This document shows, piece after piece, positions 1-64,000 of a stretch of 64,000 nucleotides of DNA. The notes below the pieces were generated by a model, which was given only the letters and a program-made list of their open reading frames with translations, had not been told where the DNA came from and did no database searches. Origin of the DNA: Armillaria gallica. Its lineage: Eukaryota; Basidiomycota; Agaricomycetes; Agaricales; Physalacriaceae. The position numbers and the translations under genes were made by a program. Position 1 is the stretch's first letter; each line of letters begins with the position of its first letter. Location of the stretch: NCBI GenBank assembly GCA_037576215.1, contig JBANDB010000003.1:6324001-6388000 (forward strand), in the 5' to 3' direction.

Positions 1-1
1 G

Positions 2-3000
2 CTCAAACCATTCGGAGCTGAGTGGACTCTACGCGGCGTAGTACAAGCGCGAACGGAGTCAGAAGCAAAGGCAATCCTCAAAAACTGGATTCACAAGGCA
101 CGCGTGGAGGAGGTTGTTGACTCAATGATCGAAGCAATGAGGAGGATGAAGCGAATCGACGCGCTCTGGTGGCTTCACGAACTACAGGAGCCAAAGTGAC
201 TTATTAGCGCGCTAAGCGATAAAGGGAAAGACCTGGTGATCCCCATCATGCTCGGGGCTCCAGGAACACATCCCAATATCGCTACAATCACACTAGTAGA
301 CAGCGGATGCACCAGTAGCGCTATCAATCAAAAATTCGTTAAGCAACATAACATCCCAACCTGACCAACAGCCACCCCAATCCCAGTCTATAATGCCGAC
401 GGAACCAAAAACTCGGGAGGATCAATTACCGAATACACCGAGATCAAACTTAAAATCGGGGATCATTCTGAGCGAATAGATCTAGCCATAACAGATCTCG
501 GCGATAAGGAGATCTTTCTCGGTCATGATTGGTTAACCTGACACAATCTGATCATCAATTGGAAGACGGGAGGATTAACGTTTGCACGGTGCGAATGCCG
601 TAAAAACCCATTCGTACTACCCGATGCCGATCCCGACGACAAGTGGGACGAGGAATTGGACGAAGGGGATACTATCCTAGCAATAGACTTCACGCGGGCT
701 ATTCTCATACGGGCACATCATGCCAATGACTTAGCTGCTGCGGCCAATGCAGACAAGGAAACCAAAACGTTCGAAGAGATGGTCCCAGAATGGTGTCGGG
801 ATTTCAATGATCTGTTCGATAAAGACAGCTTCGATGAACTTCCTGACCCAAAGACGTGGGACCACGCCATCGAACTAACTCCAAATGCAAGTGCCAACCT
901 AGATTGCAAGGTCTACCCTTTGAACCGAAACGAACAAGCGGAACTCGACAAGTTCTTAGACGAGAACCTCTCGAGTGGACGAATATGACCATCTAAGTCA
1001 CCCATGGCTTCGCCATTTTTCTTTGTCAAAAAGAAGGATGGTAAGCTACGACCAGTCCAGGATTATAGGAAACTCAATGAGATGACGATTAAAAATCGTT
1101 ACCCTCTTCCCTTAATCTCAGAACTAATGGACAAGTTGCGGGGGGCCAAGTATTTTTCCAAGCTTGATGTTCGATGGGGATACAACAACGTACGCATTAA
1201 AAGCGGTGACGAGTGGAAGGCGGCATTCAGAACTAATTGCGGGTTGTTCGAACCCACGGTCATATTCTTCGGGCTCACCAATTCGCCCGCCACCTTCCAA
1301 TGGATGATGAATGATATTTTCAAGAATCTCATTGCATCAGGTGCTGTCACCGTTTACCTTGACGACATCCTTATCATGTCCAAGACCAAGGAAGAACATC
1401 GCTGCATCACGCGCGAAGTTCTAAAACTCCTCTGGAAGAACAAGCTATTCCTTAAAGCGGAAAAATGCGAGTTCGAAACCTTGGAAACAGAGTACCTTGG
1501 AGTCATCATCAGTGAAGGAAGTATCCACATGGATCCAGTCAAAATCGCAGGAATCGCAGAGTGGCCTGTACCAACCAAGAAAGTACAGCTCCAGTCGTTC
1601 CTAGGTTTTACCAACTTCTACAGACGTTTCATCAAAGGATACAGCAAGGTCATCAAACCAATGACCCAGCTGACAGGAAATGATCCGTGGAAATGGGGAG
1701 AAGCACAACAGGACGCGTTCAAAGAATTAAAACGCCTATTAGCCGAAGAGGTGGTACTGGCAATACCCACAGACGAAGGAAAGTTCCACGTAGAGGCGGA
1801 TGCAAGTGAGGGAGCGATAGGTGCAGTATTGACGCAGGAGCAGGATGGAAAATGGCGCCCGGTCGCATTTTTATCCAAATCCCTCACCACGACAGAACGA
1901 AATTATGAAATTTACGACAAAGAACTGCTCGCGATAATGATCGCGCTCGACGAGTGGAGGCACTACCTAATGGGCGCAGCCCAGGACTTCGAAATATGGA
2001 CGGATCACCAGAATCTCCAGTATTTCCGAAAACCCCAGAAACTCAATCGGCGACAAGCGCGATGGGTCACTGAGCTGGCCGAATATCACTTCACACTGCA
2101 CCACAAATCAGGAACCGCAAACAAGAAAGCTGACTTACTTAGTCGCAGAGCAGATCACGAGCAAGGAAAGGAGGACAACAATGAGATTATCGTCCTCAAA
2201 CCCGAGCACTTCCAGGCACTAGTCATGCCCACTATCGAGGAAACCCATTCCGAAATAAAGCAAGCCACGCTCGACCACCACCGATGGGACAAGAACATTG
2301 CAACTTCCCTTAACCACGACCGAGGACTGAAAATGGATAACGGGTTAATCTACTACGATTCCCGCATCTACGTTCCTTCCGACCACGCGTTACGAGGCCG
2401 AATAATCGCACAAGTTCACGACCACATCACGGCGGGACACCCCGGCATTGAAAAGACTAAAGAACTCGTCTTACGAGAGTATTGGTGGCCTAGGATGAAA
2501 AAAGACATAGAAGATTATGTCCGCGGCTGCGAGACGTGCCAACGAACCAAGTCAAGCACCCAAGCAAAGGCAGCGCCACTTCATCCAAACGCCGTTCCAT
2601 CCCGACCCTGGACTCATATCTCCGTCGACATGGTGACTGGTTTACCAAGAAGCAATGGTTTTGATGCAATCCTAATGATCATCGACCGTTTCTCCAAGGA
2701 AATCATACCTGTCGCATGTACCACAGAGATGTCATCGGAAGGGTGGGCCAAAATTCTACGAGACGAAGTCTACGCCAAGCACGGAATGCCCCAGGTCGTT
2801 ATCAGTGACCGAGGCTCCGTGTTTGTATCCAAGTTCATGAAAGACCTTTATGACTTACTACAGATCAAGGCAAACGTATCCACCGCCTACCACCCACAAA
2901 CTGACGGACAAACTGAGCGAGTAAATCAGGAGATTGAAAAATACCTCCGGATCTTCATCAATCACCGTCAGAACGACTGGGCGGAATGGCTCTCCCTCAC

Positions 3001-3856
3001 GGCCTTCTCTCATAATAACCGCGCCCACTCTGCAATGGGTAAAAGCCCCTTCGAGGTTACCCATGGCTATATCGTCGAGGTCCTCCCTGGTGCCATATGA
3101 CCCCGAGCACCCTTTAGAACACCGGCCTCAAACACCTTCGTTTCAGACATACAGAAAATCCATGCCGAGGCCAAGCAAGCACTCGAAAAAGCCGCCAACC
3201 AGATGAAAGCCCAATACGACAAAAAGAAAAGACCTGCAGTTGATTACTCGGTGGGAGACAAAGTGTGGCTCGATACGAGCAATCTGGCACTTCCACGTCC
3301 GAAGAAAAAACTTGCAGACAAAAAAACGGGCCCCTTCCCTATCATCGCCAAGATTGGAGCTTCGGCATACAAATTAAAACTCCCACCAGGCTGGCGCATC
3401 CATCCAGTATTCAACGAGTCACTCCTGATGCCCTACACGCCACCCGCATTCCCTAACCAGGAGCAGCCGCCTCCGCCACCACCCGATCTTATTGACGGGG
3501 AGGAGCACTATGAAATCGAGCATGTACTTGACCATAGAGACCGAAAGGTCCAAGGAAAGGCTGGCAAACCATGGCACTGGGTTATGGACTACTTCGTCAA
3601 ATGGAAAGGATATGGACCGGAATCCAACAGCTGGGTAAAGGAAGACGACATGGACGCTGACGAACTAGTCGACAAATACCTCGCAGAAAAAGTGAACCGC
3701 ACTGAACAAGAGACAGGAGATTGGCAGTCCTATACGGACCCATTCACTGGTCGAAAAGTTTGGTACGACCAAGAACTCGACTGGGATTGGTTTGGTGGCA
3801 ACGACGACCCCTCGACAAGCTCAAAATCGCCGTACGAAGCAACAGAGATCCCATAA
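2..3856 (+). pseudogene. gag-pol polyprotein remnant (protease, RT, RNase H, integrase, chromodomain)
   Basis: One reading frame runs from base 2 to the TAA at 3854-3856, broken only by TGA codons at 197, 362, 539, 986 and 3098. The protease shows DSGCTS (about 300-315) and a LGHDWL flap-type motif (about 515-535). Reverse transcriptase follows from about 1004, with FFFVKKKDGKLRPVQDYR at its start and the YLDD catalytic motif near 1355. RNase H spans about 1750-2140 (VEADAS start, DHQNL). The integrase zinc finger has the HHCC pattern (HxxxxxGHPG, then CETCQ near 2530). Its DDE core follows, with ISDRGSVF near 2800 and HPQTDGQTERVNQEIE near 2890. A chromodomain (YFVKWKGYG, NSWVKEDD) lies at about 3500-3690 and would tether integration to modified chromatin. 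The frame itself is otherwise intact, so decay is mostly by point mutation. Confidence 0.93.
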
Positions 3857-4218
3857 ACAAACACAGTCGAGCCCTATAACGGGGGATAGCCAACGGGCCC
3901 TCATTCACGACTTCTAACGACAAAATGTCTCATGTCCTCCTTCATGCTTCCTTTCACTCACGACTTCCAAGATGACCAATACTCCACTATAAGCCGGTAA
4001 AATAATAGATTCATTGGGTCTGCCCACGGGTCATACAGGACCGTTTACCACTCGTGTCACCACCATATGAAAAATCTCCGCTCCCTCTGGGCGAACAAGG
4101 CCTTTGGGACAAGCTGCAGCGCGTATGGCATTTCTCCGAAACACTAGAGGTCTCTGGGGACGGCATGACGATGAAGTAGACGGAACGCTGATGTACTGGC
4201 AGTTGGGACACCTGCCTT

Positions 4219-4231
4219 AAGGGGGGGGTAA
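4219..4231 (+). other. Polypurine tract before the 3' LTR
   Basis: A run of eight G preceded by AA lies directly upstream of the TGTTACGA that starts the LTR. In Gypsy elements this is the primer site for plus-strand DNA synthesis. Confidence 0.75.
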
Positions 4232-4710
4232 TGTTACGATTTATTCGTTTTCACAGCATCTTATCTCTGGAAGATTAGATAAGATGCTTACTCACCCCTT
4301 ATCTTTAGACCCGCGACTCCCGGAGAGTCTTCATAAATCTTCACATCACTATCGTGTCACACTCGGTTGACGTGTACTCAAGAAGGAGTAAAGTTGTCAC
4401 CGGGTGTCCAATACATAGCGACACGTAGGATTTCTCGGCTACCGTGTAGTTCGCTTATTCACTTTCTAACACGGTAGCCACCTTTTAGTACCATTTACAG
4501 ACCCTCACTTTAGTATATAAGTAGCTTACTCAAAGCCTGTATTTCCCTAGCTTTGAGCTAAAGTTTATTTATACCGACAAACTCCTTACACTTCTGCTAA
4601 GAGCTCCTAAAGTGAGTCTTGGGCGTCAATCATCACAAGGGCTAGACGGTGACTGTACAAACGCGATACAGCCGATCTATATCACCTTTGATTGAAGTTC
4701 GGGTCTTACA
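4232..4710 (+). repeat. 3' LTR of the chromovirus
   Basis: It begins TGTTACGA right after the polypurine tract and is best ended at TCTTACA, giving 479 bp with TG...CA termini. A TATA-like motif (TATATAA, 4514-4520) fits an internal LTR promoter. Only one LTR is in the window, so the right boundary is inferred from the termini and not by comparison. Confidence 0.65.
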
Positions 4711-4714
4711 CTTT

Positions 4715-5990
4715 GTGTCACTCAGAGACATAGCGGACCTTGCCATTGTGCCGAGATGACACATCGCCTTCCCACGAGTAGTGGTAGGTAGCTCCGTGGC
4801 TGATGCAGAGTTCTGTGCTTATTACTTCTAGATTTAGTGCACGAGACGATGGCGCTTGGCTATATGAATCAAAATCCCGGCAACAAGGTAAGCCACTGAT
4901 TCCAAGGCTGTTGTCACTCTACTTGAAGCCTGTTTTTCCTTGAATGAAAAGTCTTGCAGAGCCAATGTCCAGCGCACATTGTAAGTCATTCATTTAGACT
5001 ATTTCCTCCCTTCAGAGTGCTAAATTCTTCTCAGAGTTGACCTCGAAAATTCCTAGATGCAAATCTTGCAGAGCCAAACCTGTGGGTGGTCCCATTGTAA
5101 GTTGTTCATTTGACATGTTTTTTGCCCTTCAAAATACTCAATTTTGCTCAGATTTCACCTCGAAGATTCAGGGGTCAAAACCTTGTGGAGTCAGTCCCCA
5201 GCAGGTGCACGTTGTAAGTTGTTCCTTCAAGATACTTTTAGCCTCAACAATACTCAATTTTTCCTCAGATTTGAGCTCAAAAATCCTGAAATCGAGACCT
5301 TTCGTGGCCAATCTCCTGTATGGGAACATGGTAAGCTGTTCACTTATGATATTTTTGCCGTCAAAAACCTCAAAAAAACCTCAGATTTGACCACCACAAA
5401 TCTGAAGTCTAAACCCTGCGGAGCGAAACACCTGCCAGTTGGTGAATAGTTCCTCTGTATGTACAAGCTTTTTCTGATCATTTCCCCTTTGATGGCGCCA
5501 GACTGACAGGACAAAGCGTCGTTATCGTGCCGAGACGACATATGAGCGTCCTGCGAGCAAAGGTAGGTGACTCAGTGCTTTCAGAGTAATTCTGTACTTA
5601 TTACTTGCAAGTTTAGTGCTGGGCCATTATCGAGATGATAGCACTTGGCGAGATCCAGCAAGCGAGGTAAGGTGCCGTATTCAAGGCTCTTTTTACTCAT
5701 CTCTTCCGCTAGAAGCTCATTTTTCTTCAAAGAAAAACCCTGCAGGGCCAATCTCCGGCACGTGCATGAAGTCATTATTTCACCGTTCAGAATACTGTAG
5801 TTTCTCCAGTTTGAGCTCTGATCCAAAGCCAATCCCCTGCGCTGGCACATTGTAAGTCGTTCATTCAGGATGTTTTTGCCCTTCAAAATACTCAAATTTC
5901 CCGAGATTTGAGCTCAAAAAATTCAAGGTCCAAACCTTGCGGAGCAGAATGGTGCCAGTTAGTGAGTAATTCCTTGGTATGCACTCGATT
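4715..5990. repeat. 117-bp tandem repeat array within a larger duplicated block
   Basis: Three consecutive units have 62-nt conserved segments at 5035-5096, 5152-5213 and 5269-5330, separated by 55, 55 and 54 nt. A degenerate fourth begins at 5385. On the plus strand each 62-nt block is framed by CTCAG on its left and GTAAGT/G or GTAAGC on its right, like a tiny exon. On the minus strand 117 nt equals 39 codons, and a mostly open, repeating peptide is read (for example GLALQDLHLGIFEV and RLATKGLDFRIFELK). A bigger block (about 4720-4990 and about 5490-5860) is itself duplicated. Stops interrupt both readings, so I treat it as a decayed repeat-containing gene. The strand is undecided, with a slight preference for minus. 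Confidence 0.7.
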
Positions 5991-6129
5991 CTTGTAGAAC
6001 AGGCTGTTGACGGCAAATCTTTCTGGATGGCAAACTGTGCTCCTGCTGTAATAGGATTATAATCAAATTTATTTGAAGAAAAAAAAACATAGGACTCGGA
6101 CCTGCCACACAGATGTGCTGGCCCTCTCC

Positions 6130-7240
6130 AACTAGTTTCAGCTTTCCTCGCCATATCATACCACTCGCTCCGTAGGACCCGGCTACAAACTCTACTTCAC
6201 AGAACTCTTCATTTACCCCCACAAGTTCTGATGTTGCCATCAACGTTGTTTGGTTCTCCAGCCTAGTTCTATCCTTGACGGCAGTTCTCATGGCCCTGCT
6301 CGTCAAACAGTGGCTCTTTCATTACACTTGGACAACCGACATATCTCTGACACCGTCCCGCACGGCAACAGGCCTGCGTCATTTGTGCTTAACCAGCCCG
6401 AGTGAGGACCGAGTGTTCTGGAAAACCATCGCTTGCCCATCCATGCTTCTTATCGTTTCCCTTTCCCTTTCTTCACGGGTCTTATTATATTTCTTGGGAC
6501 CCTAAATTTCGTCGTCGCAGGAGTAATCACAGTTCTCACAAGCTTCACGGCTATTTACTTCCTCGCCACGACCATCGCATTTGCATTCGACCCTACTTCG
6601 ATGTACCGTTCGTCTGAAGCCTGGTATTTCTATCAAGCTTTGTCTACCTGCCATTATGTATTCACAGGTGGACATGTCAAGACTGTGGATACATGGACAA
6701 AAATGACTTTAGAGTTTCTGTACTTTGCAAAAGATGATCACATTTCGCGCGTGCATCATGTATCTAAGTCCCTGCGAAGTTATCCAACTCCGTGAGATGC
6801 GCTTGGTCCGGACAGCCAATGCGATGTTCACAGTGGCAGGGGTTCTTCGCGGTCTGCGATGTTGCCTTGTTTGTCAACAATGGTGCAGAAAACATTAGCT
6901 GTTCCCTTATTACCGCTTCAAGTTGCCAGTGCTACTACCTATACTACTACTACTTCGGGACGTGGACACCCCGAATCAACACGGGAAATTTTACTGGCCA
7001 CCTTTTAAAAATTCCTGCGCTATTGCTTGACTCTTGCTTCGTCCACCCCGCCTTCTCGAGCCTTTGAAACATGTCTATATCGACTGTGTCCAGGAACACG
7101 TTGGCAACACTACAATGTTCCATTATCGGTGTATATATCATCAATCTCCAACGTTCTTGTTGGAGATATCGCGGGAAGCCGCGAGAAGAGTGTAGAAGGT
7201 TCAAGTCGGCATGATGCCGGATGACCTTGGGACCGATACT
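6130..7240 (+). pseudogene. DUF6535-type membrane protein remnant
   Basis: The DUF6535 hallmark is readable from about 6220: DVAINVVWFSSLVLSLTAVL, then MALLVKQWLFHYTW. This is the first membrane segment pair of this basidiomycete family. After a frameshift near 6465 the second hydrophobic stretch follows (FFTGLIIFLGTLNFVVAGVI and on), then a conserved aromatic region (SSEAWYFYQAL). Reading continues in fragments (about 6740-6960 and 7060-7240) with stops and frame changes. The family has no known function; members are predicted multi-pass membrane proteins found in high copy number in mushrooms. Several frame breaks make this a pseudogene. A second, shorter piece of the same family region lies at the other end of the window (63760-63960). 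Confidence 0.75.
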
Positions 7241-8932
7241 TACTGCTTATGGACGAGTTTAGTAGAACATTCTAGATAGTTTTCGTAGTATAAATACAGG
7301 CTCTGTAGGAGCCAGAGAATACAAGTTCATTAGTCTGGCTTTACCAGCCACTAGTCTACCCACTGCGAACCTACAGTTTCCAACAGTTCTCTCCTTTCCC
7401 CTTGCCCTGACCCACCAACGTATCACCTTGGGAAAGGAATGGCATGACAGTGCTACCTAGAGCAACACTAAATGGCGGACATCTAAAAGCGGACATCGAT
7501 CAACTTTGATACCGTACTCAGAACAACGGGGATCAAGAACGTGCCATACATAATCCATCGACAGTACACAATCTTCAACCTCCAATTCCTCCGACGAGTC
7601 TCTCCACAGATCCGTCAACGCCCTGGCCAGCTCCGCCTGTGCTTCAGCTAGCCAAACGACATCACACACACAAACTCGCTATCAGCAACTTCACCACCTT
7701 CGTGCTTCCCTTCATATTCACCTTCGACTTTTTAATGTCATTTTGCCTAGGGAACACTGCTGGACTCGGCGATGCCATGATCTTTCCCAATGTCGGTCTC
7801 TTCAGTCCTCCCCGAGACATCGCCAAAGTGCTCTAAACCTCGGAGGGTACTAAAGTCCATACAATCCCGATGGCGAGAGGTTATCCAAGGTGCTATCAGC
7901 GTCGGCCGGCACTCCGCGTAAGATGCTCCTTCACATGTGTTCATGGAGGCTAGGTTCAGCCGCGAGGCAAGGGAGGGTCATGCATCGTGAATCAACGTAA
8001 CCGTGATACCTTCAGCATCGGGTCAAAGGGACTCTTGACTACCCGTTCCAACTTCAGAAAGGAGTGGCAGGTCGTATGGGCAGGTAAAAATCGCGTGAAG
8101 GTTGAACACGTGAGAATACATGTCCTTCCACGCATCGACCTCTCATTTTTATCCCCTTGCAGGAGGTGAGAATATATCATTTACTTTGTCTCTTCCTCAC
8201 GACAATACCTGCTAGAATACGTAACCAGGAAATACGTATTCTACGGCTTCGATGGCGCAAGAGACGTCCACGTTGAACCTACAAAATACTCGCGTCATAG
8301 GCTCTAGCGAATCGGTCCTGGAGCTCATCGACATTTACCGTACACCAAGTAACCGCAGAGGGAACCCTCGAGATCAGCCCCATGGCTTCAGTGTAAGAAG
8401 ATGCAGCTACACTAGCGCATGCACGGCTAAATATCCAGCCCTGCTCACAACGTAGTGACCATCGGTGAGTCCGATCCACCTTCGCCTCCGTCCTTTTTCC
8501 CTCACGGACAAGCCATAGCTGTCTACCGTTACACAGAACACTTGGTTTCGGGAAGTGTTACAGTGTGCAAGCTCCACCGACCCTCGGGCAAGAAACAACA
8601 TCTCTTCTGGTTCCACTTCGAACGACGTTCACTACCGAATGCTCGAAAACGTCTCTCGTCAACGAAACAATGTTGAACTAGACGCGATTCCGTGGTGGGT
8701 GGAGATGGAGAGGGATAGAACAGCTGCAAAGCAACAAGTCGGGGACGGAGCAAAGCGCAAGCGTAGCCAGCGAGCAAGTGGGTTGTGAGCCGCCGAGGAT
8801 GACCTCACAGGAGGAAAGCAATCCCAAGTATGGTCTGCTCTGGTTTCCCTTGCCTCAAATGTTCATCAAAGTACTTCGTAGTGGCCAACAGAGTCTAGGG
8901 CACAGCGCACCAGCACAGTCAGTTACTATTTT
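7241..8932. other. Region without a confident gene
   Basis: No recognisable domain. A minus-strand reading at 7457-7669 (start MCDVVWLAEAQ) has protein-like composition, and short open stretches occur near 7960-8160 on the minus strand. None can be joined into a consistent spliced model. They may be remnants of diverged genes. Confidence 0.4.
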
Positions 8933-9931
8933 CTATCTATTACAATGACAGTTGTTGCAGGTATCGTAGAGGTTCCACAAAAAGTTGGCCTCCCGGTTGG
9001 CTATACCACGTTCTTGCATGTGCTTGACAAAGTCACTACGGTCGTCAGCGACATTTCGCGAGTGTCTGACCCAATCCTCGGGGAGGTTGTAAAGGGTGAT
9101 GTATTGTAGGACCAGACTTGGCATCAGTATCATGTCCGAGTCATGTGGATCATTTCTCCCTGCCAAGAAGTAAGCAATTTTTTCGCAGCCACCAGAAGCA
9201 ACGTTGTCTTTGCATACCTGACGTTAAACTTTGACCTGCCCTTGGGGAAGACCTTGGTGTGCCAGCAGGGGGCCTCGAAGGCGTTGGAGTTGGCGAAACA
9301 GACATCAGCGAAAGAGTCATTAGAAGAGATGCAGGAGGCGACCTGGATGCCGTCTCGTCTATGCCTACGATCAATGGCAGTGATTAAGATGGTTTCCGCA
9401 TAATTCAGAGACCAATACTCACGGTATTCGTTGTTTCTCCTCCCTTGCCTGCTAGGAGTCGACGGCGGACTTTGGGGTGCGTTTGATGCAGGGACTAGTG
9501 GATTGTGCTGCCTCGGGTTCGTAGTTGACCGATGTACCAGGGTGCCATCGGTGACGATGTCTGCCCTGGTTAATTGACAGACAAATGCATTGTGAAATGA
9601 GGAGAACTTATATGCAGTACGATAACTTTGACTAGATTTATTTAATGTCCGAATGACATAACGCCTGCAAGGTTACCAATCATTGTAAAGATATTGACAG
9701 GGAAGAACCAGGTACTCACTCATCGTAGTACAGAGCGCAGCGATGCCCGTGAATGACAGACCACACAAAAGCTCCAGGATGATCGAACATGGCACACACG
9801 TCTCTCCATGAATCGCACTGGGATAAGCGCTCCAGAAACTCGCTGATCGATTCCCGGTGCCAGAGAGAAATAAAAGGATTGAGGATTTTGTTTATCTCTT
9901 CAGCATCCTCTCTCCTTCCGCACACGATCAT
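8933..9931 (-). CDS. Unrecognised multi-exon protein, possibly a damaged gene
   Basis: Four blocks join on the minus strand with canonical, phase-consistent introns: 9720-9931 (ATG at 9931), 9423-9565, 9218-9364 and 8933-9159 (stop at 8933). Introns are 154, 58 and 58 nt. The N-terminal block is acidic and helical (REDAEEINKILNPF), the middle is proline- and serine-rich, and the C-terminal block ends CHCNR. In block three a different frame has a more gene-like codon pattern (GIQVASCISSNDSFADVC). It reads through the last intron as CKDNVASGGCEKIAYF. The true frame there is therefore uncertain and one small frameshift is possible. The coding start may lie upstream in a further exon. I do not recognise the family. 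Confidence 0.45.
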
Positions 9932-10532
9932 TACAGGCCAAGTGACACCCGAGTAACCATTACAGATCCATGGACTAGTGAAGTTCGGTCAGAACTTCCA
10001 CCACTAAAGAGTGACAAGATGTGTGGAACATACATCGAGTCATATACTCCTGGCTGGTTTGCACCCTCGCTAGGAGGCCCCACAAGAACGGCACCCCAGG
10101 CCTCGGGTGGGTTGATATGATTCGCAATAGGTGAAGAAAGCATAGCACTGTCGTCAGCAAGATGGGGGAGTTTGGTGCAGATGAAAGATACACGGCAGAG
10201 TTCCTATGAATATATCTGAGAATTCCGACGTCTGCACACACGGTAAGGACTTCGCCAAGAATACAGTTGACGGGTATGGTTACCAACTGTACCATCAACG
10301 GTTTCAGCCCATACGGTGACGGTACAAGTCAGCCCATACATTTGATGGTCATATCCATATACGGATACGGTGCTGCGTCGGTGCAAATCCCTAGATTCTA
10401 ATCAGGCAACAACTCAACAACTATCTAAGGAAATTCCTTCAGTGCCACTCCACGGTGCGACAGGAGTGAAAGATATACTAAGATATAGCTGATTTCTGGT
10501 TGATTGGTTCAGTAAAAATGAATAAAAAAGAT

Positions 10533-10557
10533 ACTACTTAACTGCCAGTTAAGTAGT
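10533..10557. repeat. Perfect 25-bp palindrome
   Basis: ACTACTTAACTG, a single C, then its exact reverse complement. It could be a hairpin end of a small transposable element or a dimeric protein site. Confidence 0.7.
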
Positions 10558-10572
10558 TGCTTTGAAGTTGAT

Positions 10573-10596
10573 CGAGATCTGGTATCTTAGATCTCG
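10573..10596. repeat. 8-bp inverted repeat with 8-bp spacer
   Basis: CGAGATCT and AGATCTCG are perfect inverted arms around GGTATCTT. It lies 15 bp after the 25-bp palindrome. Confidence 0.6.
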
Positions 10597-10842
10597 GAGA
10601 TAGGTATTCAACATGTTTGCATTATGATACAGCATTCTGAATGCAACAACATCTACAAGTATCATTTTAACATCATGGGCGCATCATGTTGAACTGAATA
10701 ATGGACCAGAATGTGCAAATTTATTTAGCCACACGACAAAAGGTATCTGACATTGGGTCATTGAATCTTTGCAGGTTCACGACATCCTAATAGAAATTCA
10801 ATACAATAGTCTGATTATAATCACCAGATAGAGCGTAACTCA

Positions 10843-11315
10843 TTGAATCGACAGAGGCTAGCCTGCAGCACTAGAACTGAACCAAATACCGAGGGTTGCG
10901 GACGTAAAATAGCCGACGTGACCTGTTTAAGGCACGTGTGGGGCTCGTCTCACCATGACGTTCGTGCCCTTTGCGCCAGGTGTCAGGCACTGAAGACTTT
11001 CGCCTTTGTTTCCAACCTGACAATCCCTCGATATTCAGGACGATTCTTGCAGGACGTTCACTTTTTTGTTTGTGCAATGCAAATATATCGCTTCTTTTCA
11101 CTCCACGCATGTCTACTACGATCCACAATGCCTCCAAACCTCCTCAGTCAAGTGCAAACGCGACCGCAAGGATACCTTCAAATGTGTCGGGTACGACCAT
11201 GCTAGGCTATCGGGCGTGGAAAAGTACTGAGAGTTCAAACGTTCAAGGATGACTTGATGGACGGATGGCAGGACGAGGGCGGTTCAGGGACCAAGGTGAA
11301 CCTTGAGTAATCCCC
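10843..11315. other. No gene seen
   Basis: Overlapping open stretches occur on both strands, but none has a recognisable motif or a splice-consistent continuation. Confidence 0.4.
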
Positions 11316-12340
11316 AGGTTATGACACGTCCCCTGGTTTCCATGATGGCGAGGATAAGCGGCCCATCATATACATAGGCCACGAGTGGAGGGACCTGCTT
11401 TCGTATCTTATCGAGCCATTGACGACGTTCCAGAAGAACTCTGTTGCTTTAAATCCGAGCTATATTATGGCCGACTTCACGGCTAGTACCCTGTTCCCTG
11501 ATTTATTACCACCTTCACATGGGGAGTCGTGATGCTTTCCAGTCGCCCTTGGCTAAGACCCCTGATGCCACTTTTAACGGTATGTTTTCTGCGAGCTCAT
11601 AGACCCTGACTGATCGAGCGCCACTAGATATTTGGGAGGCCATGGTCGGCATGCGACGAACTTGAGCGCTTGAGCATCCATCTTTCCGCCATGCTCCTGA
11701 CCCCGCAGAACCCTCTCTGGCATCCCTCGCAATCGATATCAAGCGCGAAATGGCCAACCTGCCGGACTTTGACATGTCCTTGTCTTCCGACCTTCACGTT
11801 GGTCTACCGAGGACCCATTCATTGCTACTCTCTGTTCCTTCCGAGGCGATACTTTTTCTTACGACATGGCGACTCGTTTGGTGTTACCCACCGCGGAGGC
11901 GTTTGACTCAGGACGACGCATAGAATGGATCTCGGAAGAAGCTGGATCGCGCAACGACGAGAAGGAAACTCTTCCTAGCCAGCACGACGGCGGCCCCCCA
12001 CATTCGCTTATCAATTCTCACGATACCCACCACGGCGACGTCCAATTTACGAAAGTACCGATATCCATTCAAAGGCCCCGTAACGAGATCCAAGACAAGG
12101 AGAACATTCCACCATTGCAAACTAGTCCTGCAGCCATACGAATACCAGTTCTCAGAGTTTCTGGGTATGCACAAAGCTTGAGGATGGGGGTGCATACTGT
12201 TATTTCGGTCTGGAACTTCGCCCCTGCTTCCTCAAAGGTACGCGTTGAATGTAGTACAGAGATGTCTTTTATACTTATGCGCACTTAGATATTCGTTTCC
12301 TTCATTATATGCGCGCGCAGGTCATCAAGTATCCGCTTTG
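11316..12340 (+). pseudogene. Remnants of an unrecognised gene with a KEN-type motif
   Basis: Coding-like stretches appear in the plus strand. One is at about 11320-11530 (reading IIYIGHEWRDLLSYLIEPL). Another is at about 11690-11830 (SLASLAIDIKREMANLPDFD). A third open frame runs 11866-12288 and contains DKENIPP, a KEN-box-like motif seen in proteins degraded by the anaphase-promoting complex. An intron-like element (GTACGCGT ... GCGCGCGCAG, about 12237-12320) follows. Stops and frame changes between the pieces argue against an intact gene. The 3' part, from about 12028, is repeated twice at 45.9-46.6 kb. The role is unknown; the KEN resemblance alone is weak evidence. Confidence 0.35.
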
Positions 12341-12540
12341 ATCCTTCTCTTTTCCTTCGCTCCTCGTAGCGGCATGGTTTCTTCCAACTCTGCTGTTATA
12401 TGCCGACCTCTTCCTGCAGTATTTGTCTTTCATTGCATTCCCTCATACGAAGGCGATGATACCGCTTCGTGGACAATACTGCCGTCGTTCAAATCTATCG
12501 GTATCCGTGACACCATCTAAATTGCATTCCGCGTTTTTCG

Positions 12541-14760
12541 GACACTACAGAGATAGCCTATTGGATACGCGTGATGCACCAGGTTCGAGTCCCGGGGGTG
12601 AAATCGAAACTCATTCGACGTATGTTTTGACAACTACGTTCCCGATGGCGGCAGTATCCCCTCCACGACTTCATTTTTAGTGTGTTGCCAAATCAAACTC
12701 TAGGGTAGGGTGTCGGTGGGTGGGTACAAATCGCATCGAGGTGCTTGGTTTCTACTACAGAATGATTTTCCCTTACCTGTTCGAACCCTCGCTCGCGCGC
12801 CATCTCGGACCGGCCTACTATTGAGCGCAAGAATAAAGCTCTCCCCTTCGTTCTCGACCTGGATGTGGGAACTTTTGTCTTTCCTGCCAGTCTATTGTAG
12901 CCTATTGGATATGCGTAATGCACCAGGTTCGAGTCCTGGGGGTGATATTATTATAGTCACTGCTAACTCGATTTACGTTTTGTCAATAATGTTTCCGATG
13001 ATGGTTGAGTACTGTAAACGTATGGATGTTGGGTATGTCGTGTCATTTGCTTCCCCTCCCCGACTGTGACTCGTCGATTTTTAGTGAGCTGGTCTTTATC
13101 CGAGGATGGCGGCGAACAACAAATTCTAGCCTCACCGCACTCTCGTTATTTCTCGGAGACCCGATGTTTGAACTTTTCTACGCCCTCGAATGCACTATTT
13201 CTTTTTCATTCAATTGCATGGAGGAGTGGAAGCGTGGCCTCGATTTGTACAGGGGTTTATGGTATGATGGCAAAGTCATGGTGTCTTTTTGTTCTCTGGG
13301 CTCTCTAGAATCGAACTTTATCTGTTAATGCTGCTCGTGCTTCCATTGGGAGGAGGTCGCTACTGGAAGGAGGAGGATGCATGTAGATGGTGCGGAGTTG
13401 TTCGAGTATGGTCGGCCCATTCACTAGCCTTGTTTTCTCCTAGACCTATGGCTACCCACACTACTCCCGTCGAAAGCCTAGTGGAACTATTATATAACGT
13501 ACCAGGTTCGATCTCTGGCCCGGGAGGTGGAATACTCGCTCTCTTTTTGTAATATACATACAAATCCGAGTGATGATTTTCTGCGGCGTGTGCTCTAACA
13601 CCTTGGCTTGTGATTTTCACCCTCTGAACATCCCATTCACATTATAATCCAACGACACAAGCGTCACTCAGTGCACACGTTCGATTCGTGTGGTGGACCG
13701 TACACCGCCAGAAGGAAAATCCTTTTTTTTCTACCCTGTACTTTGATTTGAGACTCTTGCTTGTTCACAAGTTGGGATCTATAAATCACATGTGCTAGCG
13801 ACTTGAAACGCATGTTTGTGAGGGTGTTCTTTTAGGTACGGCCACCGATGAGCATATTTTTGTTTCAGCCAGTGGCTGTGCTGAGTATCCCTCTTCCTCC
13901 CGTCTTCATCATCAAGGAAATCGTTTGACTATTCTTCCTCTCCAAGCAACGAGGAAACACCTCATAGAGTGCTTCGGTTTGGTCCGAAGTGTAGAGGCTC
14001 GGATGATAGGCATGCAGGTCCAAGCAGCGCAGAGAGAGCACGGTCCCGCGCTGGAAACTTTGATATGAGACTTGCTTTCTGTGTCACTTTGGAACTCTGA
14101 TGAGCATCCAGGCTCACATGCATGCACAGCTTGGCGATTAACGGCCTGCTGAACAAGCACTGCTTCCCATTGACATCCGATGGGCAGAACCCCATTGTCG
14201 CATGGAGTCACTCCGACTCACACGCATAGACTAGACGGCGCAAATAGCGCGAAATGCACGCATCCTCCCCCTTCGCCCATCGGATATGACGTCCTCGGGA
14301 ACGACATTCTTTCTGTTCCCTTCTTCGTCCGAGTGTCGGCGCGGAGAAACAAGAATCGCATGCCTGTCGACTCGTCACCTATCCCTACAAGCGACGTGTT
14401 CGCCCAAGAAACGACACCAGTCACGCACCCTGCCATCACATTTATTTGCTAGTTGCGGTCCCTCTGCGAACTTTCCGTCATTCTATACCTCCTGGCCAGC
14501 TTGATGTTATAGGTTGCTCACGAGAAAAAGAATCACATCCCTCTTACTGTACGTGCATGTCGAGTGTCTTCGTCATGACCAGGTCGTGACATGGAATTTT
14601 TGGTACGGGATTTACTTTCTAAGTCACTTGGCCACGCTCATGAGCATCTTCTATAGGTTCCCACCTCTGATTACGAGCACACTGTCCTCCCGCCCTGGGA
14701 GGAGAAGGGTGCTATGAGCATGTGGCTTTCAACGACTACGACATATGTTGCGTCGCTTCG
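12541..14760 (+). repeat. tRNA-like module array, unit A
   Basis: Modules on the plus strand are S1 at 12554-12603 and 12898-12945, a B-box-less S4 at 13216-13260, S2 at 13475-13530 and S3 at 13641-13699. The S1 T-arm is CCAGG-TTCGAGT-CCTGG; S3 is ACACG-TTCGATT-CGTGT. T-runs follow S2 (CTTTTTG, near 13548) and S3 (eight T, near 13725). The tail from 13865 holds the shared motif CAGCCAGTGGCTGTG and further family sequence. No protein gene is supported here. Confidence 0.8.
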
Positions 14761-14764
14761 CATG

Positions 14765-14960
14765 CTCTGACCACCAATCTACGAAACTCGACAAGTGAAA
14801 CGAGGAATGAAAGTGATGAAAAGTCCTATCCTCTATCGCATCCTCATCCAAAACCACGGTTGCCCATTCCGAGTCCTCCGATGACCGCATTACCCTTCTG
14901 GTCAGAGCATCGTCCTTCTAAAGTTTACCAGGGGACTTGGGACAAATGACCATTGCGTTC
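14765..14960 (+). repeat. Dispersed duplicate of 22742-22935
   Basis: About 120 bp from AAACTCGACAAGTGAAACGA onward match 22742-22865 with few differences, followed by a looser match around ATCAGGTAG. Both copies sit at the right end of an array unit, next to a host gene on the minus strand. Confidence 0.7.
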
Positions 14961-15264
14961 TCATCAGGTAGGTAGCGGAAGATGGGAACGTGAGGAAGAG
15001 AGACGCGATTTGTGGACGTATGCAGTGCTAATCGTACCGTGGATGAGGATGTTTTGTAGGCGTAGATGCTAGGGATGGTGTGTAGGCTATCGAAGGTCCT
15101 GGCGGAGGTGGTCGGTTAACTCGATGGCGAGTTCCGTGATTGCTGTAGGAGACAGCGCTGAAATCGGTCCAAATTCGATGATTGATTAATTGACCAGGTA
15201 AGCCTTCCCGATTTTAATCTATGTTTATTTCATTGAATGAAGTACAGATATCGCAAAAAGTTAT

Positions 15265-15796
15265 TCATGAAATCATAATTCTCTTCAGCACCAGCTCTGG
15301 CGCCCTAGGGAACGACAATGTCAACAGACCGTTTTTGAGCGAAGCTTTGATGTCTTCTTCCTATAAACGACATTAGTGTCTTTCCTCGTGTTACGAAGAA
15401 TGTTAATGCATGCTTACCTTGATTCCGCGAGGAGTCTCCAACGTCCTGTAGAACCTGCCGACGGTGCGCTCACAAATAGTGTACCCACTCGTGTCCCGCT
15501 CCGGAATCCCAGCCCCGATTGTAATCCGGTGACCATTCCAGTAAATGTGTACATCCTCTTTCGCGAGGCCGGGTAATTCGATGATAGCGTTGACGGTGTC
15601 CGTGTCTGGATCTTCATAGAGGTCCATCCTGAGAGAGGTGTTATGGGTGTGAAAGTAAGAATCGAATCAGAACAACGCACTTTGGCTCTGTGTGGTGGCC
15701 GAACATGAATGTGTGAGAAGTCTTGAACACACTCTCGGTGTGTGGCTGGGCTTGAAAGGCGTTGCCTGGTGCAAAAATAGAGGTGGACAGCGACAT
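15265..15796 (-). CDS. Small heat-shock protein (Hsp20/alpha-crystallin family)
   Basis: Three exons, 15681-15796, 15418-15628 and 15265-15360, are joined by introns of 52 and 57 nt with GTGCGT/CTCAG and GTAAGC/TATAG borders. They give an intact 140-residue protein. An N-terminal arm of about 38 residues starts MSLSTSIFAPGN. It is followed by an alpha-crystallin domain with ELPGLAKEDVHIYWNGHRIT, RTVGRFYRTLETPRGIK, EEDIKASLKNGLLTLSFPR. The GLLTL strand (residues 120-124) is the family's A-x-x-x-n-G-x-L signature position. Such proteins are ATP-independent holdases that bind unfolding proteins in the cytosol. The size is normal for fungal Hsp20. It lies alone between two array units, and a TATA-like box and a heat-shock-element-like site lie just upstream. 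Confidence 0.92.
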
Positions 15797-15831
15797 GGTG
15801 TTATGTGAGAAAGGAAGATAGAGACGAGGTG

Positions 15832-15864
15832 CCTTTATATTCCTCTGGTTTTGCTCGAATGTTC
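15832..15864 (-). promoter_or_regulatory. Putative core promoter and heat-shock element of the Hsp20 gene
   Basis: Read on the minus strand, TATAAAGG occupies 15839-15832, about 36 bp before the ATG. GAATGTTC (15857-15864; palindromic-type GAAnnTTC) lies just upstream of it. Heat-shock factor binds inverted nGAAn units, so this pair is the minimal expected arrangement; a third unit is not obvious. Confidence 0.5.
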
Positions 15865-16140
15865 TGTGGTGCCATGCCACTCCGAGGACCTCGAACCCCT
15901 TGCTCCGGTTGCATTGTTCAAGCTACGCCGACCTAGCTTTGTTCTTACAATGCGACCCGATTGTGCTCGCCTGCTACCAGAGTAAGAAATGCCGTGTGAT
16001 AACTTCTGAGGAGTAAGGTGTGTTGAAATATCACCCTGCCTTCGCTCCCCAGCACATTCTGCCTTATCCTCTCCGAGCGAGTATGTATACTGTTACGAAT
16101 TTCGTTGTTACTGCTTGCGTATTATTTGCATGACGCGCAT

Positions 16141-19100
16141 GATGACTGAAGGCAAGCTAGTGGCTGTGCTGGATACTCTCTTTCACTTACCACTCGTTGC
16201 TCAAAGGACACGATCTTTTCCAGTTGTCACTGTCTCACTCATGCAAATGGTTTGACTGCCTCTGGTATCTCTCTTTGAAGAAGCAATGAAGAGTATTTGA
16301 CAAGGAGCGCTTTGAAGTGTTGGAGACTTGGCTGCGGATGAGTGCTGGCAGGACGCGCAGTGCAGGTCTAGCGTGAAACTGGCAGAGAGAACAAGATACA
16401 GCTTGGTACGAAACATAGAGGACACGGTAGGGAGGAGTTCAACGCTAGTAAAGGGAGGGGGTGTAAGTGTGGATCCCAACGACTGATGCGTTGCTGCCAG
16501 TTGCTCATGTACAGCCCACTCACCAGTCTCCCTCTATTTTGCCGAACTTGTCTTGTACATCTACGTGGCATCTACTTTTCAAGGTGTTCGAGTTTGCAGC
16601 TCTCTGTCCTTTCTCGTGCATGGATCAGAGGAACACCCTACTCGTTCGCCTCTTAGTTCATGTTCGTTTGCCTTCCATCTTTGTCTCTGGGGAGAAGATC
16701 ACCAATGACGGAAATGAGAATCCAGCTGTATTGGGAAGGGAAAGGACGCCGCCTCGCCATGGACATTACTGAGAACGACACGCGTCACCGAGGAGGTGCA
16801 GCTACCACGACGTGATCCACACCACGGATGTACCCTCGCTCGCAATAGACGTGTGTAGGTTCAAGTGATGTAGAGTTTGAAATCGGTGCAGAGAGCACGA
16901 AACCGCTTGGTACGAGACTTGTTTTCCGACTTCGTTTGGCATGCTCATGATTTTAGCAGCATCGGTCCTTCCCACCCGGCGCAATTGTCGTGTGATTCTC
17001 CATCCTACTTCGACCTTCGTTTGGCACATCTTATACGTCTAAGCGAGACTCGCCCATCTAAGGACCAACCCCCTCCCTTCGCTGCCTCACTCATCCTGAT
17101 AACAGAGATCGTCAACGTCATTGTATTTCTTGTAGCCTATCGGATATGCGTAATGCACCGGGTTCGAGTTCTGGGGGTGAAATGTTGTATATACTACTGA
17201 CCCGATATACGTTTTGTCTCCGACGAGAATGGGCAGTGCGCACTGCGAACATATGAATGTTTAGTATGTCGCTTCCCCTCCTTGACTTTGACTCATTAAT
17301 TTTTAGTGGGCTGGTCCCTATCCGAGGATGGCGTCGAACAACAAATTCTGGCCCCGTGGCACTCTCGTTAATTCAGTAATTGCTCGGAGCCCGGCGGTGG
17401 AATTTCTACGTTCTCGAATAAATTCTTTCTTTTTCATTCAAGCATATATGGATGAGTGGCAGTGTGGCCCTGATAGATTCGATTCGTACAGGGGTTTATG
17501 GAATGATAGCAAGGTCGTGGTGTCTTTTTGTCCTCGGGGCTCTCTGAAATCGAATTTCTATTCAGTGTTGATGCTGCTCGTGCTTTGCAAGGAGGGGCAG
17601 AGTAGGGTGCTATGAGTGGGTGCAGAATTGTTCACGTATGGCTCACTCATCAGCCACGTTTTCATGTAGATCTGGTCTCACCGACTTACGATCCGCCTTT
17701 TACTCGTCCGGAATAATAATATGGTGCACGGGTCGAGGGAACGAGCATTCTTCCCGTCCCATTTACCCGCCGTCCTTTCGCTTCCACCTATGGCTCAGAG
17801 CTACCCACACTACTCCCGCCTAGTGGAACTGCAATATAACGTACCAGGTTCGATCCCTGGCCCGGGAGGTAGTACACTATTCATAGCATTCTTTTTGTGA
17901 TACACAAATTTGAATGATTCTCTACGGCGTGCGCTCTACCTCCTTGCTATTAGTTGGCTTTTGACACCCTTCTCCGTACTGCCATCCTTCTTCTTGATAT
18001 TTGATCTTCCTCGAGACTGCATAGTTCGTGTCAGAATTTAGAAATAACCACTCCATCCACGTTATAGTCTAGCGACACGAGAGTCAGTACACATGTTCGA
18101 TTCGTGTGGTGGGCTTTGGGAACGGCAACATTATCATTTTTTCCGCACTGGACCTTTGCTTTGAGCCCTTTCTCGTTCACACAAGCCGGTATCTATAACG
18201 CAGCCTAAGTGGTATCCCTCCGATATTCACTTGGTATCTTTCATCCCGGTTCTGGTTTGCAGTACGTTATTGCTATAGGTTGATGGACTCTCGCCGTTCC
18301 GTTACCAAGCCTCGTTGCCCACTGTGTATGGACATATGCACCAGGTTCGAACCCTGGGGGTGAACTTAAAATTGAAGGGCTCTGGTTAGAATTTCATTTT
18401 GCTCAATGCTCAGCAGTTCCCTGCTGAGTGCTCGTCGCCAGGAATCAGGATTTAGAGCCAATCTCTTTCGTATAGATAGATAGACATGAGTGTCAAGCGG
18501 ATTGTAGCCGGCAGTGGCTGTGCCTGGTATCCTGAGCCTAATCGACCACCTGGCATTTTGCAGCACGATCTTTTTCAGTCGTCGCCCTCACCTCCTTCAT
18601 CACAATCAAATCGTTTTTTCTTTGAAGAAGTAACGAGGAAATATGACAAGGAGTTCTTGAGTTTGGTCCGAAATGTAGGGGCCTTGGCATGGGAGGACGC
18701 GTGCAGGTCCAAATTAGTGCAGAGAGAGCACAGTCCCCCGATGGAATCCTTGGTACGAGACTTACTTTCTGTGTCACTGTATCACTCTAATGAGCTTCCA
18801 AGCTCACACCCGGATTGTTACCAGCGCGCTGACATACGGTGCTTCCCGCTCACCGACATTGACACCATCTGGCTTTTTCCCAGTCTCTTTCTTACACGTG
18901 TCTGGGCGATGTTCCCATTGTCGCTGGATGAACTCACCTAGGCCGTATATCATATGCCCATCCGATTCACGCGTTGCAAAGGATCCCAACGCGTGAATCC
19001 GAGGCAGGAGAAGACGCGTGTGGACAAATGAGGTTTGAGTGCGGAAATGATATCCTAGGGCTACAATCCGCGCAGAATGATTTTCTTATGGCAGCCTTTC

Positions 19101-20048
19101 CACAGCTTCTAACCACCACATGGAGGAGTGGGAGTGCGGACCCGAGATGTTCGATTCGTACCAGGGTTACGTTGACGCTCAAGGAAACTTTTCTTTCTTG
19201 CCTCTCTTGTATGTTCCCGACGGTTCTCTAAAATCCGCTCTCGAGAACGTGTTCCTGCCTTTGACCTTTATGACTGTCGAACCAGAGTTCTAAATTCTGG
19301 CTATGACTGTTGCTCATGCCTTGGACATAGAGAACACGGTGAGGAGGCCAACACTAGGAAAAGGAGTGCGTTACTGCCAGTTGATCGCGTACAGCCCACT
19401 CATCAACCTTCATTTAGATTTGGTCTCCATCTCTTTTGCCAAACTCATCCACTTGGAGCAGCTTGCGGTCTGCCTTTCAAGGTGCTCGACTTCACAACTC
19501 TCCCAGATATGGCGTCCTTCCTCGTGCTGAGTCGTGCAGCATCCATCCTGTCCTACTCGTTCACCTTTTCCCAGATACAGTTCAAGTCTCTCCACGTTCT
19601 TCTCCCTTCCATCTGGAGAGAAGATTGCAAATTACGATGAACATAATCCAGCCATATTGGGAGGGGAACGGGCGCTGTCTCGCCATCAACATCACTGAGA
19701 ACGACACGCGTCGCCGAGGAGGTACAGCTACCACGACAATATCCACACCACGGATGTACTCTCCTGGCATTATAAACGCGTGCAGGTCCAAGTAGCGTAG
19801 AGTATGAAATCGGTGCAGAGAGCACGGACCCGCTTGGTACGAGACTTGTTTTCCGACTCCGTTTGGCATGCTCATGATTTTAGCAGCATCGGTCCTTCCC
19901 ACTCGACGCGGTTGTCGTTTGATTCTCCATCACATTTCGGTTTCGCCCATCTAAGCAAAACTTGCCTAGGCCGTCTATCTAGGGATAAACCTCCTTCCTA
20001 ACTTTGTTGTCTCACTGTCAGAGGTCGTTGTTACCTGCCAGTCTATCT
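16141..20048 (+). repeat. tRNA-like module array, unit B
   Basis: Modules are S1 at 17133-17180, S4 at 17441-17500, S2 at 17818-17871, S3 at 18061-18113, a partial S1 at 18321-18365 and S4 at 19120-19167. The S2 module (TAGTGGAACT ... GGTTCGATCCC) is followed by CTTTTTG near 17889. Two copies of another internal segment (about 16480-17000 and 19365-19930, both ending near CATGCTCATGATTTTAGCAG) show that the unit is itself partly duplicated. A third copy is at 62480-63010. No intact coding sequence is seen. Confidence 0.8.
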
Positions 20049-20110
20049 TAGCCTATTGGATATGCGTAATGCACCAGGTTCGAGTCCTGGGGGTGAACTT
20101 ATCAGGGTAT

Positions 20111-20153
20111 TTCACGACCACATCACGGCGGGTCACCCTGGCATTGAAAAGAC
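20111..20153 (+). repeat. 43-nt fragment of chromovirus integrase inside an S1 repeat
   Basis: Bases 20111-20153 match 2415-2457 of the pol region (integrase zinc finger, HDHITAGHPGIEK) at 41 of 43 positions. Other S1 repeats continue here directly with sequence leading to ACTCGATCTACG, and the repeat resumes after the patch. Confidence 0.85.
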
Positions 20154-21046
20154 CGGCTAACTCGATCTACGTTTTGTCAATAACGTCTCCAATGGGCATG
20201 GACAGTGCGAACGTATGGATGTTTGGTATGCCGTGTCATTTGCTTCCCCTGCAGCTGTCCAGCTTTGACTCATCGATTTTTACCCAGTTGAAGATGGCTT
20301 TTGTTTCAGAAATTTCTCACGGAGACCCGACGTTGGAATTTCTATGCCCTCGAATCAGTTCTTCTTTTCTATTCAGGCTTCTAACCACCGCATGGACGAG
20401 TGGGAGCGTGGCCCTGATACGTTCGATTCGTACAGTGTTTATCTAAGGCTACTATATGCGAATGTCTTTTTCGTCCTCTGTATTGAATTTCTGTTAATCC
20501 TGCTCGTGCTTTGCAAGGAGGGGAAGAGGAAGATGCTATGAGTAGGTGTGGAGTTGTTCGGCCCACTCGTCAGTCGTGTTTTCTTTTAGATCTAGTCTCA
20601 CTCTCTTTTATCGATTTACTCGCCCCGAATATGACATGCATGGATCGAGTCCCACTTCACCGTCCTTTCGCTTCCACCTATGGTTACCCACACTACTCCC
20701 GTCTAGTGGAACTCAGGCGATGTAGCAGGTTCGATCCCTGGTCCGGGAGGTGGAAGCACTGTCGTCTAGTTTTTCTTTTTGTGATACACAAATCCGAGCA
20801 TTTTCCTGCAGCATGCTACGCTCTAGCTCCTTGTTTTGATTTGCTTTTGATACCCTCTCGAGTGTCTGTACTACGATCCCTCATTCATTATTATTCTTCG
20901 TGATATTTTGTCTTTCCTCGAGGCCGTGTATTCGTTTCAGAAGTGAACATCCCAATCCACATTATAGTCCAACGACACAAGCGTCACTCAGTGCACACGT
21001 TCGATTCGTGTGGTAGACCGCACGCCGAGGAAATTTCTTTTTTTCT

Positions 21047-21264
21047 GCCCTGTACCTTTGATTTGAGACCCTTGCTTGTTCACAAGTTGGGATCTATAAA
21101 TCACATGTGCCAGCGAATGGAAATGTATGTTTGTGAGGGTGTTCTTTTGGGTGCGGCCACCAATGAGCTTCAGCCAGTGGCTGTGCTGAGTATCCCTCTT
21201 CCTCCCGTCTTCATCATCAAGGAAATCGTTTGACTATTCTTCCTCTACAAGCAACGAGGAAATA
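21047..21264 (+). repeat. Near-identical copy of 43664-43881
   Basis: About 218 bp (CTGTACCTTTGATTTGAGAC to ACGAGGAAATATAG) differ from 43664-43881 at only about two positions by eye, while sequence to the right diverges much more. Confidence 0.8.
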
Positions 21265-22000
21265 TAGTATAGAGTGCTTTGGTTTGGTCTGAAGTGTAGA
21301 GGCTCGGATGATAGGCATGCAGGTCCAAGCAGCGCAGAGGGAGCACGGTACCGGGATGGAATCTTCGGTACGAGACTTGCTTTCTGTGTCACTTTGGAAC
21401 TCTGATGAGTATCCAGGTTCACACCTGGGCGATTAACGGCCTGCTGAACAATCATTGCTTCCTATTGACTCCCGATGGGCAGAACCTCATTGTCGCTCTA
21501 TGGGGTCACTCCGACTCACACGCGTAGACTAGACCGTGACGGCGCAAATAGCATTCCAAGGGACAAAATCCCCGCAGAAGATATTCTCTTCATTAGTGCA
21601 CGTATCCTCCCCCTTCGCCCATCGAATATGACGTCCCTGGGAACGACATTCTTTCTGTTCCCTTCTTCGTCCGAGTGTCGGCGCGGAGAGACGAGAATTG
21701 CATGCCTGTTGACTCGTCACCTATCCCCGCAAGCGACATGTTCGCCCAAAGGTCAAAGGTTTCTGGTACAAATCGAGTGACTTCGCCATGGCCAGGTCGT
21801 GGTATGGAATCTTTGGTACGGGATTTTCATTCTAAGTCGCTTGGGCACGCTCATGAGCATCTTCTATAGGTTCAGGATACGAGCACGCTCTCCCGCCCTG
21901 GGAGGAGAAGGGTGGTATGAGCGTGTGGCTTTCAACGACTACTACATATGTTGCGTCGCTTCACATGGATCAAGGAAACAATATCCTTCCTGTCATGCTT

Positions 22001-23301
22001 GTTCGCCTCGTCCCAGATTCCTGCTTGGTTGGCAGTCGTACTACCGTTGAGCTATTCGACAGTGACAATTGGTACGTTTGTGTCTTCTTGTATGCATTTA
22101 AACTTTCCAACATGTCTGGCAGGAACGTATCGCAACCGCCGTATCATCGTCTTCGATTATCTTCAATATCAATACATGGACCATTCACTTCTCAACCTTT
22201 TCCTAGGACATCGGCCGACCCATACTCCCTACGATTTACATCGCTGACAGGACCACTGCTCGTTGGCAGCACCACATCCTTAGGCGTCTCCGAACTTCTC
22301 CGGAAACTTCCCCCAAAACCGACTGGGCAAAGATGTAGACGTGTGAGTGGTTCGACACCCCCCTACCAGAACTTGGTTGTCCAGACAAAACGGAGTCTAA
22401 TGCCACCGCGGTCCTCAAGCATACCTGTACGCCCACCTTTACCTACTTCGAAGACGCTCGGGGACAGGATGGGTACTACACTGGGTGCTACCAGTACCTG
22501 ACCGATGCGAGCCACCAAAGCACAGAGCTAATCATGAGATCTTCGCTTTGTACTGCGATGTCAATGGCAATCTGACTGGCGCGCCGATGAAGCTCTCGGA
22601 AATGTATGCTGACATGGGATGATATGACGCGTGTGCTCTTGGTTGCGACCTTGAGGACGATGTGACGATTCCGACATAACGAATGAAGATCCGTTAGCGG
22701 GGAATTCAGCTATCAACACTGGCGGCAGCTCAACAATCTCTGACCAGTCCATTAAACTCGACAAGTGAAACGAGGAATGAAAATGATGAAAAGTCCTATC
22801 CTCCATCGCATCCTCATCCAACACCACGGCTGCCCATTCCGAGTCCTCCGATGCCCGATCGTGGCGTTCTCATCAGGTGCTACAACGGAGGCAGCGGAAG
22901 ATGGGAACGCGAGGAGGAGAAACCTGATTAGTGGTAGATTAATGATGCGGAACCAACAACCTGTCACGGAGGAATACGAGACTTGCTTACTTATTGCGCA
23001 GCAGGAACCATACACGTTGACAGAGATCCTGCAACGACCGTCTGAATGAAAAGGGCAAAGACATTCAGAAGACATTTCAAGAAGGCTTGGCAAAAGATGA
23101 TAATGATCACCCAGCGTATTGCGAGGCATTAGACAAATGGTGGTCTCGTCAGGCCGTTGAACTCCCAAGGGTTCCTCGAAACCAAAAGCATTGTCATTTC
23201 TTGCGTTGGGTCAGATATCACGCGAACTGAAGGCTTCCAAGTGACATAAAGAAATTGCGACACCACTCCCATAATGGCCGAACACGTTGGTATACATGTC
23301 C
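22001..23301. other. Mixed repeat edge and coding-like fragments, no intact gene
   Basis: At about 22360-22510 the plus strand reads a protein-like stretch (HTCTPTFTYFEDARGQDGYY) with flanking stops. At 22742-22935 lies the duplicate of 14765-14960. At about 23045-23230 a plus-strand frame (KDIQKTFQEGLAKDDNDHPA) is open for about 60 codons. These look like fragments of unrelated genes; I recognise none. Confidence 0.35.
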
Positions 23302-25391
23302 TCAGCCAGATTTCTTCTTCAATTCATCTTTTCCGGCGGCCTTAAGGTCCGCATTGATCTCATCGAGATGAGCAATAAAGTCGGGCGAGAAAGATAGCGG
23401 CTCGGATTCTAAAAGCTTAAATGAGTGTCATGAATAGCCAGGAAGCGCAAGCGCGGACCAGTAACCGTTCCAGCTGGATTCATGGCGTAATCGGTCATCG
23501 TCAATACCATCGGAGTCTCAAACACAATGACTATGGCATGGTGAGCATTGCGATCGTCACTATGTCTGCGTGTGTACTCACGCATCGCGTCTTTTGTTAC
23601 TCGCTCTGGTTTGAGCTCCGCCGCCGTCGCAGCCTTGTGCACTTCAGGAGGGGCTAGAAGACGAAGGTTCATTATCACTTCTCCACAGTGTAGATGATCA
23701 ACTCACGTCCGTGAGGGCAGAATACCGTCTGTAGGCTGATACCTCCTGGCACAAATTGATCACCAAATTCACCATATATCAAACCCACAATTTCAGTGGC
23801 CTTGTTCCGATGATAATACTACAAGACGTCAGTGAGCGTGGCGGAGATGTACGATGGGAACTCATACCGGTGGCCGGAAAGTGTCAGTCGAAACATCCCA
23901 CCTCTCAGAGAAGGTAAGGACTTCAACGAGCGGAATACCGATAGCCTTGGACTTGGCTGTCAGCACCGTGAAAACTGAAGGATCGACATGGTCCTTAGAC
24001 ACGCTCCCAACAAAGATGAACTTCTCCAACGCGTACTTGTACGGGACATAACTAAGATCACGGATAAACAAGAGTGGCCGAAACCAGAAACTTAATGTTA
24101 CTCACTTCCCTTGCCATGCCACCACGTCAAAAGGCGTGTGATCTTGCGCAGCCGAGAAAAGTTGAACTCCGATCCTGCCAGTTTGTCGGTCATGGGTAAA
24201 CCTATGCCATTGAACAACTCACTTGTAAACAACTCGAAAGATGTCAGTACAAGCAAACTGCGGAGCTACGGCATAACTTACCTTCCCAGGGCGTTTCGTC
24301 AATCTCGAAACTCGCTAGAGGTACCTCGAAGTCCCTCGGATTGGCCATCCCGTGTCCACCGATGGGTCCGAGTTCTGGAAGCTCAAAGTGGGATCCGAAT
24401 ATTTCCTGCACATCTGTGTGCGAATTTCAGTGACGACACGCTCTTAACGATTATCCATCACTCACATCCTCTGGACGGTCCATCGGGTAACGACACTTTA
24501 AACTTCATACCTTTTTGGATAACCATCAACTCCCTTGGTCGCACCATCATTCTATCAAGAATATTTAGGACTCGATGAACGTCGACATTGGTAGACGAAA
24601 TCACTTACCGCCCGAACTCTGTCTGTACATCCAATCTCCCCTGCTGTGGGACCACCAACATGTCCCCATCGCTGTTACAAAACGCTTTATTCTTCATATC
24701 CGCATTCGCCACGAAGAAATACAACGCTAAACCTTCCCTGGCCATAGGCTCGCCGTTCCCTCCAATCGTCTTCAGACCCGCGATAAAGTCCACTTCATCC
24801 GAAGACGAGGGAAAGGGAGGAGGACTCCAATTTAACTGCGTGGGACTGATATGCACCTTCGGATTGATAGGGAGGAAATTGAACTCCATCTTGTAAGTCA
24901 TCCATCAGTCTTCAGTTCAGCTATCAGGATGGGTACACACATCTGGGCTGTCAGGCAGCCTGACAAATTTCTTGTGATCCAACGAAGGTCGAATGCGATA
25001 CAGGAACCTGTGCATAATGGGGTCAGCCTTGACGGAGTGCTAGGGAACATACGGCGAACGCACGCATGGAGATTCTGGGGTCGGGGCGCGATGAATGGGG
25101 AGCCCGTCATCTACGACGTGACGTGAGCATAAATGCCAAACACTCTCGCAGTCGCACATACCCCTTCCATGTACAACCCATACTTATTCTTCTGAGGTTG
25201 GTTCTGCCCTTGAGGAAGGGTACCTGGTCTAAGGACTCGTCATTAACCCAACTCAAGAGCAAAAGCGTACAATGAATAACTCACATAGCCTCACTGGCAA
25301 AACGATTCCCAAAGCCTACCTGATACTTATACGGGTCCCCGGATGGCGAAGAGACAAAGCTCGCTGATGCACTGTATGTGTGGGATTGCAT
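23302..25391 (-). CDS. hgd: Homogentisate 1,2-dioxygenase, 14 exons
   Basis: Exons on the minus strand are 25285-25391, 25162-25228, 25064-25110, 24941-25007, 24609-24889, 24466-24551, 24282-24413, 24223-24232, 24106-24174, 23868-24051, 23707-23818, 23582-23653, 23459-23530 and 23302-23408. All introns are 48-57 nt and phases agree throughout, giving about 470 residues (family usually about 440-470). The enzyme opens the homogentisate ring to maleylacetoacetate in phenylalanine/tyrosine catabolism. Diagnostic stretches are GFGNRFASEA, NFLPINPKVHISPTQLNW, AFCNSDGDMLVVPQQGRLD and YYHRNKATE. The iron ligands by family alignment are His353, Glu359 and His386. The usual Trp-His-Gly-Asn motif reads Trp-Gln287-Gly-Asn. 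Exon 8 is only 10 nt, and the last intron has a weak donor (GTCCGC). A 3'-end fragment is duplicated at 25931-26032. Confidence 0.93.
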
Positions 25392-25425
25392 CGTCTTTCA
25401 GTGAGAATCGTTGGCGCCGGGACGG

Positions 25426-25437
25426 CCTTTTATTCCC
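25426..25437 (-). promoter_or_regulatory. TATA-like box of the homogentisate dioxygenase gene
   Basis: On the minus strand the sequence reads GGGAATAAAAGG, ending 35 bp upstream of the ATG. Position and composition fit a core promoter, but no experimental start is known. Confidence 0.4.
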
Positions 25438-25930
25438 TTCATCGACTTCGACCCTGCCTTAGGTGAACCTCGTCACTGGCTGCTCGTCAGACGTAACCTA
25501 TAGCCACTTTCTTGTTAATCGAATTGAGTCTTGGGACTATTCAAGTGGTCATACTACGCGTCTCGTCAGTACAACCTCGTCAGCATCGAGGGTAAACTCA
25601 CTTCGCCATCTGTTCAGAACGTTCTTTGTCATGAAATTGAGCCTCGGGACCGCTCTGTGGGAAAGATGTGTAGAAATCACCCGAATTTCCATGGGCGTAA
25701 GTCAGCCACGCTGATGGATTCAACGTTCATAGCAGGTGCGATGATCGAAAGGTGGGCATATGCGCAGATTAATATTCACTAATCACCTAGTCCTCGTCAG
25801 CAAGATGAAGGCCCATTATCAAAGAATATGTTCCAGCAAAGAAGATCTAATATTGGTTGTACATCAATGAATCCTGGTCGGCACGTTTCTCTAGACTCAC
25901 TGGATATAGAATACCGTCTAATAAGCTATG
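25438..25930. other. Intergenic, no gene seen
   Basis: Short open stretches only. Nothing recognisable between the homogentisate dioxygenase promoter and the gene fragment at 25931. Confidence 0.4.
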
Positions 25931-26032
25931 TATACATCTCCCTGAGTCGGATTCTTCTTCAATTCCGACGGCTTTAAGGTCCGCTTTGGTCTCATCAAGA
26001 TGAGCAATAAATGTGTCAAGAATAGCAGGAAG
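25931..26032 (-). pseudogene. Fragment of the 3' end of the homogentisate dioxygenase gene
   Basis: The sequence matches 23291-23445 in the same orientation: the last exon (TTCTTCTTCAATTC, TTTAAGGTCCGC, AGATGAGCAATAAA on the plus strand) and part of the preceding intron. About 45-55 bp in the middle are deleted. It is too short to encode anything and is a leftover of a local duplication. Confidence 0.8.
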
Positions 26033-26580
26033 TGCTCTGTTTCAAGAAGAAAAAAACGGCTGCCAAAGAATCTGAATTGGGGAACCGGGATGCGTGCCGC
26101 TGGATGACGCTTATGTAGTCACCGGCTTGTAACGACGGACGATTCGACGCTCATGGCTCTTGTTACGGTTTCGGTCCATTTCCTTCCCCAACGACACTCA
26201 TGCCTCTTGTGTTGGTTTCGTTCCATCGTTTGCTGGCATGCTCTGTCGTTCCATGGTCCGTGCGTATTTTTCTGTATGTCTCGCAGTGTCTCAGATTAGG
26301 TGATGGTACGACTTCATCATTGTTGGCCGGTTTCCGTCGAACGACGAGCATATACTATTACCTCTACCAACATTACATTACTAATATTTTTAAAGTGCCC
26401 CGCAAAGTGTCTCTCCTCCGCGAGACGTGCGATCAAAACGGTACGAGCCTTTGCGGCCACGGCGCATGGCTTGCCATGTCAGGGCTGTGGACCCGGTCGT
26501 TCCTGATTGGGACCTGGCGCCAGTACACACCACACCACGGTTGTCGCTGTCTCAATCCCGTAGTTCATGCAAATGGACCA
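26033..26580. other. No gene seen
   Basis: Unique-looking sequence between the dioxygenase fragment and the next array unit. No motif recognised. Confidence 0.35.
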
Positions 26581-29500
26581 TGGTTTGACTACTCCTGATG
26601 TCTCTGCAACGAGGAGTACTATTTAACAAGGAGCACTTTGAAGTGTTGGAGACACTTGGCTGCGGATGAGTGCCAGCCGGGGTCTAGCGTGAAACCGGTG
26701 CAGAGAGCACGGTCCAGCTTGGTACGAGACTTCGCTTTCCGAGTTCGTTTGGCATTCTCATGAGCATTAGGTTCATCGACCTCACCTCTGATTACCAACT
26801 ATGGTCCTTCCCACCTGCCGCGGTTGTCGTCCGATTCACACCATTTGTTGTCTTCTCAGTCAACTCACGGACATGCGGCCAACGTGCAGAATTATTTTCT
26901 CTCGATTAGTGGGCCAGCCCAACAAACCTCGTCATTCTTGTTCGAACACCATCTCTTGGCTTATCACTTAGCTCTCGACCCTTTCAAACATACTTCCAAG
27001 AGCGGGGATACAGTTCCTCCCTTCGTTTCCTTTGGACGTCTCACTCTTCCGGATGTGGGAGCTTATCGTCTTTCCTGCCAGTCTATTCTAGCCTATTGGA
27101 TATGCGTAATGCACCAGGTTCGAGTCCTGGGGGTGATATTGTTAATACTACTAACTCGATCTACGTTTTGTCAATAATGTCTCTGATGAGAATGGACAGT
27201 CCGAACATATGGATGTTTGGTATGTCGTGTCATTTGCTTCCCCCACCCGACTTTGACTCATCGATTTTTAGTGAGCTGGTCCCTATCCGAGGATGGCGTC
27301 GAACAACAAATTCTAGCCTCACTGCACTCTCGTTATTTCTCGGAAATTGTTCTACGCCCTCGAATGAACTACTTTTTCATTCAACTGCATGGAGCAGCGG
27401 GAGCGCGGCCGTGATACGTTCGATTCGTACAGTGGTTCATAATATTGCTAAATCTGGATGTCTTTTTTGTCGTCTATATCAATTGATGCTGCTCGTGCTC
27501 TGCAAGGAGAGGAAGAGGAGGATGCTATGAGTGGGTGCGGGGTTGTCACCACGGATGTACTCTCCTGGCATTATAGACACGGCCAGGTTCAAGGGGCGTA
27601 GAGTATGAAATCGGTGCAGAGAGCACCCGTCCCGCTTGGTACGAGACTTGCTTTCTGAGTTCGTTTGGCATGCTCATGATTTTAGCAGCGCCATTTCGAC
27701 CTTCGTTTGGCCCATCCTATACGTCTAAGCGAAACTCGTCTATCTAGGGATCAGCCTTCTCCCTTCGTTGCTTCACTCTTCCCGATGTTGGTGTCATTGT
27801 GTCTCTTGTAGCCTATTGGATATGCGTAATGCACCGGGTTCGAGTCCCGGGGCAAGTGGCCTGTCCCTCTGACTTACGTTTTGACACGATGGCGGCTGAG
27901 CGAACGAACGTATGGATGTTCCCCGTAACTCCCGACTCGCGCGTTACGTTGATTCTCGGAGGATAAATACCGCCCGACCTGACGTTGGGATTTAAGAATC
28001 AACTCTTTTTTTGTATTCAAGCTTTAACCGCTGCATGGATGAGCGGGAACGCGGCCTCGATACGTTCGATTCGTACAGAGGTTTATAGTCGACCCACTTC
28101 CGGAGTTTTTTCGTCCCCTAGGCTATCTAGTAGTATCGATGCTGCTCATGCTTCCATTGGGACTGCAAGATGGAGATCGCTACTAGAAAGAGGAGAAAGC
28201 TGTGAGCATTCAGTTGTTCGCGTACGGCCGGCCCACTCATCAGCCTTGTTCTCGTTAGATCTGGTCTCACCGAATTCATCGACTTATGACCTACCTTTTG
28301 CTCGCCCCGAATAATGAGATGACATGCGTGGATCGAGGGAACGAGCGTTCCTCTCTCCAGCAGACCGTCCTTTCGCTTCCACCTTTGACTACCCACAGTA
28401 CTCCCGTCTAGTGGAACTGTCATATATGCACCAGGTTCGATCCCTGGCCCGGGAGGTAGTAATTTCAGAACCTTTGCTTTCTTTTTGTGACACACAAATT
28501 CGAGTGATTTGCTGCGGCGTGTGCTCTACCTCTGCTATCAGTTTGCTTTTGACACTCTTCTCCGTGCCGTCCTTCTTATTCTTCGTGATATTTTGTCCTT
28601 CCTCGAGGCCGCATAGTTCGTATCAGAAATATCCACATTGTAGTGCAGCGACACAAGCGTCAGTCAGTGCACGCGTACACGTTCGATTCGTGTGGTGGCC
28701 TTGAAACGGCGAGAAGGACGATCATTTTTTTCTACCTTGTACCTTTGATTTGAGACTTTTTCTCGTTCACAAGTTGGGATCTATAAATCACATGTACCAG
28801 CGAAGCGAATGTTTGTGAAAGTGTTCTTTTGGGTGCGACCAGTTTTTATTTCCGTCGGTGGCTGTGCTAGTATCCCTCTCCTCCCGTACTCATCATCAAA
28901 GAAATTGTTTGACTACCCTTCCTCTCTCTCTCCTTGAAGGAAGTATAATAAGGGGTGCTTTGGTTTGGTCTACTCGGCTGACAGGCGCGCAGGTCCAAGC
29001 AGCATGAAATTGGCGCAGAAGGAGCACGGTGCCGCGATGGTACGAGAGTTGGCTTCTGTGTCACTTTGGAGCTCTGATGAGCATCTAGGTTCACACCTGG
29101 ACAATTACTGATACACTGAACAAACGGTTCTTCCCTTACACACGTCTGCGTGAGGTCCCCCGAAGGGCAGAACCCCAATTGTCGCTGTATGAAGTCACCT
29201 AGGCTCACACGCGTAGACTGGGCTTGGATGCAGACGGCGCAAATATCATCCCCAGAGACGAGGATCCTGGTGTCTGTTACATCCCCGCAAAAGATGTTCT
29301 TTCCATCAGTACACGCCGCGCGTCAAATATGACGTTCTTCCTCGGGAATGACATTCTTCCCGTCCCCTTCGTCGTCTCGGCGAGACAAGAATCGCATGCC
29401 TGTCGATTCGTCACCCATACCCACAAGCACCCAAGACACGACGCCAGCCACACACCGCTCCATGACTTTGATCTACAAGTTCCGGTCCTCTGCGAACTCC

Positions 29501-29890
29501 GTCATCTTTTACCTCACCAGCTGGATGTTATATGTTGCAAAAGAACTATATCCCTCTTGATGTACGTGCACGGATGCTCATCGACTCAAACAACGATGAC
29601 GAGGACTTCTTTATTTTGGTCCGAAGTGCAGGAGGCTTGGATGACAGGGAAGAGGTCCAAGCGGCGTAGAATGAGAGAGCACAGTTCTGCGACGGAATCA
29701 TTGGTACGAGACTCACTTTCTGCGTCACGTTGGAGATTTGACGAGCATCTAGATTCAATGTTTCGCTCCCGGGCGGTTACCAGCTTCCTGCCTGCTGCCG
29801 TTGGCCTCTTCTCAGTCCCTTCCCACTGCCGCTGTATGACCTAGCCTAAGCCGTATCCGCTCGTCTGAATAATGGTACGGAGAAGATACC
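26581..29890 (+). repeat. tRNA-like module array, unit D
   Basis: Modules are S1 27089-27136, S4 27388-27438, S1 27809-27852, S4 28034-28080, S2 28406-28458 and S3 28636-28700. The S1 at 27809 has a changed but still paired T-stem, CCGGG-TTCGAGT-CCCGG. T-runs of five to seven follow S4 (near 27462, 28109), S2 (near 28482) and S3 (near 28724). The S1-S4 pair is duplicated within the unit. Confidence 0.8.
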
Positions 29891-32071
29891 TATGAGCGGA
29901 CGAAATTCTGGTGCACGACATCCTAGGGCTACGATCCGTGGCGGAACGATTTTTTCTTACGCCAGCCTAAACCCTTCGTCATTCGCACCCCACTTCGTGA
30001 TACACCTGCTTCAAGTTCTTGGTCTCTTCAGACTTAGGCTTACTACTGAGGGCAGGGATGGAAACCTGACTCTTCTCCATGTCCTCTATTTACGGGAGAT
30101 GATTGGAGTCTATCGTAGCCTATTGGATATGCGTAATGCACCAGGTTCGAGTCCTGGGGGTGAAATCGTCAATGGCTTCTTATGTTTTGACAACCCATGT
30201 TTTTAACGGCGGACAAGGATATTAGTGGTCAACGTTCAATGTTTGGTACGTGGTATCATTCCCACACTCTCCAACTTTGACTCATGAAATTGAAAGTCTA
30301 GTGGGTTGAATGATATGGTCTCATCGTCTAGCATCCAACCCTGACATCGTCACACGCTTCGGTTCAAATGTCATATTTTGCTTGGACTTGAAGGGAAAGG
30401 ACCTTGAATGTAGACGCACTCCAATCATTAGCTCATTTTCCAGCACTTCTAGCCACCACACAGCGAAGTGGGAGTGCGGCCCGGGCGCATTCGATTCGTG
30501 CCGGGGTTGTTGTCTCGTTTTGAATGCGCTCTTTTTCGAATTCTTTCCTTCTTCTGTGACGCCGAATAACACATCAAGGTGGAAAATGGAACAGGCTAGT
30601 GTCTGTACGGCCCGTTCTTCTGCAAGGGTTGTGGTTGGATTTGGCAGATACTCCTCTCGGGGTGCAGCTCTCCCCGAATATGACGTCCCTCCTCGGGAAC
30701 GGGCATTTTTTCTCGTCCCGCTTGCCTGCCTTTTGCAAAGACCGTTTATATGGACGTTCAAGTCCAAGTCCTTTTCCCTTCCATCCGTACCACCTTTGAC
30801 TCGTTGCGAATCACGGCAAGGAAGGGGCGGCGGGATGTCATACCTCTCGACGTGCCAGACGTGCATGCCATCACTAAAAACGCCGGCTACTACCTCCCGT
30901 AGCCTGGTGGAACTTTTAATAAAGTGCAAGGTTCGACTCCTGTAAGTGAAATGGTTCTGTTGTGATTCTGGTGTTTCTTTTGGTCGTAATCAGAAATCCG
31001 ATGATTTTCTGCGCTCTTTCTTATTGCGGGATAAGGTGCATCTAGAGTTTTCCTCTCCGTACTGCGTGCATACATTAAGTCTGGGGCTCAGACATTGATG
31101 CATCGTCCGACTACGGCCGTCCTTCGTTCATTCTTATTCTTCGTGATATTCCACCTCCTCTCATGATTTGTTTTAGAGGCGAACATCCCATCCACATTAT
31201 AGTCCAATGACACGAGTGTCAGTGCACACGTTCGATTCATGTGGTGGACCTTCGGAAATTGACCTCTTTTTTTATGCACTGTACCTCGGGCTTTGATTCG
31301 AGACCCTTTCTTGTTCACAAGTCGGTATCTATACGTCGCCTAATGCGTTTGCATAGATATACCGGGTTCGAATCCTGGAGGTGGAATATATGTCTAGTAT
31401 TACCACTACTTTTGGGTGCTTTCACTGTGACCACCTGTACGATGAAGGTACGGGAAGAGACGCGGTTTCTACCACTTTTACTAGTCGAATTAAAATCTGT
31501 GTAAGCCTCAGGTTCTGAGTTCTGACTCGGTAACCTCCATAAGTCAGTCAAACTTTATCAACTCACTCTTTATCTAGCGGGACGAAGCGCTCCGTTCATC
31601 CGCTCATGGTCCCATCAGCGCACGTTCCTCATCTTGAAGGGACACTACAAGGAAGTAGTCAATGCCAAATGTTCAGGCCTGCAGGTTCGAATCCTACTAG
31701 TGTCGATCGCAGATCTCATTCATCAGTTCTTTTGGTGTATCAGTTCTTTTCCCATCTTCCTTTGCTAGCACTCGTCGTGGAATCGTCTTCGGAAAACACA
31801 AAGCACTAGTACAATAAGTACACCTTTAGTTAGTGTAGTTAGTGGCTGTGCCCCAGCTTTCTTATCAACCGTCAGCCATTATGCAGAACGTTCTATTCTG
31901 CCAATCATCTGAGTATTCTTGAATGAGCGACGAGGAAATATCATCGCACACTCATTTCGACAGATTGATGGGTTCTTTGATGTTTGAACATGCTTCCCCC
32001 TGTCTTTCTCCACACCATCTCGCTTTTGGCGACTTCCCTCATCGCTTTAACCACCACCACCCAGCATTGTG
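29891..32071 (+). repeat. tRNA-like module array, unit E
   Basis: Fullest ordered series in the window: S1 30116-30163, S4 30460-30507, S2 30900-30950, S3 31196-31250, S5 31336-31386 and S6 31641-31704. The region 30310-30945 is open on both strands at once (over 200 codons each). I attribute this to chance, since homologous copies at 56.6-57.2 kb and 59.3-59.9 kb do not preserve those frames. Confidence 0.8.
31641..31704 (+). repeat. S6 module, the most cloverleaf-like tRNA-like element
   Basis: The 64-nt segment starts GACACTA and ends TAGTGTC, a perfect 7-bp acceptor-type stem. Directly before the 3' strand lies a T-arm GCAGG-TTCGAAT-CCTAC (4 of 5 pairs), and the B-box GGTTCGAATCC is exact. 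Thirty-three nt remain for D and anticodon arms, slightly short of a normal tRNA. I find no clear anticodon stem, so it is not called a tRNA gene. A TTTT follows at about 31720. A decayed copy is at 57898-57965. Confidence 0.6.
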
Positions 32072-32418
32072 GTTAAGGCCTTAATTACGGACATTTTTTC
32101 CCCTAAGGCTTAAACCTTAATTAAGTCCTTAATTAAGGTATTTTCTTAAGTTTAATTTCAGTAGGGGAAAGCCACTTATTACCAGGGCCAAAGTTGGCCT
32201 TATTTTGCGTTACAAAGGGTATTGTGCGGCTTGTTTTTTGATAGTCTAGCTAGTATACACCTGTGGACTGCATACATCTCCAATTTCATACCTTTGAAAG
32301 ATCAACTGCCGGAAAAAAGGGGAGTTTTGCCACTTCGGCTTCTTCGGCAACCGTGCCGGAGTTCCGCTTAAGGTTAATTAAGCCTTAGGAATTTTTACTT
32401 CGTCGATTAAGGCTTAAC
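32072..32418. mobile_element. AT-rich fold-back element (MITE-like)
   Basis: Left end GTTAAGGCCTTAAT and right end (inverted) GTTAAGCCTTAAT begin imperfect terminal inverted repeats of about 50 bp that both continue to CCTAAGGCTTAA. The interior is rich in TTAATTAAGG-type motifs. The related unit at 58.3 kb lacks this block. No coding capacity and no clear target duplication. Confidence 0.6.
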
Positions 32419-33412
32419 AAACGTTTGGTCAACGTCGCGGCCAACAATCTCTGTTTACGGATCCCTACTAGCTACATCTCATCTCTCTATTGAAGTCTCA
32501 CTACACTCCCCCCATGCCACCACCACCACCACAAGGTGGAGTGGAAGTCCGGTGCCCCCAAACGTTCGATTCGTACAAATGGTCTATGCCTATGTTGGAC
32601 CCAATGTGCTTTTCTTTCTTGCTCAATACTAGCTGGTTTGTTCCTGAGAAAGAAAAATCATACAAAGTCTTGACGTGGGGAGTAGTCGATCCGCTGATCC
32701 TCAGAGCACTGAGACGACCGTATATGCTCCTCGTAGGCGATATGCTTTGTCCTATACCTGGCAACTTCTCATCCTACCCTAACTCCCTTTCCGCCTAAAC
32801 CACAAATGAAAGCGCTCTTCAAAGCGCGCATTCTGATGCTGCTCTATATCTGTTACAGTAACTTGCCGGACCTCGACGACACCCCATTTGATCAATCCTG
32901 CGCACTTACCCCTTCGGTCTATACCCTAAACCAAAAGGCGAAGCACAAAGTCGACGCTTCTCCGCTCTGGCCTGCTGCTATAGATCATGCTTCGATGGGT
33001 AGCAGTAATTTCTGTGGAAACAGCGAAGCAACTGATATAGCTTGATTGTGCGGCAACAGCTCGCTTGGAGATCCGACGATATCGCTAATATGGTGCTTCA
33101 TGCTCCTGGCCTTGTTGTCAGTGATCGCGATATCAGCACAACGCTGGGCTTGGACGCTCAGGATCGAATCTTAATGGCCGTCAAAGTCACGAGAATAGGC
33201 CCCATAGAGCCGGTTCCTAGCGATAGACAAGCCAGATTTCGAAGTTGGCTAGCAGATACTCGTGGTCCTCTATTTCATTTGAGGATTCAGAAGCAACTGT
33301 TATTGCGCTACTGTCATTGAACAGTCCCCACAGTCGTCGATATGCGGCTAACCGCACCCTACTGATTCTCATAAAGCACCCTTAGTACTGAAGCGACACC
33401 ACTTTCGCTTTC
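32419..33412. other. S4 repeat copy and unique sequence, no confident gene
   Basis: An S4 module lies at 32535-32582 (AAACG-TTCGATT-CGTAC), and its flank to about 32700 matches 58314-58480. Beyond it a plus-strand frame at 33042-33320 (92 codons, DRDISTTLGLDAQDRILMAV) is coding-like. It shows no known motif and ends before the methyltransferase gene. Confidence 0.4.
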
Positions 33413-34409
33413 ATGTCCGCCGCGTCCTCCAAGAGAGATTATCCGTCTGCACCAGATGTACACTATGTGTTACCATCTGATGCTCTGGAAAAGCAGCGGT
33501 GCGCCATCATCTATACCCTCTGTTGTGTTTTGCACTAATGCTTTGAAGGCTTGAACTACAGCATGCTCTCGTCAGGCGTGCACTATGCGATGGAAAAACT
33601 GTGCTGGCACCAATAATTCTGAAGTCGGGGGATAAAGTATTGGACTCGGGTACAGGAACCGGTGAGGATCGACTGAGGAAGTGCTGTCCACCGGCTTACT
33701 CTTTGTTTTATCAGGAGCTTGGGCTTTTTCGCTTGCGGAAGAGGTTCCCTTCTCAGTCTCTCTTACGGCAATTGATATCCAGTCCAAGATCTTTCCCGAA
33801 TCGTTCCCCCCAAACGTCGAGTTTCTCCTCCATTCGGTCACAGATCTACCCATTCAATGGACCGATACATTCTCACTAGTCAACCAACGCTTCCTCACTG
33901 GGGCTCTGACTGGACCGCAATGGGAAGTTTCTCTGGAAGAATTACACCGCGTCATCGCTCCTGGCGGATGGGTACAGCTTGTCGAAGGAATAACAATTTC
34001 GAGGCATACGGGACCTTTCTCATTGAAAACTAGTAATCTGTGGTCGGCAATATTAGCTCACAGAGGTCTGCTTGTCGATAGCGTGGAACGCCTCCCTGAT
34101 ATGTTGACCCATACGGGATTCGTCAATGTGTGGAGTGAGACACGAGCCCTGCCTTTGGGACAATGGGCTGGTCAGGATGGGATAGATTTTAGAGATGATC
34201 TGGCTTCAGTGCTCTCTGCTATGCGAGGCCCTCTTTTTGAAGGTGGAGGCTTGGGGCTGGTATCGTCGGAACAGGAATACGATGACCTCATCGCATGCGT
34301 AACAAAGGAGTGGGATAATGGACGAGAGGCGTCTGCTTCGGCGGAACTGACAGCGATGTATGCCCAGAAGGTATGGAGTCTATTTCAAGAAGCGATTCCG
34401 TTAAATTAA
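33413..34409 (+). CDS. SAM-dependent methyltransferase, class I
   Basis: Exons 33413-33498, 33549-33661 and 33715-34409 are joined by introns of 50 and 53 nt. All phases agree, giving an intact 297-residue protein. The cofactor-binding motif I is VLDSGTGTG (residues 59-67) followed by AWAFSLAEE. Downstream are the acidic strand AIDIQ, the LPIQWTDTFSLV region, and a motif like ELHRVIAPGGWVQLVE, typical of UbiE/LaeA-type fungal methyltransferases. The N-terminal RLELQHALVRRA is also characteristic of this fungal group. The substrate cannot be told from sequence; relatives act on secondary metabolites or are regulators. The 5' end is supported by a clean ATG and a first exon in frame. A damaged partial copy is at 49960-50226. 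Confidence 0.88.
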
Positions 34410-35375
34410 CCGACTACTTATTGAAGCCCTTCGTTTGAGCCTAATGTTGCAACCTCCGGTACTAGAGAATTGGACTACAAAGCAGATTGTACAGGTCGTT
34501 TTTTCCACTCATCTATTGCCAGAGTTGCTTCCTTCACACCAATGCCAAATTCGGTCTGCACAACACAAACAGCACAACGTATGCAAACCAAGCGGTTGCA
34601 TGAGGTGAATATCGTCCTGAGTGTGAAAACATCATATTGAGGGCCTTCAAGGCCTCCAAGTTGCGTCGATGTTGAGAGAGCGACTGCACTAGTTAGTACA
34701 GAAGGAGTCAGCAATGTCGATGATTTCGGCGAGATACCGTATCTTTCGACACTCAGGACAGCTAAACGCCACGCCCACCTAAGCAGTGAGTGCATATATA
34801 AGGATGGACCTTGAGTAGGTCCATGTTAACCATTGCAGGACCTTCCTGTACGGTATCCAGACTTACTGACTATCTTGATCTCACGAATATTATTGGTGGC
34901 CCCAGAGAACGCAGTATCGACTGAGAATAAACATATATCAGTGATATTAGGCACTATAGAAGAGATAGGCCCCACTCGAAATAAACGGTCACAGCTACTA
35001 AGGTATCGCCTCTCAATGCATAGCTGTCCTCAGCCTTGACGCAACACCATCCTGGATTTATGCAGAGCGAATGAGTCTGGGATGTAACATGAATCACTAG
35101 GTCCTCAAGTTTGGTGACTGAGTAGTGCGATCACGATATCTATCATGGGCGGGTTCTCATGCATCCGACTGGATCACTCCCCCACCGGCCCCAGATGATT
35201 CATGTGTGAAGCTAGGAGAAACGCCCAAGAGCTTCGCCGCCCAATCCATGACAACAGCCTCTAGTTCACTGCACACAGGGCCTGAGACATGTTAACGACC
35301 CTATTGCCTTACGAAAAGACAATCGAATACCTACCGTAAAAACGGGGTTGGCAACACTGCTAGCATAGAGGCCGC
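34410..35375. other. Intergenic, no confident gene
   Basis: A minus-strand frame at 34475-34795 (106 codons, start MHSLLRWAWRLAVL) has no recognisable motif. The rest is broken in all frames. Confidence 0.35.
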
Positions 35376-37620
35376 GAGGTCTCCGAGAATGTGCACGCGA
35401 TTAGGAAGTAGGCAAAGAAGGACAGATGCTCGCGCCGTTATAATACCCGGAATGAAAGTAACACGCGTCCTACTTTGGGTTTGGTTCCCCTAAGTAAACC
35501 TGGGTTTCCTTTGTGGTTATAGACGACTGGTGAACCGAAAAAGGTTCAAAACAACAGAAAAAGTGACTGCACGCGATTCTCACTGGGAAGTACCCACTCC
35601 ACGAATCGAACGTGTGCATTGACCATTGTGTCGTTACACTATAATGTGGATGGGATGTTCGCTTCTGGGACGAACTATATCAAGGCGGCGGGACTGCGGA
35701 AAGGGCGAGTCAGAATATTACAAGTGTGTGGGAAGAAGAATCAGAGATTGAGTAATGGCGTGGATGACGGCGGCGCGGGCGATGTATCGTAGCTGACCCT
35801 AATGCACGGGGAGAGTGTCGAAGACGACTCTAAACACGTCTTGTCCCGCATCCGTTGAATAAGAAAACCAATGTAGAGCGCAGAAAATCACTCGGATTTG
35901 TTTTATCCAGCAACCACGAACAAAAGAAGATCCCGGATATACGACCGTTTCACCTCCAGGAGTCGAACCTGGCACAAATATTATCAATTCCGCTAGGCTA
36001 CGTACACGTGCGCGGTATTGATAGTTGCATCTCCTTGGCCTGAATACAAGCGGGCCGTTTTGGCACAGACAGCGAGACAAGTGGAGAAGTATGCGATCGA
36101 ACATCCTTCCCTACGTACATGTCCCGTCCTGCCAGGACGCGACGCGTGAAGTCTTGAAATGACCATCAGGACGGTCTCTGGGAAGAGGCGAGCAAGTGGG
36201 ATGGCCATTCCCTAGGAGGGACGTCATATTTTGGAGAGCTGCATCTCGAAAGGTTGTTCCAAGTCAAAGTCGGGACACAGCATACCAAATATCTACATTG
36301 AGGGCTGTTGAGTGGACCGTACACAAACAACGACCCGCAGCAACGCACCAAGATTATCCTGCGCGCACTGACCTCCTCGTCATCTCCTCTAAGTATATCC
36401 ACGGAGGTGTGAGCAACGTCCAGAACTTCGGCAATGGTCGTAGGACCCTATCGGTTAACGCTACCGCGTCAAGGCCACTGACCCTATCCGTCATTAGGTT
36501 GATATCGTCGTCTGTCTACGAGAGACTAGTTTTTCGGCCACCATCGGGTGTCAACAGTAGTATGTGTCGGTTTCATGCTTTCACCCCCAGGATTCGAACC
36601 TGGTGCATTACACGTACTCGATAGGCTACAATAGATTGCAACTAGAGGTCATGAGGAAGAGCCAGATATCCAGTGCATCACGATACGAAGCGCAAACGAA
36701 GGATTTGGGCTAGCAAAAGAAGGGATCATGCCGTGTACCCAAAACTCGTCAGCTCACACGTATCTTCTCCTATCCCGCCCTTCAGATGTGAATCGGACGG
36801 GCATATACGGACTACGGGAGTTCCGTCTACCAGGCGACCTCACCCAAATGCGCCCAAGGCAAGTGTTGCTAACAGCGGCGCCTCCGACGATACGAGCGCG
36901 TTGTTCTCAGTGAATCGAGTCGATGAGAATCCATGCACGCACACCAAGAGGGATATGATTCTTTCTAATCGAAGCGCGTCTACATTCAAGCTTTCCCTCC
37001 AAGGAATATGAACGAGCGTGTGCGAGTCATGAGCCAAGGGTGCGATAAAGTTCAATTACACGCTATCGGTCCGTTTCGTTCCACTCAAGGAAACACATTA
37101 AAAGTCGGTAAGTCACAGTCAGAGAGCGGGAGGGATGACATGACATACCAAGTATACGCTCCTACATTGTCTGTCCTACTGCATAAACTCAGATATGATA
37201 TGTCACCCCCAGGATTCGAATCTGGTGCATCACCCGTACCCAATAGGCTGCTATAGACTGCAGCCACTTCCTGCATCGAGGAGTCAGATTTTCGTCCTTG
37301 CTCTCGGGAAGTAATAAGTTTGAAAGGGCCGGATATTCGAACCGCTCACAGGCATCTTCTCCGACCGCCATTTGAGAAATACGGCATAGCCGCGCTCAAA
37401 CAGGGACAGTGAGGTTTCGTTTGCCGGGGGACCTTGTCCAGACGTCACGGTGTAACCTTGAGGGACTCAGATGGTGTCAACGGCCTGCAGGCGGGAAGCG
37501 GGTTCAGCGTGCTAGTAATCGTCCGGGTGTGAACGTGAACATTGAGCCTAGATGCTCATTAGAGTTCCAAAATGATAAAGAAGGCAAGCCTCGTACCAGG
37601 AATTCCACCGCTCTCTCTGC
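35376..37620 (-). repeat. tRNA-like module array in inverted orientation, unit F
   Basis: Read on the minus strand it holds S1 at 37203-37250 and 36581-36628, S2 at 35949-36000 and S3 at 35591-35650, the same order as elsewhere. The S2 copy has an exact A-box (TAGCCTAGCGG) and B-box (GGTTCGACTCC). The left part (35376-36260) is repeated in direct orientation at 50227-51080. Confidence 0.8.
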
Positions 37621-38133
37621 GCCAATTTGACGCACCGGTCCAACACTGCGCTTGTCATCCGACACCGTCAAGCCTCTACACACACTTTAAGTACTCCTTG
37701 CCTCGTTGCTTCGTCAAAAGAGAAACGTCATACGTCGACGATTTCCTTCATGATGAAGTACGCTTTGCACGTGGATCTTTCTGGACTGGCATGTGGCGTC
37801 TGGCTTTCCCACGTTTGCATTACCTTTCCGAGAACTCTCACTCCTCCTTGACCGCTCTCGGAAAAGTACGTTTGTCAAGGTGAAGCACCGCATCGGAGGA
37901 GATTATTCTGCGCAAAAAGATGGATGAAGAGATTGCCGCCAGAGATGCCCCATCTCCGATAGAGGCTGTCCCAGGGCTTCTTTATACAAACAAAGGTGCT
38001 GTGACAAATCCGCAAAAAGGCTGCCTCATGATGCGATAATTTTAGGCATAAGAAGCTGTCTTCGATGCATCTGTTGAATGAAGAAGGACATGTCGGATGC
38101 GACAACTTTGTAGTAGACACTTGGTGCGATAAT

Positions 38134-38371
38134 CTTTACAACTATTTGCATACAGCTTGACAGTCAGAGACGTTTTTGTGGATGAAAGGAAGTTCGGACT
38201 TCATCATACACCGCGATTTTGGGCGCGAAATGGCTTCCGAGATTGCCGAAAGAGTGATAAACCACCCACATACGCGTCATCACCATGGTTTATGGCAAAG
38301 TCCAAATCGCTCTCTTCTCTCGGCACGCAAAACGCATCCTACTGTCAAGCTGTGTGCAAACAGCTATAAGT
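38134..38371. mobile_element. Small fold-back (MITE-like) insertion in the left duplication arm
   Basis: ACAGCTTGACAGT (38152-38164) and its exact complement ACTGTCAAGCTGT (38341-38353) form the core of inverted repeats. They extend outward, imperfectly, over about 25-28 bp (TTTGCAYACAGC...). The right arm of the duplication lacks the block: there GATAATCTT runs straight into TTTCTTCTCACAG. Flanks suggest a TA target, but the exact ends are uncertain. No coding capacity. Confidence 0.65.
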
Positions 38372-38654
38372 TTCTCCTCGCAGTTGATTAAATTTCTAGG
38401 GTGGTTTCATTATCAGTTTGATTTCAACGCACCGGCGTCTCTTTCGCTTTTAATGTGGTTCCGGGATCTTCTGATTCTGACGGTGGAGCAGCATCATGAT
38501 GTTGAACATGGTTGTTTGGTTCGTTTCAACTCGGTGTCTGCGGCGTGATGCTGACCGGCCTTGGATGTTTTTTTTTATACTTCTCATGATGAAGGTCGAA
38601 GATATATGTACCGGTTCTGTCCCTTCAAATCGGTAAAACAACCCCAGACACAGC

Positions 38655-40113
38655 ATGCAGCCCGTCCCCGCAGGTTATCCCATAGAAAAGCTGTAAGTCA
38701 TAATCTTGAAGTCGAGTGGTATATGCACTAAGGCATCTCATTTCAGCTCTGGACCTTTGGTTTGTCAAATCGTATGTTTAGTCTACTCAATCCCTAACAC
38801 GATCATTCAGGTTGTGGCTTATCTCTTGCACTGGGGACTCTTCGGGACCCTTTCTGTGCAACTGTGTGCGTCGGTCCGAATCGGTCTCCGGTAGATTGTT
38901 TCTAATTCATTTTCATTAGATCTCTATTATCTAGCATTTCCGAACGACAGAAAATTCACAAAATATCTCGTCTATAGTGTCTACATCATCGAGTTTGTTC
39001 AGACGATGCTCTTCACCCACGACGCTTTCGCGGTGTTCGGGTATGGCTTCGGTGACATCGAAGCCCTGACTAGAGTGCATTTCAATTGGCTTACCGTCCC
39101 TATCATGAGCGCTGTCGGTACGTGCAGCATCTTCTGCTCGTTTTCCTGTTAATTATCATTCGGGGTGCAGTTGCTTTTATCGGGCAGGTCTTCTACGCAT
39201 ACCGAATCTTCATATTGTCAAAGTCACGAATTATCCCTCTATTCGTCATCTGTGTTCGTTTCCGTGCTCTTTCTCCGTGACAATTTAGCTCATCTATTTA
39301 CAGGTGTCCCTGACCAGTTCTGTGGCAGCTATAATCACAGGTGCCTACTGTTTCCCGGCAGACAGCGTCACGGAACTCAATAACCAGAGGATGTCCATTG
39401 CCGTCGGGGTGAGTAATTGATTAGATGCTTCCCAAGTTCATTGTACTGACCTATGTGTAGATTTGGTGCGGAGCCTCCGCCTTATGTGATATCATTATCG
39501 CCATCTGCATGACTTACTACGTGAGCTCTGTGTCTCTCAATTATTATTGATAACGCTTATACTCTTTGTAGCTTATGCGCAGCAATACTGGTTTCCGCCG
39601 CACTCGAATGCTGGTCTCAAAGCTAATTCGGCTGACTATCGAAACAGGAACTGTGACAGGTACTTACCTATCCACCGTTGTCACAAAATTAACACCGCCT
39701 ACTTTTTAGCTGTCGTCGTTCTACTCAACCTCGTCCTGTTTTTTGCGTTTCCTCATCAGACCTTCTATGGGACAACATCTGTCATCATACCCAAACTGTA
39801 TTCTAATGCCATTCTCGTGGTGCTGAATTCGCGGATCCGAATTGTGGGCGGACGGGATACCTATACGTCGTCTACCGACATGAGCATCACGACTACTATG
39901 ATGAGGGGTATCTCATCCCAAACAACGGAAGGCACACAGCCTGCGGACGGGATGCAAGGACAGGTGTCGGTGGTTACGATAACTCAAGAAGTCTTCAATG
40001 ATGATCATAAAATGGATCGAACGAGGGTTAGTCAGGGTGATTCATGTGCTTTGTTGAAGCTGATTTCCCCCCAGGAGAAACCGCAGCGCAGCAGTATAAG
40101 CCTCTCAGTGTAA
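38655..40113 (+). CDS. DUF6534 seven-helix membrane protein, left copy
   Basis: ATG at 38655. The first exons are 38655-38692, a 13-nt exon 38747-38759 and 38811-38865. Further exons are bounded by canonical introns (for example GTACGTGC...GTGCAG near 39118-39171 and GTGAGTAATTG...GTGTAG near 39410-39460). The stop is at 40111-40113. The translation contains the family pattern: LHWGLFGTLSVQL, a soluble loop with LFTHDAFAVFGYGFGD, AFIGQVFYAYRIFILSKS, GIWCGASALCDIIIAICM, LMRSNTGFRRTRMLVSKLIR and PKLYSNAILVVLNSRIR. DUF6534 proteins are predicted seven-pass membrane proteins abundant in mushrooms; their function is unknown and a receptor role is only a guess. The serine/threonine-rich tail is cytosolic by analogy. 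Confidence 0.85.
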
Positions 40114-40463
40114 CCGATAGAAAGAACCTTCACACCGTGTATGGGAAGCCTGCTCTCATTTATTCATCGTTTCATTGTAATGACCACTGATGTCAATTTA
40201 AACGTATTACTCGGCTTACTTCCCTCCAAGTCTAAGCAGTTCGCGTACATCTCGCCCAAAAGGCCTCCGCGCATGATCGCCATGCGCAAAGAAGCCAAAT
40301 GTCACAACGAGCGCGGCTTGGAGGCATTCTTATTCATATGTGCGAGCCTTTCGTCTGCTAAGAAGAAAGTTTAGACGAGTCAAAGCGGCAAGTGGGAAGG
40401 AAGAATGGTCGTCCGTTCCGCATCCCATTCCCACTCGGCCGTAGATGACTAGATGCAAGCCAG

Positions 40464-40512
40464 TTCACGTCCAGGACTCGAACCTGGTGCATTATACATA
40501 CTGAATAGACTG
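40464..40512 (-). repeat. Isolated S1 tRNA-like module
   Basis: On the minus strand a T-arm CCAGG-TTCGAGT-CCTGG follows ATGTATAATGCA. It lies between the DUF6534 and HET genes, apart from a full array unit. Confidence 0.75.
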
Positions 40513-40891
40513 GTAGGGAACGACAATTTCGGTGCGCGTCTATGCATTGCAGAAAATAAAGTCGAATCCAAGGGGACGAGTACCGTGTCTTCTGTACCGT
40601 AGTCAAAGTTGGCGAGAGCAAGCAATGAGGGTGCACAGAGTAATCTTCGAAGTAAGTTGTAAGCCACTGTTCTTTTACTCGAACAGCCTCGAGCACTTCG
40701 TCGGTGAAGCTGTGCTGGAACCGACTATCATGCCTTGCCCCAAAGTATCCGAAATTCGAATGACCGAGCGCCACAGGACACAGGACACGCAAGTAGTCAA
40801 CAAGGACAACTGCCAGCCTCACGACCCACAGATAATGATGATGGTTGCACATCAGACACGCTTTTTTAAGCTATTAGATATTTCATTAACA

Positions 40892-42514
40892 TCACAATAG
40901 GGTAACCTTCGACAATCTGACGATGCGCATGTTATTCAGTCTGTCCGTTTCGTTGTCGTCGGGAATTTCGAAAACTGATACTTTCTCAAATCCCCAGTGT
41001 CCTATCCCGAGGGCCCGAATCTTCCCAGCTGCCCAATGCCCCTCCACAGTGTACCGTTGTAGTCCGCGGCTGGCTAACAGTGTATACGAGTCTTCAGGTA
41101 TCGGGAATTGGTGGGTAGCGACGATTTGGATCGTGTGATGCTTCCCCTGCCGACCCTTGACGATCAGCTCTCCACGTCGCAATCGTCCCTTTGGGTCTCC
41201 CACAGCCAACCCTCGTACAGTTCCACTTAGAAACCAATGTCCATCATACGTGTCGACATTCGTCTTGTCGTCCCAACAAAGATCTTCGCAGCCGGTCGGA
41301 GTCATGCTCTTAGTGATCCACAGAATGTCCTCGGTCATGACCTGTTTCCATGTCGGTCTCCATGCTTTGTCTCCATCCCCGGGGCTTGGATATAAAAAGA
41401 GCAGCTGAGTACGATACGAATTTTGCATCGTATTCACAAGCGCCGTCCAGGCATCCTCAACAGACTGCGTCTCGTAGTACGCCGGTATCGTGCCCGACTC
41501 TAGAAGAAATGCGAGCCCAGCAACTCTGTCCACAGGATTCTGTGATACGCGCTCCTTCATCTGCGCTAGCGCATGAAATATATCAGAGTCACCAGTGCCG
41601 AGGTTCTTGAAACATCCCAATTTCCGGTAAAAGGTTTGTAGTCTCTTCTCTGCGTGACGATCCTCCGAGTCCTCATCTATCTGCATGGTGTCGCTCCGCG
41701 AAAGAGTACCGTCCGTAACCCCACCAATCATCCTATTCGTGCTGATCTCTTGTAGCGTCCAGGCGCGATTGAACCAACACCGATTACTTTCCAGGTTGTC
41801 TGTCCCGAAACTGAAAGGCAGGCCCAGCCCGCTAAAGTAATACACCACCCTCGCAGCGATGCGATAGACGTGTCCGATAGTGGGCACATCGAGTTTCCAC
41901 TCTTCCTCGCGCAGATCCTCCCTCTGCCCGCCTTTTTGTCTCAAACAGAGGACATCCAACCACACATACTCCGCTCCCAGATTCAGCATCTCAATGCGGA
42001 TGAGGTCCAGGTTGGCGCCTTTGGGGATGGGCACGGGCCATTGGTATCCGTTGATGGGAGTCGATACATCAGAACGATCGTTCTCGTCCATCCAAGCATG
42101 CGATATTGCCCAAAGTTGCTTCGGACGTTGGATAACCCAGTACGGGACCACTCTATTGCTATAGAGATCCCAGACACGTCGAGGGGGCATCTTTGGATTG
42201 ATTATCCGTGTATCAGGTAGCGCTTTCTGTCGTATTTTCTGGTCTTTCGCTTGACAATTTCGCAGGATGTTAACCACTGCCCCAATGTCTTCGCACCAAA
42301 ATGGGCGGAGAAGGCCAAATGCGGTGCCAAAATCGCAACCCATCACTATGTGGGCGTCAAAAAGAGAAGACCGAGAGCGGGTGTCTCTTTGGGAGGTTCC
42401 AAGGATGCGATTGAGCTCAATGAGAAGTTCAGTAGTGCCCAAATCGGCGCAGGGTCTATCAGCGCAACGGCGTGGTAGGACAGGATATGATGTACAGGTA
42501 TAGGTTCGTTGCAT
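40892..42514 (-). CDS. HET-domain protein (heterokaryon incompatibility family)
   Basis: Uninterrupted frame of 540 codons. The HET signature blocks are present: PRRVWDLYSN (residues 111-120), LWAISHAW (134-141), EYVWLDVLCLRQ (182-193) and CWFNRAWTLQE (246-256). This arrangement is typical of basidiomycete HET proteins that begin with a short N-terminal helical region. HET domains are related to TIR-type folds. In ascomycetes they trigger cell death after fusion of incompatible hyphae; in mushrooms most members are uncharacterised. The C-terminal half has no recognised partner domain such as NACHT or WD40. No intron is needed, and an additional upstream exon cannot be excluded. Neighbours are unrelated. 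Confidence 0.88.
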   Translation of the reverse strand: MQRTYTCTSYPVLPRRCADRPCADLGTTELLIELNRILGTSQRDTRSRSSLFDAHIVMGCDFGTAFGLLRPFWCEDIGAVVNILRNCQAKDQKIRQKALPDTRIINPKMPPRRVWDLYSNRVVPYWVIQRPKQLWAISHAWMDENDRSDVSTPINGYQWPVPIPKGANLDLIRIEMLNLGAEYVWLDVLCLRQKGGQREDLREEEWKLDVPTIGHVYRIAARVVYYFSGLGLPFSFGTDNLESNRCWFNRAWTLQEISTNRMIGGVTDGTLSRSDTMQIDEDSEDRHAEKRLQTFYRKLGCFKNLGTGDSDIFHALAQMKERVSQNPVDRVAGLAFLLESGTIPAYYETQSVEDAWTALVNTMQNSYRTQLLFLYPSPGDGDKAWRPTWKQVMTEDILWITKSMTPTGCEDLCWDDKTNVDTYDGHWFLSGTVRGLAVGDPKGRLRRGELIVKGRQGKHHTIQIVATHQFPIPEDSYTLLASRGLQRYTVEGHWAAGKIRALGIGHWGFEKVSVFEIPDDNETDRLNNMRIVRLSKVTLL

Positions 42515-43663
42515 TGGAACTTGAATCGACGATGCCGTTTGGTCGGTCTCAGTATCAGCGGAAAGGGTGACTTCGCGGAGATATTTGAGATGTCCCGCCT
42601 ATAGATGATTCGTTAAACATGGTTGCATTTTGTTTGTTCCAGCCTACATACCATTTTAGCTTGTCGATGTGTATCATCCCTCCAGCACTGCACCGTACGG
42701 AAAAGCAGCTCTTCAGGGGATAATGTACCTATCTGGGATGAGGACGCGAAACGAAACTGAAGCAATCGTACGCACTATTTAAGTCAACCATACTTCAGTT
42801 GGTCGGGCGGAGATCCAGATGTCAGCCAATGAGAGACCGGATGGTGTCGAGGGTGTAATGGCACAGAGAGCCCGGTATTTATGGGTTCAGAGGACCGGGT
42901 CATATTATATGTAACAGGCAGCGAACTAGTAGACAACATCCTTCATGGAATAGATTGTGGAGCATCCATTTGGGTGACACATCACTAGAAGCTGCGACCG
43001 GCGTCTTCCCAGATAGCAATTACAAGGACTTGTTGACTGTATCCCAGGTAGTATGCGAGGAACAATAAGAGCTTATTGTCCAGCCAAAGCGAACCACGGA
43101 TTCGCTGGCCCGAATCCACGAAACAAGGTCACTAGGCAGTAAGTGAGGTACTATAATGGGAAATGCCGAGATCACAGAGCGTGAGGTAATACTGCTGCGA
43201 TAATTACCATAGACTGTGGCAGGGAAAATCTATTTCTCATGCAGACACGCGGCGCCGGGCGGGACCGCTACTTATTTTTTTTCTGCCTTGGAGGTCACTA
43301 TTCGATTGCAGTATGTGAGAAAACCCCACAGTGATAGCGTGGTCTCGATACGCGAGGACACTGCGGTGATAGCTTCGAGGGGCTCGAATATGGTAGTGGT
43401 GGCAACACGGTTAAGACATTGGTAGCGTCGAATCAGGATGTTGGTGATGGTGTTGGTAACGGCATAAGGTCCCAATAAGGAACGGCCGTGCCCACGGCCC
43501 TAACGTGGCATGCCATGCGCCATGGCCGCGAAGGATCGTACCGTTGTGATCGCACTTTTGAGTGCGTCACGCGGAGTAGGGTCGACCAAAGTATATCGCC
43601 ATCTGCTTTTCCTTGTTCGTTCTATTTTCTCTGATGCCGCCAATATATTCTGATACAGACGAC
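42515..43663. other. Upstream region of the HET gene, no gene seen
   Basis: No open frame with recognisable motif. GC-rich, partly palindromic stretch near 43490-43530 (GGCATGCC, GCCATGGC). Confidence 0.4.
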
Positions 43664-43881
43664 ACTGTACCTTTGATTTGAGACCCTTGCTTGTTCACAA
43701 GTTGGGATCTATAAATCACATGTGCCAGCGAATGGAAATGTATGTTTGTGAGGGTGTTCTTTTGGTTGCGGCCACCGATGAGCTTCAGCCAGTGGCTGTG
43801 CTGAGTATCCCTCTTCCTCCCGTCTTCATCATCAAGGAAATCGTTTGACTATTCTTCCTCTACAAGCAACGAGGAAATATA
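43664..43881 (+). repeat. Near-identical copy of 21047-21264
   Basis: About two differences in 218 bp, whereas neighbouring array sequence is clearly more diverged. It forms the left edge of the next array unit. Confidence 0.8.
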
Positions 43882-46800
43882 GCCTGGAGTACTTTGGTTT
43901 GGTCCGAAGTTTAGAAGCTCTGCTGATAGGCGGGCGATTCCAAGCAGCATGAGGGAGCATGGTCTCGCCCTGGAAACTTTGGTACGAGACTTGCTTTCTG
44001 TATCACGTTGGAACTCTGATAAGCATCTAGATTCACACCTGGGCGATTAACTGTCTGCTGAACAAACGCCGCTTCCCATTGACACCCGATGGGCAGAACC
44101 CCATTGTCGCTGTATGAGGTCACCTATGACTCGGAGCCTGGTTTCTGCATCTCCGTCGACGGTGTTCTCTCCATTAGTACGTCTTCCTTGGGGACGTCAT
44201 CCTTCCCGTCCCCTTCTTCGTCGCGGTGAGACAAGAATCACATGCCTGTCGACTCATCACCCATCCCCATAGGCGACGTGGTTGCCGAAGAAACAACACC
44301 AGCCACACACCTGCCATCAAGATATACCAGTTGTGATTCCTCTGCGAACTCTCTGCCATTCCATACCTCTTGGTCTTGATGTTCGTTGACTTCACCGAGA
44401 ACAACGCGACCAAGGCATCGGGAGACGCGACAAACAAGGGGCGAGGCTAGCTTGGTCGCACACCTGCCCTCCTTTCCTTGTATCTACGGGTCGTTTTCTC
44501 TCTGCTACCGCATGATACCCCAACTTACAAGAACAATATAACGTCATTTTTAAGACGCTCCATATCAGATCCAGATCTAGAGCCCCAATGTCATTTACCC
44601 TCCAAGTTCCTCTTATATAGGATAATATCTCTCCGACATTCGTTTAGCAACTTCCACCCGGTCCTCGTTTGCAGAGGTTGACGGATCCTCGCTGCAACCA
44701 AGGCCCATAGCCTGCACATACACACCAGGTTAGAACCATGGGGTGAACTTGCTCAATGTTCAGCAGTTTCCTGCTCGGCCCCAGGATTCGGACTCTGGAG
44801 CCACGTTCTTTGGTATAAAGAAGTGATAGACAAGACCACAGTATGGGTATTGTAGCTAGGTCCCCTGGCAGGCGAAACCCTCTTGTCGCTGTTTGAACTC
44901 GCCTAGGCCGTGTTTGCTCGTCCAAATAGTGGTTGGAGAAGAGGCTTGCGCGCGGACAAAATTTAGGTGCACGACATCCTAGGGCTACGACTCGTGCGGA
45001 ATGATTTTCTTCTACTCCAGCCCAAACCCTTCGTTCGCACCCCCATGTCATGATGCACCTCAGCCTGCCCCCGGCCCCTTCAAACTTACTACCGAGAGCA
45101 GGGACGGAAATACACTCTTCCCGATCTCCTCTATTTACGGGAGATGGTTGCCGTCTATCGTAGCCTATTGGATATGCGTAATGCACCAGGTTCGAATCCT
45201 GGGGGTGGAATCAGATAGGTATTCATAAGAACTATCTCTTGACAATAGTGATGCTAGTAGGAACATATGCTATATTCTCTGACCCTGACTCGTCGATTTT
45301 AGTGGGTTCCTTGAGCCGAATGAAATGGACCGATCGTGTGTAATCGAACATCACCCCAACCTCGCACATAACTCGCACACGTTCGTTCACATTGTTTGGA
45401 CTCGGAGGGAAGGCTCCAATGTAGACACGCACGAATCATTAGCTCCGTTTCCAACACCTCTACCACCACCGGCAAAGTGGGAGTGCGGCCCCGACGCGTT
45501 CGATCCGCGCAGTGGTTTATCACCTCGTTACGGATCTTTTTTTCCCTCCTCTCCTACGACAGACCCACTCGAATTACGCTTCCATTGAGATGGCAAGGAG
45601 GAATCCCACTGGAAGAAGAAGGAGGATACAGCTCTCAAGACAGGGTGTTCATGTATGACGCGCTCATCCGCCAGTTCTGAAAATGCCTCCTGCAAAGAGA
45701 GCTGTATGACGCGATTTGGGATTCTGTTCTTTGTGTATCGATTTGGAACGCCCACTTGGGTGCAGCTCTCCCGAACATGATATCTTTCCTCGGGAACGAC
45801 ATTCAGCACGATCATGGCCTCCCACATTGCTACGGCTCGCTCACCATCAGGCCGATACAGGCCACCACGGCGACGTCCAATCCGCAAAATACCGATATCC
45901 ATCCAAAAAACCCAGGCCAGGTCTGTAACGGAAGGAGAACATTCCACCATCGCAAACTCGTCCTGCAGTCGGAAAGAGTTTGGTATGCACAAAGCTTGAG
46001 GATGGTGGGCACCGTTATATTCGGTCTGGAACTTCGCTTCTGCTTTCTCAAAGGTACGCGTTGGATGTGAGTACAGTCATCTTATACTTATGCGCACTTA
46101 GATCTTCATTTTCGTCGTACCTCCTTCATTATATGCGCGCGCAGGCCATCAAGTATTCCCTTTGATCCATCTCTTTACACTCTCCTCGTAGCGAGACGAG
46201 GCGATGATACTGCATTTTCCGGATCCTTGGACCGAAGCTGATTGTTGTGCTCGTTCCTAGTTTCTCCGCCTCGGAAGGAGTACATTCCACCATCGCAAAC
46301 TTGTCCTGCAGTCGGAAAGAGTTTGGTATGCACAGAGCTTGAGGATGGGGGTGGGTACTGTTATTTCGGTCTGGAATTTCGCTTCTGCTTTCTCAAAGGT
46401 ACGCGTGGGATGTAAGTACAGTCATCTTGTACTTGTGCGTACTTAGATCTTCACTTTCGTCGTTCCTCCCTCATTATATGCGCGCGCAGGCCATCAAGTA
46501 ATCCCTTTGATCCATCTCTTTACCCCCTCTCGTAGCGAGACGAGGCGATGATACTGCATTTTCCGGATCCTTGGACCAAAGCTGATTGTTGTGCTCGTTC
46601 CTAGTTTCTCCGCCTTGGTCCGAATCTATGCGATAATGCATCTTTACGTGGACAATTCAGGTTCACGGAACATCGATATCCGTGACGCTATCTAAATCGC
46701 TTTTCACGTTGTTCGGGCACTGGTCGATCCCGAAGACAGGGATAGCCTATTGGATATGCGTAAAGCACCAGGTTCGAGTCCTGGGGGTGAAATCATCTGT

Positions 46801-47600
46801 TTCCACAGTCTACTTACGTTTTGATAACAATGTTTCCGATGGTGACTGAGGGAATGGACAATGCGAACGTATCCCCTCCCCGACTTTGTGTGTCGCCGAA
46901 TTGAACTCTCGACTTGGTGGGGTAATACATGTGTGGGTGGGTACAAATGGCACCGAGGTGATTGGCTACAGAAGGATTTTCTCTTGAGCATCTTACCAGT
47001 TCGACATTCTCGTTGACACGCCTTCTCGCTTCGCTCTCGATTTTACTATTGAGCGCAGGAATAAAGCTCCTTCCTTCGTTCCTTTGGACGTCTTACTCTT
47101 CTGGATGTAGGAGTTTACTGTCTTTCCTGACGGTCTATTGTAGCCTATTGGATATGCGTAATGCATCGGGTTCGAGTCCTGGAGGTGAAATGTTGAATAT
47201 GTTGTATACACTGCTGACTCTATCTACGTTTTGTCAATAACATTTCTGATGATGGCTGAGCGAACGTATGGATGTCTGGTATGTCGTGTCAATTATATCC
47301 CTCCCCGACTTTGATACCTCGATCTTTAGTGAGCTGAATGATATGGTCCTATCCGAGGATGGCGTAGAACGACCTCACCGCACTCTCGTTAATGCAGAGA
47401 ATCGAGGTCGGAATTTCTCTACACTCTCGAATGAACTCTTTCTTTTTCATTCAAATGCATGAAGTAGTGGGAGTGCGACCCTGATACGTTCCATTCGTAC
47501 AGGGTTCAATGATAATATGGCCCAATCCGGTTGTCCTTTTCGTCCTATATCAAATTTCTGTTAATGCTGCTCGTGCTCTGCAAGGAGGGGAAGAGAGCTG
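43882..47600 (+). repeat. tRNA-like module array, unit G
   Basis: Modules S1 45161-45208, S4 45465-45515, S1 46743-46790, S1 47141-47188 and S4 47461-47505. The S4 at 45465 carries a doubly changed but still paired T-stem, ACGCG-TTCGATC-CGCGC. T-runs follow at 45538 and 47537. The usual S2 and S3 are missing; the unit ends abruptly at about 47598, where the common continuation is replaced by unrelated sequence. Confidence 0.78.
45930..46613 (+). repeat. 343-bp tandem duplication of a gene-remnant repeat
   Basis: Copies 45930-46272 and 46273-46613 are very similar. Each contains GTTTGGTATGCACA and a conserved intron-like block beginning GTACGCG and ending GCGCGCGCAG. The same block occurs once at about 12085-12330 as part of the remnant of an unknown gene. 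It is therefore a dispersed fragment of that gene, later tandemly doubled. Confidence 0.8.
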
Positions 47601-48012
47601 GCTTCTTCGGCACCGCCTTAAACGTAAGTCTGGCCCGCGTAGGCGTGCGCGTTGCGCGACGCTAAGCGAAGTTTCCTATAGTACTTACTAAGTATTTCCG
47701 ATGTACTACATCGTCTCTCTCTGAACAAGCATATATCGAATTACGAGGGAATAGCAGGCATGAAGTAAGGGCAGCGAGTGCCATTTGTAGCTCTTTCTCT
47801 CTTCCCCAATTTCTGATGATCGTAGGCAATTATAGATTGAAGCTCAACCCCTGGTTTCGCGAGCAATATTCACCCCGGGAATTTCAAAATTGTAGGGTGC
47901 CCTTCGGGGCTGTCTCGCTATCGTCATGCGAAACCAAACACGCTGTACCCACTCCATGGCAGTAATCCAAACGTACTGGACACAATGATGCAAGGTATTC
48001 TCTGGGAGGCTA
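47601..48012. other. Intergenic, downstream of the DUF4436-like gene
   Basis: Unique sequence with no recognisable coding feature. It starts with a GC-rich stretch (near 47636-47660) at the array junction. Confidence 0.4.
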
Positions 48013-49560
48013 TTAAATATTAAAGTTGCCTTGAGCTATTGAAGAAAACAAACCTAATTCGCTCCAAGTCAAGGCCCTACGAGATGGGTCATCAGGGTCA
48101 ACGAATATGTATATGCCAATCATCCCTATGGACTATAATTTGAACGCCTTGAGCGAGTATTAAAATGAGAGTAATGGGATGTACGCACGGAAATCGATAG
48201 AAGGACGAGGCATGGTAGCAGCCCAAAAATATCTGTATAGAGAGTAGAAAAATCAGCTGAGGGTGATTGATATGAGGCAGGACGTACCGAGGATACACCC
48301 TAGATGCGTCGTAGTTTGAGTTGATGCCTTGTGAGGGAAGAGAAACAACGTACCAAACCCTTCGGGCACACCAGGCATTGAGGATCGTAGTTGAATACCG
48401 GCAAACACTGTCCCAATAGGGACGACAACAATCTCATTCCTTTGTCGGAAGCGGAAGACCACAGTTGTGATTGTGAGGAGGGTAAGTATGAGGGTGATTA
48501 ACCCTATCTATGTACCAAAGGTTTATCGGATCAGCTCATCTGATATGCAGATTCAGGAAGAGAATACAAACAAAATGTGACGGTGACGATCAAACAGTAT
48601 GCAACAACGATAGTGGTGCGTTGGACGATCACAGTTGCCTCGTCATCACAAAGACAAGGTATCGTCATCTCAAGGCCGCTTAAGATATTCTATTACTAGA
48701 TGATCATATAAGATGAGAAGAGAAAACTTACACTACAGATCCAGACTTGGTTGTGACGCTAAGGGGAGCAGGTTTATTTGTCAATGCCTCTCGACCAAAG
48801 AATGATGCGTATGCACGGTAACTGATGTATCATGCAGTGCATGGGTGAATTGGGTTGTAGAACATTCAGAATGATGGCCATAACTTGAAGAACATGCTTT
48901 ACATACCGATCAAAAGGGTAACAGAAAAGACCTGAACAGCTGTAATACTTGAGACCCGGTGCGTAGGAATAAGATGTGAATACATGGATCTCAGTGCGGA
49001 CAGGACTTTGCTTAGTTCGCAGTTGATAAAGTCCGTTGCTTCCAAAGTAACCTCCGTTAGACGCGAAGGTAGGATTCATGGATGTGTTGTTATTAGAAGT
49101 GCCACTGCCATGATTTGAATCTGACGAAGATGAATTGCTGGAAAGTAAGAAAGTTATGTATCAGTATCCTGCATTCATCGAGAGTCATAGAAGAAGGCTT
49201 GCGTCATGGTGTCAACAAAAATGTTGACTGTTGTGCAATTATTAGACCTGCACTGGTCCATAGCGACAGACCACTCCACCGCCATGGTCATGCCAGGAAA
49301 ATCAACTGATGTCAGCATAGCATCGACATATATCTTTAGTCAAGGTGAGAGGTAGGCATCAAGGACCGAGCACAAAGACATACAAGTCTTTGTCCGAGTT
49401 GTGGATCAAACGGGACGCAATTATAGGTAGAAGCGGGCCCCCCATTGGCTGCGGATATCCTCAGAGCTTGAGAAATCCATAAAGCTGGAAAGACAACGAT
49501 GAAGGAGAGAGTAGTGACAAAGCAAAAGCAAACTCTCGATGGGCTTCGATGACCAGCCAT
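48013..49560 (-). CDS. DUF4436-like membrane protein
   Basis: Start ATG at 49560. Supported exons include 49384-49560, one beginning at 49333, 48907-49137, one ending at 48354, a 12-nt exon 48288-48299, 48185-48232 and 48013-48125 with the stop at 48013-48015. The N-terminus has a membrane segment (CFVTTLSFIVVFPALWI). A lumenal part follows with AMDQCRSNNCTTVNIFVD and PVRTEIHVFTSYSYAPG. Then come hydrophobic helices (IVVAYCLIVTVTF; LITLILTLLTITTVVF) and the family-typical RFRQRNEIVVVPIGT, RSSMPGVPEGFG, CILDIFGLLPCLVLLSIS, DPDDPSRRALTWSE. The family is common in basidiomycetes and has no known function. Middle exon borders (48500-48780 and the end of exon 2) are less certain. Confidence 0.75.
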
Positions 49561-49598
49561 TTACACGGAGCTTCATGTGCTACTACAGACGTCAGAGG

Positions 49599-49605
49599 TT
49601 TTATA
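49599..49605 (-). promoter_or_regulatory. TATA box of the DUF4436-like gene
   Basis: TATAAAA on the minus strand, 39 bp upstream of the ATG at 49560. Confidence 0.5.
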
Positions 49606-49959
49606 ACTGCTATCGAGACGCCAATGCACCGCATTAGACTTAACGTAAGTTGCAACCGCATCGAATTTAATGGGGTCCATCAAGGAGTAGCAGTTGTAGT
49701 AGGAGTTGCATTGCCAACGGTCCCGAGTACTATCAAGAATATCCACTCATCAGTATTGTGTCAAGACTGATCTTCTCTCATTCATCCTAATAGATACCGT
49801 GTACTCACTTTGTTGCTGTGAGACCTGCTCATGATCTGGGCCTTAGGCCGCCTTACTCAGTACTCCCATGGCCGGATCTAACATATACACTGATATCCAT
49901 CGTTGGATGATGTCGATGTTATCTGGTGACACATAATTTGTAAGTAAGAGGTGCTGTTT

Positions 49960-50226
49960 TTACGGCAATTGATATCCAGTCCGAAATCTTCCCCGAATCG
50001 TTCCCTCCAAACGCGGTTTTTCTCCTCAATTCGGTCACAAAACTACGCAGTCAATAGACCGAGTCAACCAACGCTTCCTCTCTGCGGCTCTGGCTGCCAG
50101 ACCACAATGGGGAGTTGCTCTGGAAGAATTATCGCTCCTGGCGGATGGGTACAACTTGTCGACGGAATAACAATTTCAGGGCATATGGGACCTTTCTCGA
50201 CGAAGATTAGCAATCCGTGGCCGGTC
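49960..50226 (+). pseudogene. Broken partial copy of the methyltransferase gene
   Basis: The sequence follows the third exon of the gene at 33413 from the AIDIQS region through APGGWVQLV to about NLW. It has internal deletions (for example within LPIQWTDTFSLV and before APGG) and frame breaks. It lacks the cofactor motif I and everything C-terminal. It passes directly into repeat sequence homologous to 35376. Confidence 0.85.
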
Positions 50227-51240
50227 TAAGGTCTCCGAGAATGTGCATGCGATTGGGAAGTAGGCAAAGAAGGACGGGTGCTCGCGCCGTTATGATATCT
50301 GGAATGAAAGAAACACGTGTCCTACTTTGCGTTCTATTCCCGTGGGGTTCCTTTGTGGTTATAGACGACTCCTGAACAAGAAAAGGTTCATAGCAACAGA
50401 ACAAGTGATTGATGTTTCAGGAAGTACCCACCCCACGAATCGAACGTGTGCATTGACTTTTGTGTCGTTAGACTATGATGTGGATGGGATGTTCACTCCT
50501 GGAACGAAGCATATCAAGGAGCCGGGACTACAGAAAGGGCGGGAGAGCCAGAAGTGGGAAGAACGAGAAATCGAGTAATGACGAGCCTGGCGTTGTATCG
50601 TAGCTGACCCTAAAGCACGAGGAGAGAGTCGAAGGCGATTCTAAACGTGTCTCGTCCCGCAGCCGGTGGATAAGATAACCAAGGTAGAGCGCAGAAAATC
50701 ACTCGGATTCGTTTGCTTCCAGTGATCACGACCAAAAATGGCTCGTGGGATATACGGTGATTTCACCTCCAGGAGTCAAACCTGGCACAAATATTATTGA
50801 TTCCACTAGGCTACGTGCACGTGCACGGTGGGTGTGATGACGTCGTAGTAGTTGCATCTCCTTGGCCTGAATACGAGCGGCGCATACAGTAAGACCAGTC
50901 GAGAGTATGCGATCAAACATGCTTCTCCGCATGTCTCGTCCTGCCAGGACGTCGAAGTCTTGAAATGACTAACAGGACGGTCTCTGGGAAAAAGCGAGCA
51001 GCTTGAAGTGGGACGGGGAGAATGTCGTGACCGAGGAAGGACGTCATATTCGAGAGATATGCATCTCGAAAGGTTGTTCCAAGTCCAAGTCGATCTGTGA
51101 AGTAGTCTAGTGATGAGTCAGAGTCGGAAAGTGGGAGGAGTGATACAGCATACCAAAACATCTGCGTCGATCCTCGTTCCTGCCACGAGAAAGTGTACGA
51201 AGGAGAATAACGACTGGGAGGATGGCGTGAACTAAACATA
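50227..51240 (-). repeat. tRNA-like module array in inverted orientation, unit H
   Basis: Direct-orientation copy of 35376-36260. On the minus strand S3 lies at 50424-50482 and S2 at 50762-50813 (B-box altered to GTTTGACTC in the plain strand sense). Together with the methyltransferase fragment it shows that one segment carrying gene and repeats was duplicated. Confidence 0.78.
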
Positions 51241-51540
51241 GGATAATATGTACGTTATCTCATCGGGAGACTGCAATCAATAGGTAAAGACCAAAGCATG
51301 GAAGCCAGATCTAAAGAAAAAGGACTGTTGAGTAGGCCGTACACGAACAACGGGCAGCGACGCGCGCACACAGCAATGTCCAGAACCTCGGCAATGGTCG
51401 TAGTCCAGTCTGGGGCCCTATCGATTTCGCGCTACCGCATCAAGCCCGCTGCGAGGGAGGCATGTTCCACAATCAATCTTACATTCCTTCTTGCCATATG
51501 TCCTTGTCGCTTGTTCGAAAGAGACCAGTGTTAGACGATT
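51241..51540. other. Junction sequence, no gene
   Basis: Partly homologous to 36300-36480 (GTCCAGAACCTCGGCAATGG and surroundings). No coding feature. Confidence 0.4.
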
Positions 51541-52935
51541 GGCATAATAGATGATGGCTGTCGGTTAGTAAGAAAGACACGGCACAGCCACTGGCTAAAG
51601 TGACACAGTGTCAACACAGTGTAGCCCTCTGACCGCGACCATCACAATATAACAAGACCGAGCCTTCTGCTACTTGAAGTACTTATGCCTGGCGGGGGGA
51701 GTGCTAGACAGGGTACCACAGAAGACGTGCAGATATTCCTAGTACGTCGTTGCTATGGCCCATATTATATTCATCAGTGATTCAGCCCTTTTGTCTTTAG
51801 ATCTGACCTTATGACGCGACGTTGTGCTTTGGTCTTGGCCTAACGACTTACAATCCAAAGTATCTGATGTTTAGTTGCTGAACACCACCTGTCGCTGTCA
51901 ACACTCTTCTCAGACCCTTACATGGCACGTCCGTGTGAGGTCCGGAACTTTGTTGTCGCGGTATGAAGTCACCTAGGCTGTCTATTCTCACATGCGTGGG
52001 CGAAATTCAACAAATGACATCCCAAAGACGAGGAACCTACATCCCCGAAGATTACTCTGCGCATCCTCATTGCTTCCTCTCGCCAACTTCGACTATGGTA
52101 CAGTTTTATGCAGAGAAGACATGGTGCTCGTCGCCTTGATTCGACTCTATTCTCTACAATGCGTAGACGTGAACCGAGATTGTCGTCCCCTGCCGGTCTA
52201 TTGGGTATGTATAATGCACCAGGTTCGAGTCCTGGGGATGGAAATCACTCTGAGTGCGTGTTATTTTGACAATTGATGGTGGGAAAGTACGCTTGGTCTG
52301 TCAAAGCATTCCTCCCACTCTCCGATTTTGATTCATCGATTTTTAGTGGCTTAGGAAGTGGTCCGCACCTGAGGATGGTTCTCGTCGCGTCCAACAACGT
52401 CACTACACTCAGCTTGTGACTCGCACACGTTCCTTCATATGGGGCTTGGACTCGGAGGAAAAGGTCCTTGAATGTAGATGCACTCAAATCATTACCTCTT
52501 TTTCCAACACTTCTAACCACCACATGGAGAAGTGGGAGTGCAGCCCGGACACGTTCGATTCATGCAGGGGGTTGTTGCTCGAACCGTGCGGAATACTTTC
52601 TCTCTCGAACGTCCGCCCAGCTCGAATCCCTTTTCGTACGCACTTAGCATTTGAGCTCGAGATCTTGGCCCATTTAAACATACTGCCGAGAGCAGGGATA
52701 AAGTACCTCCCTGGCGATCCCCGTCGCCTTTCTGCCAGTCCATTGTGGGTATGCGTAATGCACCAGGTCCGAGTCCTGGGCGTGAACTGACTTGCATTTT
52801 GTCATCTACGGCCGAGTGCGGAACGGACGACCATTCTTCCTTCCCAATTGTCGCTTTGACTCGTCTAAATTTTCTTCTTAGCAGACGAAAGGCCCGCACA
52901 TGTGAATAGGGATGCCTTCAAGCCGTAACATTCAG
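51541..52935 (+). repeat. tRNA-like module array, unit I
   Basis: Modules S1 52196-52241, S4 52517-52570 and S1 52738-52786 (B-box here GTCCGAGTC). The part 51880-52250 corresponds to 58860-59190. The right end abuts the inverted duplication arm. Confidence 0.75.
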
Positions 52936-53142
52936 TTTATTTGCGCATGGTGGTCATGCGCAGAAGGGCGAGATGTACACGTTGATCCATGAACCACTTG
53001 GACTTGGAGGGAAGTAAGCCGAGCGATACATTTGAACACATAAAGGCGTAACATTAAAATTGGTATCAGTAGTTATTACAACAAGACGATCAATAAATGA
53101 GAGCAGGTTTCCCATGCACGATGTGAAAGTACTTTCTATTAG

Positions 53143-54621
53143 TTACACTGAGAGGCTTATACTGCTGCCCTGCGGTTTCTCCTGGGGGGGGGGGGGGGGA
53201 TCAACTTCAACAAAGCACACGAATCACCATGACTAACCTTCGTTCGACCCATTATATGATCATCATTGAAGACTTCTTGAGTTAGCGCGACCACTGACAC
53301 CTGTCCTTGCATCCCGTCCGCAGGCTGTGTGCCTTCCGTTGATTGTGATGTGATATCCCTCATCATAGTAGTCGTGATGCTCATATCGGTCGACGACGTA
53401 TAGGTATTCCGTCCGCTCACAATTCGGATCCGCGAATTCAGCACCATGAGAATGGTATTAGCATACAGCTTGGGAATGATGACACCTGTTGTCCCATAGA
53501 AGGTCTGATGAGGAAACGCAAAAAATAGGACCAAGCCGAGTAGAACGACAACAGCTAAAAGCAGGCGGTGTTAATCTTGTGACAACGGTGGATAGGTAGT
53601 AGAGATTAAGTACCTGTCACAGTTCCTGCTTCGATAGTAAGACGAATTAGCTTTGAGACCAGAATTCGAGTGCGGCGGAAACCAGTATTGCTGCGCATAA
53701 GCTACGAGATAGTATTAGCGTTCAAAATCAAGATGGCTGAGAGAGAGAGCTCACGTAGTAAGTCATGCAGATGGCGATAATGATATCACATAGGGCGGAG
53801 GCTACGCACCAAATCTACACATGGGTCAGTACAATGAACTTGGGGGGGATCTAATCAGTTACTCACCCCGGCGGCAACGGATATCTTCTGGTTATTGAGT
53901 TCAGTGATGTCGTCTGTTGGGAAACTGTAGGCACCTGTGATTATAGCTGCGACAGAACTGGTCAGGGACAGCTGTAGATAGATGAGCTAGACTGTCACAG
54001 AGAAAGGACACAAAAACGAACGCAGATGACGAATAGAGGGACAATTCGTGACTTTGACAATATGGAGATTCGGTATGCGTAGAAGACCTGCCCAACACAA
54101 GCAACTGCACTCGTGATTAACGACAGGAAAACGAGCAGAAGATGTTGCACGTACCAACAGCACTCATGATGGGGACAGTAAACCAATAGAAGTGCGTTCT
54201 AGTCAGGGCTTCGACGTCACCGAAGCCATACCCGAACGTTGCGAAAGCGTCGTGGGTGAAGAGCATCGTCTGAACAAACTCGATAATGTAGATGCCATAG
54301 ACGAGAAATTTTGTGAATTTTTTGTCCTTCGGGAATGCCAGATAGTAGAGATCTAATGAGAATGAATTAGAAACAATCTACTGGAGACCGATTCGGGGCG
54401 ACGCACACAATTGCACAGAAAGGGTTCCGAAGAGCCCCCAGTGCAAGAGATAAGCCACAACCTGAATGACCGTGTTAAGGATTGAGTAGACTAGATGCAC
54501 AATCTAACATACCAAAGGCCCAGAGCTGAAATGAAAAGCCTTAGTACATACTATCATTCGACTGAGTCAAGATTACAACTTACAGCCTTTCTATGGGATA
54601 ACATGTGGGGACGGGCTGCAT
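53143..54621 (-). CDS. DUF6534 seven-helix membrane protein, right copy
   Basis: ATG at 54619-54621, stop at 53143-53145. The exon layout equals the left copy, including the 13-nt exon at 54513-54525, here followed by a better donor (GTATGT versus GTTTGT). Translation is open through all comparable exons: AFATFGYGFGDVEALTRTHF, VACVGQVFYAYRISILSKS, PKLYANTILMVLNSRIR. Amino-acid changes relative to the left copy are scattered and mostly conservative, which suggests both are functional. The last intron ends in a run of 16 C (coding sense) where the left copy has six. The C-terminus depends on that intron being spliced. Confidence 0.85.
53184..53199 (-). repeat. Homopolymer of 16 C in a splice-acceptor tract
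   Basis: On the coding (minus) strand the run lies immediately before CAG|GAG at the 3' end of the last intron of the right DUF6534 copy. The left copy has TTT followed by six C. Confidence 0.8.
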
Positions 54622-55659
54622 GTCGTGTCTGGGGTTGTTTTACCGATTCTGGAGGGACAGAACCTGTACATATATCTTCGACCTTCATCATGAGAAGTCT
54701 AAAAAAGAACATCCAAGGCTGGTCTGCACGCTACAGGCACCGAGTTGAAATGAACAACTCTGTGCTTTCAACATGATGATGCTGCTCCACCGTCAGAATC
54801 AGAAGATCCCGGAATCACGTTAGAGCAGAAGAGACGCTGGCGCGTAGATATCAAACCGATGTTACGTGCTTGAGGGATAATTAATAATTTCGGGTTTCCT
54901 TTCTATAGGTCCTCAAGTTCTACAACGGCGGGTTACTCTGTCTGGGTGGTTCGGTCGTGAGCTCGGCTTGGGGAATAAGTAGAGGGTTAGTGAGGTGATG
55001 GATTTCGTAGTGCTGTTACCTATATCCTTGCGTCCGGCGTGCCTGAAGGTCCGTGCCGTGTAATGATGAGATGAGATGAGATGTCCAGGAATTTAATCAA
55101 CTGTGAGAAGAAACTTAAAGAAGATTATCGTACCAAGTTGCTTAGTTACTTTAGATGCATCGAAGACAGCTTCTTATGCCTAAAATTATCGCGTCATGAG
55201 AATGCCTTCTTGAGCTTTCACAGCACCTTTGTTTGTATGTATGAAGAAGCCCTAGGACAGCCTCCATCGGAGATGGGGCATCTCGGGCGGCGATCTCTTC
55301 ATCCATTTTTTTGCGTGGAATAATCTCCTCTGATGCGCTTCGCCTGGATAAACGTGCTCCACCGAGAGCGGTCAAGGAGACGTGGAAGTGAGTGGGAATT
55401 CGTGGATGGATCGGAAAGGCAAACGTGGGAAGGTAAGACGCCACACGCCTACGGTAATCAAGATCCACGTGCAAAGCGTACTTGATCGTAAAGGTCCAGG
55501 AAATCGTTTGACCATCCATCCTGTCTCTATTTTGAAGAAGTAACGAGACAAGGAGTGCCTAAATCGTGTGTAGAGGCTTGACTGTGTCGGATGACAGGTA
55601 TAGTGCAGGACCAGTGCGTGAAATTAGCGCAGAGAGAGCGATGGAATAGCTGGTACGAG

Positions 55660-56212
55660 TAAGGTAGGGCTAATAATTCCCGGTCCTGTTAATAACATGT
55701 TATTTAACATTGGGCCGCGAGGGGTCATTTATTCACTAGGTTATTAACAGTTAATAATTTTCTTGCGAAATAATGTGAATAACAGGTGAAAAAAGATATT
55801 TCTAACAAGCTAATAACAAAAGGTCGGAAAAATCCAAAACCAGTCGTACATTGGCTCAATTGATCCTTTTCAGTCCCTCTCGACGTGTCTACCGATGCTG
55901 TTTACAACTCCATCAAATTGGAAACTCCATCAACTGTGTGCAGCACCCAAGCAGCATCTGCTTCGGAGGAAGAAGCGTCGAGATTCATGTTTTTCGAGTT
56001 TGACCGTGTAGCGAAGGGTGATGGGAAAGGAATACCACTTTTGTGCCTAGCAGAGTGGAACGGCATGGTGGCCACAGGCCTGGCCAAGCTCAATTATTCA
56101 CCTTTATTCACAAGGTGCGTTGGGGTACCCTGTTATTAACTTGTTAATAATGTGTTAATAACAGTGTTAATAAACCGATGTTAATAAATACCCATTTTTT
56201 AGCCCTACCTTA
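55660..56212. mobile_element. Non-autonomous hAT-type DNA transposon (553 bp)
   Basis: Perfect 14-bp terminal inverted repeats (TAAGGTAGGGCTAA / TTAGCCCTACCTTA) are flanked by the 8-bp direct repeat GGTACGAG (55652-55659 and 56213-56220). An 8-bp duplication and a YARNG terminus are hAT hallmarks. Many TTAATAAC/GTTATTAA motifs near both ends look like transposase-binding subterminal repeats. The inner frame 55885-56139 (84 codons, SRFMFFEFDRVAKGDGKG) is not a recognisable transposase and may be captured host sequence. The paralogous left arm holds the empty site with one GGTACGAG (about 37590-37598). Confidence 0.9.
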
Positions 56213-56442
56213 GGTACGAGGCTTGCCTTCTTTATCATTTCGGAACTCTAATGAGCATCTAGACTCGATATCAATGTTCACACCCGGACGATTACCAACA
56301 CGCTGAATGCTGTTCCCTCCTGCAGGCCGTTGACACCATCCGAGTCCCTTAAGGTTATACCGTGACGTCGTCTGGACAAGGTCCCCTGGCAAATGAAACC
56401 AAAATCTGACTCTTCGATGCGGTAAATCGTTGCAGTCTATCG

Positions 56443-59400
56443 TAGCCTATTGGGTATGCGTGATGCACCAGGTTCGAATCCTGGGGGTGAAATCAGATAG
56501 TAATCCATACAATAGGACCGAACTATCTTTGACAACGTAGGAACGTATGTTCGGTATGTAATGTCATTCCTCCAGCTCTCCGACTGTAACTCGTCAGTTT
56601 TAGAGCGTCTCCTTGAGCCGAATGAAATGGACTGTACTTGAGGATGGCGTGAATCGCACACGTTCATTCATGCAGTGCTTGGACTCGGAGGAAAGGGTAT
56701 TTGAATGCAGACGCACTCGAATCGTTACCTCCTTTTCCGGCACTTATATGCACCACACGGCGAAGTGGGAGTACGGCTCCGACGCGTTCGATTCGTGCAG
56801 GGGTTTATAACTTCTTTGCGATTATCTTTTTTTAGGAGCATTTTCCCTCTTCTCCTGCGACTGTCTCGCCAGACCCACTTACATGATGAGGAGGTTCTCG
56901 GCGGCTTTTTTCTGTACCCCATCAGCCCGTTCTTCTGCGAGGGTTGTGGTTCTTCCCATCGGGGTGCAGCTCTCGAATATGGCATCCTTCCTCGGGAACA
57001 TCCTTCCTGTACCGCTTGCCTGCCTCTTCCCAGTTACCGTCTTGATGGACGTTCAAGTCCAGGTCCTTTTCCCTTCCAGCGTACCCCCTTTGGATTGGGG
57101 GAGAAGTTTGCGAATCACGGCAAGGAAAGGGCGGCGGGAAAAGAATTACACGCCTCTTGGCAACGTGCCTTCCGTGCATGCCATCACTAAAACGCCGAAC
57201 TACCTCCCGTAGCCTGGTGCAGGTGAATAACGCTGTGATTCTACTGTTTCTTTTGGTCGTGATCGGAAATCCGAGTGATTTTCAGCGCTCTACCTTGGTT
57301 TTCTTGTTCCGGGATAAGGCACATCGGGAGTTTGTCTTTGACTCCCTCTCTGTACTACGTGCATGCCATAAATATAGGGCTCAGACATTGACGCATCGTC
57401 CGACTATCACCGTCCTTCGTTTATTCTTATTCTTCGTGATATTTCGCCTCCTCAGCGTCATAATTTATTTTAGAAGCGACCATTCCATCCACGTTATAGT
57501 CCAACGACACGAGTGTCAGTGCACACGTTCGATTCGTGTAGTGGACCTTTTTCAGAAGAAACCTCTATTTTTTCTGCACTGTACTTTTGATTCGAGACCC
57601 TTTCTTGTTCACACGTTGGTATCTATAAATTACATATACATCGTCTAATGTGCTTGCACAGATGTACCAGGTTCGAATACTGGAGGTGGAACATACATCT
57701 GGCATCCCATATTTTTTGGGATGCTTTCAATGTAACCACGACACCACGTTTGCACGATGTTTTCTATGTAGAACTAACAAGTTCAGAGTAACCTCCTCAA
57801 GTCGTTCAAACATTGTCTACTCACTCTTTATTTAGCAAGGAAGACGCGCGGAGAAACACCGTTCATCCGCTTGGCGTACACGTTCCTCATCCTGTAGGAA
57901 CATCATGTACAGGGAAGTAGCCAATACTGAATGTTCAACGTTCAGGTTCGAATCCTGCAGTGTCGTTCGCAAAACAGCAGTCATCACTTCTTTTGATGTA
58001 TCAATCCTTTTGAACCCACATTTCCCATCTCCCTTTGCTAGCAATCCTTGTCGTGGAATCGTCTTTGGAAAACACCAAAGCACTAATCGACACTTTAGTC
58101 AGTGGCAGTGCCACAACTTTCTTACCCATCGACAGCCATCACGCAGGATGCCAATTGTTTGACTATGGAGCGACGAGGAAATATCACACGCTCGTTTCAA
58201 AAGATCATCAGATTCCTTAACGCTTGAGCATGCTTCCCTCTGTCTCTCTCTCCGGACTTCTCCTGCCATCTTCCTTTCGACAACCCCTTCTCATCGCTTC
58301 CAACCACCACCCCATGGCGAAGTGGAAGTCCGGCTGCCCCGAAACGTTCGATTCGTACAAGTGGTCTAGTCTATGGTGCAAAAATGAGTGCTTTTCCTTC
58401 TTATTCAAAATTCCTGTAGAGTGTCTTGACGTGGGAGTAATCGATCCGCTGATCTTCGAGGCGTTATGTTCGAGGCAAGGCGGTTGATGCGTACATGTTC
58501 GCTTCGTGTGGGCCGGTGGCTGTGTTCCTTTTTTACCGCGACAACCACTATCATTTTAACAAGACTGAGCCTTCTGATAACGTCGGCTATTTATGCTTCT
58601 GTGGAGATGGCGGTGGTACTCAGGGTCAGTATTGGGGAGAGAGGGGTAATGTGAGTGCGTGCGGCTACCACGAAGATGTGCGTATAGAGCACGTATGACT
58701 ATTCCTGGTGCGTCGTTGCTATGGCCCTTTCATCAGCGATTCAGCGCTCAGCCATTTGTCTTTAGATCTGACCTTATGACGTGACGTTGTGCTTTGGTCT
58801 TTGCCTATCGTCTGACAATCCAAAGTATTTATCTGATGTTTGGTTTGCGCGCTCCGCTGAACACCGCCTGCCGCCGTCAACACTCTTCACAGTACGTCTG
58901 TGTGAGGTTCCCGGAAGTTTGTTGTCGCTACATTCGGCAGTCACCTAGGCTATCTATTCTCACACGCGTGGACGGGGCTCGATATCCCCAGAGACGAGGA
59001 GCCTCCATCCCCGTCGAAGATTACTCTGTGCACCCTTATTACTTCCTCTCGCCAACTTCTACAGTTTTTTTCACGGTGCTCGTCGCCTTGGATTCGACTG
59101 CAATGCGTAGATGTACACCGAGATTGTCGTTCCCTACCAGTCTATTGGGTATGCATAATGCACCAGGTTCGAGTCCTGGGGGTAGAAATCACTCTGAGTG
59201 TGTGTCATTTTGACAATTGATGGTGGGAACGTAAGCCTGGTTTGTCGTATCATTCCTCCCGCTCTCTGTTTTTGACTCATCGCTTTTTAGTGGTCTGCTT
59301 GAGCTAAGGAAATGGACCTCAAACTTCATATATTGATTGGAAAGGCTCCCTGAATGTAGACGCTCGAATCATTATCTCTGCTTTGCCGACACTTCTGACC

Positions 59401-61300
59401 ACTACACGGTGAAGTGGGAGTGCGGCCCCGACACGTTCGATTCGTGCAGGAGGTCACTGTATCGGCTCATCAGAGCTGTAATCTTTTTCCAATCCCTTTC
59501 CCTCTTCTGTCACGCTGAATTACACTTCAAGGAGGAAGCTAGAAAAGGCTAGATGACCCGTTCTTCTGCAAGGGTTGTGGTTCGACCCCGCATATAGTAC
59601 CCTGCAGCTCTCCCGAATATGACGTCCTTCCTCAGGAACAGCATCCTTCCCATCCCGTCCATGTGTCTCGCGTCTCCAGCACACCCGCTTTTGCTTGGAC
59701 TCTGGAGGGATGAATCCAGTTGCCCTGAGAAGGGGCGGCGGGACGAGAATCGCATGCATCTCTCGGACATGCATGCCATCACTAAAAACACCGGCTACAA
59801 CGAGTAGCCCCCGTAGCCTAGCGGAACTGTATAATTATGTACCAGGTTCGACTCCTGGAGGTGAATTGATCGTTCTTACAGCGTTTCTTCTTTTGTCAGA
59901 GCTACGATACATCGCCCACACCATACTCGGTTTGTCCCATCAATCTTCTTCCTGCCAATGTTCCGACTCTCTGTCTTGCACTTGGGCTGAGCCTGCATCG
60001 GTAGAGAGTTCTTGACAAACGTTAACTTTCGGCCACATCATAATCTAACGAGACAAGACTCAATGCACACGTTCGATTCGCGTGGTGGTCTTGCCCCACT
60101 TGCGGTATTCGAATTTTTTTGTATTGCACCTACATTGCACTTTCTATGCATATCAAGTCTTTTCGAATCTGTGACCTTTCTCTGTAGTCTGTGAACAGTT
60201 GTGGCGGCACAGAACCCCGGCGTTCTTTTTTGGGACCTTGTCCGGTTATCTAAACTCTAAACTCTTTGCTAGCTCTGTGCCATCTTTGGAACGAAAATAG
60301 ACTTCAGCTCGTGGCTGTGTTACACGTTCAGGCATGCATTATTGTCAACCGACAATCATCACAGTGACCTTTTTCGCCTCATCTGCTATAGTATCGCTTG
60401 GCTGTACTCTCTTTCGAACGAGCGACAAGGACCAATGCGACATTCTACCATGCAATGTGGTCTCGCGAAGAAGACTGGCCAGTCCACATCCCGGTCGAAG
60501 TTCTGATAATGGCTGGTATTCATGCCGTGGCTGATGAATGGGATGACGCGTGTGTCGTTGCCTATTGTTCGCTTATAAGTTATGGCCCACTCCGAAGTGT
60601 AGGATGTGATGGATGGCAAGCGTGCGCGTGATGACGTAGGGCATAAATTGGCACAGAGAGAACACAGACCCGCGATGGAATTTCTGGTGCGAAACTTACT
60701 TTTGATATTACTTTGGAACTTTGATGAGCATCTAGGTTCACCGCCCTCCATTACCAGCATGCTGAACAAACGGCGCTTCCCACCTACCATCCGAGTCCTT
60801 GATACATGTCTGGGTGAGGTCCCCCGGGGAGTAGGACCTCATTATCGCTGTTTGAAGAAGCCTAGGTCGTCTATACTCGTCCGACTGACAGGGTTTGAAT
60901 GATGCAGACAACACAAATGACATCCCCAGAGACAGGGATCTACTTCCCCGCAGCAGATTCTCTTTCGATTAGTGCGCACGTCCTCCCAGTCGCCGTTCTC
61001 CTCCGCACGCCCTCTCTTTGCTTGCGCCAGCTTCGACTCGATTGCTTCAAGTTTTCAGGGCGCTCAAACTTAGGATTCGAAGAACCCACAGTACTCGGGG
61101 TTTATTTTCCTTGGAACATCCGACTCTCACCGATGGCTATTTTAAACTTCGCCTACGTGCACCAACATATAGGCCTTCTTGTCTTTCCTGGTAGCCTATT
61201 TGGTATGCGTAGCACCAGGTTCGAGTTCTGAGGGTGGAATCAGGAATGCCTAAGCCACTTTTTGACAACCAAGGTCGGCTGAACAAACGGTTTTTTGGTA
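56443..61300 (+). repeat. tRNA-like module array, unit J (two consecutive series)
   Basis: First series: S1 56443-56490, S4 56757-56802, a deleted S2 near 57209, S3 57491-57547, S5 57641-57690, S6 57898-57965, S4 58314-58362 and an S3 variant 58481-58522 (ACATG-TTCGCTT-CGTGT). Second series: S1 59141-59185, S4 59406-59452, S2 59814-59866, S3 60037-60090, S1 61192-61237 and a degenerate S4 near 61408. T-runs follow almost every module, for example 57708, 58528, 59487 and 60113. Confidence 0.82.
59814..59866 (+). repeat. Reference S2 module with exact A and B boxes
   Basis: TAGCCTAGCGG matches the Pol III A-box consensus and GGTTCGACTCC the B-box; they are about 31 nt apart. The T-arm is CCAGG-TTCGACT-CCTGG. 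A T-rich end (CTTCTTTTG) follows 25-30 nt downstream. Confidence 0.7.
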
Positions 61301-63210
61301 TGTCGTATCCCGACTTCGAGTTTTAGTAAGAAAGGCTCTGACACCTCGTTTGAATTTAGACGCGCTCGGCCGTCCATGGTTAGCTCTTTTTCCAATGCTT
61401 CCAACTACCGCATGAATGAGCGGGAGTGCGGCCCTGAACCGTACATGGGTTTATATATTGAGATGTATCTCCTAACCTTTGACGGTGTCTTTTTCTTCCT
61501 CTGGACTATCTACGGAGTGCATGGGGCTGATCTTTTGTACTATCCAAGTCATGACCAAGTCCTCCATAGAGTCGAAGAATTCGATTGTGAAACTAATCGG
61601 AATGGCTGTAGTTAAACCTCCAGGCCATTCAGCGTCCTCCGGGGTCCGGAAAAGACCTCCCCAGTGTCGCTTTATCTAGATTCCCCGATCTTCAAAGGGC
61701 ACAACGTAGAAGAAGTGCAAGAACATACGGCATTATGGACCATTATTGTACAAGCTGGTTGTTTTCGTTGTCGACTCAGAGGTTGGTGAGAATATCAGAG
61801 ATGCAGATATGATAACCCCTGCCGGCAGCCGGACGATAGATACCGTGCCTCTAGCTGAGACAATAGCGACGACCTCAAGGCTGCGGCTAACATACGCTGT
61901 CGCAATGCATTTGTCGGCAGTTCCGTAATTGACGATCAAGTCCCACTATACTAGACGACCGACACCATCGAGGTAAATGCTTCTGGATGTCGAAGGCCAA
62001 ACTGTATCATCGAGAGTCCATTATGAAGGTCCCATCTGCAAGATTTCTCTAGTCAGCGCTAGCCTTAGTTAACCAGTAACAACAGCTTGTAATAAACTTA
62101 CAAGGAAGGTCGAAGACGAAGGTTGAACGAAAGGTTTAGATCGGTGACCGGGCCGAATGCCGGTCAACTAGCAAGACAAATTCACCAAGAACACTTTCAA
62201 GGTCACCGATCCCACCTACTACCCGCCTCTCTTTCAATACGGCACCGGCTTCAAGTATTATCGACTCCTCGACTATGCGCTTCATCATCACCTCGTGGAG
62301 GTACTCGAGAACCCAGAGTACGGCGATTTCGAAGACATCAGAGGAGGCCTCGTCATAGCTCCTGCTTTTCACCGCGACCAACCCAATTTCTGCTGCTTGC
62401 GCCTCCGTTGAAAAGATTAGGGAATTATGGAGCAAGGGAAGAGAAGACTGATGAACGTAGGGGTCTCAACGACTACCACAGATAGTGCGTTGCTTCCAGT
62501 TATTCGAGTACTGCCCACTCATCGAATCTTTTTTAGAACTGGTCTCGTTCTCAAACTATCTTCCGCAAGAAGGGCTACGGATGTCGCGGTTTTGCGTATC
62601 GATTTTGAACCGCTTGCGTGCGGCTCTTGCTCTCCAAATTAGCGGCGGTTCACTATGGATTGTCGTAGCAGGTTGCATGATTGGCTATTTCCTTGCCTCG
62701 GCTCTGGGGAGAAGATGGCAAGGAGAACCCAGCTACATTACGAGGTGGTCGAACGGAAAAGACAGGAATCGAACCGTCTCGCGTGGATGATCATCGACAT
62801 CACTGAGAACGCCAAGCTTGCATCGACGCCGAGGAGGTACAGCTGCCGCAACGTCATCTATGCCAGGACCGGTGTACTCTTGCTGGCATTAGAGACGCGT
62901 GCAGATTCAAGCGACGTAGAAATTGGCGCAGAGAGAGCACGGTCTGACTTGGTAAGAGACTTGGGTTCCGAGTTCGTTTGGCATGCTCACGATATTACCA
63001 GCGCGCTGCACAGACGGTCCTTCCCGCCAGGTATGGTGCACCACTTCTCATGCATATCGATTCTTTTCGAATTTTTAATCTAGCGCTTCGTGCCATTTCT
63101 GGAACGATAGTAACCGAGAATAATTTAGCCAGTGGCTGTGTTACACGTTCAGGCGCGCATTCTTTATCACACGTAGTTGGTCAATACATGTTGGTCATAG
63201 CTACGTTGTG
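61301..63210 (+). repeat. Right end of the array with unrelated gene scraps
   Basis: Array tail segments include 62480-63010, which repeats 16480-17000 and 19365-19930, and the motif TAGCCAGTGGCTGTG at about 63127. Between them (about 61440-62470) lies non-array sequence with short open stretches. The array stops at about 63210, directly at the truncated gene. Confidence 0.65.
62165..62410 (+). pseudogene. Coding fragment of an unrecognised gene
   Basis: A plus-strand frame with strongly gene-like codon use (mostly C-ending) reads TFKVTDPTYYPPLFQYGTGF, then LLDYALHHHLVEVLENPEYG and DIRGGLVIAPAFHRDQP. It lacks start, stop and continuation on either side. It appears to be an exon-sized scrap inserted in repeat sequence. 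Confidence 0.45.
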
Positions 63211-63222
63211 CCCTTCAAGATC

Positions 63223-63636
63223 CTAGACTCTCACCGACTCGCGGATCTCGACATCGACGTCGGTGATATTGGATTCTACAAGAAGCTCCCGGCACTTGGA
63301 GGCCACGACGACGCCGTCATCGCCAGAGAGAGATGCGGGCATCACGCCGATCCAGAGAATAACGGGGGCGGAAGACTCTCCGGCGTTCCCGATGCGGACG
63401 ATGTCGATGCTAGTCCACTTCACCTTCATCGAGTCCAGAAGGGCGTAGAGCTCGGGAGCCAGGTTGCCTTCCCAGGCCTCCATGAGCGCGTGGTTACCGA
63501 CGGGGCGGAGCTCCTTGAGCTTCTGGTACGCTTCTGGGCCGGTGGGCGCCTTCCACGGAGTGGTGCTAGTGCGAGCGACCAAGACCGGGGCAGAGGGCAG
63601 GCCGGCGTAGTAGAACTTGGCTTCCATCTTTGACAA
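63223..63636 (-). pseudogene. Conserved fungal protein of unknown function, 3' end lost
   Basis: The ATG at 63636 opens a clean 137-codon frame: FYYAGLPSAPVLVARTSTTP, a GPEAYQKLKELRPVGNHAL block, WTSIDIVRIGN, APVILWIGVMPASLSGDDGV, and ITDVDVEIRESV. This pattern is familiar as the N-terminal part of a widespread agaricomycete hypothetical protein that normally runs to several hundred residues. Here the frame ends in TAG at 63223 just where array sequence begins. The rest has evidently been lost, unless a GTGAGA donor at the very end leads to an exon outside the window. Function is unknown. Confidence 0.6.
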
Positions 63637-63759
63637 AGGGGATGGGAGCGTAAAGGAAGAGGGGAACTACTGAAACAGTCTACTGCCCAGATATTGTCTC
63701 ATATGGTTTCAGTTTTGTCAGTTTTATGACGCTGGGATGATATACGTCGCGGATATTCA

Positions 63760-63960
63760 ATATTATCATATTTACCTTACCGTCCCTTCGTATGAGACAC
63801 TTCATAGTTCCTGACAGTATGATGTCGGCAGGGCCCTGCGCGGTCTGCGATGCTACTATAAAATATATTGATGGCTTGGTAGCAACGGCGCAGAAAAACA
63901 CTGGCTGTTTCCTTTTTAGGGACCGCTTGCCAGTGCGACTACTACTACTACTACTTTTTA
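63760..63960 (+). pseudogene. Second DUF6535-region fragment
   Basis: This stretch aligns with 6780-6960: shared blocks include CGCGGTCTGCGATG, AAACATTAGCTGTT-like and GCCAGTGC-ACTACTAC. It contains stops in the corresponding frame. It is a second fragment from the downstream part of the same gene family at the opposite end of the window. Confidence 0.55.
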
Positions 63961-64000
63961 ACCGACTTATGCGCCATGACCTTAAGCTTCCTCGCCTCAC

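What the first reader, a model, noticed from the sequence alone, without database searches (positions are those of the whole stretch)
12541..63210. About fifty tRNA-like modules, each shaped like a small Pol III gene
I count roughly fifty occurrences (both strands) of GTTCGANTC, where about two are expected by chance in 64 kb. Nearly all sit in a 5-bp-stem, 7-nt-loop hairpin, exactly a tRNA T-arm. Most have an A-box-like motif 17-31 nt upstream and a run of 4-8 T about 25-50 nt downstream. That is the full set of type-2 Pol III signals: A box, B box and terminator. At least six unrelated classes share this layout. They could be tRNA-derived SINEs or a family of small structured RNAs of about 100-130 nt. 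I do not know of a described mushroom family with this series of classes.
Basis: partly seen in the sequence, partly recalled or inferred. Interest (0 to 1): 0.92.

Follow-up and report, generated by a model that had tools for sequence, protein, structure and literature searches.

The report
Honey-mushroom arrays of tRNA-like genes
A honey-mushroom genome carries long chromosomal arrays of small genes that look like tRNA genes with the decoding arm missing, each ending in a short tail of similar length but free sequence, which points to an undescribed family of small RNAs.

Summary
The window has 40 exact GTTCGANTC hits (2.85 expected). Class HMMs find 55 modules in six classes; reversed sequence gives none. 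The host is an Armillaria. Modules follow a repeated order A-D-E-C-F-G (89 adjacencies; shuffle mean 19.1, maximum 31). Nine of 12 classes have their A box 28-33 nt before the B box, against 44-57 in real tRNAs of the genome. A T-run starts 36-52 nt after the B-box start in 153 of 193 modules; null 5.6%. Between duplicated copies the tRNA-like part is better conserved than its flanks, even without the B box, while the ~22-nt trailer is not. Classes A and C are confined to this locus, apart from two class C hits on contig 6: not a dispersed SINE. Hits of the same layout lie on at least five more contigs. Best reading: segmentally amplified Pol III genes for tRNA-like RNAs without an anticodon arm. 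A trailer-derived small-RNA role is possible but unproven. No transcript, TFIIIC or second-species data could be examined.

The parts
12551..12602 (+). class A module
   Evidence: class HMM
12884..12945 (+). class A module
   Evidence: class HMM
13206..13257 (+). class D module, mutated B box
   Evidence: class HMM
13470..13524 (+). class E module, mutated B box
   Evidence: class HMM
13631..13697 (+). class C module
   Evidence: class HMM
17128..17181 (+). class A module, mutated B box
   Evidence: class HMM
17445..17496 (+). class D module, mutated B box
   Evidence: class HMM
17806..17866 (+). class E module
   Evidence: class HMM
18051..18113 (+). class C module
   Evidence: class HMM
18310..18364 (+). 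class A module
   Evidence: class HMM
19106..19168 (+). class D module
   Evidence: class HMM
20035..20097 (+). class A module, no T-run within 60 nt
   Evidence: class HMM
20378..20439 (+). class D module
   Evidence: class HMM
20688..20747 (+). class E module
   Evidence: class HMM
20954..21017 (+). class C module
   Evidence: class HMM
27075..27136 (+). class A module
   Evidence: class HMM
27376..27437 (+). class D module
   Evidence: class HMM
27801..27852 (+). class A module
   Evidence: class HMM
28023..28083 (+). class D module
   Evidence: class HMM
28394..28454 (+). class E module
   Evidence: class HMM
28630..28699 (+). class C module
   Evidence: class HMM
30105..30164 (+). class A module
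   Evidence: class HMM
30445..30508 (+). class D module, mutated B box
   Evidence: class HMM
30891..30950 (+). class E module
   Evidence: class HMM
31186..31248 (+). class C module
   Evidence: class HMM
31326..31385 (+). class F module
   Evidence: class HMM
31643..31704 (+). class G module
   Evidence: class HMM
32525..32577 (+). class D module (diverged subtype)
   Evidence: class HMM
35593..35655 (-). class C module
   Evidence: class HMM
35949..36010 (-). class E module
   Evidence: class HMM
36580..36641 (-). class A module, no T-run within 60 nt
   Evidence: class HMM
37203..37262 (-). class A module, mutated B box, no T-run within 60 nt
   Evidence: class HMM
40464..40524 (-). class A module, no T-run within 60 nt
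   Evidence: class HMM
45148..45208 (+). class A module, no T-run within 60 nt
   Evidence: class HMM
45462..45517 (+). class D module
   Evidence: class HMM
46739..46791 (+). class A module
   Evidence: class HMM
47127..47189 (+). class A module
   Evidence: class HMM
47448..47504 (+). class D module, mutated B box
   Evidence: class HMM
50427..50489 (-). class C module
   Evidence: class HMM
50762..50822 (-). class E module, mutated B box
   Evidence: class HMM
52185..52241 (+). class A module
   Evidence: class HMM
52509..52572 (+). class D module, no T-run within 60 nt
   Evidence: class HMM
52734..52786 (+). class A module, mutated B box
   Evidence: class HMM
56430..56491 (+). class A module, no T-run within 60 nt
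   Evidence: class HMM
56742..56805 (+). class D module
   Evidence: class HMM
57483..57545 (+). class C module
   Evidence: class HMM
57628..57690 (+). class F module, mutated B box
   Evidence: class HMM
57904..57962 (+). class G module
   Evidence: class HMM
58305..58359 (+). class D module (diverged subtype)
   Evidence: class HMM
59126..59184 (+). class A module
   Evidence: class HMM
59391..59453 (+). class D module
   Evidence: class HMM
59805..59865 (+). class E module
   Evidence: class HMM
60028..60090 (+). class C module
   Evidence: class HMM
61183..61237 (+). class A module, mutated B box
   Evidence: class HMM
61397..61439 (+). class D module, mutated B box (partial)
   Evidence: class HMM
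12551..61439 (.). the stretch of the array inside the window; class A and C hits span C3:6.066-6.528 Mb in the genome

Best explanation
These are arrays of small Pol III genes for tRNA-like RNAs that have no anticodon arm. They were amplified by segmental duplication in an Armillaria genome and kept by selection on the tRNA-like part. Mechanism: TFIIIC binds the A and B boxes inside the RNA-coding stretch and Pol III stops at the T-run about 43 nt after the B-box start. The product would be an RNA of roughly 90 nt: short leader, mini-cloverleaf (D arm, tiny central hairpin or nothing, T arm, weak acceptor-like stem), a trailer of about 22 nt and a U tail. The tRNA 3' machinery (La, RNase Z) probably handles it, which would free the tRNA-like part and the trailer. 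Shown: layout, spacing, order, conservation pattern, distribution in the genome. Inferred: transcription, processing, and that the tRNA-like part is the working product.
For: B-box excess 40 against 2.85. 231 modules in 314 kb (the window, 200 kb of other contig 3 pieces, 30 kb of contig 1, 20 kb of contig 6), 0 in reversed sequence. A box perfect in 83 of 194, control 0 of 194. First T-run at 36-52 nt in 153 of 193 modules with an intact B box, null 5.6%. Genome-wide, the GGG/CCC T-stem pattern has 600 matches with TTTT after 24-38 nt, 79 after 8-22 nt and 182 after 40-54 nt; reversed controls 2, 6 and 9 (one element can count more than once). Conservation: flanks 64%, module 5' part without B box 78%, trailer 55% (52 pairs); flanks 74%, 90%, 69% (15 pairs). 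Modal A-B distance 28-33 nt in 9 of 12 classes (C1b 39, L 24, I none found) against 44-57 in 23 real intronless tRNAs. T-stem paired 93, 93, 91 and 65% at its four outer pairs; with partners slid by 1 to 3 columns no pair exceeds 81%. Cassette order 89 against a shuffle maximum of 31.
Against: No transcript or TFIIIC data. The acceptor stem is weak across classes: 33% of modules against 22% of controls reach the cut-off. RNAalifold draws a T arm in 8 of 13 class sets (A, C, D, F, C1a, C1b, C1c, L) and other folds in E, E2, G, I and J, most of them with 3-4 sequences but E with 12. Covariation inside class C does not exceed shuffles; in class A it does modestly, 4 of 500 shuffles for pairs with changes on both sides. 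40 of 193 modules lack a T-run at the usual place. ARAGORN and Rfam, even at E up to 1, find no tRNA or known RNA in the window. Sites for the conservation test were chosen by B box and T-stem, so only the part without them is free of that bias. In the nine pairs with flanks above 90% the lead is small (97.5 against 95.2%) and trailers are 99% alike.
Confidence: 0.75

Rival explanations
1. The product is the trailer: RNase Z cuts after the tRNA-like part and frees a ~22-nt RNA with a U tail, loaded on one of the many Argonautes. The array would be a store of independently transcribed, sequence-free small RNAs, like nematode type-I piRNA loci but made by Pol III.
For: Trailer length is narrow (109 of 127 non-redundant trailers are 17-27 nt, mode 21, counted from +22) while its sequence is not conserved beyond flanks. 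Forty ARAGORN-called tRNA genes of the same genome have T-runs 0-25 nt after the gene end, median 11.5, so module trailers lack the short end of that range. There are 38 Piwi-domain matches on ten contigs. Neurospora milR-4 is cut out behind a tRNA by RNase Z (PMC3547838, section 10 read). The base at +21 is T in 74% of 110 non-redundant contig 3 and 6 modules.
Against: 17 of the 40 tRNA genes also have 16-25 nt before the T-run, and 25 of 40 trailers start with T, by my count, so neither trait is special to the modules. Trailers show no complement to their own leader and body (5.06 against 5.11). Human Argonautes hold almost no trailer RNAs (PMC4203973, passages seen). A free sequence also fits a trailer that is just thrown away. 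No targets could be searched genome-wide.
Confidence: 0.25
2. tRNA-derived SINEs spread by a LINE reverse transcriptase.
For: Pol III type-2 promoter and tRNA-like 5' part; some other families in this genome (for example GGGTTCGACTCCCAG(C/T)CAGAGAG) are seen on several contigs. [quoted passage not shown]).
Against: Class A: 24 of 24 hits in one 450-kb stretch of contig 3; class C: 37 of 39 there. Fixed cassette order and shared flanks point to segmental duplication. Likeness drops after about +20 and trailers differ, unlike the shared tail expected of a SINE. Target-site duplications were not tested.
Confidence: 0.1
3. TFIIIC-only sites: B-box clusters that act as chromatin boundaries without making RNA.
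For: Dense B boxes over ~460 kb; such clusters are known as boundaries in fission yeast (recalled).
Against: Boundary function needs neither a T-run at a fixed distance nor a paired T-stem, and both are seen.
Confidence: 0.06
4. Decaying tRNA pseudogenes copied passively with the surrounding DNA.
For: 17 of 55 window modules lack the exact motif; anticodon arm lost; long self-duplications at 59-93% identity among the 70 longest listed of 226.
Against: After duplication the module 5' part stays ahead of its flanks in 86% of 250 pairs (pairs share sequences, so they are not independent).
Confidence: 0.06

Closest known systems
Neurospora crassa milR-4 (and other Pol III milRNAs), PMC3547838
   Same: Pol III unit, tRNA followed by a small RNA, T-run behind the milRNA; RNase Z makes the 5' end of the small RNA (passages; section 10 read).
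   Different: milR-4 sits between two alanine tRNAs and pairs with a star strand; here the leading part is not a decodable tRNA, no star strand is seen and there are hundreds of matches of this layout in the genome.
TMERs of murine gammaherpesvirus 68, PMC8223928
   Same: tRNA-like 5' part, A and B boxes, TTTT end, several such RNAs in one genome (passages seen).
   Different: TMERs carry miRNA hairpins behind the tRNA-like part and a triplicated A box; these modules have ~22 nt there. Viral, few units.
Nematode type-I piRNA (21U) loci
   Same: Very many independent mini-genes in megabase clusters with an own promoter motif each (abstract starts in listing, PMC6436959 and PMC11262695); sequence-free small RNA (recalled).
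   Different: Those are Pol II with an upstream motif; here the signals are Pol III and internal. A small RNA is not shown here.
Fungal tRNA-related SINEs (Aspergillus fumigatus AfuSINE2, PMC5063351)
   Same: tRNA-related repeats in a fungus (listing and abstract start only).
   Different: AfuSINE2 sequences are reported with target-site duplications; window classes A and C are local and the cassettes ordered.
Eukaryotic tRNA gene clusters (for example PMC2888827; listing only)
   Same: Tandem Pol III tRNA-type genes in arrays.
   Different: Those are tRNAs and tRNA-related sequences; these have a shortened A-B interval and no tRNA call in the window.

Membership tests
Pol III type-2 (internal A and B box) gene | B box GGTTCGANTCC | tested here: met
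   40 against 2.85; 179 stem-bearing sites against 3 for the reversed motif in 314 kb
Pol III type-2 (internal A and B box) gene | A box at workable distance | tested here: met
   83 of 194 perfect against 0 of 194; modal distance 28-33 nt in 9 of 12 classes. Class I (4 modules) has none within 1 mismatch
Pol III type-2 (internal A and B box) gene | T-run terminator | tested here: met
   153 of 193 in the 36-52 nt interval, null 5.6%
Pol III type-2 (internal A and B box) gene | Transcription by Pol III | not testable with these tools
   no expression or occupancy data on hand
tRNA | Full cloverleaf with anticodon arm | tested here: not met
   ARAGORN 0, Rfam 0 even at E<=1 in the window; modal A-B interval 28-33 against 44-57 nt. 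Outside the window a few longer array elements do score as tRNA
tRNA | T arm, 5 bp and 7-nt loop | tested here: met
   pair types change in step between classes (GC/CG, AT/CG/GC, CG/TA). Outermost pair only 65% paired; class consensus folds show the arm in 8 of 13 sets
tRNA | 7-bp acceptor stem | tested here: inconclusive
   33% against 22% of controls; 4-bp versions in class A (80.8% of cells paired) and class C (89.0%)
SINE | Dispersed copies | tested here: not met
   window classes A and C only; other families in the genome do look dispersed
SINE | Target-site duplications and common 3' tail | not tested
   shared flanks of the duplicated blocks hide insertion edges; trailers differ
milRNA / TMER type precursor | Hairpin or star strand behind the tRNA | tested here: not met
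   only ~22 nt before the T-run; trailer has no complement to own leader or body. Sequence beyond the T-run was not searched for a star strand
Nematode-type piRNA locus | Small RNA bound by an Argonaute | not testable with these tools
   Piwi-domain matches are present; no small-RNA data
Fanzor/TnpB guide RNA | A Fanzor/TnpB gene in the genome | tested here: not met
   PF07282: 0 matches in the genome; diverged Fanzors may escape that one profile

The most novel reading that the evidence does not exclude
Armillaria holds a Pol III counterpart of piRNA clusters: several hundred or more independent mini-genes in large arrays, each a conserved tRNA-like processing signal followed by a length-fixed, sequence-free ~22-nt trailer that RNase Z frees and an expanded Argonaute family uses as guide.
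Probability: 0.2. Interest if true: 0.95.

Novelty: new variant of a known kind. Interest (0 to 1): 0.8.

Why it matters
If transcribed, this would be a large class of fungal non-coding genes that ARAGORN and Rfam do not report in this window, in a genus that includes forest pathogens. It offers a test of how a tRNA gene turns into something else: the decoding arm is gone, while promoter, T arm and terminator spacing stay. The trailers of fixed length and free sequence make a small-RNA role directly testable with one small-RNA library.

Tried and rejected
Rejected: real tRNAs; Rfam families; dispersed SINE for classes A and C; Fanzor/TnpB guides; a hairpin within the transcript as in miRNA precursors. 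Pfam on 10 of the 52 listed window ORFs gave a HET gene, a methyltransferase and a DUF6534 match both just under their cut-offs, one match at E 0.044, and nothing for six.

Led nowhere: trailer targets. 27 of 127 trailers share a 13-mer elsewhere in the 314 kb (the script's printed label says 344) against a shuffled mean of 8.0, but paralogous copies explain this as easily. A general acceptor stem. Covariation in class C. Ten paper searches: none of the rows shown is about nuclear tRNA-like arrays in Armillaria or other mushrooms; several searches held more papers than were listed, most subscription journals are missing and no bioRxiv library is held.

Dropped before counts: 13 of 179 sites fell in clusters of one or two and were left out of later class statistics (166 used; some lack 600 bases of context and fall out). 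In one search, 21 of 252 HMM hits were overlapping fragments and were dropped (231 left). Of 54 tRNA-family hits, 40 were fetched for comparison: 7 on C23 and 7 others were not; 4 of the 40 (L048, L053, L054, L055) lie inside the contig 3 array. Pattern counts count one element once per T register: 15 of 81 rows and 20 of 79 are such repeats by my reading.
Full report
WHERE IT IS. The window is C3:6324001-6388000 of an 86.0-Mb, 28-contig genome. A HET-domain protein encoded at 40892-42598(-) is 94% identical to one of Armillaria nabsnona and 81-84% to further proteins named as A. luteobubalina, A. nabsnona and A. novae-zelandiae, so the host is an Armillaria; no call names the species.

OBSERVATION. 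GTTCGANTC occurs 40 times in the window, 2.85 expected, none of 100 shuffles reaching 40. Of the 40, 21 have a full five-pair T-stem and 12 have four pairs, against 2.8% and 13.4% of background positions. Over the whole genome the motif is only slightly more frequent than its reversal (3894 against 3129), so the excess is local. In the 314 kb read (window, 200 kb of other contig 3 pieces, 30 kb of contig 1, 20 kb of contig 6), 179 stem-bearing B boxes stand against 3 for the reversed motif. Class HMMs give 231 modules, 55 in the window, and none in reversed sequence.

ANATOMY. The main classes A, D, E, C, F, G tend to follow one another in that order within 1.5 kb: 89 such adjacencies among 155, shuffles 19.1 on average and 31 at most. 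The cassettes lie in long self-duplications, 59-93% identical among the 70 longest of 226. In 9 of 12 classes the modal A-box start is 28-33 nt before the B box (C1b 39, L 24, none found for I); 23 real intronless tRNAs of this genome have 44-57 nt there, a difference of about the size of a lost anticodon arm. RNAalifold draws class A as a mini-cloverleaf with D arm, a four-pair central hairpin, T arm and a weak outer stem, and class C with a four-pair acceptor-like stem next to the T arm; a T arm is drawn in 8 of 13 class sets and other folds in E, E2, G, I and J. Counting the pairs: class A 91.6% of cells paired, five pairs with changes on both sides, reached by 4 of 500 shuffles; class C 88.8% paired but no covariation beyond shuffles. 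Between classes the T-stem pairs change in step. A general 7-bp acceptor stem is not established.

TERMINATOR AND TRAILER. The first run of at least four T starts 36-52 nt after the B-box start in 153 of 193 modules with an intact B box; random places give 5.6%. The median start is 41-46.5 nt in 11 of the 12 clusters, on contigs 1 and 3 alike; cluster 11 (class L, four members) has 29.5. Twenty further loci on contigs 1, 2, 6, 10 and 18, picked with a pattern that itself asks for TTTT after 24-38 nt, have it at 37-49 nt; one of them (L080) is called tRNA-Gln with an intron. Genome-wide the GGG/CCC T-stem pattern gives 79, 600 and 182 matches for TTTT after 8-22, 24-38 and 40-54 nt, reversed controls 6, 2 and 9; one element can count more than once. 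Forty ARAGORN-called tRNA genes of the same genome, four of them inside this array, have their T-run 0-25 nt after the gene end, median 11.5. Their genes end 21-25 nt after the B-box start; by that measure module trailers are about 22 nt and lack the short end of the tRNA range, though 17 of the 40 tRNAs also have 16-25 nt.

SELECTION. For pairs of same-class modules binned by flank identity, the module 5' part without the B box, the piece least affected by how sites were chosen, is ahead of the flanks: 78% against 64% (52 pairs), 90% against 74% (15 pairs), 89% against 85% (11 pairs), 97.5% against 95.2% (9 pairs); the 1493 pairs at 50-60%, mostly too diverged to align in the flanks, give 66% against 52%. 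The trailer is at or below the flanks except in the closest pairs: 46, 55, 69, 84 and 99% from the lowest bin up. The first profile over all self-alignments says much the same: 78-95% from -30 to +19, mostly 62-77% in flanks, 55-59% at +20 to +39. I read this as purifying selection on the tRNA-like part and none on trailer sequence. A faster-than-flank trailer is not claimed, because short segments align worse by chance.

DISTRIBUTION. Class A: 24 hits, all in C3:6.079-6.528 Mb; class C: 39 hits, 37 in C3:6.066-6.527 Mb and 2 on contig 6; reversed controls 0 (up to 3 mismatches). The other window classes were not searched genome-wide on their own, except that the pattern ACGTTCGANNCGT plus T-run, which fits C and D, had all but three of its 48 rows in C3:6.066-6.527 Mb. 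Other arrays with other classes: C1:22-52 kb was read; hit lists point to C1:95-143 kb, 0.46-0.79, 5.9-6.8 and 7.4-8.4 Mb, C2:0.22-0.36 and 1.3-1.8 Mb, C3:6.8-7.9 Mb, C10:3.08-3.11 Mb and C18:1.5-1.65 Mb, with a few hits on C6. Three of these lists are cut at 100 rows, so the map is incomplete. Some families, such as the one with CAG(C/T)CAGAGAG after the B box, appear on several contigs.

MECHANISM. Shown: promoter boxes, stem, terminator spacing, order, conservation. Inferred: Pol III transcription of a roughly 90-nt RNA, handling by La and RNase Z, selection for the tRNA-like product. The bolder reading makes the ~22-nt trailer the product. For it: narrow length, free sequence, 38 Piwi-domain matches on ten contigs and the milR-4 precedent, where RNase Z cuts a tRNA off to make the 5' end of a small RNA (PMC3547838, section 10 read). 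Against it: no reads, no complement to own leader, overlap with ordinary tRNA trailers in length and first base, and human Argonautes hold almost no trailer RNAs (PMC4203973, passages).

KNOWN RELATIVES. Pol III type-2 genes as a kind: sequence features met. tRNA: not met. SINE: dispersal not met for classes A and C. TMER (PMC8223928, passages) and milR-4: no hairpin or star strand seen within the unit. Fanzor guide: PF07282 finds nothing in the genome. Nematode piRNA loci (abstract starts in listing): similar in layout only. None of the rows shown by ten paper searches is about such arrays in mushrooms.

VERDICT. New variant of a known kind, with a categorically new reading open.

Noticed in passing
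window 542-3856 (+): Ty3-type retroelement ORFs in three stop-to-stop pieces; described from the ORF list only.
   Followed up: no
window 40892-42598 (-): HET-domain (heterokaryon incompatibility) gene, 94% identical to an Armillaria nabsnona protein, sitting inside the array.
   Followed up: partly
window 38412-40516 and 52732-54860: 85% identical inverted duplication of 2.1 kb, carrying a weak DUF6534 match.
   Followed up: no
window 18480-18941 (+) and similar stretches near 13.9, 21.2, 29.0, 37.6 and 43.9 kb: Conserved block, behind class C modules in several copies, with a protein-like ORF in one copy that is not open over the same stretch in the others I looked at; no Pfam match.
   Followed up: partly
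L053, L054, L055 (C3:6.52, 6.53, 6.45 Mb) and C3:6262214-6262321: Longer (~106 nt) tRNA-scoring elements inside the array (51 bits to RF00005); the three run through ARAGORN were called Thr(agt) or Ser(aga) with 22-25 nt introns: possibly the parent tRNA type of class G.
   Followed up: partly
L021-L023 (C1:22-52 kb): Subtelomeric array of three other classes with the same terminator spacing.
   Followed up: yes
own genome, contigs 2-6, 8, 12, 14, 18, 20: 38 Piwi-domain matches, including a group on C12, suggest many Argonaute genes or fragments.
   Followed up: no
C23: Seven of the 54 listed tRNA hits lie on C23 within 94 kb; perhaps the mitochondrial contig.
   Followed up: no
C1, C2, C3, C4, C5 (for example C3:6830090, C4:6494471): A tRNA-like family with CAG(C/T)CAGAGAG after the B box occurs on several contigs and its likeness stops at about +20, with unrelated trailers behind.
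   Followed up: no
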